Source: Caenorhabditis remanei (lineage: Eukaryota > Nematoda > Chromadorea > Rhabditida > Rhabditidae). Taken from it: 64,000 bases of DNA. The position numbers and the translations under genes were made by a program. The DNA lies in the NCBI RefSeq assembly GCF_010183535.1, contig NC_071331.1:18972001-19036000 (forward strand). Reading direction: 5' to 3'. This document shows, in pieces, positions 1-64,000 of this stretch. The notes under the pieces were generated by a model that was not told where the DNA came from, did not search any database, and saw nothing but the letters and a program-made list of their open reading frames with translations. Positions within the stretch are counted from its first letter, which is position 1. Every line of letters begins with the position of its first letter.

Positions 1-2375
1 CTGCTCGATGTCATCAATACTTAATCTTAGACGAATTGGCTGTGGATCAGTGAAAATCGGTGAGTTATCATTGACATCCATTACAGTAACCTGGGCAAGT
101 GTCCAATATAAATGTTGATCTGGATTACGAGATCTCGTTTCCACTTGGAGAGAATACATTGCTGTCTTCTCACGGTCCAACTCGTCAGCGGTTACGATGG
201 TGCCACTGAAAAGTTTTTCGGATATCGAAGAACTATTAAAGTGTGTATGCAGAACGCATTTAAGTAATTTCTGTAACAGTAAATTCAAAAATAAACTCAC
301 GCATCATCAATAGCGAATTTGCCTTCCTCATTGCCACCGACAATGTTGAAATACGTCAAATCTTTGGAAGACTCATCACCCAATGAAACCACAACCGTGT
401 TAGCTGGGGTGTTCTCATTGACTTCGGTGACAAATGTTTGGATGGTTTCTTCGGATTCTGGAATTAAAATCGAAAAAAATGGAGCAAAATTGATTGAGCT
501 TGAAGGGAGATACGAAGTTTTGAAGTTTTGGAGCTGAAGATCAGAGACGCAGAGAAGCTAGATGCCCTCTCCGTCTCAAAAATCTTTGCCGATACCAACC
601 TGCACTAGTGACCATAGTCCCTGGAGTCGTAGCCATAGCCAATGGATTCGGCATAAAAGTTTCCATCCCTGGAAGTGGTGCCAACGAACTAAACGTGTGT
701 TGAGATGGATCCATTGCCAGGACAATCACAATAGCCTGAGAGCTTCTGCCACCTCCATCAGTTGCTTCTATTACAACTTGATATCTCTCTCCAGGAGTCA
801 AATGGCCAGTAGCCAGGAGCATATTGGTAGCTGGCTCGTAACGGAATTTGTCTTCGGCTCCGTTGGTTACCTGGAACAAGATTTTATAATGAGACATTTA
901 TTCTGTTTCCCGATAAAACCTGAGCAATAGCATAAGTGACTTGTCCAAATGCTCCGGAATCCACGTCCGTCGCCACCACTCTGACCACATCTCTTTCCTC
1001 TCCATTTGCAGTCGTATTCGCCATATAAATCGGTTGTTCGAATTGTGGAGAATTGTCGTTTACGTCCAAAATGTGGATTGTGATGGTGACGGGTTCACTT
1101 CGACGCGTTGGGATTGTGTTCACCTCGCGGGCTTCAACCTGGAAAAGAGAATTTTGCAGTTTCAGAGAATATATTTGGAAAACATGTGGTGTTATTTGAT
1201 TGGTGGATATGGCCTTAGTTAAGCGACACTCAAAAATGGACAGGCGTGCCGATTTGGAGTGGGCGGAGCTAGTCCAAAAAACAAGTTTCTATAATTTTGA
1301 GGTGCAGTCATTTTTTGAATAACTTTTTTCGTTGTAGAGATTTTCGAAAAGTTATTTTCTGTCCGTCTTATATTAACATAAGTAAAATTTACTGTTTCAT
1401 TCTTATATAAACAAATAATTCTTGTTAACATGTTTGCTGAAATTGGCTCTATTTCGAACTATGTATTTTAAGTTTGCATAGTATCGACTCTGAGTTATCA
1501 CTATTATCAGTTCAGGAACACTTGCCAGAAGGTGTTAAAGACGCATCTAATTTGTTTGAAATGGTCTCAAAGCGTAAAACGTGATTTGCAGTACTTTTCT
1601 GACCTGCCAAGCTCAAAAACACGGCATTTGATCTTTTTGAGACCATTTCGCGAAACCTCCAATAAACTAGATGCACCTTCAACACCCTCGGCACGAGTTC
1701 GCAAACCGATAATACCAGCGATATGGAGCCAAGAAAAAAGCTCGTGGTGTCACATAAAATTTTAGAAAAAAAATCTGTTTCATAATTTCACTAACCTTAA
1801 AATAAAAACTACCGTTCTATTAGTCCTAGTATTTTCAAAACAACTCACATTCAACTGATAGGTCGATGGATTTGGTGGATCCGCATCAATTTTTGGTACA
1901 TTCAAATACACATATCCTCTCTGGTCAACTGCGAAGATAGTTGCTCCGAGACCAGTCAGAATGTATTGATACGTGGCAGGTGGCATTCCAGGTTGCTGAA
2001 AACATTGAAAGGGTTCAGAGAGAGGATACTCAACAAAAGAGTACAATTCTTGAACTCAATATTATAATGAAACTTGAAACAGTGTATTATTTCATTGTTT
2101 CAGGTACAAAAACTTACCAAATCCTCATCATTCACCAAAATCTGCAACGATTCTGATTGACTATTTGGCGAGACCCGAACCGTCGTTCCAATTTCAGCAG
2201 TTTCAGCCAAAAAGCCCTCTGTAGACGAGACTTGAAGTACTGGAGCATGATTTGAGATGATCGGTTGATCCGATATTTGTGGGTCTTGAGTGGAAATTGA
2301 GGGGACCGATGAGGAGAAGGAAATAAGAAAAATGAGGAAAATTGAAGTGGAGGAACGTCGTCGATGCCTCATCAT
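1..2375 (-). CDS. Cadherin-family membrane protein, N-terminal exons (partial)
   Basis: Six exons on the minus strand: 2375-2118, 1995-1849, 1138-920, 870-600, 457-301 and 205-1, continuing beyond the window. All junctions use GT-AG and keep one frame (phases 0,0,0,1,2), giving about 419 residues. The start is the first of two adjacent ATGs (2375, 2372). It is followed by Arg-rich residues and a hydrophobic stretch at about 11-24, which reads as a signal peptide. Extracellular cadherin repeats follow, with the calcium-binding linker motif DVNDNSP at about 160-166 and again at 394-400, DVDSG near 187 and LDRE near 360. Cadherins mediate calcium-dependent adhesion or planar polarity at the cell surface. 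The C-terminal part that would distinguish Fat-, Dachsous-, Flamingo- or protocadherin-like members is outside the window, so no symbol is given. The exon 1 acceptor at 2404 could be a trans-splice site or the end of a long upstream intron. Confidence 0.9.
1515..1700. repeat. Imperfect fold-back element in a cadherin intron
   Basis: The two halves of this stretch are imperfect inverted copies. The left arm contains GAAGGTGTT, GCATCTAATTT and AATGGTCTCAAA. The right arm contains TTTGAGACCATTT, AACTAGATGC and AACACCCTC. It lies within the 710-bp intron 1139-1848, which is much longer than the neighbouring introns (49-142 bp). It is probably a decayed MITE. The open frames on both strands here come from the palindrome and are not genes. 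Confidence 0.6.
2040..2105. repeat. Dispersed repeat copy A (GAAACAGT...ACTGTTTC palindrome)
   Basis: CAATTCTTGAACTCAATA, then AAACTTGAAACAGT, a short AT spacer and a TTTCA-TTGTTTCAGG end. The same order of words occurs at 12970-13035. This copy sits in intron 1 of the cadherin gene. Confidence 0.6.
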
Positions 2376-2403
2376 TCGGTCATGTGATTGTGGATGTTGA
2401 TTA

Positions 2404-2420
2404 CTGGAGAAAATAAAAAT
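2404..2420 (-). promoter_or_regulatory. 3' splice or trans-splice acceptor before the cadherin start
   Basis: On the minus strand a T-rich run ends in TTTTCTCCAG, and the exon starts at 2403, 28 bases before the first ATG at 2375. No good upstream coding exon is seen, so either a spliced-leader site or the end of a very long first intron fits. Confidence 0.45.
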
Positions 2421-4394
2421 AAAATACGAGTTCAAAAATTTGATTGCGGTAACGAGGAAAAAATTGAATATGGCTTATTTCAGGAATTTTTGAAAGTGCA
2501 ATACATTTTTGAAATATTGTGAAAATGAAAATCGAATAGCGAACGACATCCTAACGATAAAAATTACTCAGAGCGAATCTTTGAAACAGTGAGGAAATGT
2601 GAAATGTGAAAGATAGAAATCCAGCAACAAAAGTGAGATAAAAGGATGTTCTCAAAGTTTGGAAAAAAACTGAAACAACAAATTTTAAATTTGAGCATTC
2701 TAAAATTCAAATCCAATTTAAAAATAAACCAATAATCAGTTGACAGTTAAAAATACTCAAACAAAAACGAAAGTTGAAAAGTTGAGACACTAATTTTTAT
2801 ACAAAATATTTAGAACAAACATTCTGCTCTATTTTACAGAAAAATTCAGAAAATTCCGGAAAATTCTGAAATTACAATGGTAATGACGAGACCAGTACAT
2901 ATATATATTTGAGAGTTCTATAACTAATAGTTTTGAAACGGTAAATATGGAAAACAATTTTCAGTAGTAAAGTTCAAATTGTGAAAGAATTTGTAAGAAC
3001 GTTTACAAAAAGTTTAATAATGTAAAATTTAGAAATAAGAGGATTGATAGATTTGAAGAAAAAGTCTTATACGAATTTGATAAAAGTGTGAAATTTAAGA
3101 AGTTGATCCTTTGAAACAGTAATGTTCGCAAATATTTATGATAGATGTGAAGCAAAAATCACGAAAGAATGTCTTCCAAATGCAAACATTTAGATTATAA
3201 CATTTTTAGAAACAGTATTTTTCAAAACTTGTGTTAGAGGAATTCGACAAGTCAAAATGGAAGTTATGGTTATTTTAGTTGTGCAAAAATCAACTGCAAA
3301 TCTAACGGAATATGTTTTTCTTATAAATTTATAAGTGTAATGGTGGAAGCGGTAAAAATTAAATGACAATTATCTCTGTGAGTTGCATAACAACTTTTAT
3401 TATGTTTTAGTTTACAAATTTAACACATGAAACAGTAATTTTTTGAAATAGTGGAAATAAATTATGAAGTCACGAAACTTTGAAACCCCGACAGGACCGT
3501 TAGCTGCTTTGTTGTGAAACAGTAAATTCTTGTACTTTTGCTCCATTAATAATTAGTTACTAAACTTAAAGAATTGAAAGTTGAATTTCCAATAAATCAG
3601 TTTTACAAATTGATACTTAAATTCCAGAAAGTTCTGAAACAGTAAAACTCTCAAAATCAATCAATGAATGGGTATGTGTCACTGACAGAACGGATACAAA
3701 CACTAAATGACCGCAATCAGTGAGATCGAAAGGGGGGTGAGAAGCGTGCTCAAACAAAAAGAATGCAAGTGATATAGAGGTATTTGTAGGGGTGGAATAG
3801 AAGGGGTATCAGTAACATAAGTGATCAGTCAATTGTCAGAGACATCTTAGGTTAGGTTAGAGAGGACAAGTGGTTGGTGGTCATGTTTTTGAAACAAAAG
3901 ACATTGAAATCGAACGAGAGAAGCGTAGAAAAAGTTGTCAAATAGATACACTCAAAAGTGCTGACTCTCTGCTCCCCCAAAATTGTTGTTTTCTCGCTTC
4001 TCCTCTCCGCAGACGTTTTTTTCATTTACCCAAAAAGATGACCATTGTTCTCTGTCATCTCTCGTTACTCTCTCTCTCTCTCCATCCAATACGTGCGTGA
4101 GCACGGTCAAAAGGTAAATATTCGGGAGGAGCGGAGCCTAATGAGTGAAAGAAAACAAAACGATATTTTCTTAGCTTTAGCTTTTCGGAGGAGGAGGGGT
4201 CAATGGTCAATAGAAATGGGAGAGAAAAGACAAAAAAGTTTTGAAGATTAGGTTTCGAATTGACTAAATGGGTTTGAAGGAGAGAGGAGCAAGAGGAGGT
4301 ATTGTTTTGAGTTGGAGGGTATGAACTATTTCTGGAGCAGACAGAATTTGGAATGGGGAAGAAAACAGGAAAGGTGATGTTACAGAATTTAAAT
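2421..4394. other. Gene-free, AT-rich upstream region with GAAACAGT motifs
   Basis: I see no coding exon here. The DNA is AT-rich with repeated TGAAACAGTAA-like words (for example near 3115, 3427, 3515 and 3638). From about 3720 to 4340 base composition changes to purine- or pyrimidine-rich runs such as CTCTCTCTCTC near 4069. This could be promoter or 5' noncoding sequence of the cadherin gene, but nothing shows it directly. Confidence 0.5.
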
Positions 4395-4402
4395 AAAAAT
4401 AC

Positions 4403-4770
4403 CAGACTTGTCAAAAATCGGGCCGGCCCGGGCCGGGCCGAGATTTTTCCTGATTTCGGCCCGGTCGGGCCGGGCCGGGCCGGGCCGAGATTTTTCTTGA
4501 CCGGGCCGGGCCGGGCCGAAATTTCTCTTGGCCCGGTCTGCCCGGATTCAAAAATGGGAACCCGTTTTTACCAAATTTTATTTGAAATTTTTAGAAAAAA
4601 TAGAGTAAAAATGCTTAAATTATCATACATATTCACATTTTTCAGAAAATTTCAAAAAATTCCAAAAAAATTCAAAAACTCAAAATGTTTCAAAACGAGC
4701 CGAGCGGGCCGGGCCGGGCCGGGCCGAGATTTTTCCTGATTTCGGCCCGGCCCGGCCCGTGACAAGTCTG
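4403..4770. mobile_element. hAT-type MITE with (GGGCC)n termini, copy 1
   Basis: The termini are inverted (CAGACTTGTCA at 4403, TGACAAGTCTG ending at 4770) and are flanked by a perfect 8-bp duplication AAAAATAC (4395-4402 and 4771-4778). Inside each end lie runs of GGGCCGGGCC or its complement; the centre is AT-rich. No transposase is encoded. An 8-bp duplication is the hallmark of hAT insertion. Related copies are at 42834-43144 and 52508-52814. The long open frame across it is a by-product of the GC repeat. Confidence 0.88.
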
Positions 4771-4852
4771 AAAAATACTGTTTCAACAGACAGGTTTGTA
4801 AATTTTTAAGAAAGTTAGTTTACTGTATCATTCACCTGACTGAGTTTGAGTA

Positions 4853-5092
4853 CTGAAAGTAAACGCGCTCCACTAGACTTGGAGGCAGATTAAATTTTAA
4901 TTTTCCAATTTGACCGGCATTTTCATACACAGCTTAATCGGTCACCTTTTGAGGCGATTTATGTCACCTTTTCCGCTTTTTTGGACAGTTTTTCGGCAGT
5001 TTTATATTATTTCTATTTTAAAAACTTTTGAATTTATTTTGAATTTCGCGCTAAAATTTTCGCTGATTTTAGCGGAGCGCGTTTAATTTCAG
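4853..5092. mobile_element. TA-flanked MITE with CTGAAA termini
   Basis: Inverted ends CTGAAAGTAAACGCGCTCC (4853 onward) and GGAGCGCGTTTAATTTCAG (ending 5092), each bordered by TA. The 240-bp length, TA duplication and lack of coding sequence fit a Tc1/mariner-type MITE. Confidence 0.75.
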
Positions 5093-5130
5093 TACTCACC
5101 TCCAGACCCCGTGATCAAGCTCACTGATTA

Positions 5131-6702
5131 TCTTTACTATTAACAAACGCAAACGGCTGTATGTTTGTCTGTCTGTCGCCGATCCTACCGCCCTTCCTAC
5201 TGAACCAATTTTCTTCGAACTTGGACCAAAAGATCAGAAATTTCCACCACTCGATGCCCGTCTTTTTCTTTTTTCAAAAATATCAAATTTGACGTCTTCT
5301 GGAGACGATACCGATTTCAACAGTAAAAAGCGTTGAGAAAAGGTGTGTCCCGACAGGGTGGTAGAAAGCTCAACTGTTGACTCGGTGTTTCTTGACTGCA
5401 TTCTTGAGCGCGCACGGCCGCGCGTGTTTGGTGTATCGGTCTACGTAGATGACTCTTACGCATGGGGTGATGAGTTCGTTCCCGCCAGGTCGGAAAAGTT
5501 TTTTGGTTTTTTGTTTTGATAAGAACATAGACAGGCAGTATATGAAAGTTGTAAATAACTTCGTTACAGTCTAGATTTCGTAGATCAAAAGGGCTAACAG
5601 TGATTATGTGGCTAACAGTGGCTGTAAGTGATTATCTGCGCCAATCTTTTGACACTGTTCACACCGCTACGATTCCATCATAATGGGTAATTGAGTTCCA
5701 ACTTTGACGGTGTTCAAAAAATTAGAATCCCACAAAAACCGTGTCAGAAGCTGATGGTAGTTTACAATAAGACTTTTGTCCGCAGCTTCATATCAAAAAC
5801 TCAAAAAAACTGTAAGTACATTTTTTGAAGAAGAGAATAGGAAATCTGAATTTCTAAAAGGGGAATTGACTTTCCGTGCGCCTTGAGAATTCTCTATAAA
5901 TTTGCACCCCGATAGTTTCGATCTGCTCTAAAACTTAAATATAATACTTTAAATGGATTATATTTTTGGAGGTATAGGAAAGCATCCAAATTCCTGAGCT
6001 TCAGTAAAAACATGTTCAAACTGAGGAAAATATAGAAGAACAAATTCCAGCAAAATTATTTCGGTAAAGGTTTTTCAGTCTCAAGCCAAAAAAGACATTC
6101 CCCGTATTTAGCTCAATTAAGTCTGGGACCTCGGATGTCCAGACCATTAAAGAAGCGCCCTAGGCGCTGTTACACCCAGAAGCTTACTATTAGGAGTATA
6201 CTGAATGGAAGAATACTACTCACGAAGAGATGGTGATTTGTGAATAAGGAACTTTGTCGTACCTCGGTTACCTACAAAAAAGTAATAAATTCAAAGATGA
6301 GAGATGAGAGTTTGTTAAAGCACTGTCATAGTTTTCAATACCCAGAGCAGGGAGGTGGCTTTGCCGCCGATCAGTCAAAAATCAAAAATTGATATATCAA
6401 TGATCCCTTCCCCTTTCGAGAAGGAAATCAAAGGAAGAAGATCCCGATTATTAAATTCAAAAACCGTTCTTTCTAAATTCCATATTCCATCAGGAGATTT
6501 TTCAATTGTTCTCTCCCGTAACGGACAGCTCAGCTTACAAAATCTATCAACAGGTGAACGGAAGTTTACGATCCAGAAGTCGGTGACCTTTTAAATGGCC
6601 CGACAGTCTGAATTATTTAGAAAGCGCCGCAGGCGCTGTAAAACTGAGAAGGGTGGTGTAGGGAAGGAGGTTGAGCAGCCGTAGGCTGCGCCAACCGACT
6701 GG
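5131..6702 (+). mobile_element. Non-autonomous Helitron, copy 1
   Basis: It starts with TCTTTACTA right after an A and ends with CTGG right before a T, as expected for Helitron insertion between A and T. Just before the end is the hairpin GCAGCC-GTA-GGCTGC (6675-6689), nine bases ahead of CTGG. Near the 5' end is GTTTGTCTGTCTGTCGCC. Internal GCGCC...GGCGC mini-hairpins recur (near 6150 and 6625). No Rep/helicase frame is visible, so it is non-autonomous. It is clearly related to the element at 7224-9732 (same ends, same GCCGCCGATCA and AGTCTCAAGCCAAAAAA words inside). Confidence 0.82.
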
Positions 6703-7223
6703 TTAATATAAAAACAGACCATTACAAACTGACTGTTTCATAAAATATCTATGTACTAACTGACTAGGTAATTGAAATTTGCGAATAACGAGTTAATAAA
6801 AGTATGACTAGATCTATTCCAAACAGATTTTGTTATAAAAAATACTGTTTCAGTTACTTTTAAAATGTTTTTTCTCTAAAACTGTCCTAATTCTGTTAAA
6901 TTTTTGCAGGTTTTTTCTTAAAGCTTCTTTATCACTGTTTTGGAGAAAATAATCCGTTTATCTTCTATTTCTAAAATTTAATTAGCCGCCACTTTCAAAG
7001 TACTTATTATCTGGACTAGTCTTTGCCTCTTAACCAATAAATTTAAATAGAAATTGAAATTGAAATTTTCACTTTTTCATAAAAATTCGAAGTGTTCGGG
7101 GTAAAAACTTACTATGATTCCTTAAACAGCACTGGCATTTATAAAAGTTTTCAGTTTTGGAATTTCCTTTATTATTTAAATAGTCTTCCGCAAATCTTAT
7201 TCAAAACTTTTACTTTTCGATTA
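6703..7223. other. Spacer between the two Helitrons
   Basis: AT-rich DNA with CTGTTTCA motifs (near 6734 and 6845). No gene, RNA or clear element seen. Confidence 0.6.
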
Positions 7224-7930
7224 TCTTTACTAATAATATTCAGCAGATCCGTTTGTCTGTCCGTCTGTCGCCGACTCTAGCGCCCTATGTACTGAACCGT
7301 TTTTAATGAAATTTACACAGATCGATTGGAAATTTTCCCCGGATGATGCCCGTCTATTTTTTTAGTTAGAAAAGTTCAAAACTAGGTCACTACGTGAAAA
7401 AAACGTGGTTTTCAAGCCTTTCATTGGTTTTCATTTCCAAAATAGGAAAATAGGAGTTCACGGGGAAAACAGTTATAGAATTTTTCATTCTACAAATGAT
7501 TTCATTTCTTCAAATTTTCATAATGTTTTGAAAGGTTTGTACTACAAGTCTTGGGTCAGATCTATTCTGCAAACGTTGACCTGTTTTTTGCTATAAACAG
7601 TTGGATGTGGACGAGACGAGTCAGATGTTGAGGTGCAGGTTAGATAATATTCAACCAATCTGTTGTTTATCTGCTAATAGTAAGGAATCTGACTACTTTC
7701 AGATGATGATTTTCATTCACTCGAAATTTTGAGAAAATTCCAGAAAAAAAAAGGTGGTTTTTTTAAACTTTTAAACTTAGAAATATAAGGAGCCATTACC
7801 GACGAACAGTCAAAAATTCAGGAAGCAGAATTTTTTGGATAAAACCATACTAAACAATCTTGAAAGATTTTGGAGGAGGGACGCGGCATTGCCGCCGATC
7901 AATCAAACACTTAAAAAGATTACTTGAAGT

Positions 7931-8975
7931 TAGAGACCGCAACATTTTTTTCAAACTCATTTTTTTCATAAAAAATCTCCATCCTGGCCTGTTCTTCAGG
8001 TAAATGGAAGTACATTCTTAATTTTTTTCCCTAAAATATTCACAGTCTCCGAAGTTACTTGGAGAAATTCTTTTGTTTTCCTGACCACGCAAAAAATATC
8101 TTCTATTTTCACGTTCAGTCAGTCAAATTTTTTGCAAAATTTAGGAAAGTTCGAACCAGAAACCCTTTGATTAAAACCCCTGCGTGTTATCCACTCAACT
8201 AAATGACCACAAATGTGACGCTGATAATAGGAAAAAATATTTTTGACGATTTTTTGAAATTCAAGAGAATTTTTTTGAAGGATATTCAGCATATTTCGAG
8301 ATAAAACATCAAATATCTAAAATTCGACAGCACGAAATTTTTTGTTTCCAAGTGGATCTAGATCGAAATTTTGCGTAGAATCTGAATCCGTCAAAAAATG
8401 ATGCGTGTTTGACCTTCTTTAACCTAAAATGTCGGGAAAACTGATTTTCTTTCTGAGTCTGTTGTCTTCCGACACAGAGGAAACTACATTTTACAAATCA
8501 ATAAGCTTCAAAATTTTGGGACAGGTACCTGAAGAGATGTCCAAAAAGAATATGTCAGAAAATAGATATGTTATCACAGAAAGTTTTTTGGTGTGATGCC
8601 TCGCAGTTCAGATGGCTCCCAAAAAAATTCGACAGCACGAAAAACGAATTTTCTTTCAAAACATATTAGAGTATGTCCAGGACTATTAGAAACTGTCAAA
8701 AAATGATGCGTGTTCGACCTAGAACAAATTAAACGTGACATTTTTCTGAAAAAAGCAAAACGTTTTTTTCAGTTTTCTGAGAAAACTATACAATTGGGTG
8801 GAAGGAAAGTGTGCTCATCGAATTCTACGTACTCGATTACATAGGGGTAAAAAGTCTTCATTCTGTTTTATCGTACTGGGCTCTCAGAGCAGTCCACCAA
8901 ACATTTCAATAACCTCCCCATGACGTCCCAAGAGAAGAAAATGAAAAACTCCGCCCACGTTCATTGCGGTCCCTA
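7931..8975. mobile_element. hAT-type element with TAGRGACCGCAA ends, copy 1
   Basis: Left end TAGAGACCGCAA, right end the inverse of TAGGGACCGCAA. The 8-bp duplication CTTGAAGT is perfect (7923-7930 and 8976-8983). There is no transposase frame. A second copy in inverted orientation is at 61741-63200 and shares its whole interior, including a tRNA-like module. It interrupts the Helitron at 7224-9732, so it inserted later. Confidence 0.88.
8145..8211 (-). other. tRNA-like module inside the hAT-type element, copy 1
   Basis: On the minus strand TTAGTTGAGTGG resembles a pol III A box, and GGTTCGAAC (8149-8157) resembles a B box, about 40 bases downstream. A candidate anticodon arm lies between. 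Acceptor-stem pairing is not convincing, so this is a tRNA-derived relic and not a functional tRNA. Confidence 0.5.
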
Positions 8976-9732
8976 CTTGAAGTGCATGTTTTGAAGACGT
9001 GAATAGAATAGCGAAAAAACATAGTAGACCAAATTTCAGCAAAATGGTTTTGGTAAAGGTTTCATAGTCTCAAGCCAAAAAAAGACAGTGAAAAACACCC
9101 AGAAGCCTACTAGGAGTATTCTGAATGAAAAAATACTACTCAAGAAGTGATGGTGATTTGTGAATAAGGAAGTCGAAACTTAAAATGGATATTTGAAAGA
9201 TCACTCGCCTCTTGAAGAGGGAATTTAACTGTTCGCTACCGGAACAGGCTGCCTTAGTTAACAGAGTTGAGCGGAATGTGGTTTTTGAAATGCCAGAATG
9301 CGGAAGGCAGAATAAGAAGTCATATTTCAGAAGACGATTTTGTTTTTATTTTGTTGTGAAAAGCTTTTTTGAAAAAACCGATAGCCTCGGTGCAAAAAAT
9401 CTCAGTAAATTCGAGTAAGCCAACTAATTTTTCAAGCTGATATTCTCTAAGCAGAGGAAAAATTCTTAAAATGACGAAAAGCGAAAATAGGAAAATTGTT
9501 GGCGGAAAGAAGAAAGTGGAAGGCGGAAAGAAAAAAGTGAATAATTCCGCTCGCCTCTCTTAGTTAACAAAAACTACCGACAAGTGAAGACGTTTTACGA
9601 TCCAGGAGTAGCAGAGAATTCTGAGGCCTCGATAGTCGGAACTATTTGAGAAGCGCCGCAGGCGCTGTAACACCCAGAAGGGTGGTGTAGAGAAGGAGGT
9701 TGAGCAGCCGTTAGGCTGCGTTAACCGACTGG

Positions 9733-10115
9733 TAATAAATATATTGCTTGTTCATGAGCCTTATGCTTATTTTTTAAAATCAAAACTTCTCTGTTTCACT
9801 GATTTGATGTTAATTTTGAAAGAAAAATTATTCTAGTAAAGGTACTATAATGAATGCCAAAAACTGGTTAAAAATTATTTCACTGTTTCATGAATTCTAT
9901 AGGTCTGTGGAGATTTTAAAAGTTTACTTTATCCATATTTGACGTGAAATTTGTTTAACTCTTCTAATAGATTCTAGTTTTTGTGAAAAGACAAGTTAAA
10001 CAAAACGTTTGGTATAAAACTCACTGTTTTACAGAATATTATCTTGACACGTTAGTTTCTCATTTGAATCTGATGAATGCTTATTTCAATCAGTAAGTTT
10101 CTGTAATTTTATTGA
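9733..10115. other. Gene-free spacer
   Basis: AT-rich DNA with CTGTTTCA-type words (near 9790, 9883 and 10023). No gene or element recognised. Confidence 0.55.
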
Positions 10116-10123
10116 ACGATGTA

Positions 10124-10513
10124 TAGGGATGTTAAAAATGCGTTTTACGGTAACCTTCGCCTTTTTCATTTTCGCCGACGGCGATATTCGCCGCTTCAAT
10201 TTCAGGCGAAGGCGGCCTTCGCCTTTTTCATTTCCGGCGAAGGCCGCCTTCGCCTGTTTTTAAAACGCAACGTTTTGACGCGTTTCATTTCCCAGTGGTA
10301 AAAAATGCAGTTTTTTCTAATTTTGTGTAGAAATTAATTTCAAAAAGCGTAAAAAAATACTTGCCGAAAAATGAAAAGCGGTAATGAAAACCTGCGAGAA
10401 AAAAACTAAACAGGCGAAAATCGCCTGTCTTAGAAATGAATACGGCATTTTTCGCCTGATTGGGAAATGAAGCAGGCGCAGCGTGAAGGCGAAGGCCGCC
10501 CGCAACATCCCTA
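10124..10513. mobile_element. hAT-type MITE with (CGCCTTCGCC) termini
   Basis: Inverted ends TAGGGATGTT (10124) and AACATCCCTA (10513) with a perfect 8-bp duplication ACGATGTA (10116-10123 and 10514-10521). Subterminal DNA is built of CGCCTTCGCC, GGCGAAGGC and related self-complementary words. It is 390 bp long with no transposase. The short open frames here follow from the repeat. Confidence 0.88.
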
Positions 10514-10521
10514 ACGATGTA

Positions 10522-13070
10522 TCGTCAAACTGTATACTGAACAACAGGAAAACTGTTAAAAAATGTTAAAATTGCTTGAAACAGAGAAATTTATTTCTGA
10601 TTTTCCTTATTTAAATGAAAAACTCGGCCAGAAATTTTGAGCCGGCAAAAATGTGAAAAGAATTATATTTTTAAATTACAAAAGTCTCTGTTTCACTCAT
10701 CATGGAAATTAGAATTTTATCGGAAGCATTAATCTTTAACTGATATGTAAGGAACTATCACCAAAAGAGTAGATCAAAAATTACAAAAAAATTGTACAGA
10801 AAATGAGAGCACGAGACTTCAAAACATGCATTCTCCATCTTTTCCCATTCCGAAAATAATTCAGAATACAAAGAAGATTAGGCGCAAGTTCTTCTTCGTT
10901 CGGAAACAAACGCGGAGCTTCCCTTCTGTATTGGCGGAGCACGAAAGAGGGATGAGCCAAGAGAAGAGAAAGAAGGCGATTAGGTGTGTACGGACAATAG
11001 GAGAGGGTCAAACATGGAATTATTCTGTTATGCTATGCAAGGAGAAAACAAAATGGGAAAAGTTTTTGGCAGGATGCATTGTTTGTGGGACGGATGATTT
11101 TGAGAGGAGAAGGAGAAGGATGGAATGGAAAATATGGAAAACTGGAACAGGGAAAAGTTTGAAATTTACGGAGGGGAATTGACAAATAATGGATAACGAA
11201 TAATGTAGAGAAATAACTGAAAAAAATTGAAACAGCAAAATTTTGTGGTACTTTGGGATACGATAAACAGGCGAGAAAATGGACAGTTTGAATGGTCAAA
11301 CTCCAACAGATTGAATATTTCTTTTTTAATTTGAAGCAGTACTTATTTGTTCTAAACTACCAGGAGATTCTTATTATATACTTGGCACGCAGTAACACTT
11401 TATAAATTTGAAAAAATTAAGATTTAGTTCTGAAACAGCATTTTTTTTACTAGAGAGATTGTGGCAATCAGTGAAAAAATGATTTTAATTAATAGTATTG
11501 TGCTTGCAACAACCAGTACATAATTAAGATTAATTAAATGAAGATGAGTTATTGAAACGGTGAAAATCTGATTTGATATCTAATTAGTTATCACTTCAGA
11601 TCTGGGATTTCTGCGAGAAGATTTCAAATAAAATAGCTTGGCGAAGGAGTCTCCATGTCTTCCAAAATTAGTGAAACGGTGAATGTTCCTCATGTTATTT
11701 ATCGTGAAAGTTGTTTTAATGAAATCTCGAAAAATATATGAAAACTATGATGATTAAAAAAAATAAGGGAAACAGTAAATACTGAAGAATTTGCTGTGAT
11801 AATAACATTTGCTTGAAACAGTAATTTAAAATATATATATTTTATGAAAACGACGACAGTTTAGTGCTAACAGAGCTGTTCACAGAAAATCGAGAATATA
11901 ATAGTTTTGTGAAGCAGAAATTATTTTTTGTATCTTCAAAATTTACTGTTTCAAGACAATAAAAAAAATAAGAGAGCACGACAACCAGAATGCATTTCCA
12001 ACCATTCGGACAAAAAATCCTGTTTCAGAGTTTTTACAATTGATATCTCATGAATTGGATAATTAATGAAAGAAAGCAAAAAGGTTCATCGCTTATTTAA
12101 AAAAAATCACTTGGAAACTAGCTCCGCCCACTTCTGGGTTACGAATCTAATTTCATTTGAAAATTCTCAAAGAAATCAACCGACGGACAAAGATCTTATA
12201 AGTCTAGGCTCCGCCCACTTCTCTCCTCAATAAAACTGTATAGCTTAATCTATATAAAATTGATATAAAAATGGATAAGATGAAAGAGTCAAAGAGATAG
12301 GGCTAAAGTCAATTTCTCCCTTTTGCGGGCTCACAGTCAGAGAGTACTGTATTTACTCTTCTCGAATATTTCTCTGAGGTTGAAGAGGGTGCGGTGATGT
12401 GATGGTGGTCACTTGGAGGCCAAAGGGAAACGAGAGAGTACACAAATCAGAGAGACACAGACACACGTGTGTGAGCACTCACAAATATAGACAGTTTAAA
12501 AGAGAGACACCGCACAAAGGGAGGGAGCACACGAACTTTTGGGTTTTAGGTGGTAGTGGTGTAATAGTTTTGTACTTCAAAAAGAATTGGGAGAAATCAT
12601 GCAAAATAAATAGAAGAAATGAGGGGGGAACGGTTTTTAGGAACGGTTTTAGGAATGAAGTAAAAGTCAAAGATCCGAAATTTTTACCGTTTCATAGAAA
12701 CTGAAATATATTGACATATTGAATACATTTTATTTTTTGAGCCATAATCTCAACTAAAAAAACTGAGCTAAATAGTTTTAAGCTAGACAGTTCAATGCTA
12801 ATCACGCAAATACTGAGGTTACATTTGTTGAAGTGAGTTATAAAAAATTCGAAACAGTGAAAAATCTTACGGTTTCCAGACAGACATATAGAATTGTATT
12901 GAAATTTTAAAAAAGCGTTGTGATGTTTGGTTTCGCGATTGTATACAAAATTTTGGGTAAAAGCAGAACTCAATTCTTGAATTCAATACTATATCGAAAC
13001 TTGAAACAGTATATTATTTCACTGTTTCAGGCACAATAATTTTGTATTAAATAAACCTAAAATTCTAATA
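10522..13070. other. Gene-free region with purine-rich islands and GAAACAGT motifs
   Basis: No exon is supported. Purine-rich stretches at about 10820-11180 and 12360-12680 keep short frames open but show no domain and no splice logic. GAAACAGT or CTGTTTCA words recur (near 11436, 11552, 11815 and 11950). GGCTCCGCCCACTTCT-like words occur at about 12120 and 12208. The islands could be regulatory. Confidence 0.45.
12970..13035. repeat. Dispersed repeat copy B (GAAACAGT...ACTGTTTC palindrome)
   Basis: Same word order as 2040-2105: CAATTCTTGAATTCAATA, AAACTTGAAACAGTA, then TTTCACTGTTTCAGGCACA. This is the better preserved of the two copies. Confidence 0.6.
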
Positions 13071-14439
13071 TTGTGGAGTGTTCATTTTTAATCTTTAGGA
13101 AAAGAAGAACTGTTATATCTTAAAACAGGGAAAGTGAGATCTGAAAAAATATAACTGTTACAAATTAGAGCTCTAGTCCAAAAGGAATCCGTTTGTATTA
13201 ATTTTTCGCCTATTGATATCTTTCAACGTACTGCGCTGTGTCCCCATGACATTCTTTTGACCCTTTTTTATTATTAACTAGTACTGTTACCCTCAAGAAA
13301 CATTTCTGTTTTGCAAGTCCCCAGAACAGCGTTCCATGGCAGAAGTACTCGCCAAAGATCGCAATGCTCTAAAAGAGTGTTTTTTGTTGGGATACCTCCC
13401 AGGATTGAGCGCAATGGAAACTTATCGAAATATAACCGAAACACTTGGTGAGGACATCATAAGTTATAAAACAACAATCACTTGGTTCAAAAAGTTCAAA
13501 GAAGAAAACTACAATGCAGATGATATGTCTCATTCTGGTCGGCCTCGTTTAGATATCGACGATGATATCTCTGATCTCTAGGAGGATGAGCCTAGATCCA
13601 GTGTACGTGAAGTATCTTCACATACTGGACCTTCGTTCGCAACAATATTCAGACATCAGAAAGAATCTGGAAGTACAGCAGAATACGGACAAGTTATTTC
13701 TCATGAACTGACAGATTCTCAGTTGAAGCTCAGTTGTGACCTGTCGCAGTCTTTGCTCCGTCGCAAGCGTAGTGTTGATTGGATTCTTGATATTGTTACG
13801 AGAAATGAGAAATGAGGTCTCTATGTATACAATACAGTAAAAAGCAGGGAGTTTTGGATAATGACGACCCGTTGACGGACCAGAAAAGAGAGATGCATGA
13901 GAAATAAATGATGCTATCAGTTTGGTGGGTCAGAAACGGGGTCATTTGTTACGAACTTCTTCCGGATTGTGTTATAATAACAGTCAACTTATACTGTCAA
14001 CAACTCCAAAAAATTATCCAATTCCATCGCTCATCACGGCCGGAAATCGGTCATTTGGTTTTGTTGCATTACAATGCTCGCTCACACTCTGCTACCAAGA
14101 GTCGCAACTTCTTACAGGCTCAGGGAGTTGAAGTTCTCCCCCACCCGACGTATCCTTCAGACCTTGCTCTAACTGATTATCATCTTTTTTGATCATTGCA
14201 AAATTCGTTTTTTGGTCAAAAATTCGATTATCTAATGCAAGAGAAATCAGACCTTGATCGCTTCTTCAGCTCGCAGCCGCCAGAGTTCTGCGCGGCCGGA
14301 ACTGCCCAACTACCACAATGTTGGCAAGATGTTATCAGTACTCATGGACAATATATAACTTATTAGAACTTCTTTCTCATTAAGAAAAATTTGATGAAAA
14401 ACTGATAGAAAAAGTGCAAAGACTTATGAAACACCCTAA
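13071..14439 (+). mobile_element. Degenerate mariner transposon
   Basis: About 1.37 kb with a TA at each side, containing the broken transposase below. The right end reads, inverted, TTAGGGTGTTTCATAAGT, a mariner-like terminus. The left end TTGTGGAGTGTTCATTTTT is a decayed match. The size fits mariner. Confidence 0.72.
13336..14365 (+). pseudogene. Mariner-type transposase pseudogene
   Basis: Conceptual translation with several in-frame stops (first at 13579-13581) matches the layout of mariner transposases. The N-terminal helix-turn-helix region (LGYLPGLSAMETYRNI) is followed by SHSGRP, then a region where the family's GDEKW catalytic motif reads RNEK followed by a stop, then HYNARSH (14067-14087) in place of HDNARPH, and YPSDLALTDYHLF for the third catalytic block. 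The first two catalytic aspartates are therefore replaced (N and Y). Together with the stops this makes it inactive. The enzyme normally performs cut-and-paste transposition at TA sites. Confidence 0.9.
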
Positions 14440-14441
14440 TA

Positions 14442-17400
14442 TTTTAGACGGTTCTAAATTGTCACCGTTCTATTCTTCAGCGCTCTCCAGTGACCCTTTG
14501 TAAATAATTCTTGATGATAACTAAATGTGTAAACTTTGAAACAGTGACAAAATCTCGAAAAACTAATTTTAATCGAAATTATTGTTTCTAACTTGGACTG
14601 TTTAAATACACTTCAAAATAATTGTATTGAATAACATTTGAACATATCAAAATTCAAATTCCAAATAGTTTTCAAAACTCTAACCTATTCTCAGAATACT
14701 ACTGTTCTAGATAGTTATCTATCAAATCAATAAAGAAACGCTATTAAGGTACCCCCGATTGAAATCAATTATTAGAATTTCTTTGAAACAGTGACAAAAT
14801 ATTACTATATCTTGAAAAAGTCTTACAATTAGATAATGTTAAACGCCCAATCAACAATCTAGGTACATTGATTAACTAATTGTTTTAAAATATTTTGTTA
14901 TCAAAATCAAGATAGGATCAAATACGCAAAAAACTTAAATATAAAAACTATTAATGGAAAAATAAATGTAAAAATTTAGAAACAGTAGAAAATTTCCAAT
15001 TAAGCTCTTTTTGTAAAAGTACTTTTCTGTTTCAAGATTCAGGTTTTTTTAAAAAAGTTTTCCATTAAAATCTAGTTCATTCATCGCTATCGGTTCTTAG
15101 AAATGGCTAAAAAGTTTTAACTCAGTAAATAACAATTTTTATACTTTTAAACAATTTAATGGATTAATCATAAAAAAAAGAGAAGATTGATCAACCTATC
15201 AAAACCATTAGAAAAATCTAAAAAATCCTGAAACTACAACCGATATTTTCATGTATTCCTGTTTGAATTAGAGAATTTTTTAACAAAAGCAGAGAGAGAA
15301 ATAAGCCAAATGAATGAGACACTGATATTTCAAAATATATATAGTAGAGCTGAAATATTGGAACAGTAACAAAATGTTATGTTATTTTTGACTAGAAAAT
15401 TTGTTATGTATCTTACTTAATCAGGTAAGCTAAAAAAATATAAACCGAAAAAAAGCTATTTCTCATTTCTTTGAAATTTCAAATGCCCCGTTCTTGTTAG
15501 TTTTTGCAGTATATATGCCTGTTTTTCTGCTAGAACAGAACATGTATTTTTCTAATTCTTCAGGATAACTACACCATTACCAGGGTGCTGCTCGTAATCA
15601 CAAATGTCAGAAATAGAACTATCTCATGCTTTAATAAGACGTTTAACCATCGGTTCTGAGTAATATAAATCATTTGTGAAAATGAGAACTTTGAAATTGA
15701 TGACACCGTTCTTAACAACAAATTATGTAAAATGTAATCTAAACTTCGCTGTTTCCTGGAACAGTGAAAAATTTTAATTGAATTTTCAAAAAATAGTTTT
15801 CCGGTTTCAAACATCACACTTTACTCTACATCACTACACTTTGCTCAATGACCTGTCGTTCCAGTGTACGTTCCATTTCAATAATTTCGCGCGCTGAAGA
15901 CGCGCCAGCCGGTTTGTAGTAAGAAGTAGTCTCTAACCAGTCAATCAGAACTGTTTATTTGATTTGTCTCCTTCTACTTCTTGGTGTCTGTTAGTTTGTT
16001 TTATGAAAGGAGACTGCTGAGAGAGAGATAAAGAAAAAGCAAGTGTCGAACGGTGTGGCACATTGCCAAACAATGTAAAGCTCACGGCTTAGGAAATCGA
16101 GTAGAGAAAGAGAAATCGAGGGAGGAGAAGAGAGGACAGTGGTCAGTGATGTGATAGAATTAAAGAGAATTGGAAAGGAAGATTACTGCTCAAATCCCGC
16201 TTTGATTATATTAATGTTGGAAGAAACAGTAATTATATGTACAGTTTTTTAAAACTTAAAGTCATATTGTGGTCAGCTATGATGTTTTCATATTATAATG
16301 CTTGCGTTTCGCCGAGTTCTATATCATACTTGAATTTTTTAAATTTCGTCCTGAACCGGAGAGCGAGCGTCAGAAAGTATGGTCATTGAAATGGCCAAAG
16401 AAAATTGGGCTCCGTGGCCTAGAAATTTGATTTGGATCGCGTTGTTTTTTAAATTTTGTCGGTATTTTCGGTTATTTTTGTTGTATTCTTCTATAAACTC
16501 TATAGAATATGGTAAATGTTGATAGAGCTTTCAGCGGATTGTGCACCAATTTAAATAATTCTTGAAGTAAGAAAATGAACTATTAGAAGATATTTTCGGA
16601 TTCCAATGAAACAGTATTTTATAAAATAATTTTTTGTATTTTAAAATTTCTCATACAGAACTAGCTTTTATACACGACGTTGTAAATTGATTACTTTTTC
16701 GGTTATTAAAAATATTTAAAACAAAACAATCTACAATCATTGGAAAAAAAACGACAGTGCTCAATAACAATTATTGCTTCAGATAATTATGATCTAAAAA
16801 AAACATTGGAGTCCACAATAATTTAGTACCGATGAAAACATTACTACATTCTCAAAAATTGTACTGTTTCAAACTATATCTTTTTTGAAACCCAACATTT
16901 CACTCATTATTTCTTTTCCAGTTTCCAATTTGTTTCTCATGTCATTCAATCTTATTTCAACAAAAATTTCGGTTTTATAAGTCGAACCTTATCGGTTTTC
17001 TATGTAAAGAATCTAGTCAATACATCTAGTGAATGAATTCAATTAGATAATTATAATGAAACAGTAGATATTTGTATTAAAAGTTTTTTGAACACCGGCA
17101 TTGGCAGAAAATGGAAACAAGACTTTATAAAACATAATTACTGCTTCAGGAACTTGTCTTGTAGTTTGAGGATTTTTTCAAAATTGAGACATACTTGAAA
17201 GTGCTAGAATATAAAATTTTAAATAACAATTATGTTTATGTAAATACAGCAATCCGCTTATTAGCAATTTGTTGTAGTTTCCTGATTTCATTAGTTTCTT
17301 GAAACAGAAAAAATTGAATGTCAGAAATCTAATGACTAGGGAATAGTCTAGATCTGACTCGGAGAAAATGTTTTCAAACTTTGCTTTATACATAAGTGGG

Positions 17401-18240
17401 AGGAGTTATAACGATTTTTGTCCTAAAATTAACAGTGTTATTAACACCATAGAATGTAGGGCATTTACGTAAAATATAACGGAAAAGCAAATAAATTGAG
17501 AACAAAAAGCCGTGTAACGAGGTTAGTTACTGGTTCGAAAACAAGTTTGGAATTCACATGATGTTAGCTTTCAAATTATATTACGTTGGAAAAAAGGTAT
17601 TGATAATATTATCACATAAGTTACTCAGAGATATAAAGAAAAGTTTCGGAAACAGTAAATTTCCATGTTTTTTACGGTTACCTTTGTGATGGCCTGACAA
17701 AGTATGCACTAATACATACCAAATTCCTAATTTCTACTAAAAAACTTGAAACAGTAAAAAAAGTGTGCAATGATTTTCGGCCTAATTCTTGGCCTAAATG
17801 AATCAAATGGATTTCGCACCTCCAACAACAACAGGAAATTCGATACGGAATCGAAAAACAAACAGAAAAATAAATCTTTTCGGTTTTCTTCTTTCTGTTT
17901 CAAAAACAAATATATATTTTGAAGATCTAGAATTGTTCCCAATATTCTATAATCATTGATTTCAAAGATCTGAAACAGTACAAAAAGTATACAAAAAAGG
18001 GAATGAAGCGGGAAGAAAAGTTGTGAGATAGTTAAGCAGGGTCCAAAATGAGCACAAACAAATGAGACGAGAAAGGGGAGGAGAGGACTGTTTGAGGTTT
18101 ACGGAGGAGCGGACGACGGACGGAAATGAAGAGAGAAAAGAGAACGGTTCGTTCTCCCGATGACAGATTAGGCTCTCTCTTTTGGAGCAGAGAAGACGGA
18201 GCATTTTGTTTTGTGAGAAGAGGGAAAGACAGTATAGATA
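14442..18240. other. Gene-free region with GAAACAGT motifs
   Basis: No exons, RNAs or complete elements recognised. TGAAACAGTGA/TAA words recur (near 14537, 14783, 16610, 17059 and 17748). Less AT-rich islands at about 15830-16180 and 18000-18230 contain GAGAGA/GGAGAGG runs that may be promoter-like or noncoding exons. TCCGTGGCCTAGAAATTT near 16411 looks like part of a dispersed repeat that I cannot name. Confidence 0.45.
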
Positions 18241-21207
18241 ATTGGTGGAACTTTTTGTATGTACACTAGTTTAATTGTCTTCTGAAATTTCAATTACCAC
18301 ATCAATGTTGTTTGAAACAGTAACCAAAAAAATTGTTGAATGTTGAAATTACATCGCTGACTATTATGAATTCTTTTTTTTTCTGTGCATGAGAAGTCCG
18401 CGCCGCACTCACGAGACGGCAAGGTCCATTTCTTGCAGCAAAAATCATGCGGCGCGAACTTCTCATGCACAGAAAAAAAATTCATAATAGTTGGTATAAC
18501 GGTTAAACTAAAAATTATTTTAAAGCAATAGTTCTTGAAACAGAAATACACTTTTAAATTTTTTGAAAATTTTCCGTTTCAAGATTTTTAGTTATGGAAG
18601 CGTGGTCTTTGATTATTCAATGCGCATGTAACTCCATTTCGTAGAATGTTGAACTTGTTTTCAGGGGTTAGATTAGATAAAAAAAAAGGGTTACTATAAC
18701 GAAATGAAGTATTCAAAACGTGATTCTTCAAAGTTTCTTTTTAGGCTGAATTTTTATGAATTAGCATTTAAAAAAGTAATCATAAAAAAACATACAGTTT
18801 AGTTCTCACAAGTTTTCACAAATCAGATTACCGTAAAAACTGTATTAAAACGGCACCAGTATTATAATAACCCATCTGTACTCAGAATTCATGAATATGA
18901 TAATCAAAAAAATTAAAAGTGTAATGTTTTTTCTTGGTTTTGATTAGAAGCAGCGTGATTAGTAACTTTTTAACCAACAAACAGCCCGTCCAAAAATGTT
19001 TTTCCGTTTAACATAAATGAGTTTCTGAATCCACAAACTTTCTCTGAGAGGCAATTGAAAAAGATAACGGCCTGCCGTTATAATACACTTTTTACGGTAA
19101 ATGGGAAAAAAACTGTTTTTTTTTCAATTAACACATCAACATTGAAACAGTAACAAAAAGGATTTCCTGTTGAGAATATATCCATGATCAGTTGGTTTAA
19201 CGCTTCAACTAAAAAGTGGTGAATTTTGTTTTAGAACATAATTTCATGAAACAGAAACACACTTTAAATTTTTTGAAAATTTTCTGTTTCAAGATTTTCA
19301 GGTATGGAAACGTAGTAATTGATTATTCAGTGCATTTGTAACTGGCACTTCGTATAATGTTGAAGTTGTTTTCAGGAGTAAGATTAGATAAAAAAAAGGG
19401 TTACTATAACGAAATGAAGTATTCAAAACGTGATACTTCAAAGTTTATTTTTTATGTAAGATTAGATAGGGATTACAATGAATGAAATATTTGAAACATC
19501 TAATTCTTTAAAGTTTCATTTTTAGGCTGAGTTTTTATGAAATATCATACAAAAGTAACCAAGACACTTCTTGGAACAAAAAACAAAAAGCAAATGTGTG
19601 AACGAATTGATGAAAATCGATGTACATACGTGTTATGTGTTATGAGTGTTATGGATGTGAACATTACTGTTGTCTGAAATTTGAATTACCCGATCAATGT
19701 TATTTGAAAAAGTAACAAAAACGAGTCGGTTTAGTGCAGCAATTAAAAAGTGGTTGAATTCGTTCTAGAACAGTAATTCTTGAAACAGTAATATATTTTT
19801 AAATTCTTTGAAAATTTTCCGTTTCAAGGTGTTTAAGTATGGAAACGTAGTCAGTTGATTATTCAGTTCTTTTACAATTGACGTTTCAAATACTTTGTAG
19901 AATGTTGAAGTTGTTCTCAGGGGTTAGATTCGATTAAAAATGGATTACAATAACGAAAAGAAGCATTTAAAACGTGATTCTTCAAAGTTTCTTTTTTAGG
20001 CTGAGTTTTTATGAAATAGCATTAAAAGTAATCATAAAGAAACAGAAAAGCATTCAGTTTAGTTCTCACAAGTTTTCACAAATCAGATTACCGTAAAAAC
20101 TGTATTAAAACGGCACAGGTATTATAATAACCCATCTATACTCAGGATTCATGAATATGATTATCCCGATGTTTTTTCTTGGTTTAGATCAGAAGATTAG
20201 TAACTTTTAATCAACAAACAGCCCGTCCAAAAATGTTTTCCGTTTAACATAAAGGAGTTTCTAAATCGACAAACTTTCTCTGAGAGGCAATTGAAAAAGA
20301 TAACGGCTTGCCGTTATAATACAGTTTTTAAGGCAATTGGTGCGACTCGATATACACTTGTTTTTATAAATGTCTCAATTTGAAGATAACTGTTTTCTTT
20401 TTCTTTAAATTACCACATCAATGTTGTTTGAAACAGTAACAAAGAGGAATTCCTGTTGAGAATATATCCATGACCAATTGGTTTAACGCCTCAACTAAAA
20501 AGTGGTTGAATTTGTTCTAGAACAATATTTCTTGAAACAGAAATACGTTTTGAATTTTTTTGAAAATTTTCCGTTTCAAGATTTTTAGGTATGAAAACGT
20601 AGTAATTGATTATTCAGTGCATTTGTAACTGGCACTTCGTATAATGTTGAAGTTGTTTTCAGGAGTAAGATTAGATAAATAGGGATTACAATGAATGAAA
20701 TATTTGAAACATCTAATTCTTTAAAGTATCATTTTTTAGGCTGAGTTTTTATGAAATAGCATAAAAAGTAATCAACAAGGAACAGAAAAGCATATAGTCT
20801 AGATCTCGCATGTTTTCAGAAATCAGTTTAAAAACTTTATTAAAACGGGACCTGTAATAGAACAACACGATTATTATAATATTATAAGGTCCCATCTATA
20901 CTCAGAATTCATGAATATGATTATCCCGGTGTTCCTTTACTTGTTCTGATTGCGTGATAAGTAACTTTTTGAGCAACAAATAGACCATCCAAAAAAGTTT
21001 TTCCGTTTAATTTTAATGAGTTTCTGGAACAAAATTTCTCTGGGAGGCAGTAAAAAAAATAACTGCAATACAGCTTTTACGGTAATTGTTGAGACTTGAT
21101 GTGCATACACTAGTTTTCATAAATCCCTTTATGGGAAGATTACTGTTGAGAATACATCCCTGACAAATTGATATAACTCTTAGATTAGAAAACAGTAGAA
21201 TCCGTTC
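18241..21207. repeat. Tandem array of about 0.7-kb degenerate units, left part
   Basis: Homologous blocks recur at about 18290, 19125, 19680 and 20405. Each has a TTACC-CATCAATGTT start, GTTTGAAACAGTAAC, an ACTAAAAAGTGGTTGAATTYGTTCTAGAAC block, TTCTTGAAACAG, TTTTCCGTTTCAAGATTTT and a GAAGTTGTTTTCAGG block. Several also share AAACAGCCCGTCCAAAAA and CTGAGAGGCAATTGAAAAAG. A fifth unit starts near 21110 and continues at 42671 after the giant insert. No coding potential is visible. Confidence 0.8.
18364..18487. mobile_element. Palindromic TA-flanked hairpin MITE
   Basis: Near-perfect inverted arms (TTATGAATTC, CTGTGCATGAGAAG, CGCGCCGCA and their complements) surround a short centre. TA lies on each side (18362-18363 and 18488-18489). 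The neighbouring repeat units lack this segment, so they show the empty site. Confidence 0.78.
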
Positions 21208-21725
21208 CAGGGATGAGCGGCAATGCCGTTGCCGCGTTGCCGAATTGCCGAAATTGTCGCTTTTTTAAATGGATTGCCGTTGCCGGGTTGCCGACTTTTT
21301 ATTCGGCAATTTTTTTCTAAATCTGCTCAATTTTCAAGCTGAATTCGACAAACTTTTGTTAGAAAATGAGAACTAGATGGTGGTTGAAGGAGTACGAGCG
21401 GAACGTTCATATAAAGTAATACTCGGTGTTTTCGACTTCGAAATTTTGAATTTTAAGCGCCGCCTCCAAATATAGAAATAGTTAGAGTCTATTCTTGAAG
21501 TAGCACGTCATCTACCAACTTGAAATCGCTTTAGAAATGTCAAAACAACTTCAAAACCTCTCCAAAAAGAATCCCATTTCACAGATAGTTTGCTAGCGCG
21601 CGCTCATTTCTCTCGATTGAATGAAAATATAGGTTAATGAGTGAAATAACTGCTCTGTACACCCCTAGATGACATTTCGAACCCCCACCACTGCGTGGAC
21701 ACCTTTCTCTTTTCTTTCTTCACAG

Positions 21726-21803
21726 ATATTTGGTCATATCGAGTTTGGGGAAGATGGAATAGGTCACATATATGTCAGTGTTTTGATTCGAATAAAGGGA
21801 AAA
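21726..21803 (+). other. Possible exon in the left arm of the giant element
   Basis: A good acceptor (TTTCTTTCTTCACAG) and donor (AAA|GTAAGAAG) bracket 26 open codons (IFGHIEFGEDGIGHIYVSVL, then IRIKGK). No partner exon or family is recognised. It may be a captured gene fragment or chance. Confidence 0.25.
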
Positions 21804-22470
21804 GTAAGAAGTTGTTGTTTTAGAAAGTTGTTGAGGAAGGGAGATTGGATCTTTAGGCTACAGTAATCAGTTCGGTAGAGCGCACGCTGAGCTGAAATTG
21901 ATGATCATCGATACCTAGCTCTATACATCTAGTAACAGCCCACACCTATCTTCTAGCTAGGATCGTTAGCGGTTTAGTCAGTCTGAGCGTAGTTTGTACT
22001 TCCCTTTCTCAAAACGGCCCAAAACAATATTAGTATGATTCGAAACCTATTAGTTGAAAATATTTGTTCAATATGGCTCTTCCTTTTAGAGAAATGGAAT
22101 CTTATCACTTATCCATTTCTCAGGTGCCACTTCCAAGTTCCATTCATCACACCATTCGGTTATTATATAACGCGTTCTCAGTAAGACTCGATCAACGTGT
22201 GCCCTAGGGCAAGATTTTTATAAAAACAGATACTATTGGTCATTAGTAACCCATACAAAAATTTTTGAGCTTGGGCTCCGGGTTACGGTAGTACTGTAGG
22301 TGCTCAAAGAGCAAAAAATTTGTTTTGTTTTTGAACGTAGAACGCTCTAATTTTTGGCTTGAAATGAATAAGGTAAGTGTATTTTTTTTGCAAAATTTTA
22401 AAACATGAGAATGATTTTTGACCAATAACAAAATCAGTCCGTTTTTTCGGAAATTTTGAAAAAAAAACTT

Positions 22471-25400
22471 CCAACCCGCGTCTACTGAAGAGAACTTCAG
22501 CCCGGATATTATAGACTACTACATCCTCTGATCGACGAGTCTATCCGGTACCGACACAGATAAGAATGGTGGGGGAAGTTAACTTCATAAAAAGTACCCT
22601 GTTTTTAGGAACTTCAATCGTAATTTTATTGATTTCTAGTTTAAAAAAGTCCTGTTTTTAGGAATTTTAATCGTAATTTTATTGATTTCTAGTTTAAAAA
22701 AAAGTCCTGTTTTTAAGAATTTCAAACCGGTTCCGACACAGGAAAGAATGGTGGGGGAAGTTATTTCATAAAAAGTACCCTGTTTTTAATAATTTCAATC
22801 ATAATTTTATTGATTTCTAGGTTTAAAAAAGTCCTGTTTTTAGGAATTTCAATCATAATATTATTGATTTCTGACCCGGGAGGATTCAAACCCGCGTCTA
22901 CTGAAGAAAACCTCAGCCCGTTTATTATAGACTCCTTCACCCTCTGGTCGAAGTGTGTCTAACCGGTTCCGACACAGATAAGAATGGTGGGGGAAGTTAA
23001 TTTCATAAAAAGTACCCTGTTTTTAGAAATTTCAATCATAATTTTATTGATTTCTAGGTTTAAAAAAGTCCTGTTTTTAGGAATTTCGATTATAATTTAA
23101 TTGATTTCTAGGTTTAAAAAAGTCCTGTTTTTAGGAATTTCGATTATAATTTTATTGATTTCTAGATTTAAAAAAGTCCTGTTTTTAGGAATTTCGATTA
23201 TAATTTCGTTGATTTCTAACCCGGGAGGATTCAAACCCGCGTCTACTGAAGAAAACCTCAGCCCGTTTATTATAGACTCCTTCACCCTCTGGTCGAAGTG
23301 TGTCTAACCGGTTCCGACACAGATAAGAATGGTGGGGGAAGTTAACTTCATAAAAAGTACCCTGTTTTTAGGAACTTCAATCGTAATTTTATTGATTTCT
23401 AGTTTAAAAAAGTCCTGTTTTTAGGAATTTTAATCGTAATTTTATTGATTTCTGACCCGGGAGGATTCAAACCCGCGTCTACTGAAGAAAACCTCAGCCC
23501 GTTTATTATAGACTCCTTCACCCTCTGGTCGAAGTGTGTCTAACCGGTTCCGACACAGATAAGAATGGTGGGGGAAGTTAATTTCATAAAAAGTACCCTG
23601 TTTTTAGAAATTTCAATCATAATTTTATTGATTTCTAGGTTTAAAAAAGTCCTGTTTTTAGGAATTTCGATTATAATTTAATTGATTTCTAGGTTTAAAA
23701 AAGTCCTGTTTTTAGGAATTTCGATTATAATTTTATTGATTTCTAGATTTAAAAAAGTCCTGTTTTTAGGAATTTCGATTATAATTTCGTTGATTTCTAA
23801 CCCGGGAGGATTCAAACCCGCGTCTACTGAAGAAAACCTCAGCCCGTTTATTATAGACTCCTTCACCCTCTGGTCGAAGTGTGTCTAACCGGTTCCGACA
23901 CAGATAAGAATGGTGGGGTAAGTTAATTTCATAAAAAGTACCCTGTTTTTAGAAATTTCAATCATAATTTTATTGATTTCTAGGTTTAAAAAAGTCCTGT
24001 TTTTAGGAATTTCAGTCATAATTTAATTGATTTCTAGGTTTAAAAAAGTCCTGTTTTTAGGAATTTCGATTATAATTTTATTGATTTCTAGATTTAAAAA
24101 AGTCCTGTTTTTAGGAATTTCGATTATAATTTCGTTGATTTCTAACCCGGGAGGATTCAAACCCGCGTCTACTGAAGAAAACCTCAGCCCGTTTATTATA
24201 GACTCCTTCACCCTCTGGTCGAAGTGTGTCTAACCGGTTCCGACACAGATAAGAATGGTGGGGGAAGTTAATTTCATAAAAAGTACCCTGTTTTTAGAAA
24301 TTTCAATCATAATTTTATTGATTTCTAGGTTTAAAAAAGTCCTGTTTTTAGGAATTTCGATTATAATTTAATTGATTTCTAGGTTTAAAAAGTCCTGTTT
24401 TTAGGAATTTCGATTATAATTTTATTGATTTCTAGATTTAAAAAAGTCCTGTTTTTAGGAATTTCGATTATAATTTCGTTGATTTCTAGGTTTAAAAAAG
24501 TCCTGTTTTTAGGAATTTCAATTATAATTTCGTTGATTTCTAACCCGGGAGGATTCAAACCCGCGTCTACTGAAGAAAACCTCAGCCCGTTTATTATAGA
24601 CTCCTTCACCCTCTGGTCGAAGTGTGTCTAACCGGTTCCGACACAGATAAGAATGGTGGGGGAAGTTAATTTCATAAAAAGTACCCTGTTTTTAGAAATT
24701 TCAATCATAATTTTATTGATTTCTAGGTTTAAAAAAGTCCTGTTTTTAGGAATTTCGATTATAATTTAATTGATTTCTAGGTTTAAAAAAGTCCTGTTTT
24801 TAGGAATTTCGATTATAATTTTATTGATTTCTAGGTTTAAAAAAGTCCTGTTTTTAGGAATTTCGATTATAATTTAATTGATTTCTAGGTTTAAAAAAGT
24901 CCTGTTTTTAGGAATTTCAATTATAATTTCGTTGATTTCTAACCCGGGAGGATTCAAACCCGCGTCTACTGAAGAAAACCTCAGCCCGTTTATTATAGAC
25001 TCCTTCACCCTCTGGTCGAAGTGTGTCTAACCGGTTCCGACACAGATAAGAATGGTGGGGGAAGTTAATTTCATAAAAAGTACCCTGTTTTTAGAAATTT
25101 CAATCATAATTTTATTGATTTCTAGGTTTAAAAAAGTCCTGTTTTTAGGAATTTCAGTCATAATTTAATTGATTTCTAGGTTTAAAAAAGTCCTGTTTTT
25201 AGGAATTTCGATTATAATTTTATTGATTTCTAGATTTAAAAAAGTCCTGTTTTTAGGAATTTCGATTATAATTTCGTTGATTTCTAACCCGGGAGGATTC
25301 AAACCCGCGTCTACTGAAGAAAACCTCAGCCCGTTTATTATAGACTCCTTCACCCTCTGGTCGAAGTGTGTCTAACCGGTTCCGACACAGATAAGAATGG

Positions 25401-28400
25401 TGGGGGAAGTTAATTTCATAAAAAGTACCCTGTTTTTAGAAATTTCAATCATAATTTTATTGATTTCTAGGTTTAAAAAAGTCCTGTTTTTAGGAATTTC
25501 GATTATAATTTAATTGATTTCTAGGTTTAAAAAAGTCCTGTTTTTAGGAATTTCGATTATAATTTTATTGATTCTAGATTTAAAAAAGTCCTGTTTTTAG
25601 GAATTTCGATTATAATTTCGTTGATTTCTAGGTTTAAAAAAGTCCTGTTTTTAGGAATTTCAATTATAATTTCGTTGATTTCTAACCCGGGAGGATTCAA
25701 ACCCGCGTCTACTGAAGAAAACCTCAGCCCGTTTATTATAGACTCCTTCACCCTCTGGTCGAAGTGTGTCTAACCGGTTCCGACACAGATAAGAATGGTG
25801 GGGGAAGTTAATTTCATAAAAAGTACCCTGTTTTTAGAAATTTCAATCATAATTTTATTGATTTCTAGGTTTAAAAAAGTCCTGTTTTTAGGAATTTCGA
25901 TTATAATTTAATTGATTTCTAGGTTTAAAAAAGTCCTGTTTTTAGGAATTTCGATTATAATTTTATTGATTTCTAGGTTTAAAAAAGTCCTGTTTTTAGG
26001 AATTTCGATTATAATTTAATTGATTTCTAGGTTTAAAAAAGTCCTGTTTTTAGGAATTTCAATTATAATTTCGTTGATTTCTAACCCGGGAGGATTCAAA
26101 CCCGCGTCTACTGAAGAAAACCTCAGCCCGTTTATTATAGACTCCTTCACCCTCTGGTCGAAGTGTGTCTAACCGGTTCCGACACAGATAAGAATGGTGG
26201 GGGAAGTTAATTTCATAAAAAGTACCCTGTTTTTAGAAATTTCAATCATAATTTTATTGATTTCTAGGTTTAAAAAAGTCCTGTTTTTAGGAATTTCAGT
26301 CATAATTTAATTGATTTCTAGGTTTAAAAAAGTCCTGTTTTTAGGAATTTCGATTATAATTTAATTGATTTCTAGGTTTAAAAAAGTCCTGTTTTTAGGA
26401 ATTTCGATTATAATTTTATTGATTTCTAGGTTTAAAAAAGTCCTGTTTTTAGGAATTTCGATTATAATTTAATTGATTTCTAGGTTTAAAAAAGTCCTGT
26501 TTTTAGGAATTTCAATTATAATTTCGTTGATTTCTAACCCGGGAGGATTCAAACCCGCGTCTACTGAAGAAAACCTCAGCCCGTTTATTATAGACTCCTT
26601 CACCCTCTGGTCGAAGTGTGTCTAACCGGTTCCGACACAGATAAGAATGGTGGGGGAAGTTAATTTCATAAAAAGTACCCTGTTTTTAGAAATTTCAATC
26701 ATAATTTTATTGATTTCTAGGTTTAAAAAAGTCCTGTTTTTAGGAATTTCGATTATAATTTAATTGATTTCTAGGTTTAAAAAAGTCCTGTTTTTAGGAA
26801 TTTCGATTATAATTTTATTGATTTCTAGGTTTAAAAAAGTCCTGTTTTTAGGAATTTCGATTATAATTTAATTGATTTCTAGGTTTAAAAAAGTCCTGTT
26901 TTTAGGAATTTCAATTATAATTTCGTTGATTTCTAACCCGGGAGGATTCAAACCCGCGTCTACTGAAGAAAACCTCAGCCCGTTTATTATAGACTCCTTC
27001 ACCCTCTGGTCGAAGTGTGTCTAACCGGTTCCGACACAGATAAGAATGGTGGGGGAAGTTAATTTCATAAAAAGTACCCTGTTTTTAATAATTTCAATCA
27101 TAATTTTATTGATTTCTAGGTTTAAAAAAGTCCTGTTTTTAGGAATTTCGATTATAATTTAATTGATTTCTAGGTTTAAAAAAGTCCTGTTTTTAGGAAT
27201 TTCGATTATAATTTAATTGATTTCTAGGTTTAAAAAAGTCCTGTTTTTAGGAATTTCAGTCATAATTTAATTGATTTCTAGGTTTAAAAAAGTGCTGTTT
27301 TTAGGAATTTCAATCATAATATTATTGATTTCTAACCCGGGAGGATTCAAACCCGCGTCTACTGAAGAAAACCTCAGCCCGTTTATTATAGACTCCTTCA
27401 CCCTCTGGTCGAAGTGTGTCTAACCGGTTCCGACACAGATAAGAATGGTGGGGGAAGTTAATTTCATAAAAAGTACCCTGTTTTTAATAATTTCAATCAT
27501 AATTTTATTGATTTCTATGTTTAAAAAAGTCCTGTTTTTAGGAATTTCAGTCATAATTTTATTGATTTCTAGGTTTAAAAAAGTCCTGTTTTTAGGAATT
27601 TCGATTATAATTTAATTGATTTCTAGGTTTAAAAAAGTCCTGTTTTTAGGAATTTCGATTATAATTTTATTGATTTCTAGATTTAAAAAAGTCCTGTTTT
27701 TAGGAATTTCGATTATAATTTCGTTGATTTCTAACCCGGGAGGATTCAAACCCGCGTCTACTGAAGAAAACCTCAGCCCGTTTATTATAGACTCCTTCAC
27801 CCTCTGGTCGAAGTGTGTCTAACCGGTTCCGACACAGATAAGAATGGTGGGGGAAGTTAATTTCATAAAAAGTACCCTGTTTTTAGAAATTTCAATCATA
27901 ATTTTATTGATTTCTAGGTTTAAAAAAGTCCTGTTTTTAGGAATTTCAGTCATAATTTAATTGATTTCTAGGTTTAAAAAAGTCCTGTTTTAGGAATTTC
28001 GATTATAATTTTATTGATTTCTAGATTTAAAAAAGTCCTGTTTTTAGGAATTTCGATTATAATTTCGTTGATTTCTAACCCGGGAGGATTCAAACCCGCG
28101 TCTACTGAAGAAAACCTCAGCCCGTTTATTATAGACTCCTTCACCCTCTGGTCGAAGTGTGTCTAACCGGTTCCGACACAGATAAGAATGGTGGGGGAAG
28201 TTAATTTCATAAAAAGTACCCTGTTTTTAGAAATTTCAATCATAATTTTATTGATTTCTAGGTTTAAAAAAGTCCTGTTTTTAGGAATTTCGATTATAAT
28301 TTAATTGATTTCTAGGTTTAAAAAAGTCCTGTTTTTAGGAATTTCGATTATAATTTCGTTGATTTCTAGGTTTAAAAAAGTCCTGTTTTTAGGAATTTCA

Positions 28401-31400
28401 ATTATAATTTCGTTGATTTCTAACCCGGGAGGATTCAAACCCGCGTCTACTGAAGAAAACCTCAGCCCGTTTATTATAGACTCCTTCACCCTCTGGTCGA
28501 AGTGTGTCTAACCGGTTCCGACACAGATAAGAATGGTGGGGGAAGTTAATTTCATAAAAAGTACCCTGTTTTTAGAAATTTCAATCATAATTTTATTGAT
28601 TTCTAGGTTTAAAAAAGTCCTGTTTTTAGGAATTTCGATTATAATTTAATTGATTTCTAGGTTTAAAAAAGTCCTGTTTTTAGGAATTTCGATTATAATT
28701 TAATTGATTTCTAGGTTTAAAAAAGTCCTGTTTTTAGAAATTTCAGTCATAATATTATTGATTTCTAGATTTAAAAAAGTCCTGTTTTTAGGAATTTCAA
28801 TCATAATTTCGTTGATTTCTAACCCGGGAGGATTCAAACCCGCGTCTACTAAAGAAAACCTCAGCCCGTTTATTATAGACTCCTTCACCCTCTGGTCGAA
28901 GTGTGTCTAACCGGTTCCGACACAGATAAGAATGGTGGGGGAAGTTAATTTCATAAAAAGTACCCTGTTTTTAATAATTTCAATCATAATTTTATTGATT
29001 TCTATGTTTAAAAAAGTCCTGTTTTAGGAATTTCAGTCATAATTTTATTGATTTCTAGGTTTAAAAAAGTCCTGTTTTTAGGAATTTCGATTATAATTTA
29101 ATTGATTTCTAGGTTTAAAAAAGTCCTGTTTTTAGGAATTTCGATTATAATTTTATTGATTTCTAGATTTAAAAAAGTCCTGTTTTTAGGAATTTCGATT
29201 ATAATTTCGTTGATTTCTAACCCGGGAGGATTCAAACCCGCGTCTACTGAAGAAAACCTCAGCCCGTTTATTATAGACTCCTTCACCCTCTGGTCGAAGT
29301 GTGTCTAACCGGTTCCGACACAGATAAGAATGGTGGGGGAAGTTAATTTCATAAAAAGTACCCTGTTTTAATAATTTCAATCATAATTTTATTGATTTCT
29401 ATGTTTAAAAAAGTCCTGTTTTAGGAATTTCAGTCATAATTTTATTGATTTCTAGGTTTAAAAAAGTCCTGTTTTTAGGAATTTCGATTATAATTTAATT
29501 GATTTCTAGGTTTAAAAAAGTCCTGTTTTTAGGAATTTCGATTATAATTTAATTGATTTCTAGGTTTAAAAAAGTCCTGTTTTTAGGAATTTCGATTATA
29601 ATTTTATTGATTTCTAGATTTAAAAAAGTCCTGTTTTTAGGAATTTCGATTATAATTTCGTTGATTTCTAACCCGGGAGGATTCAAACCCGCGTCTACTG
29701 AAGAAAACCTCAGCCCGTTTATTATAGACTCCTTCACCCTCTGGTCGAAGTGTGTCTAACCGGTTCCGACACAGATAAGAATGGTGGGGGAAGTTAATTT
29801 CATAAAAAGTACCCTGTTTTTAATAATTTCAATCATAATTTTATTGATTTCTAGGTTTAAAAAAGTCCTGTTTTTAGGAATTTCAGTCATAATTTTATTG
29901 ATTTCTAGGTTTAAAAAAGTCCTGTTTTTAGGAATTTCGATTATAATTTAATTGATTTCTAGGTTTAAAAAAGTCCTGTTTTTAGGAATTTCGATTATAA
30001 TTTAATTGATTTCTATGTTTAAAAAAGTCCTGTTTTTAGGAATTTCAGTCATAATTTTATTGATTTCTAGGTTTAAAAAAGTCCTGTTTTTAGGAATTTC
30101 AGTCATAATTTAATTGATTTCTAGGTTTAAAAAAGTCCTGTTTTTAGGAATTTCGATTATAATTTAATTGATTTCTAGGTTTAAAAAAGTCCTGTTTTTA
30201 GGAATTTCGATTATAATTTAATTGATTTCTAGGTTTAAAAAAGTCCTGTTTTTAGGAATTTCAGTCATAATTTAATTGATTTCTAGGTTTAAAAAAGTCC
30301 TGTTTTTAGGAATTTCGATTATAATTTAATTGATTTCTAGGTTTAAAAAAGTCCTGTTTTTAGGAATTTCAGTCATAATTTTATTGATTTCTAGGTTTAA
30401 AAAAGTCCTGTTTTTAGGAATTTCAGTCATAATTTTATTGATTTCTAGGTTTAAAAAAGTCCTGTTTTTAGGAATTTCGATTATAATTTAATTGATTTCT
30501 AGGTTTAAAAAAGTCCTGTTTTTAGGAATTTCGATTATAATTTAATTGATTTCTAGGTTTAAAAAAGTCCTGTTTTTAGGAATTTCAGTCATAATTTAAT
30601 TGATTTCTAGGTTTAAAAAAGTGCTGTTTTTAGGAATTTCAATCATAATATTATTGATTTCTAACCCGGGAGGATTCAAACCCGCGTCTACTGAAGAAAA
30701 CCTCAGCCCGTTTATTATAGACTCCTTCACCCTCTGGTCGAAGTGTGTCTAACCGGTTCCGACACAGATAAGAATGGTGGGGGAAGTTAATTTCATAAAA
30801 AGTACCCTGTTTTTAATAATTTCAATCATAATTTTATTGATTTCTATGTTTAAAAAAGTCCTGTTTTTAGGAATTTCAGTCATAATTTTATTGATTTCTA
30901 GGTTTAAAAAAGTCCTGTTTTTAGGAATTTCGATTATAATTTAATTGATTTCTAGGTTTAAAAAAGTCCTGTTTTTAGGAATTTCGATTATAATTTAATT
31001 GATTTCTAGGTTTAAAAAAGTCCTGTTTTTAGGAATTTCGATTATAATTTAATTGATTTCTAGGTTTAAAAAGTCCTGTTTTTAGGAATTTCAGTCATAA
31101 TTTAATTGATTTCTAGGTTTAAAAAAGTCCTGTTTTTAGGAATTTCGATTATAATTTCGTTGATTTCTAACCCGGGAGGATTCAAACCCGCGTCTACTGA
31201 AGAAAACCTCAGCCCGTTTATTATAGACTCCTTCACCCTCTGGTCGAAGTGTGTCTAACCGGTTCCGACACAGATAAGAATGGTGGGGGAAGTTAATTTC
31301 ATAAAAAGTACCCTGTTTTTAATAATTTCAATCATAATTTTATTGATTTCTAGGTTTAAAAAAGTCCTGTTTTTAGGAATTTCGATTATAATTTAATTGA

Positions 31401-34400
31401 TTTCTAGGTTTAAAAAAGTCCTGTTTTTAGGAATATCAATTATAATTTCGTTGATTTCTAACCCGGGAGGATTCAAACCCGCGTCTACTGAAGAAAACCT
31501 CAGCCCGTTTATTATAGACTCCTTCACCCTCTGGTCGAAGTGTGTCTAACCGGTTCCGACACAGATAAGAATGGTGGGGGAAGTTAATTTCATAAAAAGT
31601 ACCCTGTTTTTAATAATTTCAATCATAATTTTATTGATTTCTAGGTTTAAAAAAGTCCTGTTTTTAGAAATTTCAGTCATAATATTATTGATTTCTAGAT
31701 TTAAAAAAGTCCTGTTTTTAGGAATTTCAATCATAATTTCGTTGATTTCTAACCCGGGAGGATTCAAACCCGCGTCTACTAAAGAAAACCTCAGCCCGTT
31801 TATTATAGACTCCTTCACCCTCTGGTCGAAGTGTGTCTAACCGGTTCCGACACAGATAAGAATGGTGGGGGAAGTTAATTTCATAAAAAGTACCCTGTTT
31901 TTAATAATTTCAATCATAATTTTATTGATTTCTAGGTTTAAAAAAGTCCTGTTTTTAGAAATTTCAGTCATAATATTATTGATTTCTAGATTTAAAAAAG
32001 TCCTGTTTTTAGGAATATCAATTATAATTTCGTTGATTTCTAACCCGGGAGGATTCAAACCCGCGTCTACTGAAGAAAACCTCAGCCCGTTTATTATAGA
32101 CTCCTTCACCCTCTGGTCGAAGTGTGTCTAACCGGTTCCGACACAGATAAGAATGGTGGGGGAAGTTAATTTCATAAAAAGTACCCTGTTTTTAATAATT
32201 TCAATCATAATTTTATTGATTTCTAGGTTTAAAAAAGTCCTGTTTTTAGGAATTTCAGTCATAATTTTATTGATTTCTAGGTTTAAAAAAGTCCTGTTTT
32301 TAGGAATTTCGATTATAATTTAATTGATTTCTAGGTTTAAAAAAGTCCTGTTTTTAGGAATTTCGATTATAATTTAATTGATTTCTATGTTTAAAAAAGT
32401 CCTGTTTTTAGGAATTTCAGTCATAATTTTATTGATTTCTAGGTTTAAAAAAGTCCTGTTTTTAGGAATTTCGATTATAATTTAATTGATTTCTAGGTTT
32501 AAAAAAGTCCTGTTTTTAGGAATTTCGATTATAATTTAATTGATTTCTAGGTTTAAAAAAGTCCTGTTTTTAGGAATTTCGATTATAATTTTATTGATTT
32601 CTAGATTTAAAAAAGTCCTGTTTTTAGGAATTTCGATTATAATTTCGTTGATTTCTAACCCGGGAGGATTCAAACCCGCGTCTACTGAAGAAAACCTCAG
32701 CCCGTTTATTATAGACTCCTTCACCCTCTGGTCGAAGTGTGTCTAACCGGTTCCGACACAGATAAGAATGGTGGGGGAAGTTAATTTCATAAAAAGTACC
32801 CTGTTTTTAATAATTTCAATCATAATTTTATTGATTTCTAGGTTTAAAAAAGTCCTGTTTTTAGGAATTTCGATTATAATTTAATTGATTTCTAGGTTTA
32901 AAAAAGTCCTGTTTTTAGGAATTTCAATTATAATTTCGTTGATTTCTAACCCGGGAGGATTCAAACCCGCGTCTACTGAAGAAAACCTCAGCCCGTTTAT
33001 TATAGACTCCTTCACCCTCTGGTCGAAGTGTGTCTAACCGGTTCCGACACAGATAAGAATGGTGGGGGAAGTTAATTTCATAAAAAGTACCCTGTTTTTA
33101 ATAATTTCAATCATAATTTTATTGATTTCTAGGTTTAAAAAAGTCCTGTTTTTAGAAATTTCAGTCATAATATTATTGATTTCTAGATTTAAAAAAGTCC
33201 TGTTTTTAGGAATTTCAATCATAATTTCGTTGATTTCTAACCCGGGAGGATTCAAACCCGCGTCTACTAAAGAAAACCTCAGCCCGTTTATTATAGACTC
33301 CTTCACCCTCTGGTCGAAGTGTGTCTAACCGGTTCCGACACAGATAAGAATGGTGGGGGAAGTTAATTTCATAAAAAGTACCCTGTTTTTAATAATTTCA
33401 ATCATAATTTTATTGATTTCTAGGTTTAAAAAAGTCCTGTTTTTAGGAATTTCGATTATAATTTAATTGATTTCTAGGTTTAAAAAAGTCCTGTTTTTAG
33501 GAATTTCAATCATAATTTCGTTGATTTCTAACCCGGGAGGATTCAAACCCGCGTCTACTGAAGAAAACCTCAGCCCGTTTATTATAGACTCCTTCACCCT
33601 CTGGTCGAAGTGTGTCTAACCGGTTCCGACACAGATAAGAATGGTGGGGGAAGTTAATTTCATAAAAAGTACCCTGTTTTTAATAATTTCAATCATAATT
33701 TTATTGATTTCTAGGTTTAAAAAAGTCCTGTTTTTAGAAATTTCAGTCATAATATTATTGATTTCTAGATTTAAAAAAGTCCTGTTTTTAGGAATTTCAA
33801 TCATAATTTCGTTGATTTCTAACCCGGGAGGATTCAAACCCGCGTCTACTAAAGAAAACCTCAGCCCGTTTATTATAGACTCCTTCACCCTCTGGTCGAA
33901 GTGTGTCTAACCGGTTCCGACACAGATAAGAATGGTGGGGGAAGTTAATTTCATAAAAAGTACCCTGTTTTTAATAATTTCAATCATAATTTTATTGATT
34001 TCTAGGTTTAAAAAAGTCCTGTTTTTAGAAATTTCAGTCATAATATTATTGATTTCTAGATTTAAAAAAGTCCTGTTTTTAGGAATTTCAATCATAATTT
34101 CGTTGATTTCTAACCCGGGAGGATTCAAACCCGCGTCTACTGAAGAAAACCTCAGCCCGTTTATTATAGACTCCTTCACCCTCTGGTCGAAGTGTGTCTA
34201 ACCGGTTCCGACACAGATAAGAATGGTGGGGGAAGTTAATTTCATAAAAAGTACCCTGTTTTTAATAATTTCAATCATAATTTTATTGATTTCTAGGTTT
34301 AAAAAAGTCCTGTTTTTAGGAATTTCAGTCATAATATTATTGATTTCTAGATTTAAAAAAGTCCTGTTTTTAGGAATTTCGATTATAATTTCGTTGATTT

Positions 34401-37400
34401 CTAACCCGGGAGGATTCAAACCCGCGTCTACTAAAGAAAACCTCAGCCCGTTTATTATAGACTCCTTCACCCTCTGGTCGAAGTGTGTCTAACCGGTTCC
34501 GACACAGGAAAGAATGGTGGGGGAAGTTAATTTCATAAAAAGTACCCTGTTTTTAATAATTTCAATCATAATTTTATTGATTTCTAGGTTTAAAAAAGTC
34601 CTGTTTTTAGGAATTTCGATTATAATTTAATTGATTTCTAACCCGGGAGGATTCAAACCCGCGTCTACTGAAGAAAACCTCAGCCCGTTTATTATAGACT
34701 CCTTCACCCTCTGGTCGAAGTGTGTCTAACCGGTTCCGACACAGATAAGAATGGTGGGGGAAGTTAATTTCATAAAAAGTACCCTGTTTTTAATAATTTC
34801 AATCATAATTTTATTGATTTCTAGGTTTAAAAAAGTCCTGTTTTTTTAGGAATTTCGATTATAATTTAATTGATTTCTAGGTTTAAAAAAGTCCTGTTTT
34901 TAGGAATTTCAGTCATAATTTTATTGATTTCTAACCCGGGAGGATTCAAACCCGCGTCTACTGAAGAAAACCTCAGCCCGTTTATTATAGACTCCTTCAC
35001 CCTCTGGTCGAAGTGTGTCTAACCGGTTCCGACACAGATAAGAATGGTGGGGGAAGTTAATTTCATAAAAAGTACCCTGTTTTTAATAATTTCAATCATA
35101 ATTTTATTGATTTCTAGGTTTAAAAAAGTCCTGTTTTTAGGAATTTCGATTATAATTTAATTGATTTCTAACCCGGGAGGATTCAAACCCGCGTCTACTG
35201 AAGAAAACCTCAGCCCGTTTATTATAGACTCCTTCACCCTCTGGTCGAAGTGTGTCTAACCGGTTCCGACACAGATAAGAATGGTGGGGGAAGTTAATTT
35301 CATAAAAAGTACCCTGTTTTTAATAATTTCAATCATAATTTTATTGATTTCTAGGTTTAAAAAAGTCCTGTTTTTAGGAATTTCGATTATAATTTAATTG
35401 ATTTCTAACCCGGGAGGATTCAAACCCGCGTCTACTGAAGAAAACCTCAGCCCGTTTATTATAGACTCCTTCACCCTCTGGTCGAAGTGTGTCTAACCGG
35501 TTCCGACACAGATAAGAATGGTGGGGGAAGTTAATTTCATAAAAAGTACCCTGTTTTTAATAATTTCAATCATAATTTTATTGATTTCTAGGTTTAAAAA
35601 AGTCCTGTTTTTAGGAATTTCGATTATAATTTAATTGATTTCTAACCCGGGAGGATTCAAACCCGCGTCTACTGAAGAAAACCTCAGCCCGTTTATTATA
35701 GACTCCTTCACCCTCTGGTCGAAGTGTGTCTAACCGGTTCCGACACAGATAAGAATGGTGGGGGAAGTTAATTTCATAAAAAGTACCCTGTTTTTAATAA
35801 TTTCAATCATAATTTTATTGATTTCTAGATTTAAAAAAGTCCTGTTTTTAGGAATTTCGATTATAATTTAATTGATTTCTAACCCGGGAGGATTCAAACC
35901 CGCGTCTACTGAAGAAAACCTCAGCCCGTTTATTATAGACTCCTTCACCCTCTGGTCGAAGTGTGTCTAACCGGTTCCGACACAGATAAGAATGGTGGGG
36001 GAAGTTATTTCATAAAAAGTACCCTGTTTTTAATAATTTCAATCATAATTTAATTGATTTCTAGGTTTAAAAAAGTCCTGTTTTTAGGAATTTCGATTAT
36101 AATTTCGTTGATTTCTAACCCGGGAGGATTCAAACCCGCGTCTACTGAAGAAAACCTCAGCCCGTTTATTATAGACTCCTTCACCCTCTGGTCGAAGTGT
36201 GTCTAACCGGTTCCGACACAGATAAGAATGGTGGGGGAAGTTAATTTCATAAAAAGTACCCTGTTTTTAATAATTTCAATCATAATTTTAATGATTTCTA
36301 GGTTTAAAAAAGTCCTGTTTTTAGGAATTTCAATCATAATTTTAATGATTTCTAGATTTAAAAAAGTCCTGTTTTTAGGAATTTCGATTATAATTTAATT
36401 GATTTCTAACCCGGGAGGATTCAAACCCGCGTCTACTGAAGAAAACCTCAGCCCGTTTATTATAGACTCCTTCACCCTCTGGTCGAAGTGTGTCTAACCG
36501 GTTCCGACACAGATAAGAATGGTGGGGGAAGTTATTTCATAAAAAGTACCCTGTTTTTAATAATTTCAATCATAATTTTATTGATTTCTAGGTTTAAAAA
36601 AGTCCTGTTTTTAGGAATTTCGATTATAATTTAATTGATTTCTAACCCGGGAGGATTCAAACCCGCGTCTACTGAAGAAAACCTCAGCCCGTTTATTATA
36701 GACTCCTTCACCCTCTGGTCGAAGTGTGTCTAACCGGTTCCGACACAGATAAGAATGGTGGGGGAAGTTATTTCATAAAAAGTACCCTGTTTTTAATAAT
36801 TTCAATCATAATTTAATTGATTTCTAGGTTTAAAAAAGTCCTGTTTTTAGGAATTTCGATTATAATTTAATTGATTTCTAACCCGGGAGGATTCAAACCC
36901 GCGTCTACTGAAGAAAACCTCAGCCCGTTTATTATAGACTCCTTCACCCTCTGGTCGAAGTGTGTCTAACCGGTTCCGACACAGATAAGAATGGTGGGGG
37001 AAGTTATTTCATAAAAAGTACCCTGTTTTTAATAATTTCAATCATAATTTTAATGATTTCTAGGTTTAAAAAAGTCCTGTTTTTAGGAATTTCGATTATA
37101 ATTTCGTTGATTTCTAACCCGGGAGGATTCAAACCCGCGTCTACTGAAGAAAACCTCAGCCCGTTTATTATAGACTCCTTCACCCTCTGGTCGAAGTGTG
37201 TCTAACCGGTTCCGACACAGATAAGAATGGTGGGGGAAGTTAATTTCATAAAAAGTACCCTGTTTTTAATAATTTCAATCATAATTTTAATGATTTCTAG
37301 GTTTAAAAAAGTCCTGTTTTTAGGAATTTCAATCATAATTTCGTTGATTTCTAACCCGGGAGGATTCAAACCCGCGTCTACTGAAGAAAACCTCAGCCCG

Positions 37401-40400
37401 TTTATTATAGACTCCTTCACCCTCTGGTCGAAGTGTGTCTAACCGGTTCCGACACAGATAAGAATGGTGGGGGAAGTTATTTCATAAAAAGTACCCTGTT
37501 TTTAATAATTTCAATCATAATTTTATTGATTTCTAGGTTTAAAAAAGTCCTGTTTTTAGGAATTTCGATTATAATTTAATTGATTTCTAACCCGGGAGGA
37601 TTCAAACCCGCGTCTACTGAAGAAAACCTCAGCCCGTTTATTATAGACTCCTTCACCCTCTGGTCGAAGTGTGTCTAACCGGTTCCGACACAGATAAGAA
37701 TGGTGGGGGAAGTTAATTTCATAAAAAGTACCCTGTTTTTAATAATTTCAATCATAATTTTAATGATTTCTAGGTTTAAAAAAGTCCTGTTTTTAATAAT
37801 TTCAATCATAATTTTAATGATTTCTAGATTTAAAAAAGTCCTGTTTTTAGGAATTTCGATTATAATTTAATTGATTTCTAACCCGGGAGGATTCAAACCC
37901 GCGTCTACTGAAGAAAACCTCAGCCCGTTTATTATAGACTCCTTCACCCTCTGGTCGAAGTGTGTCTAACCGGTTCCGACACAGATAAGAATGGTGGGGG
38001 AAGTTATTTCATAAAAAGTACCCTGTTTTTAATAATTTCAATCATAATTTTATTGATTTCTAGGTTTAAAAAAGTCCTGTTTTTAGGAATTTCGATTATA
38101 ATTTAATTGATTTCTAACCCGGGAGGATTCAAACCCGCGTCTACTGAAGAAAACCTCAGCCCGTTTATTATAGACTCCTTCACCCTCTGGTCGAAGTGTG
38201 TCTAACCGGTTCCGACACAGATAAGAATGGTGGGGGAAGTTATTTCATAAAAAGTACCCTGTTTTTAATAATTTCAATCATAATTTAATTGATTTCTAGG
38301 TTTAAAAAAGTCCTGTTTTTAGGAATTTCGATTATAATTTAATTGATTTCTAACCCGGGAGGATTCAAACCCGCGTCTACTGAAGAAAACCTCAGCCCGT
38401 TTATTATAGACTCCTTCACCCTCTGGTCGAAGTGTGTCTAACCGGTTCCGACACAGATAAGAATGGTGGGGGAAGTTATTTCATAAAAAGTACCCTGTTT
38501 TTAATAATTTCAATCATAATTTTAATGATTTCTAGGTTTAAAAAAGTCCTGTTTTTAGGAATTTCGATTATAATTTCGTTGATTTCTAACCCGGGAGGAT
38601 TCAAACCCGCGTCTACTGAAGAAAACCTCAGCCCGTTTATTATAGACTCCTTCACCCTCTGGTCGAAGTGTGTCTAACCGGTTCCGACACAGATAAGAAT
38701 GGTGGGGGAAGTTAATTTCATAAAAAGTACCCTGTTTTTAATAATTTCAATCATAATTTTAATGATTTCTAGGTTTAAAAAAGTCCTGTTTTTAGGAATT
38801 TCAATCATAATTTCGTTGATTTCTAACCCGGGAGGATTCAAACCCGCGTCTACTGAAGAAAACCTCAGCCCGTTTATTATAGACTCCTTCACCCTCTGGT
38901 CGAAGTGTGTCTAACCGGTTCCGACACAGATAAGAATGGTGGGGGAAGTTATTTCATAAAAAGTACCCTGTTTTTAATAATTTCAATCATAATTTAATTG
39001 ATTTCTAGGTTTAAAAAAGTCCTGTTTTTAGGAATTTCAATCATAATTTCGTTGATTTCTAACCCGGGAGGATTCAAACCCGCGTCTACTGAAGAAAACC
39101 TCAGCCCGTTTATTATAGACTCCTTCACCCTCTGGTCGAAGTGTGTCTAACCGGTTCCGACACAGATAAGAATGGTGGGGGAAGTTATTTCATAAAAAGT
39201 ACCCTGTTTTTAATAATTTCAATCATAATTTAATTGATTTCTAGGTTTAAAAAAGTCCTGTTTTTAGGAATTTCGATTATAATTTCGTTGATTTCTAACC
39301 CGGGAGGATTCAAACCCGCGTCTACTGAAGAAAACCTCAGCCCGTTTATTATAGACTCCTTCACCCTCTGGTCGAAGTGTGTCTAACCGGTTCCGACACA
39401 GATAAGAATGGTGGGGGAAGTTAATTTCATAAAAAGTACCCTGTTTTTAATAATTTCAATCATAATTTTAATGATTTCTAGGTTTAAAAAAGTCCTGTTT
39501 TTAGGAATTTCGATTATAATTTAATTGATTTCTAACCCGGGAGGATTCAAACCCGCGTCTACTGAAGAAAACCTCAGCCCGTTTATTATAGACTCCTTCA
39601 CCCTCTGGTCGAAGTGTGTCTAACCGGTTCCGACACAGATAAGAATGGTGGGGGAAGTTAATTTCATAAAAAGTACCCTGTTTTTAATAATTTCAATCAT
39701 AATTTTAATGATTTCTAGGTTTAAAAAAGTCCTGTTTTTAGGAATTTCAATCATAATTTCGTTGATTTCTAACCCGGGAGGATTCAAACCCGCGTCTACT
39801 GAAGAAAACCTCAGCCCGTTTATTATAGACTCCTTCACCCTCTGGTCGAAGTGTGTCTAACCGGTTCCGACACAGATAAGAATGGTGGGGGAAGTTAATT
39901 TCATAAAAAGTACCCTGTTTTTAATAATTTCAATCATAATTTAATTGATTTCTAGGTTTAAAAAAGTCCTGTTTTTAGGAATTTCGATTATAATTTAATT
40001 GATTTCTAACCCGGGAGGATTCAAACCCGCGTCTACTGAAGAAAACCTCAGCCCGTTTATTATAGACTCCTTCACCCTCTGGTCGAAGTGTGTCTAACCG
40101 GTTCCGACACAGGAAAGAATGGTGGGGGAAGTTAATTTCATAAAAAGTACCCTGTTTTTAATAATTTCAATCATAATTTTAATGATTTCTAGGTTTAAAA
40201 AAGTCCTGTTTTTAGGAATTTCGATTATAATTTAATTGATTTCTAGGTTTAAAAAAGTCCTGTTTTTAGGAATTTCAGTCATAATTTTATTGATTTCTAA
40301 CCCGGGAGGATTCAAACCCGCGTCTACTGAAGAAAACCTCAGCCCGTTTATTATAGACTCCTTCACCCTCTGGTCGAAGTGTGTCTAACCGGTTCCGACA

Positions 40401-41727
40401 CAGATAAGAATGGTGGGGGAAGTTAATTTCATAAAAAGTACCCTGTTTTTAATAATTTCAATCATAATTTTAATGATTTCTAGGTTTAAAAAAGTCCTGT
40501 TTTTAGGAATTTCGATTATAATTTTATTGATTTCTAGGTTTAAAAAAGTCCTGTTTTTAGGAATTTCGATTATAATTTCGTTGATTTCTAACCCGGGAGG
40601 ATTCAAACCCGCGTCTACTGAAGAAAACCTCAGCCCGTTTATTATAGACTCCTTCACCCTCTGGTCGAAGTGTGTCTAACCGGTTCCGACACAGGAAAGA
40701 ATGGTGGGGGAAGTTAATTTCATAAAAAGTACCCTGTTTTTAATAATTTCAATCATAATTTTAATGATTTCTAGGTTTAAAAAAGTCCTGTTTTTAGGAA
40801 TTTCAGTCATAATTTTAATGATTTCTAGGTTTAAAAAAGTCCTGTTTTTAGGAATTTCAGTCATAATTTTATTGATTTTTAGGTTTAAAAAAGTCCTGTT
40901 TTTAGGAATTTCAGTCATAATTTTAATGATTTCTAGGTTTAAAAAAGTCCTGTTTTTAGGAATTTCAGTCATAATTTTATTGATTTCTAGGTTTAAATAA
41001 GTCCTGTTTTTAGGAATTTCAGTCATAATTTTATTGATTTCTAGGTTTAAAAAAGTCCTGTTTTTAGGAATTTCAATCATAATTTTAATGATTTCTAGGT
41101 TTAAAAAAGTCCTGTTTTTAGGAATTTCAATCATAATTTTATTGATTTCTAGGTTTAAAAAAGTCCTGTTTTTAGGAATTTCAGTCATAATTTTATTGAT
41201 TTCTAGGTTTAAAAAAGTCCTGTTTTTAGGAATTTCAGTCATAATTTTATTGATTTCTAGGTTTAAAAAAGTCCTGTTTTTAGGAATTTCGATTATAATT
41301 TCGTTGATTTCTAACCCGGGAGGATTCAAACCCGCGTCTACTGAAGAAAACCTCAGCCCGTTTATTATAGACTCCTTCACCCTCTGGTCGAAGTGTGTCT
41401 AACCGGTTCCGACACAGGAAAGAATGGTGGGGGAAGTTAATTTCATAAAAAGTACCCTGTTTTTAATAATTTCAATCATAATTTTAATGATTTCTAGGTT
41501 TAAAAAGTCCTGTTTTTAGGAATTTCAGTCATAATTTTATTGATTTCTAGGTTTAAAAAAGTCTTGTTTTTAGGAATTTCGATTATAATTTCGTTGATTT
41601 CTAACCCGGGAGGATTCAAACCCGCGTCTACTGAAGAAAACCTCAGCCCGGGTATTATAAACTACTACATCCTCTGATCGACGAGTCTATCCGGTTCCGA
41701 CACAGATAGGAATGGTGGGGGAAGTTA
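22471..41727. repeat. Two-level nested satellite (54-bp monomers within 237-bp-plus units)
   Basis: About 60 major units by my count. Each has an anchor part (ACCGGTTCCGACACAG, AAGAATGGTGGGGGAAGTTA, AAAAAGTACCCTG and, later, AACCCGGGAGGATTCAAACC and CTCCTTCACCCTCTGGTCGA) plus a variable number of 54-bp monomers (GGTTTAAAAAAGTCCTG, TTTTTAGGAATTTC, ATTGATTTCTA). Unit length is therefore 237 bp plus multiples of 54: 237, 291, 345, 399, up to about 993 bp at 29754-30747. Internal copies are nearly identical and differ by single-base variants (GATTATAATTTAATTG, AGTCATAATTTTATTG and so on), so amplification is recent. The 54-bp period is a multiple of three and keeps short frames open on both strands; these are not genes. 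Confidence 0.95.
36206..39149. repeat. Six-unit higher-order repeat, two 1,472-bp copies
   Basis: The block from 36206 to 37677 is repeated from 37678 to about 39149. The same succession of unit lengths and variants (TTAATTTC versus TTATTTC anchors, ATTTTAATG versus ATTTAATTG) recurs at a constant offset of 1,472 bp. Confidence 0.8.
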
Positions 41728-41773
41728 AAATTAAGAGCGATAAAGTATCTCGATTCTAGGCTTTTTAACTTAC

Positions 41774-41884
41774 GTCTATCAAATTGATCGTCATTTGATT
41801 CGTCTCGATCCATTACTTTCTTGTCCACCGTTTCTTGCACTCGAGCGTTGTTTATCTCAGTTTGGTCGGTTTGCTTTTTATGCA
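41774..41884 (-). other. Possible exon in the right arm of the giant element
   Basis: On the minus strand an acceptor (AGCACAG at 41887-41885, or the better TTTTTTTTCAG ending at 41898) and a strong donor (GAC|GTAAGTT at 41774/41773) bracket an open, hydrophilic reading frame containing QETVDKKVMDRDESNDDQFD. With the longer 5' boundary a stop codon precedes it in frame. No family recognised. It is on the opposite strand to the candidate exon at 21726-21803. Confidence 0.25.
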
Positions 41885-42578
41885 CTGTGCTTTAGCACTG
41901 AAAAAAAAAACATTGGTTTATAAACGAACTGAGAAAATAGGGAATATATGTACGAGATAAATCATGGTTATGTGGATATCTCAAAGATGTCCAAAAAAGA
42001 GAAGATAGAAGAGTCAGCATCCAGTACGGAAAGATGGTGGACGACTGAGCCAAGAAGATGATGATGAGGAGACTGGGGGCCAGTGGGCGGAGACTAGCAG
42101 CCATCTGGTGGCCTAATAGGATCAGTGATTTCCCAAGGAGATAAGTGAGCCTCTATCTATTATATGTTCTCTTGGGAAAGGGCACGGAAACAGGAGGAAA
42201 GAGGTTGATGAGGTCAAACAAAAACAAAAAATGCAGTCATCTGACAAAGGACAGGTGGGCCCTCTTATCCTACCATTCAAGGTTCCAAGTTTCCCTTAAA
42301 TTCATCCGTTCGGACCGATTTCCCAAAGAGATAAGGAGACAGATGGTAAGACGTAAAAATCAATGTCCCTGACAGTATATCGGGAGACACAATGTGTAAA
42401 TTAGTTGACATGTCTACGTTGAAAAATGGATATTTCAAACATGGATATTTTTCGATTTTCTAAAAGAATTTTTTGAATTTTATCCGAAAAAAACGGAAAA
42501 TACTTTCATTTATTCAAAGCAACTGTCACTGGCGATATACAGTGTACTGTGCTCGCTTTTGTTTTTCTCCCGACTTAG

Positions 42579-42582
<4 letters not shown>

Positions 42583-42615
<33 letters not shown>
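42583..42615. repeat. Poly-A run of about 33
   Basis: A homopolymer A tract directly inside the TTGCCG-rich right terminus of the giant element. Confidence 0.85.
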
Positions 42616-42617
<2 letters not shown>

Positions 42618-42670
42618 GGCAATTGCCGGATTGCCGGATTGCCGAAATTTTCCGTTGCCGCTCATTCCTG

Positions 42671-43300
42671 ATCCGTTCTAGAAGATTATTTCTTGAAACA
42701 GTAACACATTTTTAACTTTGTTTAAGTGTTTCTGTTTCAAAAGTTTTAGGTATGGAAACGTTGACTTTGATTATTCAGTGCATAACTAACTGAGCGATAG
42801 AATAATTTGTAGAATTTTGAAATTGTTATCAAGCATACTTGCAACGGGCCGGGCCGGGCCGGGCCGATTTGAGAATTTTCACTGGCCCGGCCCGGCCCGG
42901 TCGGCCCGGGTCACAGTACAAAAATTTGAAAATTTGAATTTTTTAAAAATTTTTTTGATTTTTTCGCAAAAAAGTCGAATTTTCGACTATGTTTTTACAT
43001 GTCGATAAAACTCAAGTTTACATAGGATTTTTGTCTATTTTTGACGAAAATTTCAAAAAATTTCGAAAAATTTTGTGAAAAAATCATTTTTTGACTCCGG
43101 GCCGACCGGGCCGGGCCGGGCCGGGTCGATATTTTGCAAGTATGCTATCAAGGGTTGTATTAGATCAGAAATAAATTACAATGACGAAATGAAAAATTTG
43201 AATCACTTGGTTTTTCAAAGTTTCTTTGTTTGACTGAGTTTTTTTTCTGAAATAGCCTAAAAAGTAATCAACATACTTCTAGGATCCAAAAAAGCAAATA
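42671..43300. repeat. Remainder of the interrupted 0.7-kb unit
   Basis: TTCTTGAAACAGTAACAC, TTTCTGTTTCAAAAGTTTT, GGTATGGAAACG and TGATTATTCAGTGCAT continue the order found in the 18.2-21.2 kb array. The hAT-type MITE at 42834-43144 interrupts it within the GAAGTTGTTTTCAGG-type block. Confidence 0.75.
42834..43144. mobile_element. hAT-type MITE with (GGGCC)n termini, copy 2
   Basis: Ends CATACTTGCA and TGCAAGTATG with an 8-bp duplication matching at 7 of 8 (TTATCAAG and CTATCAAG). GGGCCGGGCC runs lie inside both ends. It is 311 bp with no coding sequence. Confidence 0.83.
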
Positions 43301-44008
43301 GAATGTGTGTGATTTCTGAAAACAGTTAACATTTTAAATAAACTTTGTGGGTCACCTTTCAAGATTCGTCAGTGTACTTCTCAGTTTCAGTATAGGCAAT
43401 CTGAGTTTGATTTTTTTCTTTTTCATCTTGCTTCGGCATTTTTCTTTCAGGAAGACACATATATTAGGAGGAGTCTGAAGCAGTAACTATTTTTTATTGT
43501 CGCAAAAACTTATAACACAACAAACTCCTGAATCATTTACAGAAGTAAGATTCTTGGACAAGAATTCACAAAGCTATCCCAACAAATTCAAATCGAATCG
43601 TTGTTTGTGACAAATAATAACATATTAAATTTTTTCGTAACAGTAAAAAAAATTGTTTCTGATAAGAATAGTTATGTATTTTCTAAATATTTATTTGATC
43701 TCTGATTCTGATTTTTTATTGTAATTGCTTCAAATTTTGTGTTCCAGTAGAGAAATATACTTCAATTATTGAAAATCAAGAAATGATGGTAAAAATTTGA
43801 AATTTCAATTGAAAATTTTCCTGTTTCAGAAAAACATTAATTCAAGTGTAAGAAAAATGAGAACCAGTCTCATTTCTCTATCTTGTAAACTAGTGATTTC
43901 AATCATCAATAACCTTGTCAAGGCACAATGTAATACCATCTAAATTAGCATAAAGGATATGTAAACTTTTAGAAACAGTGAATAATTGTTTACAATTGAC
44001 TACTTCCA
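43301..44008. other. Region upstream of the 13-exon gene
   Basis: AT-rich DNA with GAAACAGT words (near 43641 and 43971). A short frame from an ATG at 43858 shows no good donor. The promoter of the downstream gene should lie here, but no specific element can be named. Confidence 0.4.
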
Positions 44009-44009
44009 G
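43995..44009 (+). promoter_or_regulatory. Probable trans-splice acceptor of the 13-exon gene
   Basis: TTGACTACTTCCAG ends at 44009. The first ATG after it (44051) is 41 bases on and in frame with the rest of the gene, as usual for spliced-leader transcripts. A missed upstream exon remains possible because the frame is also open from 44011 up to the ATG. Confidence 0.5.
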
Positions 44010-44050
44010 AAAATACTCAAGCCGTGTCAAAAGGTCCCCTTGGTCCTTCA

Positions 44051-47000
44051 ATGCCAATTCAACTGAAAAAACCACGTACAAACAAGATCCCAGTAAAAGT
44101 GGAAAACAGTGATAGCCCATCACCGGCAGAACCAACGAATACGCATCACAGTGCACATGAAATGCCAACTAGAATGCAAAATAGTATTTTTGAGGTTAAA
44201 GGGAAGCTGCATGAACATGAAATCATTTTAGATGAAGTTCAGCACATGATGAATGTTCTCAACAAGGAACTTTTTAAAGGTATGTCAGAAAACCATTTGA
44301 ATAGCTCCAATCCGACACTTTCACCGATGCAGCCTGGACAAAATAGAAGTGAGTATTAAGGGAAAGGAGACAAGTCTGTCTAATAACTACGAAAGTTTCA
44401 GACTTTGCACCGTCCGCGTCTCATTTCAATCCTTTCGGGCCGACTGCAGCACCTATTCCTCTCAACTTTTTGGCTCAATTCATGCCAAACTGCAGTCAAA
44501 CTACACAAATGGGACCACAAAGGTTACCACATCGTAAGAAGGAATTTCATATTAGCCCTGTTTTCTAAATTTCGAATTTCAGAATATTACGGGAATCCAG
44601 CGTCGGGAACTTCTCTTTTGAATGCGACACCAACTTCGGAACCACCACCAAAAAGGATGAAGCATGATATCGAATCGATTTTGGGAATTGGTAAGTACCA
44701 TTTCCAGACTATTGATCTAAACAACTGTAATTTCAGATAAACAAGTGAAGACCCGTCTCCCAGTGGCAGAAAATACCATGAAAAATATGGAGGTACTAGT
44801 GCAGAATGTCAAAAGAATCCATCCAAATCCCTTGGGAGACATCGTGCATCCGAAAGAAATCGAACCAAGTAAGATTTTTCATCATCATACAAGATACTCC
44901 CACCATAGAATAACAGGCCCCCCACTCTGTTTTTCTATATTGGGGCATGTTATTCTATAGTGAGGCCCTAATGTATAATGTGGGGGGAGGGGCGGATTTT
45001 CAATAGCTGTAATTCAATTATTACAGTTCAATGATTTTCTCACGAGGCAATAGGTTCTCTATTCTTCTAAAAAGTCTAGCATGCAAACATGCTCCCTTTC
45101 GAACTGGAGTTATATCTTGTAGCAGTTCATTTTTTCGTAGTTCTCCTTTTTCAGTTCTATTGTTGTCTGTTATGTATTGTCACAGTTCTATTCTTCCGTA
45201 TTCAAAAATCAAATACCCCTCACATTTTAATGTGCCAATCTCCAATTGTAAATACTCTTTATCCTCTAACAAATCATGTTTTTGTTTCAGAAAAAGGACG
45301 AATGTATCGCAAAATCGTTGAAAACAATGTAAAATATCACAAAATTCGAAAAAACACCCCATTGGAGCGAATGTTCAATGATATGAAGAAAGAATTGAGT
45401 TGGGAATCTCCAGATATTAGATTGATTCAAAAAGAAGTCACTTTGATTTCAATACACACAGGAGCAAGACAATGTGACGTGAGTTAACATTGTGTTAAGT
45501 AATTCATTAACTTCATAGTTTTCAGGTGATTCAATTCTTTGGTCTCAAAGAAGAACCAGTTGTTACCAATGAAGGAGTTCCACAAGAAAACGAAAGTAGA
45601 GAAAGTGCAATGAAGAAACAATTTCAGAAACTTCTGGAAATGAATGTTTTGGAATATTTGTCAACAAGCAAAAACAATAACCCAAATTTCACAATAGGTG
45701 AGGAAGCGTATAGCGAGACTTGTTAACATTCATTTTTTCAGAACACGTTAAAATAGATAAAGAACAGGAAATGCAGGCAAAATGGTATCTCTTGAGTAGT
45801 AAGTTATATTTTTGTGGACATTTGGAAACAAATTCATTACAGAACACTTCGGGCCATCTCAGCCTCAAAGTCAAACTCAAGCTCCACTAAGAGTACCAAC
45901 CACAGTGAAGTTTGCAGACATTGGAAAGTGTCCGGTGACGACGAATGCACCTCCGAACACATCAGAAAGTTTGTTTTGCATGATAGCGCTCTCAATCGCG
46001 TATAGTGTACCGTCTAAATGAATTAACATTACTGTACCTCTAGTTATTTAAACGCCAACTTATTTCTGAACATTTCCTTATTTCAGGAGTGTCTGCCATA
46101 ACCCTTCAAACCAAAAAAATAATGCATAAAATGGATCGTTTTGGAACCACTTTGAACACCTTCTCCCACCAAAACTCAACAGTGACCATGAACAAATCCA
46201 ACACAGATGCTCAAAAGGCTCAAGATCAAAAACCAATGGAAGTCGAAGCAAATGAATCTCAAAGATATCCGGATTTAGAAGCAAGTCAAGAGTTAGAGAT
46301 AGATGAAGCTGCAAGAGCTCTTAATGACTTGCAATCTATGTGGAACACCACAGGAACGACAGCAGAGACGATTGAGAAGATTGGGAAACCGATAGCAGGA
46401 GAGTATAAAGAACCTCCTCGGAATGTTATGGAACCTCCGGTCGACCTGAAAATGTCAAATTCATCTAAGAGTCCAGTGCCACCTTCTAATCAAGATGTTA
46501 GCATACAGTCTTCATTACCTCACATGGCTACTGCTCCTGAAACTTCTCTATTCGTGCCTATGAAATCAGAAATTTCTGAAAAATCGTCACACAACCCTGG
46601 AGAACTTCCGGGAGCCGAAATTTTTGGTTCTGCAATCTCTCCGATTCTGCCGAGGAAATCTGATGGGCACAAAATGGTTCAAAGTCGGACAGAAGCTGAA
46701 GTTGAAGCTACTGGTGCGGAATTTCAAGCTATGAAAGTTCCAACTGAGAAACCCGTTTGGAAAACTGAAGATGTTCAAAAACCCATTGAAAGAGAGGGAG
46801 CGATAGAACCTAAAACTAAGCAGGAAACAGTTCGGTCATCTAAGAAGTCAGATGGTTAAAAAAAAACAGCATCCATTAGAGAAAGTACATAATTTTTGAC
46901 AGGAAAAGATGTGATGGTTCCAAGACAAGAAGAGGCAATGTTTTACAACGAGCAATCATCAACAACTGTAATGCCTTCCATCCAAAAAGAGGCAACAACA

Positions 47001-48048
47001 TTCGGAAAGCTTTCTGGTCAATCTGAAAAGCAGAAGGTTCTGGATGTTAAAAGTATTCTCGAATCTGAAGCAAAGAAAAGGATGGCAAGGTCATCAAGCA
47101 GGCAAAATGGTAAGAATCTAATTCTCCACTATTTAAAACTTTCACAAATTTTATCATTTCAGAAAAAGCTGAGGCTCCTCCGGCGTCTTCAAGCAACCAG
47201 ATTGCTCCAATAATGCCCGAAAAGTATGGAAGGCCAACTAACAAACGTTTGAGCCAATTAGAAGAACAGAAAGACTCAGATATTCAGAACATCGGAAAAC
47301 ACAAGGCTAAAATAGAATCAAAGACAGAATTTAGCAAGCCAGAAAGTACAGTCTTAGCTGCTAACTATTTTAAAATATTCTGTCATTTCAGGAAAAGTTG
47401 CCATAGTTTCAAGACAAGAGATTTCATTGGCGTCTTCTAGCAACCGAAATGCTCCCACAACATTCGAAAATCTTGAAGGATCAACTGGAAAAGTTCAAAG
47501 GCCAATTGGAGACAAGCAACGTTTTGTGACTGACAAAACGATTGCCGCTCCTGGAAGTTTTTCCTTAAAAAGAAAGCATGGTAACTTCCTTATTTCCCTT
47601 ATCTCTTTGAAACTAAATTTCATTTACAGAAGCAGATGATGAAGCTAACCAGCGATCCGCAAATCAACTGAAAATTGACGCGCTCAGAGAAGATTGTGTC
47701 AGAATAAGCAAAAAGATCAAGAAACATGTTTTGAGTAAATCGGAACATGTTTATGATTACATTCTGAAACAATACCATTCGGATCTGTGGGAGACGCTTC
47801 TGAAGCAGGATCTCAGCACCACCAATGGACCGGAACTCTTCAATCCGGAGAGCTTTCCAGACTGCGAGATCACTCAAAAACCTCTGAAGAAAGGAGAGTT
47901 GCCTCCTTGCTTCACTGAGGACTCCATTAAAATTGCGTGTCCGCAGTGTTTCCAACTGTCCTATACGGAACCAGAGGTGTCACAAGTGTATAGAAATAAA
48001 GTGAGGGACTCTCGGTTATACAGAAAACGATATTTTTGGTTCTCTTAG
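44051..48048 (+). CDS. Protein of unknown function, 992 residues, 13 exons
   Basis: Exons: 44051-44348, 44402-44533, 44583-44690, 44737-44868, 45291-45478, 45526-45697, 45742-45798, 45843-45968, 46087-46854, 46903-47109, 47163-47345, 47392-47580 and 47630-48048 (TAG). All introns are GT-AG; eleven of twelve are phase 1, and the CDS totals 2,979 bases. The N-terminus is Pro/Ser-rich with DIESILGI near residues 172-180. Exons 5-6 (about 224-343) encode a basic, probably helical region (RKNTPLERMF; TGARQCDVIQFF). Exon 9 (about 405-660) is low-complexity, rich in Glu, Lys, Pro and Ser. Exons 10-12 look internally duplicated (KDVMVPRQE versus KVAIVSRQE; ASSSN twice). The C-terminus has CPQC at 957-960 and ends basic and aromatic. 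No signal peptide or membrane span. Composition suggests a nuclear or chromatin protein, but that is inference. The weakest junction is donor GTTTGT at 45969. Confidence 0.8.
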
Positions 48049-48279
48049 ATTTATTTTGAATGCTGTTTTTGTATTTGCTAATCAACTTCTTGTTTTTTTT
48101 CTTTATCTAAATTGGTGCTAATTTTTAAATTGATTTTTGTTTGTACATACATATCGGTATTATCTTTTTTATTATGATCTTATTCTTCAATTTAAATTTG
48201 TTATTAATATTTATTGAGAATTTCTAAATAACTTTAATTAAATTTTTGATATAACCGCATTAATTGTTATTTTAATCTT

Positions 48280-48285
48280 AATAAA
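48280..48285 (+). terminator. Poly(A) signal AATAAA
   Basis: AATAAA 232 bases after the stop codon of the 13-exon gene, in an AT-rich 3' region. The best candidate for its 3' end. Confidence 0.5.
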
Positions 48286-48789
48286 ACTTCAGACGGAATC
48301 CTTTCAAAGTATAAGTTGAAAAAATACCTGTTTCGAGGGAACACAGAATTTTGTGTTTCAGATGGAGCTTTGATAAGTCTTTTCAAAATAACCTTTACCG
48401 TTCCTTGGAATTCCGAAATAAAAAATTTTGGCAATTATTTCAAAATTTGAAATTTTCAATATTACGTCTGCTTTCTTCAGGTCTAGCACGAGCCTCTCTA
48501 GGAGCATATCTCCCACAAATGTTACGTAAAAACTGGAAATTTCTGTTTCAAAATGTACATTTCATTGAATTAGTAGTTCGTTTTCTAATCGAATAAGGTT
48601 TTTTCATCCATCATTTATTTCAATCATGACAAGACGAATGAGTTCATCTCATCAAATCAAAAAACACGATATTTGAATTGAAAATGTCGTTCGGAACATT
48701 CGGCTTCCGCTTCAATCACATTTTGCCTGTCATTGAAACAGAAAATTTTCTTCGTCAATCGTCCATCTGTGAAACCGACAAAAATAAAA
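48286..48789. other. Spacer between the 13-exon gene and the tRNA
   Basis: AT-rich DNA with CTGTTTCA and GAAACAG words. The open frame at 48351-48596 has no recognisable content. Confidence 0.5.
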
Positions 48790-48861
48790 TTCCCATGCCG
48801 GGAATCGAACCCGGGCCGCGTGGGTGAAAACCACGAATCCTAACCACTAGACCACATGGGA
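48790..48861 (-). tRNA. tRNA-Glu (anticodon TTC)
   Basis: A 72-base cloverleaf on the minus strand. The 5' acceptor strand TCCCATG pairs with CATGGGA, followed by the discriminator A at 48790. The A box is TGGTCTAGTGG and the B box GGTTCGATTCC. The anticodon loop TTTTCAC contains TTC, which reads GAA codons for glutamate. CCA is not encoded, as in eukaryotes. All stems are intact, so it is probably functional. It is an independent pol III gene, transcribed in the opposite direction to the protein gene on its left. Confidence 0.97.
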
Positions 48862-50477
48862 GGACAGATAACAGGAGGTAGAGGGGTGTACAGATTGCGG
48901 AGGGAAACGGAGAGAAGATTAGACTCACAGCGAGTCAAATAATAATATACAGCTAATCTGAAGTTTCCAAAAATAAAATTTTAATGTTTCAAATAAATTT
49001 TCTAAATACAAACAGTTAAAAGTACAACTGCTAATTCCTCTTTATTCTGCCATCTACACAACTCTTACTCCTTGCTGGCGCCAACCATTTTCAAATTCTC
49101 GTTCCATTTCGTTGTTTCCGGTCGTTTATCCATTTTTCGTGTACCCTCTTTTCCCTCCTCCTCTCTTAAAAATAAGGAATTCCCAATGGGGAACACAAGA
49201 ACGAGGAGCATCTTATTTTTCGAATAAACGAGCCCCATTTTTCTCTCCCATTTTCACCTCTTTTCGGGAAAAGAGGAGGGCAAAAAACAGAAATACCCAA
49301 AAATGATCAGAGGTCATTATGACGTTTTTTTTGGGTTTGTGGGGGAGTTTTGGCGTTGACTGGCGCTACTTTGGCGCCTTTGATAATTTTTTACTTTTGC
49401 TGCTGTTGGGATAGTACCTAACTAAAATAACAGACGAAATTATCTAATTAAACTATTTGGAAACATAAACTTTTTTTCCATTTGTAAAAAATTTCTTAAT
49501 GTTTCAATTTGTTTTATTTAAAAGTTTTGTCTTGAAACAATACTTCCTTCTTTGAATTTATATGAATGAACAAAAATATTTCTAGAAAAGTTAATCTTGG
49601 CTGAGGTTCCTTTGGAGCGGTTTGTAGGAACTTTCATTATGGAATATGACAAGATGTTTTCAAAGAAGTAGTACCGTCATATCTTCATAGCTGAGCTATC
49701 AGATATTTTTCTGAAACAGAAAATCTAAATTAATTTCTTGGATTTAATTTTTTCTTGGAAACTTCTATACATTTAAAAATAACCAGTTCAAACCGAATAT
49801 TAGCAAGACTGTCTTCATAGATTAACGGATTTTTTACTTGTTTTGACGCTAGAGTTTTTGAAAAAGGGGTAGCTATGAACTGATATATTCTTAAATAAAA
49901 TCTCATAGAAACAATCATAGAAACAGAAACTTTTTGAGTTTTAAACAGAAATCGTTACCAGTGTTGTGAAGAAACTACTTTAGTATTGTACCCGAAACAG
50001 TGAATTTGAGTTTACGGTTAGGAAAAAATCTGTTTGTTTAGGTAGAAACCAGCAGGAAATTCGCGGCTACGCCGCGATTTCGCTGGATTTAGTTGACTTG
50101 TGAAGTTCCTAAGCAGGAACTGGAGGAATCCTTTTTCTGAACTCAAATAAGCTTTTGAGACGATGATTAATGATAATTTTCTTATGAATCTCTTTTTTTC
50201 TGTTATTTTTCTAGAGGATGTTACCGCTGAAATTTCTAGAACCATTTTTACTTTGAGAATAGATCGAAAAACGGTGAAACGTTTTTACAAAACCAAACAC
50301 TTCCTCATGAATACAACCTTTTCACTTCGTTTTAACTTTATCCAACACTGCAGTAACGCTAAAACCCCAACTTCTAAAAAAGTATTTCTGGACGTTACCT
50401 CGAAATGGAAACTCTTCCTTTCATCTTTCCATGATTTTTTGTTAGTTGCGCCGCTTTGCCGGTCAGCATAAAGTACG
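48862..50477. other. Gene-free region
   Basis: No gene recognised. The part at 49580-50010 has a diverged copy at 52945-53320. The segment 49060-49330 is pyrimidine-rich with TTGGCGCC and GCTGGCGCC words and may be regulatory. Confidence 0.45.
49580..50010. repeat. Duplicated noncoding segment, copy A
   Basis: Shared with 52945-53320: TCTAGAAAAGTT/GCTAGAAAAGTT, TTTGTAGGAACTT, ATGACAAGATGTTTTCAAA, GAGCTATCAGATATTT, AAAATAACCAGTTCAAA and CGAAACAGTGAATTT, in the same order. Confidence 0.8.
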
Positions 50478-50485
50478 GTACAAAA

Positions 50486-50900
50486 CAGAGTTGTCCGGAT
50501 TCCGAAATTCCGGGTTTTTTGACATTCCGATTCCGGTTCCGGATTCCGGAAAATTAAAATTTTCATTCCGGTTCCGGATTCCGGATTCCGGTTTTCCGAG
50601 TTTCCTTTTTCCGGAATCCAGAAGTTGAAATTTTAAAAATTGTTTGAGTTTAAAAGACAACTAAAGTACTTCTTTTTCGGTTTTGATCCTCGAAAGTAGT
50701 TTTAAACTTTATTTTATCATTAAAAACACTCGAAAAAATGACTTACATTTAGCCTTGAAAATTTATCGAATCATTCCGAATTCCGAAATTCCGGATATCC
50801 GGGTTTTTTCGTCATTCCGGTTCCGGATTCCATATTCCGGAAAATGTAAAACCTCATTCCGGATCCCGGAAATCGAAAAATGTCATTCCGTACAACTCTG
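50486..50900. mobile_element. hAT-type MITE with (TTCCGGA) termini
   Basis: Inverted ends CAGAGTTGT (50486) and ACAACTCTG (50900) with a perfect 8-bp duplication GTACAAAA (50478-50485 and 50901-50908). Each arm is made of TTCCGGATTCCGG-type words. It is 415 bp with no transposase. Confidence 0.88.
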
Positions 50901-51139
50901 GTACAAAACATCTCTGACCTTCTTACTGTAGATATTCTTGATCGCGGTTCTTCCACAAAAATTTTTTACTCACTGTCAAGCCGGTGTCGCACCCTCAGTT
51001 CAAGAATAAATCTTTGAATGTTTTGAAAGTTTTAACTCAAAAACGTTTTTGGACTAAGACTGAATTATTTTCGAAAAAAAAGTTAAGGCGGGAAAACATT
51101 AATTCTGACAAAATTTGCTTCAATTCCTTGCAAAATGAA

Positions 51140-51930
51140 AAATTTACATTTGAGTTTAATCGCAGCGACGCTCCCGGAAACTCAAAAATGAGGAACGTTC
51201 CGAAAATTCAAATGATTTTCTGGAGGCTTCTGGAAGATTCCAGGATATTTGAATTCCCGCCAAAATGGAAAATTTTGAATTCTCTCCAAAATTCAAAAGA
51301 TTTTCTAGAAGCTTCTGGAAGATTCCGGATTTTTTGAATTCCCGCCAAAACGGAAAATTTTGAATTCTCTCCAAAATTCAAAAGATTTTCTGGCGCACTA
51401 ACGATTTGGGACTGTTGCGTTTTGGAACTGCTACGCTTTGGAACTGTAACGTTTTGGAAATCCTTTAGCCTTAGACCGCGCTTGCATTTTCCACTCAAAT
51501 AGAAGATTTTAAGCCATATTTTAAATATTTTTTCTTCAATTTCTATCAAAAAAAGTAAAAATACCCATTCTTTTGTTAGAAAATGAGAAAAATGCCAAAA
51601 CGGAAAATTTTGAATTCCCTCCAAAATTCAAAAGTTTTTCTAGAAGCTTATGGAAGATTCCGGAATTTTTGAATTCCCGCCAAAACGGAAAATTTTGAAT
51701 TCCCTCCAAAATTCAAAAGTTTTTCTAGAAGCTTCTGGATGATTCCGGAATTTTTGAATTCTCGAAAGTTTTTCTGGAAGCTTCTGGAAGTTTGTAGAAG
51801 CTTATGGAACTTTTGGAAGCCTTTGGAATTTTCTCGAATTCTTTGGAAGTTTCTGGAAAGTTCTGGAAAAGTTTGGAATTTTTTGGAACATTCTGGAAAT
51901 TCTTGGGAATTTCTGGACATTGTGGCCAAA
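51140..51930. repeat. Degenerate tandem repeat, period about 86 bp, with derived tail
   Basis: The block TTGAATTCCCGCCAAAA, GGAAAATTTTGAATTC, TCCAAAATTCAAAAG, TTCTAGAAGCTTCTGG, AAGATTCCGGA recurs at about 51250, 51335 and 51670. It is interrupted at about 51388-51597 by unrelated DNA that starts with three short TTTGGAACTG-type repeats. It decays into TTCTGGAA-rich sequence up to 51930. Open frames on both strands reflect the repeat. Confidence 0.75.
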
Positions 51931-51939
51931 CTGGCTCAA

Positions 51940-52440
51940 TTTTTTTGGAGTTATGTCTTTAGGTACCCAGAATGTCATTACCAAAGTATGGACCCCGTAT
52001 TTTCAGTTGGAACCTGCTTTCCCGATTTTCGGGTTACTGTAGCTACAGTACCCCTTCAGGGGTATGGCAGTGGAAAATCTGCAAAGTGTCTCGAGGAAAA
52101 GTACGGGACTACAGAGTTAATAAATTTATCAACGTACACGAACAGTGGGAATCTGAACCTTCCAAGATATTCAGGTTCGACTGAAAATGTTCAAAACTCT
52201 GTAATTACCGTAATCCTACAGTAACTGGCCCAATTTTTTTTGGGTATCATACGGAGGGGAAAAGGTTGTTACCACCCAAGTCTGGTGTCCCATCGTTCTG
52301 TTTGGAACCCTTTTTCATTTTTTGGGTTACGGTAGCTACAGTAATCCTACAGTTATCTGGTACCTGGGGTCCAAAAAAATGAAGCGCTCGGAGGTTCATG
52401 GGTTTACCCCCAAACATCTTTTGAAACGGTTCAGAGAGAA
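51940..52440. repeat. Dispersed repeat with GTAGCTACAGTA palindromes
   Basis: TACTGTAGCTACAGTA (near 52033) and GGTAGCTACAGTAATCCTACAG (near 52329, also partly near 52209) recur within paralogous halves that share TTTTTGGGT and GGTACC/GGTACCTGG words. No coding content supported. Confidence 0.5.
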
Positions 52441-52507
52441 AAAAGTTATTCAGTGAGAAGCGTTGGACACACACACAGAACTATTCCATTAGTAGGAAGA
52501 AGATAAT

Positions 52508-52814
52508 CATACTTGTCACGGGCCGGGCCGGGCCAAAATCAGGAAAAATCTCGGCCCGGCCCGCTCGGACCGTTTTGAAACAGTTTTTGAAACATTTTTG
52601 AAAATTTGATGTTTTTTTGGAAATTTTGATGTTTTTTTGGAAATTTTTTGAAAAAAAAAAGTTTTCGAATAAAACTTCAAAATTCAATAAAAAGGTAAAT
52701 ATGTATGATAATTTAAGCATTTTTTCTCTAAATTTTCGAAAAATTTCAGAAAATTGTGTTACAAAATGAGTACACATTTTTGAATCCGGGCCGGCCCGAT
52801 TTTTGACAAGTATG
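52508..52814. mobile_element. hAT-type MITE with (GGGCC)n termini, copy 3
   Basis: Ends CATACTTGTCA and TGACAAGTATG; (GGGCC)n inside. The candidate 8-bp duplication is decayed (AAGATAAT and GAAATAAT, 6 of 8). It is 307 bp and belongs to the same family as 4403-4770 and 42834-43144. Confidence 0.8.
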
Positions 52815-52944
52815 GAAATAATGAAATAGTGAGTTTTTCTAATCTCAAATTGCTTTATATACCTTTTTTTATCTTCTTATACCACTGGGTTTTTTGAGAA
52901 GTAGAGATTGTTTGGTGATATTTGAAACAGTAATTTTTTTTCAT

Positions 52945-53320
52945 TGCTAGAAAAGTTTGTCTTAGCTTGGATGGGTTCCTTAGGCGGGATTTGTAGGAAC
53001 TTCCATAATACAGCATGACAAGATGTTTTCAAAAAAGTAGTTGCTTAACATAGCCAACAAGAATTATCACATCGCGAGCTATCAGATATTTGTCTGTAAC
53101 AGAAAAACATTTCTTGGAAACTTGTATGCTTTTAAAAATAACCAGTTCAAATGGAAAGTAACTGATATATAATTAAATAAATTCTCATAGAAACAATTAT
53201 AGAAACAGTAACTATTTGAATTTCATACAAAAATACATAAGAGTGTATTTGTGTTCTTGCATTACAGTGTTATCAGGAAATTATTATGGTACTGTATTCG
53301 AAACAGTGAATTTAAGTTTT
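52945..53320. repeat. Duplicated noncoding segment, copy B
   Basis: Diverged copy of 49580-50010 (see that entry). Adjacent sequence at about 52840-52930 is itself repeated at about 53360-53500 (ACTGGGTTTTT..GAGAAGT, TTGTTTRGTGATAYTTGAAA), so a second, shorter tandem duplication overlaps it. Confidence 0.75.
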
Positions 53321-53500
53321 AAGTGAAATGGTCAGATAGTATGAGAACGTTTGGGTAGAAATGATGAAGTAGTGAGCTTTTCTGTTTACTGAAACACTTT
53401 TTCTAATTTAAAATTGTTCGATATGTTAGTAGCCCAAATAATACTGGGTTTTTCAAGAAGTCAAAATTGTTTAGTGATACTTGAAACAGTAATGTTTTGA

Positions 53501-56500
53501 TGAAACTGCCGTTTCTGTTCCAAATTTTAAACGAAACCCTGAAATGTTTCAATTGTTTCAGTCATACTTGAAATTGTTATGAAAATTTTTTGAAACATTT
53601 GATTATTTCCATATACTATCAGAACTACGAGTTCTAAATTAAACAAAAAATATTCGAATGTTGAAGCTTTTTGTATATAGTCAAAATAATTTCCTAATAT
53701 ACAGAAACAACGATGTTTCACCACTGCAATAACTACCAAAAATTCATAAGTTTAACAGTTTTGTCTGAAACGGTGAAAATTTTTTAAATAGAATTTTCTC
53801 TCCTGCAAGCCAAAAAATAAGATAATGCCGTTGTTTGTAGATGGAAATATAGAGGTGTTCACTGATCTCTTTGTAAACGATCCATCATTAGAAATTTTTC
53901 GAAACAGTAAGTAAATCGAAACAGTAAGTAAGTTTTTCAATAAAACTAGAACAAATCTCTTTTTATTACGAGTGTCTACTAATTACATTCCAATACTGTT
54001 TGCTTTTGAACTTTATTTGAAACAGTAAATTATTTCAGTCGAATCTTTTGAAAGAGCTCAACTTTGAATTTCAAAAAGTCCTGTTTTATTGGGAAGAAAT
54101 TGTGAAACTGAATATTAGCTCGGCATAGTGCTTACAACTGCGCTCCACCGAAATGCCCTTGAAAATTTTTTTTTGTCGTGCTAAAAAAATATATTCAATT
54201 TTATATAATTTCTACCGTTAAGTCCTTATGAATAATTTTTCAAAAACTGTGATTATCATTTAGCTGCCGTTCCCAATATTCTGTGAACTCGAGGCAGCAC
54301 ATCAAGAAAATGGAAATTTTCCACTGTTTCAGTATTCTTTGAATTTTCGTAGATTCAGTTGTTATTACTGGGTAAGATTAACTAGTTTTTGCATAAAATG
54401 AGGAGAATTTCTAGAATATCTGAAACATTGTCTTTTTTATATCTGCTGTTCTCTATTCCTGTTTATATACATAAGTGAATCTTGAAATACCAAAAAAAAA
54501 CTATTTTTGGAATTATTCAGCATTCGTTGCAGCAAGATTTTGATTTTTTTCTGAAACAGTGAAATTATCCTATTCCTGGAACCCATTCCTCAAGTATACT
54601 TTTCTAAAAATAACCCCCCGAATCCAAGTGCACCTTCATTTCCTTTTTCTGCTCCTTCTCAATTCTTCTGCTCATCTTTTCCGTCGGGGGCACTTCGTTT
54701 CTGCTCAAAAACAATTTGAATTTTCCAATCTTCTTCTTTTTTCTTTTCTTCAATTATTCCGGATGTCTTCGTCAGACTTCTATTAGAAAATGACCAACTT
54801 CGTCTACTTTCCTTTTCATCACAATGGACTTTTGGCTATATCTATGACGAATTCCTTTTTATTGCAGAGATCACTTACAATTAGAAATCAAGTTTTTACT
54901 GTTGCAGTGAAATTATGAGAGAGCAATTATCTAGTTTGAAGTCATTATGATATTAGAAAATACTGTACAGCGAAATAAGAAACAATTTTTGTAGAAGGGT
55001 TACTGTCCTGCTGAAATATTATACTTCTCTGATTTGAAAAATTGTTGAAACAGCGATACATTTTTTTGGAAAGAGGTAATAAGAATAAAAATAGCAATGT
55101 TGGAAAACTTTTATTGAACTACTCACTGTTTCAGAACTCAGATTAAAAAAAATTTTCGGTTACGAATTAGTTTTGGAATTTGACTGCAATGTTCCTTCGT
55201 ATGTATACATCATATTTACACTTAATAAACCTCAAAGGTCGAGTAAAATTCTAGTTCTTAAGTCTGACTTTCTTCATTCCTCCTAATATACCTGCACCGA
55301 AATGTAGGCTTTGAAAAATAGACTGACACGTGACACAAAATCCAGACAAGCCTGATCCGGATCACATTGCAGATATTTTTGCTAAGAACGCTCTCATTTT
55401 TTCCCTTTCCGTTCACTTTTTATACTTCTTTAGCAAGGATAGGGCTTCTTTTCTCCTTTTGTTTTTTAATCTTTATTTCCTATTTCTTAATGTGAGATTT
55501 TAACTTCCTCTGGTTTATCCTTCCTGTTGTCAGACAGAGGTGTATTTTTGAAAATTTGCTGTTTCAAACAATATTTAACCAAGGTAGCTTTCTTAACACG
55601 TAGTATTCCTTCCTTTATGTCAACATCCTTCAAAAGTTAACTATCTCAAAAATACAAGAAGGTTTATTCAATTGTTCACGTAGAAATATTATTCTTGGTT
55701 GGAATTTACAGTAGAAATATTAACATTTTTCGAAACTCTAAAATTAAAAGAAATGTACTGTTTCAGAAGTTTTGATTATAAGAACTGGAACAAAATATGT
55801 TGATAACTGAATTCCTCTAAGTTTTACAATTTGGTAAGTACTGAGTCCCGAAAATTTTTTCAATCGTTCTATAGTTGAGAAAACATTTAGCACCGATAGT
55901 TTTAGCATCATTAACATTTGAAATGTCCAACTGAAAGTTACTGTTTTGAAATGTACAATGTTTCAGTAAATTCTAGTTTTGATATTGTTTTGATATCAAT
56001 AAAATCACAACATTTCACATAAATGAAAAATATAGTTCCAACTGCGTTTTTCTTCATTAGTAACTTTTAAAATTAAAATTTCAAGTAGTTTTCTATTTCA
56101 CAAATGTATTCTTTATCTGAAGCACATATAATGACACAGGCATATAAATTCACTGTGTGTTTTGGTCATCTTTAGCTTTTTCATTGATATTCTATATGAA
56201 GTTCAATTGTCATAAGTTGAATACAATAAAAACAACGTCGTCGGTAAGATTTTTTAGTTGAAACAGAAAAATCTTACAATTTGTGACGCAACATGTCTCA
56301 AATTCAACCGATCAAGTTGCATTTTTAGGAAATGAAATTCTGTTTCAAAACTTTTATAATTGAAGTGCAAGTTATTCTCTGCTGTTTTTTCTTCATTTGC
56401 TTTAGAGAAACATTTTACCAATTAAAAATTGTTGGAAGTGATCAAGATTGTTTTTTGCTCAAGTTTTTTAGAGAGGATTTGAACAAACAAAGTATCAACT

Positions 56501-59110
56501 AAAAATTATAGGTTTAATAGACACAATTCTTAAAAATTAGAGACGCACTAGCAGACAATCTCAAACTCGACCTTTTCTTTTTGAAAAACTAAAACTGACG
56601 TCATGAACACAACAGGTTAATCCCAAAATTACTTTTTTTTCCATTTTCATCTCTCTTTAACCTAGAGCATCCATTCGAAATAGTACTCTAAATCGAGAGA
56701 TTTCCAGAGAATCAGAGAAAGGATCACCACACCGCCGACGGCGATTTGTCCCCCCTCTTCTACCCTTCTTTTTTCTTCTTCTTCTTCCTTCTTCTTCATC
56801 TTCTAACTCAAAAAAAGAGACAACAACAACTGTTTCTTTTTCATTTCTCTTTCGACCAAAAAGACACCCGAAGAATAAGAGATTTCTCTCTGATTCTCTG
56901 GAGATCTCTCCCTTTATATCTTCTGATAAAATGAGCTCTTTTCCCTCCCAATGAGATCATCATTATCATCAGTGAAGCTATTTTTAGCAACCACCCTCTG
57001 AGTTTTATTGTTTCAATCGGTGGGAAAAAGGTGTGAAAATAATTTGTGGTGGTTGGTCAAAGAGGTCCAAAACTCATTGTTTTTTTTTGGGAAACTCTGA
57101 CTTCTTTTCATATTTTTCAACAATTTCGATCACCTAGTCGTCAATATTTTACTGTTCCATGAGAGTTTGTAGTAATTTTCGAGTTTTTTGATTTAATGCT
57201 GTTCGATCTTAGTACATAGTATTTTTTTAAGCAGGACCACTAATATTCAGGAACTTTGAAGAATCGATTGAAATCGAAAGCTATTGTTTATGAAATAAAC
57301 TTTGGTAAACTCCATTAAATTTAGCTGCAATCTATAAGAATTAGTCCGAAAACCCCGAATTTTACCCTGAAACCCTTGAACAAAGTCTTTTAAATTAAAC
57401 CTTGTGATTTTACTTCGAAGCATTTTGAAACCATTAAAATTAGACTGTTTCAATCAAACACCAAATGAAATTATTGTATTTCTGCCTTAGTGTAAGGCGC
57501 GTTCAACGTTCTTTTTTTTAATTTCAAACTTGAAACTTTTTGTTTCAGAATAACCGTTTACGCTCTCTGTACTTTTTTATGAATAGTACCGAATCGCTTT
57601 TAGAATCGGAATGTCAAAAAATTAAAGAAGTTTCACCAAGATGTTTGTTTACTAAACAACCAAACTTTTTTTATTGGAAATCCATTTAAATATTTTATTT
57701 TTTGTTTCGTGAATCAGCGAACTTTTTGACGATATTTTTTTGGTATATTTTCTGAAATAGGATTTTGCTGCAACATCTATATCAGACAAAGAGACTGTTT
57801 TACTTAATATTCGTTCATACAATGTTTTGAAGTTAAGAAAACTATGAAACAGAAAATCAAATTAAACAAAAATTTTATTTTGAACTTTTGCTCATTTTCC
57901 TGCGTTTTGGTAACTCAACAGGAGATAATTGTTTTTTTTTATCGAAGGCGAAAATGAAGGAGAATCTACATTCCATTTATCGGAAATGCCTTTACAAAAC
58001 AGTGAAACAGCAAAATAAATTATTGTATTTCTGCCTTAGTCCGCAGTACAGTTCAACCATAATTTCAAACTTGAAATTTCCTGTTTCAGAATAACCTTTA
58101 TTTCCTCTGAACTTTTTACGAATAGTATCGATTTCGGTCTATATACATTTTTAGAATTTGAATATCAACAATTTAAAGAAGTTTGTTTACTGAACCACTA
58201 GATTATTCTTTTTAATGGAACTCTGTTAAAAAAAGTAAATTTTTTGCTACAAGAATGAGCCAGGTTTTTTTTTGTAAATTTTCTGAAACAGGATTTTGCT
58301 GCAAAATCTATTTCAGAGTTTACTTTATACTGTTTTATACGATGTTTTGAAGTTAAGAAAGTTTGGAAACTGATAATCAACAAAAAAATTACGTTTTGAA
58401 CTTTTGCTCATTTTTGTGAGTTTTGGTGTCTCAACAGGAGATATCAGAATTGTTTTTAAAAAAATCCAAGACGAAACAGAGGAACAATCTTTATTCTATT
58501 TATCGAAAGTAGTTTTGCAAAACTGTGAAACAGTAAAAACATTTTCAACGTTCCTGATAACTCAAGAATGGAAAAACAAACTGTCGTAATTAGTGTTGAG
58601 TTTCCTTTCCGCTTTAAACTATACCTGAACTGACAGTATTTGATTTGTGAAAATATTGAAACAGGGAAAAGTTTAGGTCCTAATTATCAGAATTGGAAGT
58701 AGTTTTGTTTGAAATCCGACTATGTACTTGTCGATTTCTAACAACAACTTCCCGACTTTCGGATATTATAAGTTTTGAAACAGAAACGAGTATTCTGAAT
58801 TTTGAATACTTACTGCCATCTGTTTCACTATGCATCATGGCTATACTTCTGGAACAGTGATTTCAAATATTTTTTCAAATCAATAACTTTCAAGTTCTTA
58901 AAGTCCGTCGCAAGAAAAAGAGTTGCTTGTTGGTGCAAACCGAATGAACTCAATTTTGAGATATCAGGAATAAATAGTTCTTGAAACAGTGAATTTTTTC
59001 TTGTAGTAAGTTAAAGTCGATGAATTACAGGCTGGAACCGACTATATTTTTAATGAAAAAATTTAGAAACAGTAAAAAATCGCTAACCTGAAATTTCGAG
59101 AGTTTCTGAA
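53501..59110. other. Gene-free region with GAAACAGT motifs
   Basis: No exon, RNA or complete transposon recognised. GAAACAGT or CTGTTTCA words recur throughout (for example near 53904, 54018, 54552 and 55127). A composition island at about 56640-56990 holds inverted words (AGAGATTTCCAGAGAATCAG and CTGATTCTCTGGAGATCTC), possibly regulatory. Tandem duplication at 57430-58600 is listed separately. Confidence 0.45.
57430..58600. repeat. Tandem duplication of about 0.5-kb noncoding units
   Basis: Two to three diverged units share TATTGTATTTCTGCCTTAGT, TTTCAGAATAACC, ACTTTTTAYGAATAGTA, CAGGATTTTGCTGCAA, GATGTTTTGAAGTTAAGAAA, TGAACTTTTGCTCATTTT and CTCAACAGGAGATA (starts near 57470, 58020 and 58390). 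Confidence 0.8.
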
Positions 59111-59120
59111 AAATGTGAAA

Positions 59121-59152
59121 ATAATTATTATTATTATTATTATTATTTATTT
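59121..59152. repeat. (ATT)n microsatellite, 3' tail of a LINE
   Basis: About eight ATT repeats. On the minus strand this is a (TAA)n tail following the LINE fragment's 3' region, as seen in CR1/RTE-type elements. Confidence 0.8.
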
Positions 59153-59760
59153 ACGCATGCTCGATACGTGAAGGTTAATCAATTAAAAAATAGAGTACAA
59201 TAAATAAATACAATAAAAAGAGAAAGGGAGGTCGAGTTAAGAAATGTCAGAATCAGTGTTCTTTCTAGAGCTTTGGTTTACTACTTTATTCAGCACTCTG
59301 TTTGTAAAAAATAGTCTGCTTATTTTAGTTTTTGATTTTTTCCATCGGTAGGAGTGGCCACGCCGGGTTTTCGTGGGAGAGTAGCTAAAGTAATTGTTGT
59401 GGTCGATTGCAATTTTACCTAGTAGTAGTTTATGGAAGAACTTTACGTCAAAATGTTCCCTCCGATCTTTAAGAGTTTGTAGGTTGTAGTCTATAAGGCG
59501 GTCCGAAGCACTCCTGTATTCCGGGTCTGTGTTTAGAATCCGTCTACCAGCCACTCTAAACATTACTCTTCTTGTGAAAGTATTTTGCACCGCCTCTATG
59601 GATTTCACTGTTTTCATATCAGTTGGGTTGGAAACAACCGTCCCGTATTCTAAAAATGGTCTAGCAAAGGTTTTATAAAGCAGTAAGATCAGAACGCTAT
59701 AAGCTCTCGAATTCAGGTTTTCCAAAAAAAAAACCACCTTCTGCTCCGTAATTAGCTCAA
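59153..59760 (-). mobile_element. 5'-truncated CR1-like LINE
   Basis: The C-terminal reverse-transcriptase end, then a short 3' region (59153-59236) and a (TAA)n tail. The 5' part is missing, typical of aborted target-primed reverse transcription. The exact 5' boundary near 59740-59760 is not certain. Confidence 0.75.
59237..59737 (-). pseudogene. Reverse transcriptase C-terminal fragment of a non-LTR retrotransposon
   Basis: A 166-codon open frame without a proper ATG (it opens with GTG). It shows the region after the catalytic core of CR1/jockey-like reverse transcriptases: LLLYKTFARPFLEYGTVV, SIEAVQNTFTRRV, then the thumb-like region (YNLQTLKDRREHFDVKFFHK) and a basic end (RRGHSYRWKKSK). 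The catalytic YADD box and the endonuclease would lie upstream and are absent. In intact elements the enzyme copies the element's RNA into the genome. Here the frame is open but cannot encode a working enzyme, and it looks fairly recent since no stop interrupts it. Confidence 0.85.
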
Positions 59761-61732
59761 ATAAGCTTGGTCTGATCGAACTCTAAATCTTAATTGCATT
59801 TTTCTTCTGATAAAATGTTTCATACCAAGATTTTGAGGTAGAGATTATCAGCCGCTTCACATTTTTTACTTGGTATACTCGTTGAAACAGAAGTTTTTTA
59901 TTCAAAATTTGGAATTTTTGACATTATTTAAATTTAAATAACTGCAACTGAACCAGAGCTCTTCCCTCTCATAACTTTTTTCAATGTTTCAAATTCCTCT
60001 TCTTCTCCTCCCGGAAATATCTCGTTACCCTTTTTTCGGCCCCATCACTAGTGTCCATCCATCAACACCCATTCCATCATTTTGGGGGTAAAAGAGTGGA
60101 GAGAAGTGAGTGCATTTTATCATGTAATCGGACACCTTCATTCTCTCTATTTTCTCTTTTCTCTATGCTCATCTGGACACCTGTCATTCTCTCAACTCAA
60201 AGAGAAAACCCATTGGATCATATGTAATTGTTTGGGAACTTTAAACTTTTGGGATCTGTTTCATATTTTTTCTGTTTCAAATTTGTCCCTAAACTAATTG
60301 AATGTGTCTATAATCTAGTATTTTCACAAAATGTTCTATTCCAACAGTTTGTTTTGGATATTTCTATCAACCTTATCTACATGTTTTTACTACCCCTATC
60401 CTATTTTACTCATTATAAAAACCCAAAACTACCTAAAAGACCTACAAAACCCCATATAAAACAAGAGAATAACACAAAACAAGCAGAGCAATGTTACTCA
60501 TGTCCCCTCGTCTCCACCCCAACACGAGACAAAAACATGAACATTATCATTTATCAGTGAAGTCAAGAGTCTGATATCTTTCTCTGCTATTACACTTGTT
60601 TTCATCTCGATTGTTCGATGCATCAATGTTCTTCTCCATCGTTATTAGGGGTTTTCGGAACAAAAAGTTACTGTTTCAGAAATTCAATTTTTTGAAGTGT
60701 TGTTATCATAAGATAGTTATCTGACTACTGTGTTATGTTATCATTTTCCTCCTATTGAAAAAGTGTTGTCCTTTATCAGAGCCGCCCGGGTTGACAATTT
60801 TTAATTCGGTACCGATTAAGACATAGTTTTGGTTTGGAATAGTTATATTTCGGACACAGTTTCTATTAGAAATAGCTGTTTTAAAACTTCAAAAGCGTGA
60901 TATGTAATTCAATAGATAACTGTCTACCATATTGATGTCGAGTTTTTTAATAATAGTTGGAACAGTGAAGAAAATTGTAAAAATGTTTGTTATCAACACT
61001 GGGTCTTCCAAAATTAAAAAGAAACAACGTCAATGAGTTATTAGGAAAATATGAAACAGAAAAATTATAATAGTTTTTGGGACACCAAAAGTAATGTCAG
61101 TTGTTTGGTAATAGTTTGCTGAGCGATCAAAAATAAGTATTTGAGTTTCAGATATTTAGTGAAAAAGAATATTTTAAGTCATTTTATTAGGTTAGAATAT
61201 GTTGGATGAATTTATTGCATCTCATTCGCATTTCTATATCACGTTCCGGTACCAGTCGGTCTAGAATAACCTTTGTTTTCTTGAAAGATGGAAAGTTTGA
61301 ATTGAAACATTTCCTCATTAACGTCTTCTCTTGTATACTATATCCAATTTTACTTCGGAACATTTATCTAAAATTGTCTTCTCTCAATAAAAAATAATCG
61401 CGGTTTCATAATTTTTTATTTTAAACATTATGATCCAAATTTATTAATTGGCGGGACGTAGCTGCATGTATAATACTGTAATTGAAATTCACCTTTATTA
61501 GAAGCATAGTTTTCGGATTTCCCCATCATTTTTAAGAGTATTCGTCCAAACTTGTTCGAAAGTCACTTATTTTTTCAAAATTTATTAGTTTTGTAAATAG
61601 TCATGTAAAATAGAGTTTAAAATACATGATCACACCCAAAAGACCCTTTCGAAAAATAGAAACAATTGTGCTAGAGTACTTACATACGATGAATCCTTTT
61701 TTCTTGAATGAAGAAAGAAAATGAAATCATAT
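59761..61732. other. Gene-free region
   Basis: No gene recognised. A pyrimidine-rich island at about 59950-60240 and an A/C-rich stretch at about 60410-60560 differ in composition. CTGTTTCA and GAAACAG words recur (near 60263, 60671 and 60961). Confidence 0.45.
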
Positions 61733-62506
61733 GCTATGATTAGGGACCGCAATGAACGTGGGCGGAGTTTTTCATTTTCTTCTCTTGGGACGTCAAGGGG
61801 AGGATATTGAAATGTTTGACGGTCTGCCCTGAGAGCCCAGAACGCTAAAACAGAATGAAAACTTTTGACCCCTATGTAATCGAGTACGTAGAATCCGATG
61901 AACACACTTTCGTTTCACCCAAATGTTTAGTTTTCTCAGAAAACTGTAAAAACGTTTTGCTTTTTTCAGAAAAATGTCACGTTTAGGATGTTCTAGGTCG
62001 AACACGCATCATTTTTTGACAGTTTCTAATAGTTCTGGACATACTCTAATAGGTTTTGAAAGAAAATTCGATTTTCGTGCTGTCGAATTTTTTTGGGGGC
62101 CATCAGAACTGCGAGGCATCACATCAAAAAACTTTCTGTGATAACATATCTATTTTCTGACATATTCTTTTTGGGCATCTCTTCAGATACCTGGGGCCAA
62201 AATTTGGAATCTCATTGATTCGTAAAATGTGATTTTTTCGATGTAGGAAGACAACAGATTCAAAAAGAAAATCAGTTTTCCCGACAGTTCAGGTTAAAGG
62301 AGATCAAACACGCATCGTTTTTTGACGGATTCAGATTCTACGCAAAATTTCGATCTAGATGCACTTGGAAACAAAAAATTTCGTGCTGTCGAATTTTAGA
62401 TATTTGATGTTTTATCTTGAAATATGCTAAAAATCTCTCAAAAAATTCTCTTGAATTTTAAAAAATCACGTCAAAAATATATTTTCCTATTATCAGCGTC
62501 ACATTT

Positions 62507-62575
62507 GTGCTCATTTAGTTCAGTGGATAACACGCTGGGTTTTTAATCAAAGAGTTTCTGGTTCCAACTTTCCCA
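62507..62575 (+). other. tRNA-like module inside the hAT-type element, copy 2
   Basis: TTTAGTTCAGTGGATAACAC resembles an A box region, and TCTGGTTCCAAC a decayed B box. It is the counterpart of 8145-8211. Acceptor pairing is poor, so it is a tRNA-derived relic. Confidence 0.5.
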
Positions 62576-62684
62576 ATTTTTGCAAAAATTTGACGGATTG
62601 AACGTGAAAACAGAAAATATTTTTTGCGTGGTCAGGAAAACGAAAGAATTCCCTAAGAGAATTCAGTAGAAACCATGGCTGACT

Positions 62685-63112
62685 TAGGCTTTCCATCCGG
62701 ACGGGCGTTTCTGCGGGCGGCCCTCGCCCGCCCGGGCGGCGACCCGCCCGTGCCCGCCCTAGCCCGCCCTAGGGTAGACTGGCATAATAAAACTTGTCTC
62801 TTTAATTTATTTTTTGCACAGTTTCAATCGTAGTTTGTCAAAAAAAAACCTATAGCACTGTCTTCCTAATTAAAAAAAATGAAAACAAAAAAGTTTGCAG
62901 CAAAAAAGTTAGAACTCGGGAGGAGCAGATTCAAAAACAAGGTTGTTAACCACTAGGCCAAGCCTTCGCTTGAAGAGAGAGAGGGGAAAGGGGGGTGAAG
63001 AAAGGAGGCTGTCACGCAAAGAAAAGAGAGGCGGTAGGGCCGCCTTAGGGCGGGTCGCCGCCCGCCCTAGGGCGGGTCGGGCGGGCATTTCGACGCCCGG
63101 ATGGAAAGCCTA
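62685..63112. mobile_element. hAT-type MITE with (GGGCGG) termini, nested
   Basis: Inverted ends TAGGCTTTCCATCCGG and CCGGATGGAAAGCCTA with a perfect 8-bp duplication GGCTGACT (62677-62684 and 63113-63120). Subterminal CGCCCG, GGGCGG and CCCTAGGGC words; an AT-rich centre with a G/A-rich stretch. It is 428 bp with no transposase, inserted into the element at 61741-63200. Confidence 0.9.
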
Positions 63113-63208
63113 GGCTGACTATAAGGTCCTGTAACTTTGGAGAGTGTGAATATTTTCAAAAAAAGAAAAAATGAGTTTGAAAAAAATGTTGCGGTCTCTA
63201 GCTATGAT

Positions 63209-64000
63209 TCATAGAATAATGTTTTAATTCAGATCCAGAAAAAATAATTTGCTGTCGACAATCGAAGGAACAACTTTCGTTTTTTTCTAAGGGTATTTAC
63301 TTGTTTTTGAAACAGTAAATGCATACATTTTTAATTGATCGAGGAATTGTTCAAAAACTAGTAAAATATAAGGTGATGATAGTTCGAGGTCCGAAAACTT
63401 TCGTGTTTAAACTATTTTGAAACTTTTTAAAAAAAATACATGCTTTTTCCGACTTTTTTCCTATACAGTACCTTTTTCCGAAGAAGGTTCTTCACTGTTT
63501 CAAAAGTTTTTGAAAAGAAACTTTAATCCGTCAACTTTTGTTCGGTGTATGTCACATTCAGTCTATTTCCTTTTTTCTAGAAGTGAATTTTATTCAAAAT
63601 TTCATGTCACAGTCTCTCAACCTCCATTTTGAATTAATTTTATTTAGATTTGAGATGAAGAATTTATCAAAATAAATATTAACCTTTTCAAACTAAATAT
63701 TTTTTTGAAGCAGTAATTTTTTTTCGAAAAAAAGTTTCTGTAGCCTTCCTTTTATTATCTAGAATATTCGTAATCTCTCGAACTTTCAGTTCCCTTCCAA
63801 TTCTCTAAAAAGCTCTCTTTCCACATAAAGTTATCCCCCTGCTGACACTGCTTGACTGATTTATCGCTGTTTTCATATATTTATTGGAAAGCAATCAAAA
63901 AAGTAGGGAGAGCAAAATTAATTTTCTCTATTTTTCTCGAGAATGAACCATTATTTATATCTTTCGGTTAGGTTATTCATGTTTTTGAATTGAGTAAAAT
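63209..64000. other. Gene-free right edge
   Basis: AT-rich DNA with GAAACAGTAA and CTGTTTCA words (near 63309 and 63495). No gene or element recognised. Confidence 0.5.

What the first reader, a model, noticed from the sequence alone, without database searches (positions are those of the whole stretch)
21200..42678. A 21.5-kb insertion with MITE-like termini and a perfect 8-bp target duplication
The two ends are inverted copies (CAGGGATGAGCGGCAA with one mismatch) with matching TTGCCG-rich subterminal DNA, and ATCCGTTC flanks both. Elements of this look in the same window are 0.3-1.5 kb. Either a very large non-autonomous hAT-type element moved as a unit, or a short one landed and then grew about 19 kb of satellite inside itself. 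The second would be a direct example of satellite birth within a transposon.
Basis: partly seen in the sequence, partly recalled or inferred. Interest (0 to 1): 0.9.

Follow-up and report, generated by a model that had tools for sequence, protein, structure and literature searches.

The report
Jumping gene carrying a satellite array
This 21.5-kb stretch is one member of a scattered family of hAT-type jumping genes that carry a long tandem-repeat array as cargo, so the repeat was not born at this spot; its arrays differ from copy to copy in length and sequence type.

Summary
Inverted 16-bp ends (15 of 16 matching) lie at 21208 and 42670, beside a perfect 8-bp duplication ATCCGTTC. A scan for such structures gave 3 hits in the window and none in 10 randomised windows.

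Nine further loci carry the same arm sequence joined to the same satellite, in the same orientation. Four of them have both ends and an 8-bp duplication (three perfect, one 7 of 8), at 6.8, 7.3, 7.3 and 28.7 kb. A 2.4-kb copy with the same ends encodes a hAT dimerisation domain; 20 short end-pairs (0.34-0.58 kb) exist. So this is a large non-autonomous hAT family with a satellite as cargo. Birth at this locus is refuted.

Growth or replacement did happen. Array spans run from about 2.8 to 25 kb. The 128-bp unit has three types that ignore the flank phylogeny. In this copy, type B units at both edges enclose 57 type A units.

Closest known: transposons with internal tandem repeats (Tetris) and 'transposable satellites' of C. 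nigoni. New variant of a known kind.

The parts
21200..21207 (+). left copy of the 8-bp target duplication ATCCGTTC
21208..21223 (+). left terminal inverted repeat CAGGGATGAGCGGCAA
21208..21352 (+). hAT/MITE-derived left end, TTGCCG-rich, shared with the short MITEs and with L049 (inner limit approximate)
21353..22470 (+). inner left arm; its last ~300 bp (22161-22465) is also a dispersed repeat elsewhere without the satellite (L022-L028)
22471..41727 (+). satellite array: 54-56-bp monomers and a 128-bp unit in periods of 236-453 bp
22471..22588 (+). left-edge partial 128-bp unit, type B (read by eye)
22874..41446 (+). 57 full-length interior 128-bp units, type A, mean pairwise identity 99.4%
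41604..41733 (+). right-edge 128-bp unit, type B (87.7% to the interior consensus)
41728..42421 (+). right module shared with class X arrays that lack the hAT arms
42423..42670 (+). hAT/MITE-derived right end (inner limit approximate); 42493-42533 resembles the 5' coding region of the L049 hAT
42655..42670 (-). right terminal inverted repeat CAGGAATGAGCGGCAA
42671..42678 (+). right copy of the 8-bp target duplication ATCCGTTC

Best explanation
The 21.46-kb segment is a non-autonomous hAT transposon that carries a satellite array as cargo. Shown: hAT ends (about 145 bp left, about 250 bp right) enclose an inner left arm, the array and a 0.69-kb right module; nine other loci carry arm sequence joined to the same array, four of them with both ends and an 8-bp target duplication. 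Inferred: the composite arose once, when an internally deleted hAT element acquired a piece of an older satellite-bearing sequence (class X), and was then mobilised by transposase of relatives such as L049. Inferred from the arrays: after the copies diverged, arrays changed length by unequal exchange of blocks, and interiors were replaced by another array type, probably by recombination or repair from another locus. This copy looks like a type B array whose interior was taken over by type A and amplified to 57 units.
For: Ends, duplication and control. Nine other loci with arm, array and same right junction; four with duplications E3 CCCCATTG, E5 ATTCGAAC, E6 ATCTATAC, E4 7 of 8. E3 lies in a dispersed repeat whose uninterrupted form has 119 matches at up to 3 mismatches. 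L049: same ends, ATCATCAT on both sides, PF05699 at 1.2e-10. E5 holds 83 listed exact type C cores over 25 kb inside one target-duplicated unit. Block duplication and neighbour similarity in this array. Type A inside, B at both edges; closest right-module match E1 is B in the part held, while E8 shares the interior consensus and 71% of spacer 25-mers. Types do not follow the right-module tree.
Against: E1, E2, E7, E8 and E9 have no testable pair of ends. For E2, E5, E7, E8 and E9 much of the array was not read; E7 has a 7.2-kb stretch without listed exact hits, E2 has non-satellite stretches and E4 a break of about 575 bp. Spacer monomers do not follow unit type overall (408 of 5000 shuffles as high), and E0 shares 48% of spacer 25-mers with X42, a type B array. 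No clean insertion junction of the cargo into the hAT was found. No reads, no empty allele of this site, and no test that L049 is active. The 379-aa frame of L049 has no Pfam match at 0.01.
Confidence: 0.87

Rival explanations
1. Satellite birth in place: a short hAT MITE landed here and a satellite arose and grew inside this copy.
For: Short copies of the ends exist (20 pairs); block duplication inside the array.
Against: The same array at the same right junction in 9 of 9 other hAT-ended loci E1-E9 and in class X loci; 2,117 genomic 25-mer matches. The 4 short copies aligned lack the inner arms.
Confidence: 0.02
2. The array moved at essentially its present size, with no growth at this site: the source copy was already about 21 kb with type A inside and type B edges.
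For: A 28.7-kb copy with perfect duplication exists, so long units may well transpose.
Against: No other copy among the 20 loci compared has B edges round an A interior like this one; X40 has a B right edge and A interior but lacks the hAT arms. Not excluded.
Confidence: 0.3
3. Library model: ancestral arrays held types A, B and C together, and different types were amplified in different copies without exchange between loci.
For: Four of 17 assigned right-edge units are of another type than their interior; spacers do not follow type overall.
Against: Same-type 128-bp consensus is 92-100% identical between hAT-ended and class X loci while right modules are 85-91% identical; E3 and X42 are 100% against 87%, E0 and E8 100% against 91%. 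Constraint on the unit could also explain this.
Confidence: 0.35
4. Two separate hAT insertions, chance, or a misassembly bracket a pre-existing satellite.
For: No reads could be inspected; the array is the kind of sequence that assemblers get wrong in length.
Against: Perfect duplication here and in three other long copies, 7 of 8 in a fourth; 0 hits in 10 controls; same arm-array order at nine other loci.
Confidence: 0.03

Closest known systems
Tetris / TIR-220 of Drosophila virilis (PMC4079207; abstract and sections 10 and 20 read)
   Same: Non-autonomous DNA transposon with internal tandem repeats, 8-9-bp target duplications in its three complete copies, a related short element (DAIBAM), and repeats that also form long arrays (up to 66 copies).
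   Different: Foldback element with ~220-bp repeats inside long TIRs; the authors suggest that amplification disrupted the element. Here a single array lies between hAT arms, and the longest arrays stay inside intact, target-duplicated units.
Caenorhabditis nigoni satellite families with conserved flanks (PMC5748669; passages and section 3.5 read)
   Same: Dispersed Caenorhabditis satellites with conserved flanks of about 500 bases and inferred transposition.
   Different: The family described in detail has 3-16 repeats of 137 bp in most members; the parts I read name no transposon ends, target duplications or transposase.
Helitron-associated satellites of C. elegans (PMC4595182; passages read) and MITE- or Helitron-borne tandem repeats listed in PMC9659126 (passages read)
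   Same: DNA transposons that carry and spread satellite repeats.
   Different: Other superfamilies as listed there (Helitron, Tc1-mariner, Pearl and others); array sizes in those cases were not checked.
hAT MITE family of this genome and its transposase-domain copy L049
   Same: Same ends, subterminal DNA and 8-bp duplications.
   Different: MITEs are 0.34-0.58 kb and L049 2.4 kb; the 4 MITEs and L049 that I held lack the inner arms and the satellite.

Membership tests
hAT superfamily, non-autonomous (defining features recalled) | 8-bp target site duplication | tested here: met
   E0, E3, E5, E6 perfect, E4 7 of 8; MITEs L003, L008 and L049 perfect
hAT superfamily, non-autonomous (defining features recalled) | short terminal inverted repeats beginning CAG | tested here: met
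hAT superfamily, non-autonomous (defining features recalled) | a relative with the same ends encodes a hAT transposase | tested here: met
   L049: PF05699 1.2e-10 in a 173-aa frame; its 379-aa frame has no Pfam match at 0.01
hAT superfamily, non-autonomous (defining features recalled) | actual mobilisation by that transposase | not testable with these tools
   no assay, no population data
MITE | short element of a few hundred bp | tested here: not met
   21.46 kb; the ends alone belong to a MITE family
Satellite-bearing transposon (Tetris-like kind) | tandem array lies inside the transposable unit in several independent insertions | tested here: met
   five target-duplicated units counting this one
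Foldback element such as Tetris | tandem repeats inside long terminal inverted repeats | tested here: not met
   one array in one orientation between non-repeated arms
tRNA-derived repeat (considered for the 128-bp unit) | match to a tRNA model | tested here: not met
   no ARAGORN or Rfam tRNA match in the array or in a type C sample

The most novel reading that the evidence does not exclude
Dispersed hAT elements form an exchanging pool of satellite arrays: array interiors are swapped between loci on different chromosomes (for instance by gap repair after excision), so a satellite evolves in concert across the genome while its transposon carriers diverge, and arrays of up to 25 kb travel as cargo.
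Probability: 0.3. Interest if true: 0.8.

Novelty: new variant of a known kind. Interest (0 to 1): 0.62.

Why it matters
How satellites become scattered over a genome, and how distant arrays stay alike, are old questions. Here one family offers several insertions with intact ends and target duplications, arrays of different size, and flanks whose history can be read apart from the arrays, so transposition, growth and replacement can be told apart copy by copy. It also gives a concrete carrier for the kind of moving satellite that was reported in Caenorhabditis without a named transposon in the parts I read (PMC5748669).

Tried and rejected
tRNA origin of the 128-bp unit: suggested by a B-box-like stretch seen by eye (motif recalled); not borne out. 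RNA structure: the unit folds no better than shuffles (z -1.08, -0.11, 0.46). Unit type following the flanks: not so. Spacer monomers following unit type: not significant (408 of 5000), told as evidence against my reading. A first monomer extraction by pattern failed and was replaced by shared 25-mers. An exon-and-splice-donor reading of the right module's minus strand was noticed and not tested. Ends of class X: not determined; three class X arrays have no homology to this left arm on their left side and differ from one another.

Rows dropped and limits: before the consensus I set apart the units touching the right arm (17 of 20 loci assigned; none for X42, X45, X47) and dropped the minus-strand unit of L046, units under 125 nt, a unit starting before its locus, and locus L020; the left side of E5 (L014) was not in that set. 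In one search only bases 27-690 of the right module were used. Most arrays were held only in part (mostly 1.5 kb or more beside each hit); E0 and E1 were held whole, and closed the gaps of E3, E4 and E6. The DNA searches scored 40 candidates each of 213 and 177, so copy numbers are lower bounds; pattern searches list at most 100 places. Two right-arm loci (C6:2955048-2955995, C6:20076620-20077411) were not examined.

In print: nine library searches showed me no description of this family; supplements were not read. PMC8447722 (abstract only) and PMC12132450 (passages) were looked at and not used.

Full report
OBSERVATION. The ends and the duplication are real. CAGGGATGAGCGGCAA lies at 21208-21223 and its inverted copy, with one mismatch, at 42655-42670; these are the only two matches at up to three mismatches in the window. 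ATCCGTTC abuts both. The octamer alone is not rare (4 in the window, 1.77 expected), but an exact 8-bp repeat abutting inverted ends that match at 14 or more of 16 bases occurs 3 times in the window and in none of 10 Markov controls. The other two hits, about 0.4 kb each, have other ends.

GENOME. The window is part of a 130.47-Mb assembly of 186 contigs. Size and six large contigs fit Caenorhabditis remanei; that is recalled, not tested. The 16-bp end, at up to one mismatch, has 68 genomic matches against 0 for the reversed control. Paired by eye they give 20 facing pairs of 337-579 bp (MITEs) and five longer ones of 2.4, 6.8, 7.3, 21.5 and 28.7 kb.

FAMILY. The left arm (21208-22470) and right arm (41728-42670) were searched in the genome. 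Besides this copy (E0), nine loci carry arm sequence joined to the same satellite in the same orientation, with the array against base 1 of the right arm in 9 of 9: E1 C6:15631256-15636203, E2 C6:16601511-16612514, E3 C6:5586275-5593053, E4 C2:17938186-17945493, E5 C1:4748624-4777283, E6 C3:13288557-13295871, E7 C1 about 2250841-2267135, E8 C5 about 13418557-13428234, and E9 C6 ending 13749194, whose left side was not held. With this copy on C4 they lie on all six large contigs. A tenth locus, X35 (C5:15796540), has the array and much of the right arm but no recognised end. The left arms of E1-E8 are followed by the satellite within 450 bp in 8 of 8. Target duplications: E3 CCCCATTG, E5 ATTCGAAC and E6 ATCTATAC perfect, E4 CTTCCAAC against CTTCCGAC; two MITEs are perfect. 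E1, E2, E7, E8 and E9 have no testable pair of ends. E3 lies in a dispersed repeat whose uninterrupted form has 119 matches at up to three mismatches.

TRANSPOSASE. L049 (C4:7004191-7006636) has the same ends and ATCATCAT on both sides. A 173-aa frame matches the hAT dimerisation domain PF05699 at 1.2e-10; a 379-aa frame has no Pfam match at 0.01. About 145 bp of the left and 250 bp of the right end of the long copies belong to this hAT/MITE family. No clean junction of the cargo was found.

SATELLITE. The array has 54-56-bp monomers and a 128-bp unit in periods of 236 to 453 bp. The genome has 2,117 matches to a 25-mer of the unit at up to three mismatches, reversed control 0. From first satellite match to right arm, E1 spans about 2.8 kb, E6 3.9, E3 4.2, E4 4.6, E0 19.3 and E5 25.1 kb. 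E3 and E6 are satellite throughout the stretches filled in; E4 has a break of about 575 bp. E5 has 83 exact type C cores listed between 4751002 and 4775784 (counted by eye). E2 has non-satellite stretches, and E7 a 7.2-kb stretch without listed exact hits.

CLASS X. A pattern in the right module finds 36 places. In 20 of 20 loci with the module that I held, counting this copy, the satellite lies beside it; nine of them (L040-L048) show no hAT arms. Three such arrays have three different left flanks, without homology to this left arm. That the hAT copies took a piece of this older class is inference.

THREE ARRAY TYPES. The middle of the 128-bp unit has three forms: A (E0, E4, E6, E7, E8, X40, X41, X46), B (E1, E3, E9, X42, X44, X45, X47) and C (E2, E5, X35, X43, X48). 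Genome counts of their cores at up to three mismatches are 522, 514 and 721. Interior units within an array are on average 96-100% alike. Types do not follow the right-module tree: 11 changes, least possible 2, shuffled mean 9.6 (3 of 17 inner branches starred). Of 17 assigned right-edge units, those of E0, E8, X35 and X40 are of another type than their interior. E0 has type B at both edges (left edge read by eye) round 57 type A units. Its best right-module match, E1 (93%, equal with E6), is type B; E8 (91%) shares E0's interior consensus (100%) and 71% of spacer 25-mers, against 10% for E1. I read this as replacement and amplification of E0's interior. Against it: spacers do not follow type overall (408 of 5000 shuffles as high), and E0 shares 48% with X42, a type B array.

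GROWTH. In E0, neighbouring unit blocks differ at 4.0 positions against 5.55 when shuffled (0 of 2000 as low), and the haplotype block 23-24-25-22 occurs twice. This is what unequal exchange would leave.

VERDICT ON THE EITHER/OR. Long units carrying the satellite have inserted repeatedly. Birth at this locus is excluded. Growth or replacement inside copies is well supported but not timed against insertion.

PRIOR WORK. Tetris of D. virilis is the nearest described element (PMC4079207: abstract and two sections). C. nigoni has satellite families with conserved flanks and inferred transposition (PMC5748669: passages and one section). C. remanei was reported to have the most long-repeat satellites of the species studied, 292 with repeats over 150 bases (PMC4595182: passages). 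The review PMC9659126 (passages) lists MITE- and Helitron-borne cases. My nine searches showed no hAT family with switching array types.

Noticed in passing
window 62677-63120: A 0.4-kb element with perfect 16-bp inverted ends (TAGGCTTTCCATCCGG) and 8-bp duplication GGCTGACT; another MITE family.
   Followed up: no
window 50478-50908: A 0.4-kb element with ends CAGAGTTGTCCGGATT (14 of 16) and 8-bp duplication GTACAAAA.
   Followed up: no
window 42581-42615: A pure run of 35 A in the right arm of this copy, where related copies have unique sequence; a recent change or an assembly matter.
   Followed up: no
window 41728-42421, minus strand; L040-L048: The right module could encode a short first exon followed by a splice donor (read by eye), with the satellite in what would be the intron.
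   Followed up: no
L046; C1:365865-370304: Some class X loci are palindromic: array and right module in mirror image round a short centre, arrays outward; at C1:365865-370304 only unit orientation was seen.
   Followed up: partly
L022-L028: The last ~300 bp of the left arm is a dispersed repeat that also occurs, in places as inverted pairs, without the satellite in the loci held.
   Followed up: no
window 40676-41380, minus strand: The 54-bp monomers stay open as an 18-residue repeat over a 234-aa frame; probably a by-product of the monomer length.
   Followed up: no
window 48790-48861: tRNA-Glu gene (TTC), minus strand.
   Followed up: no
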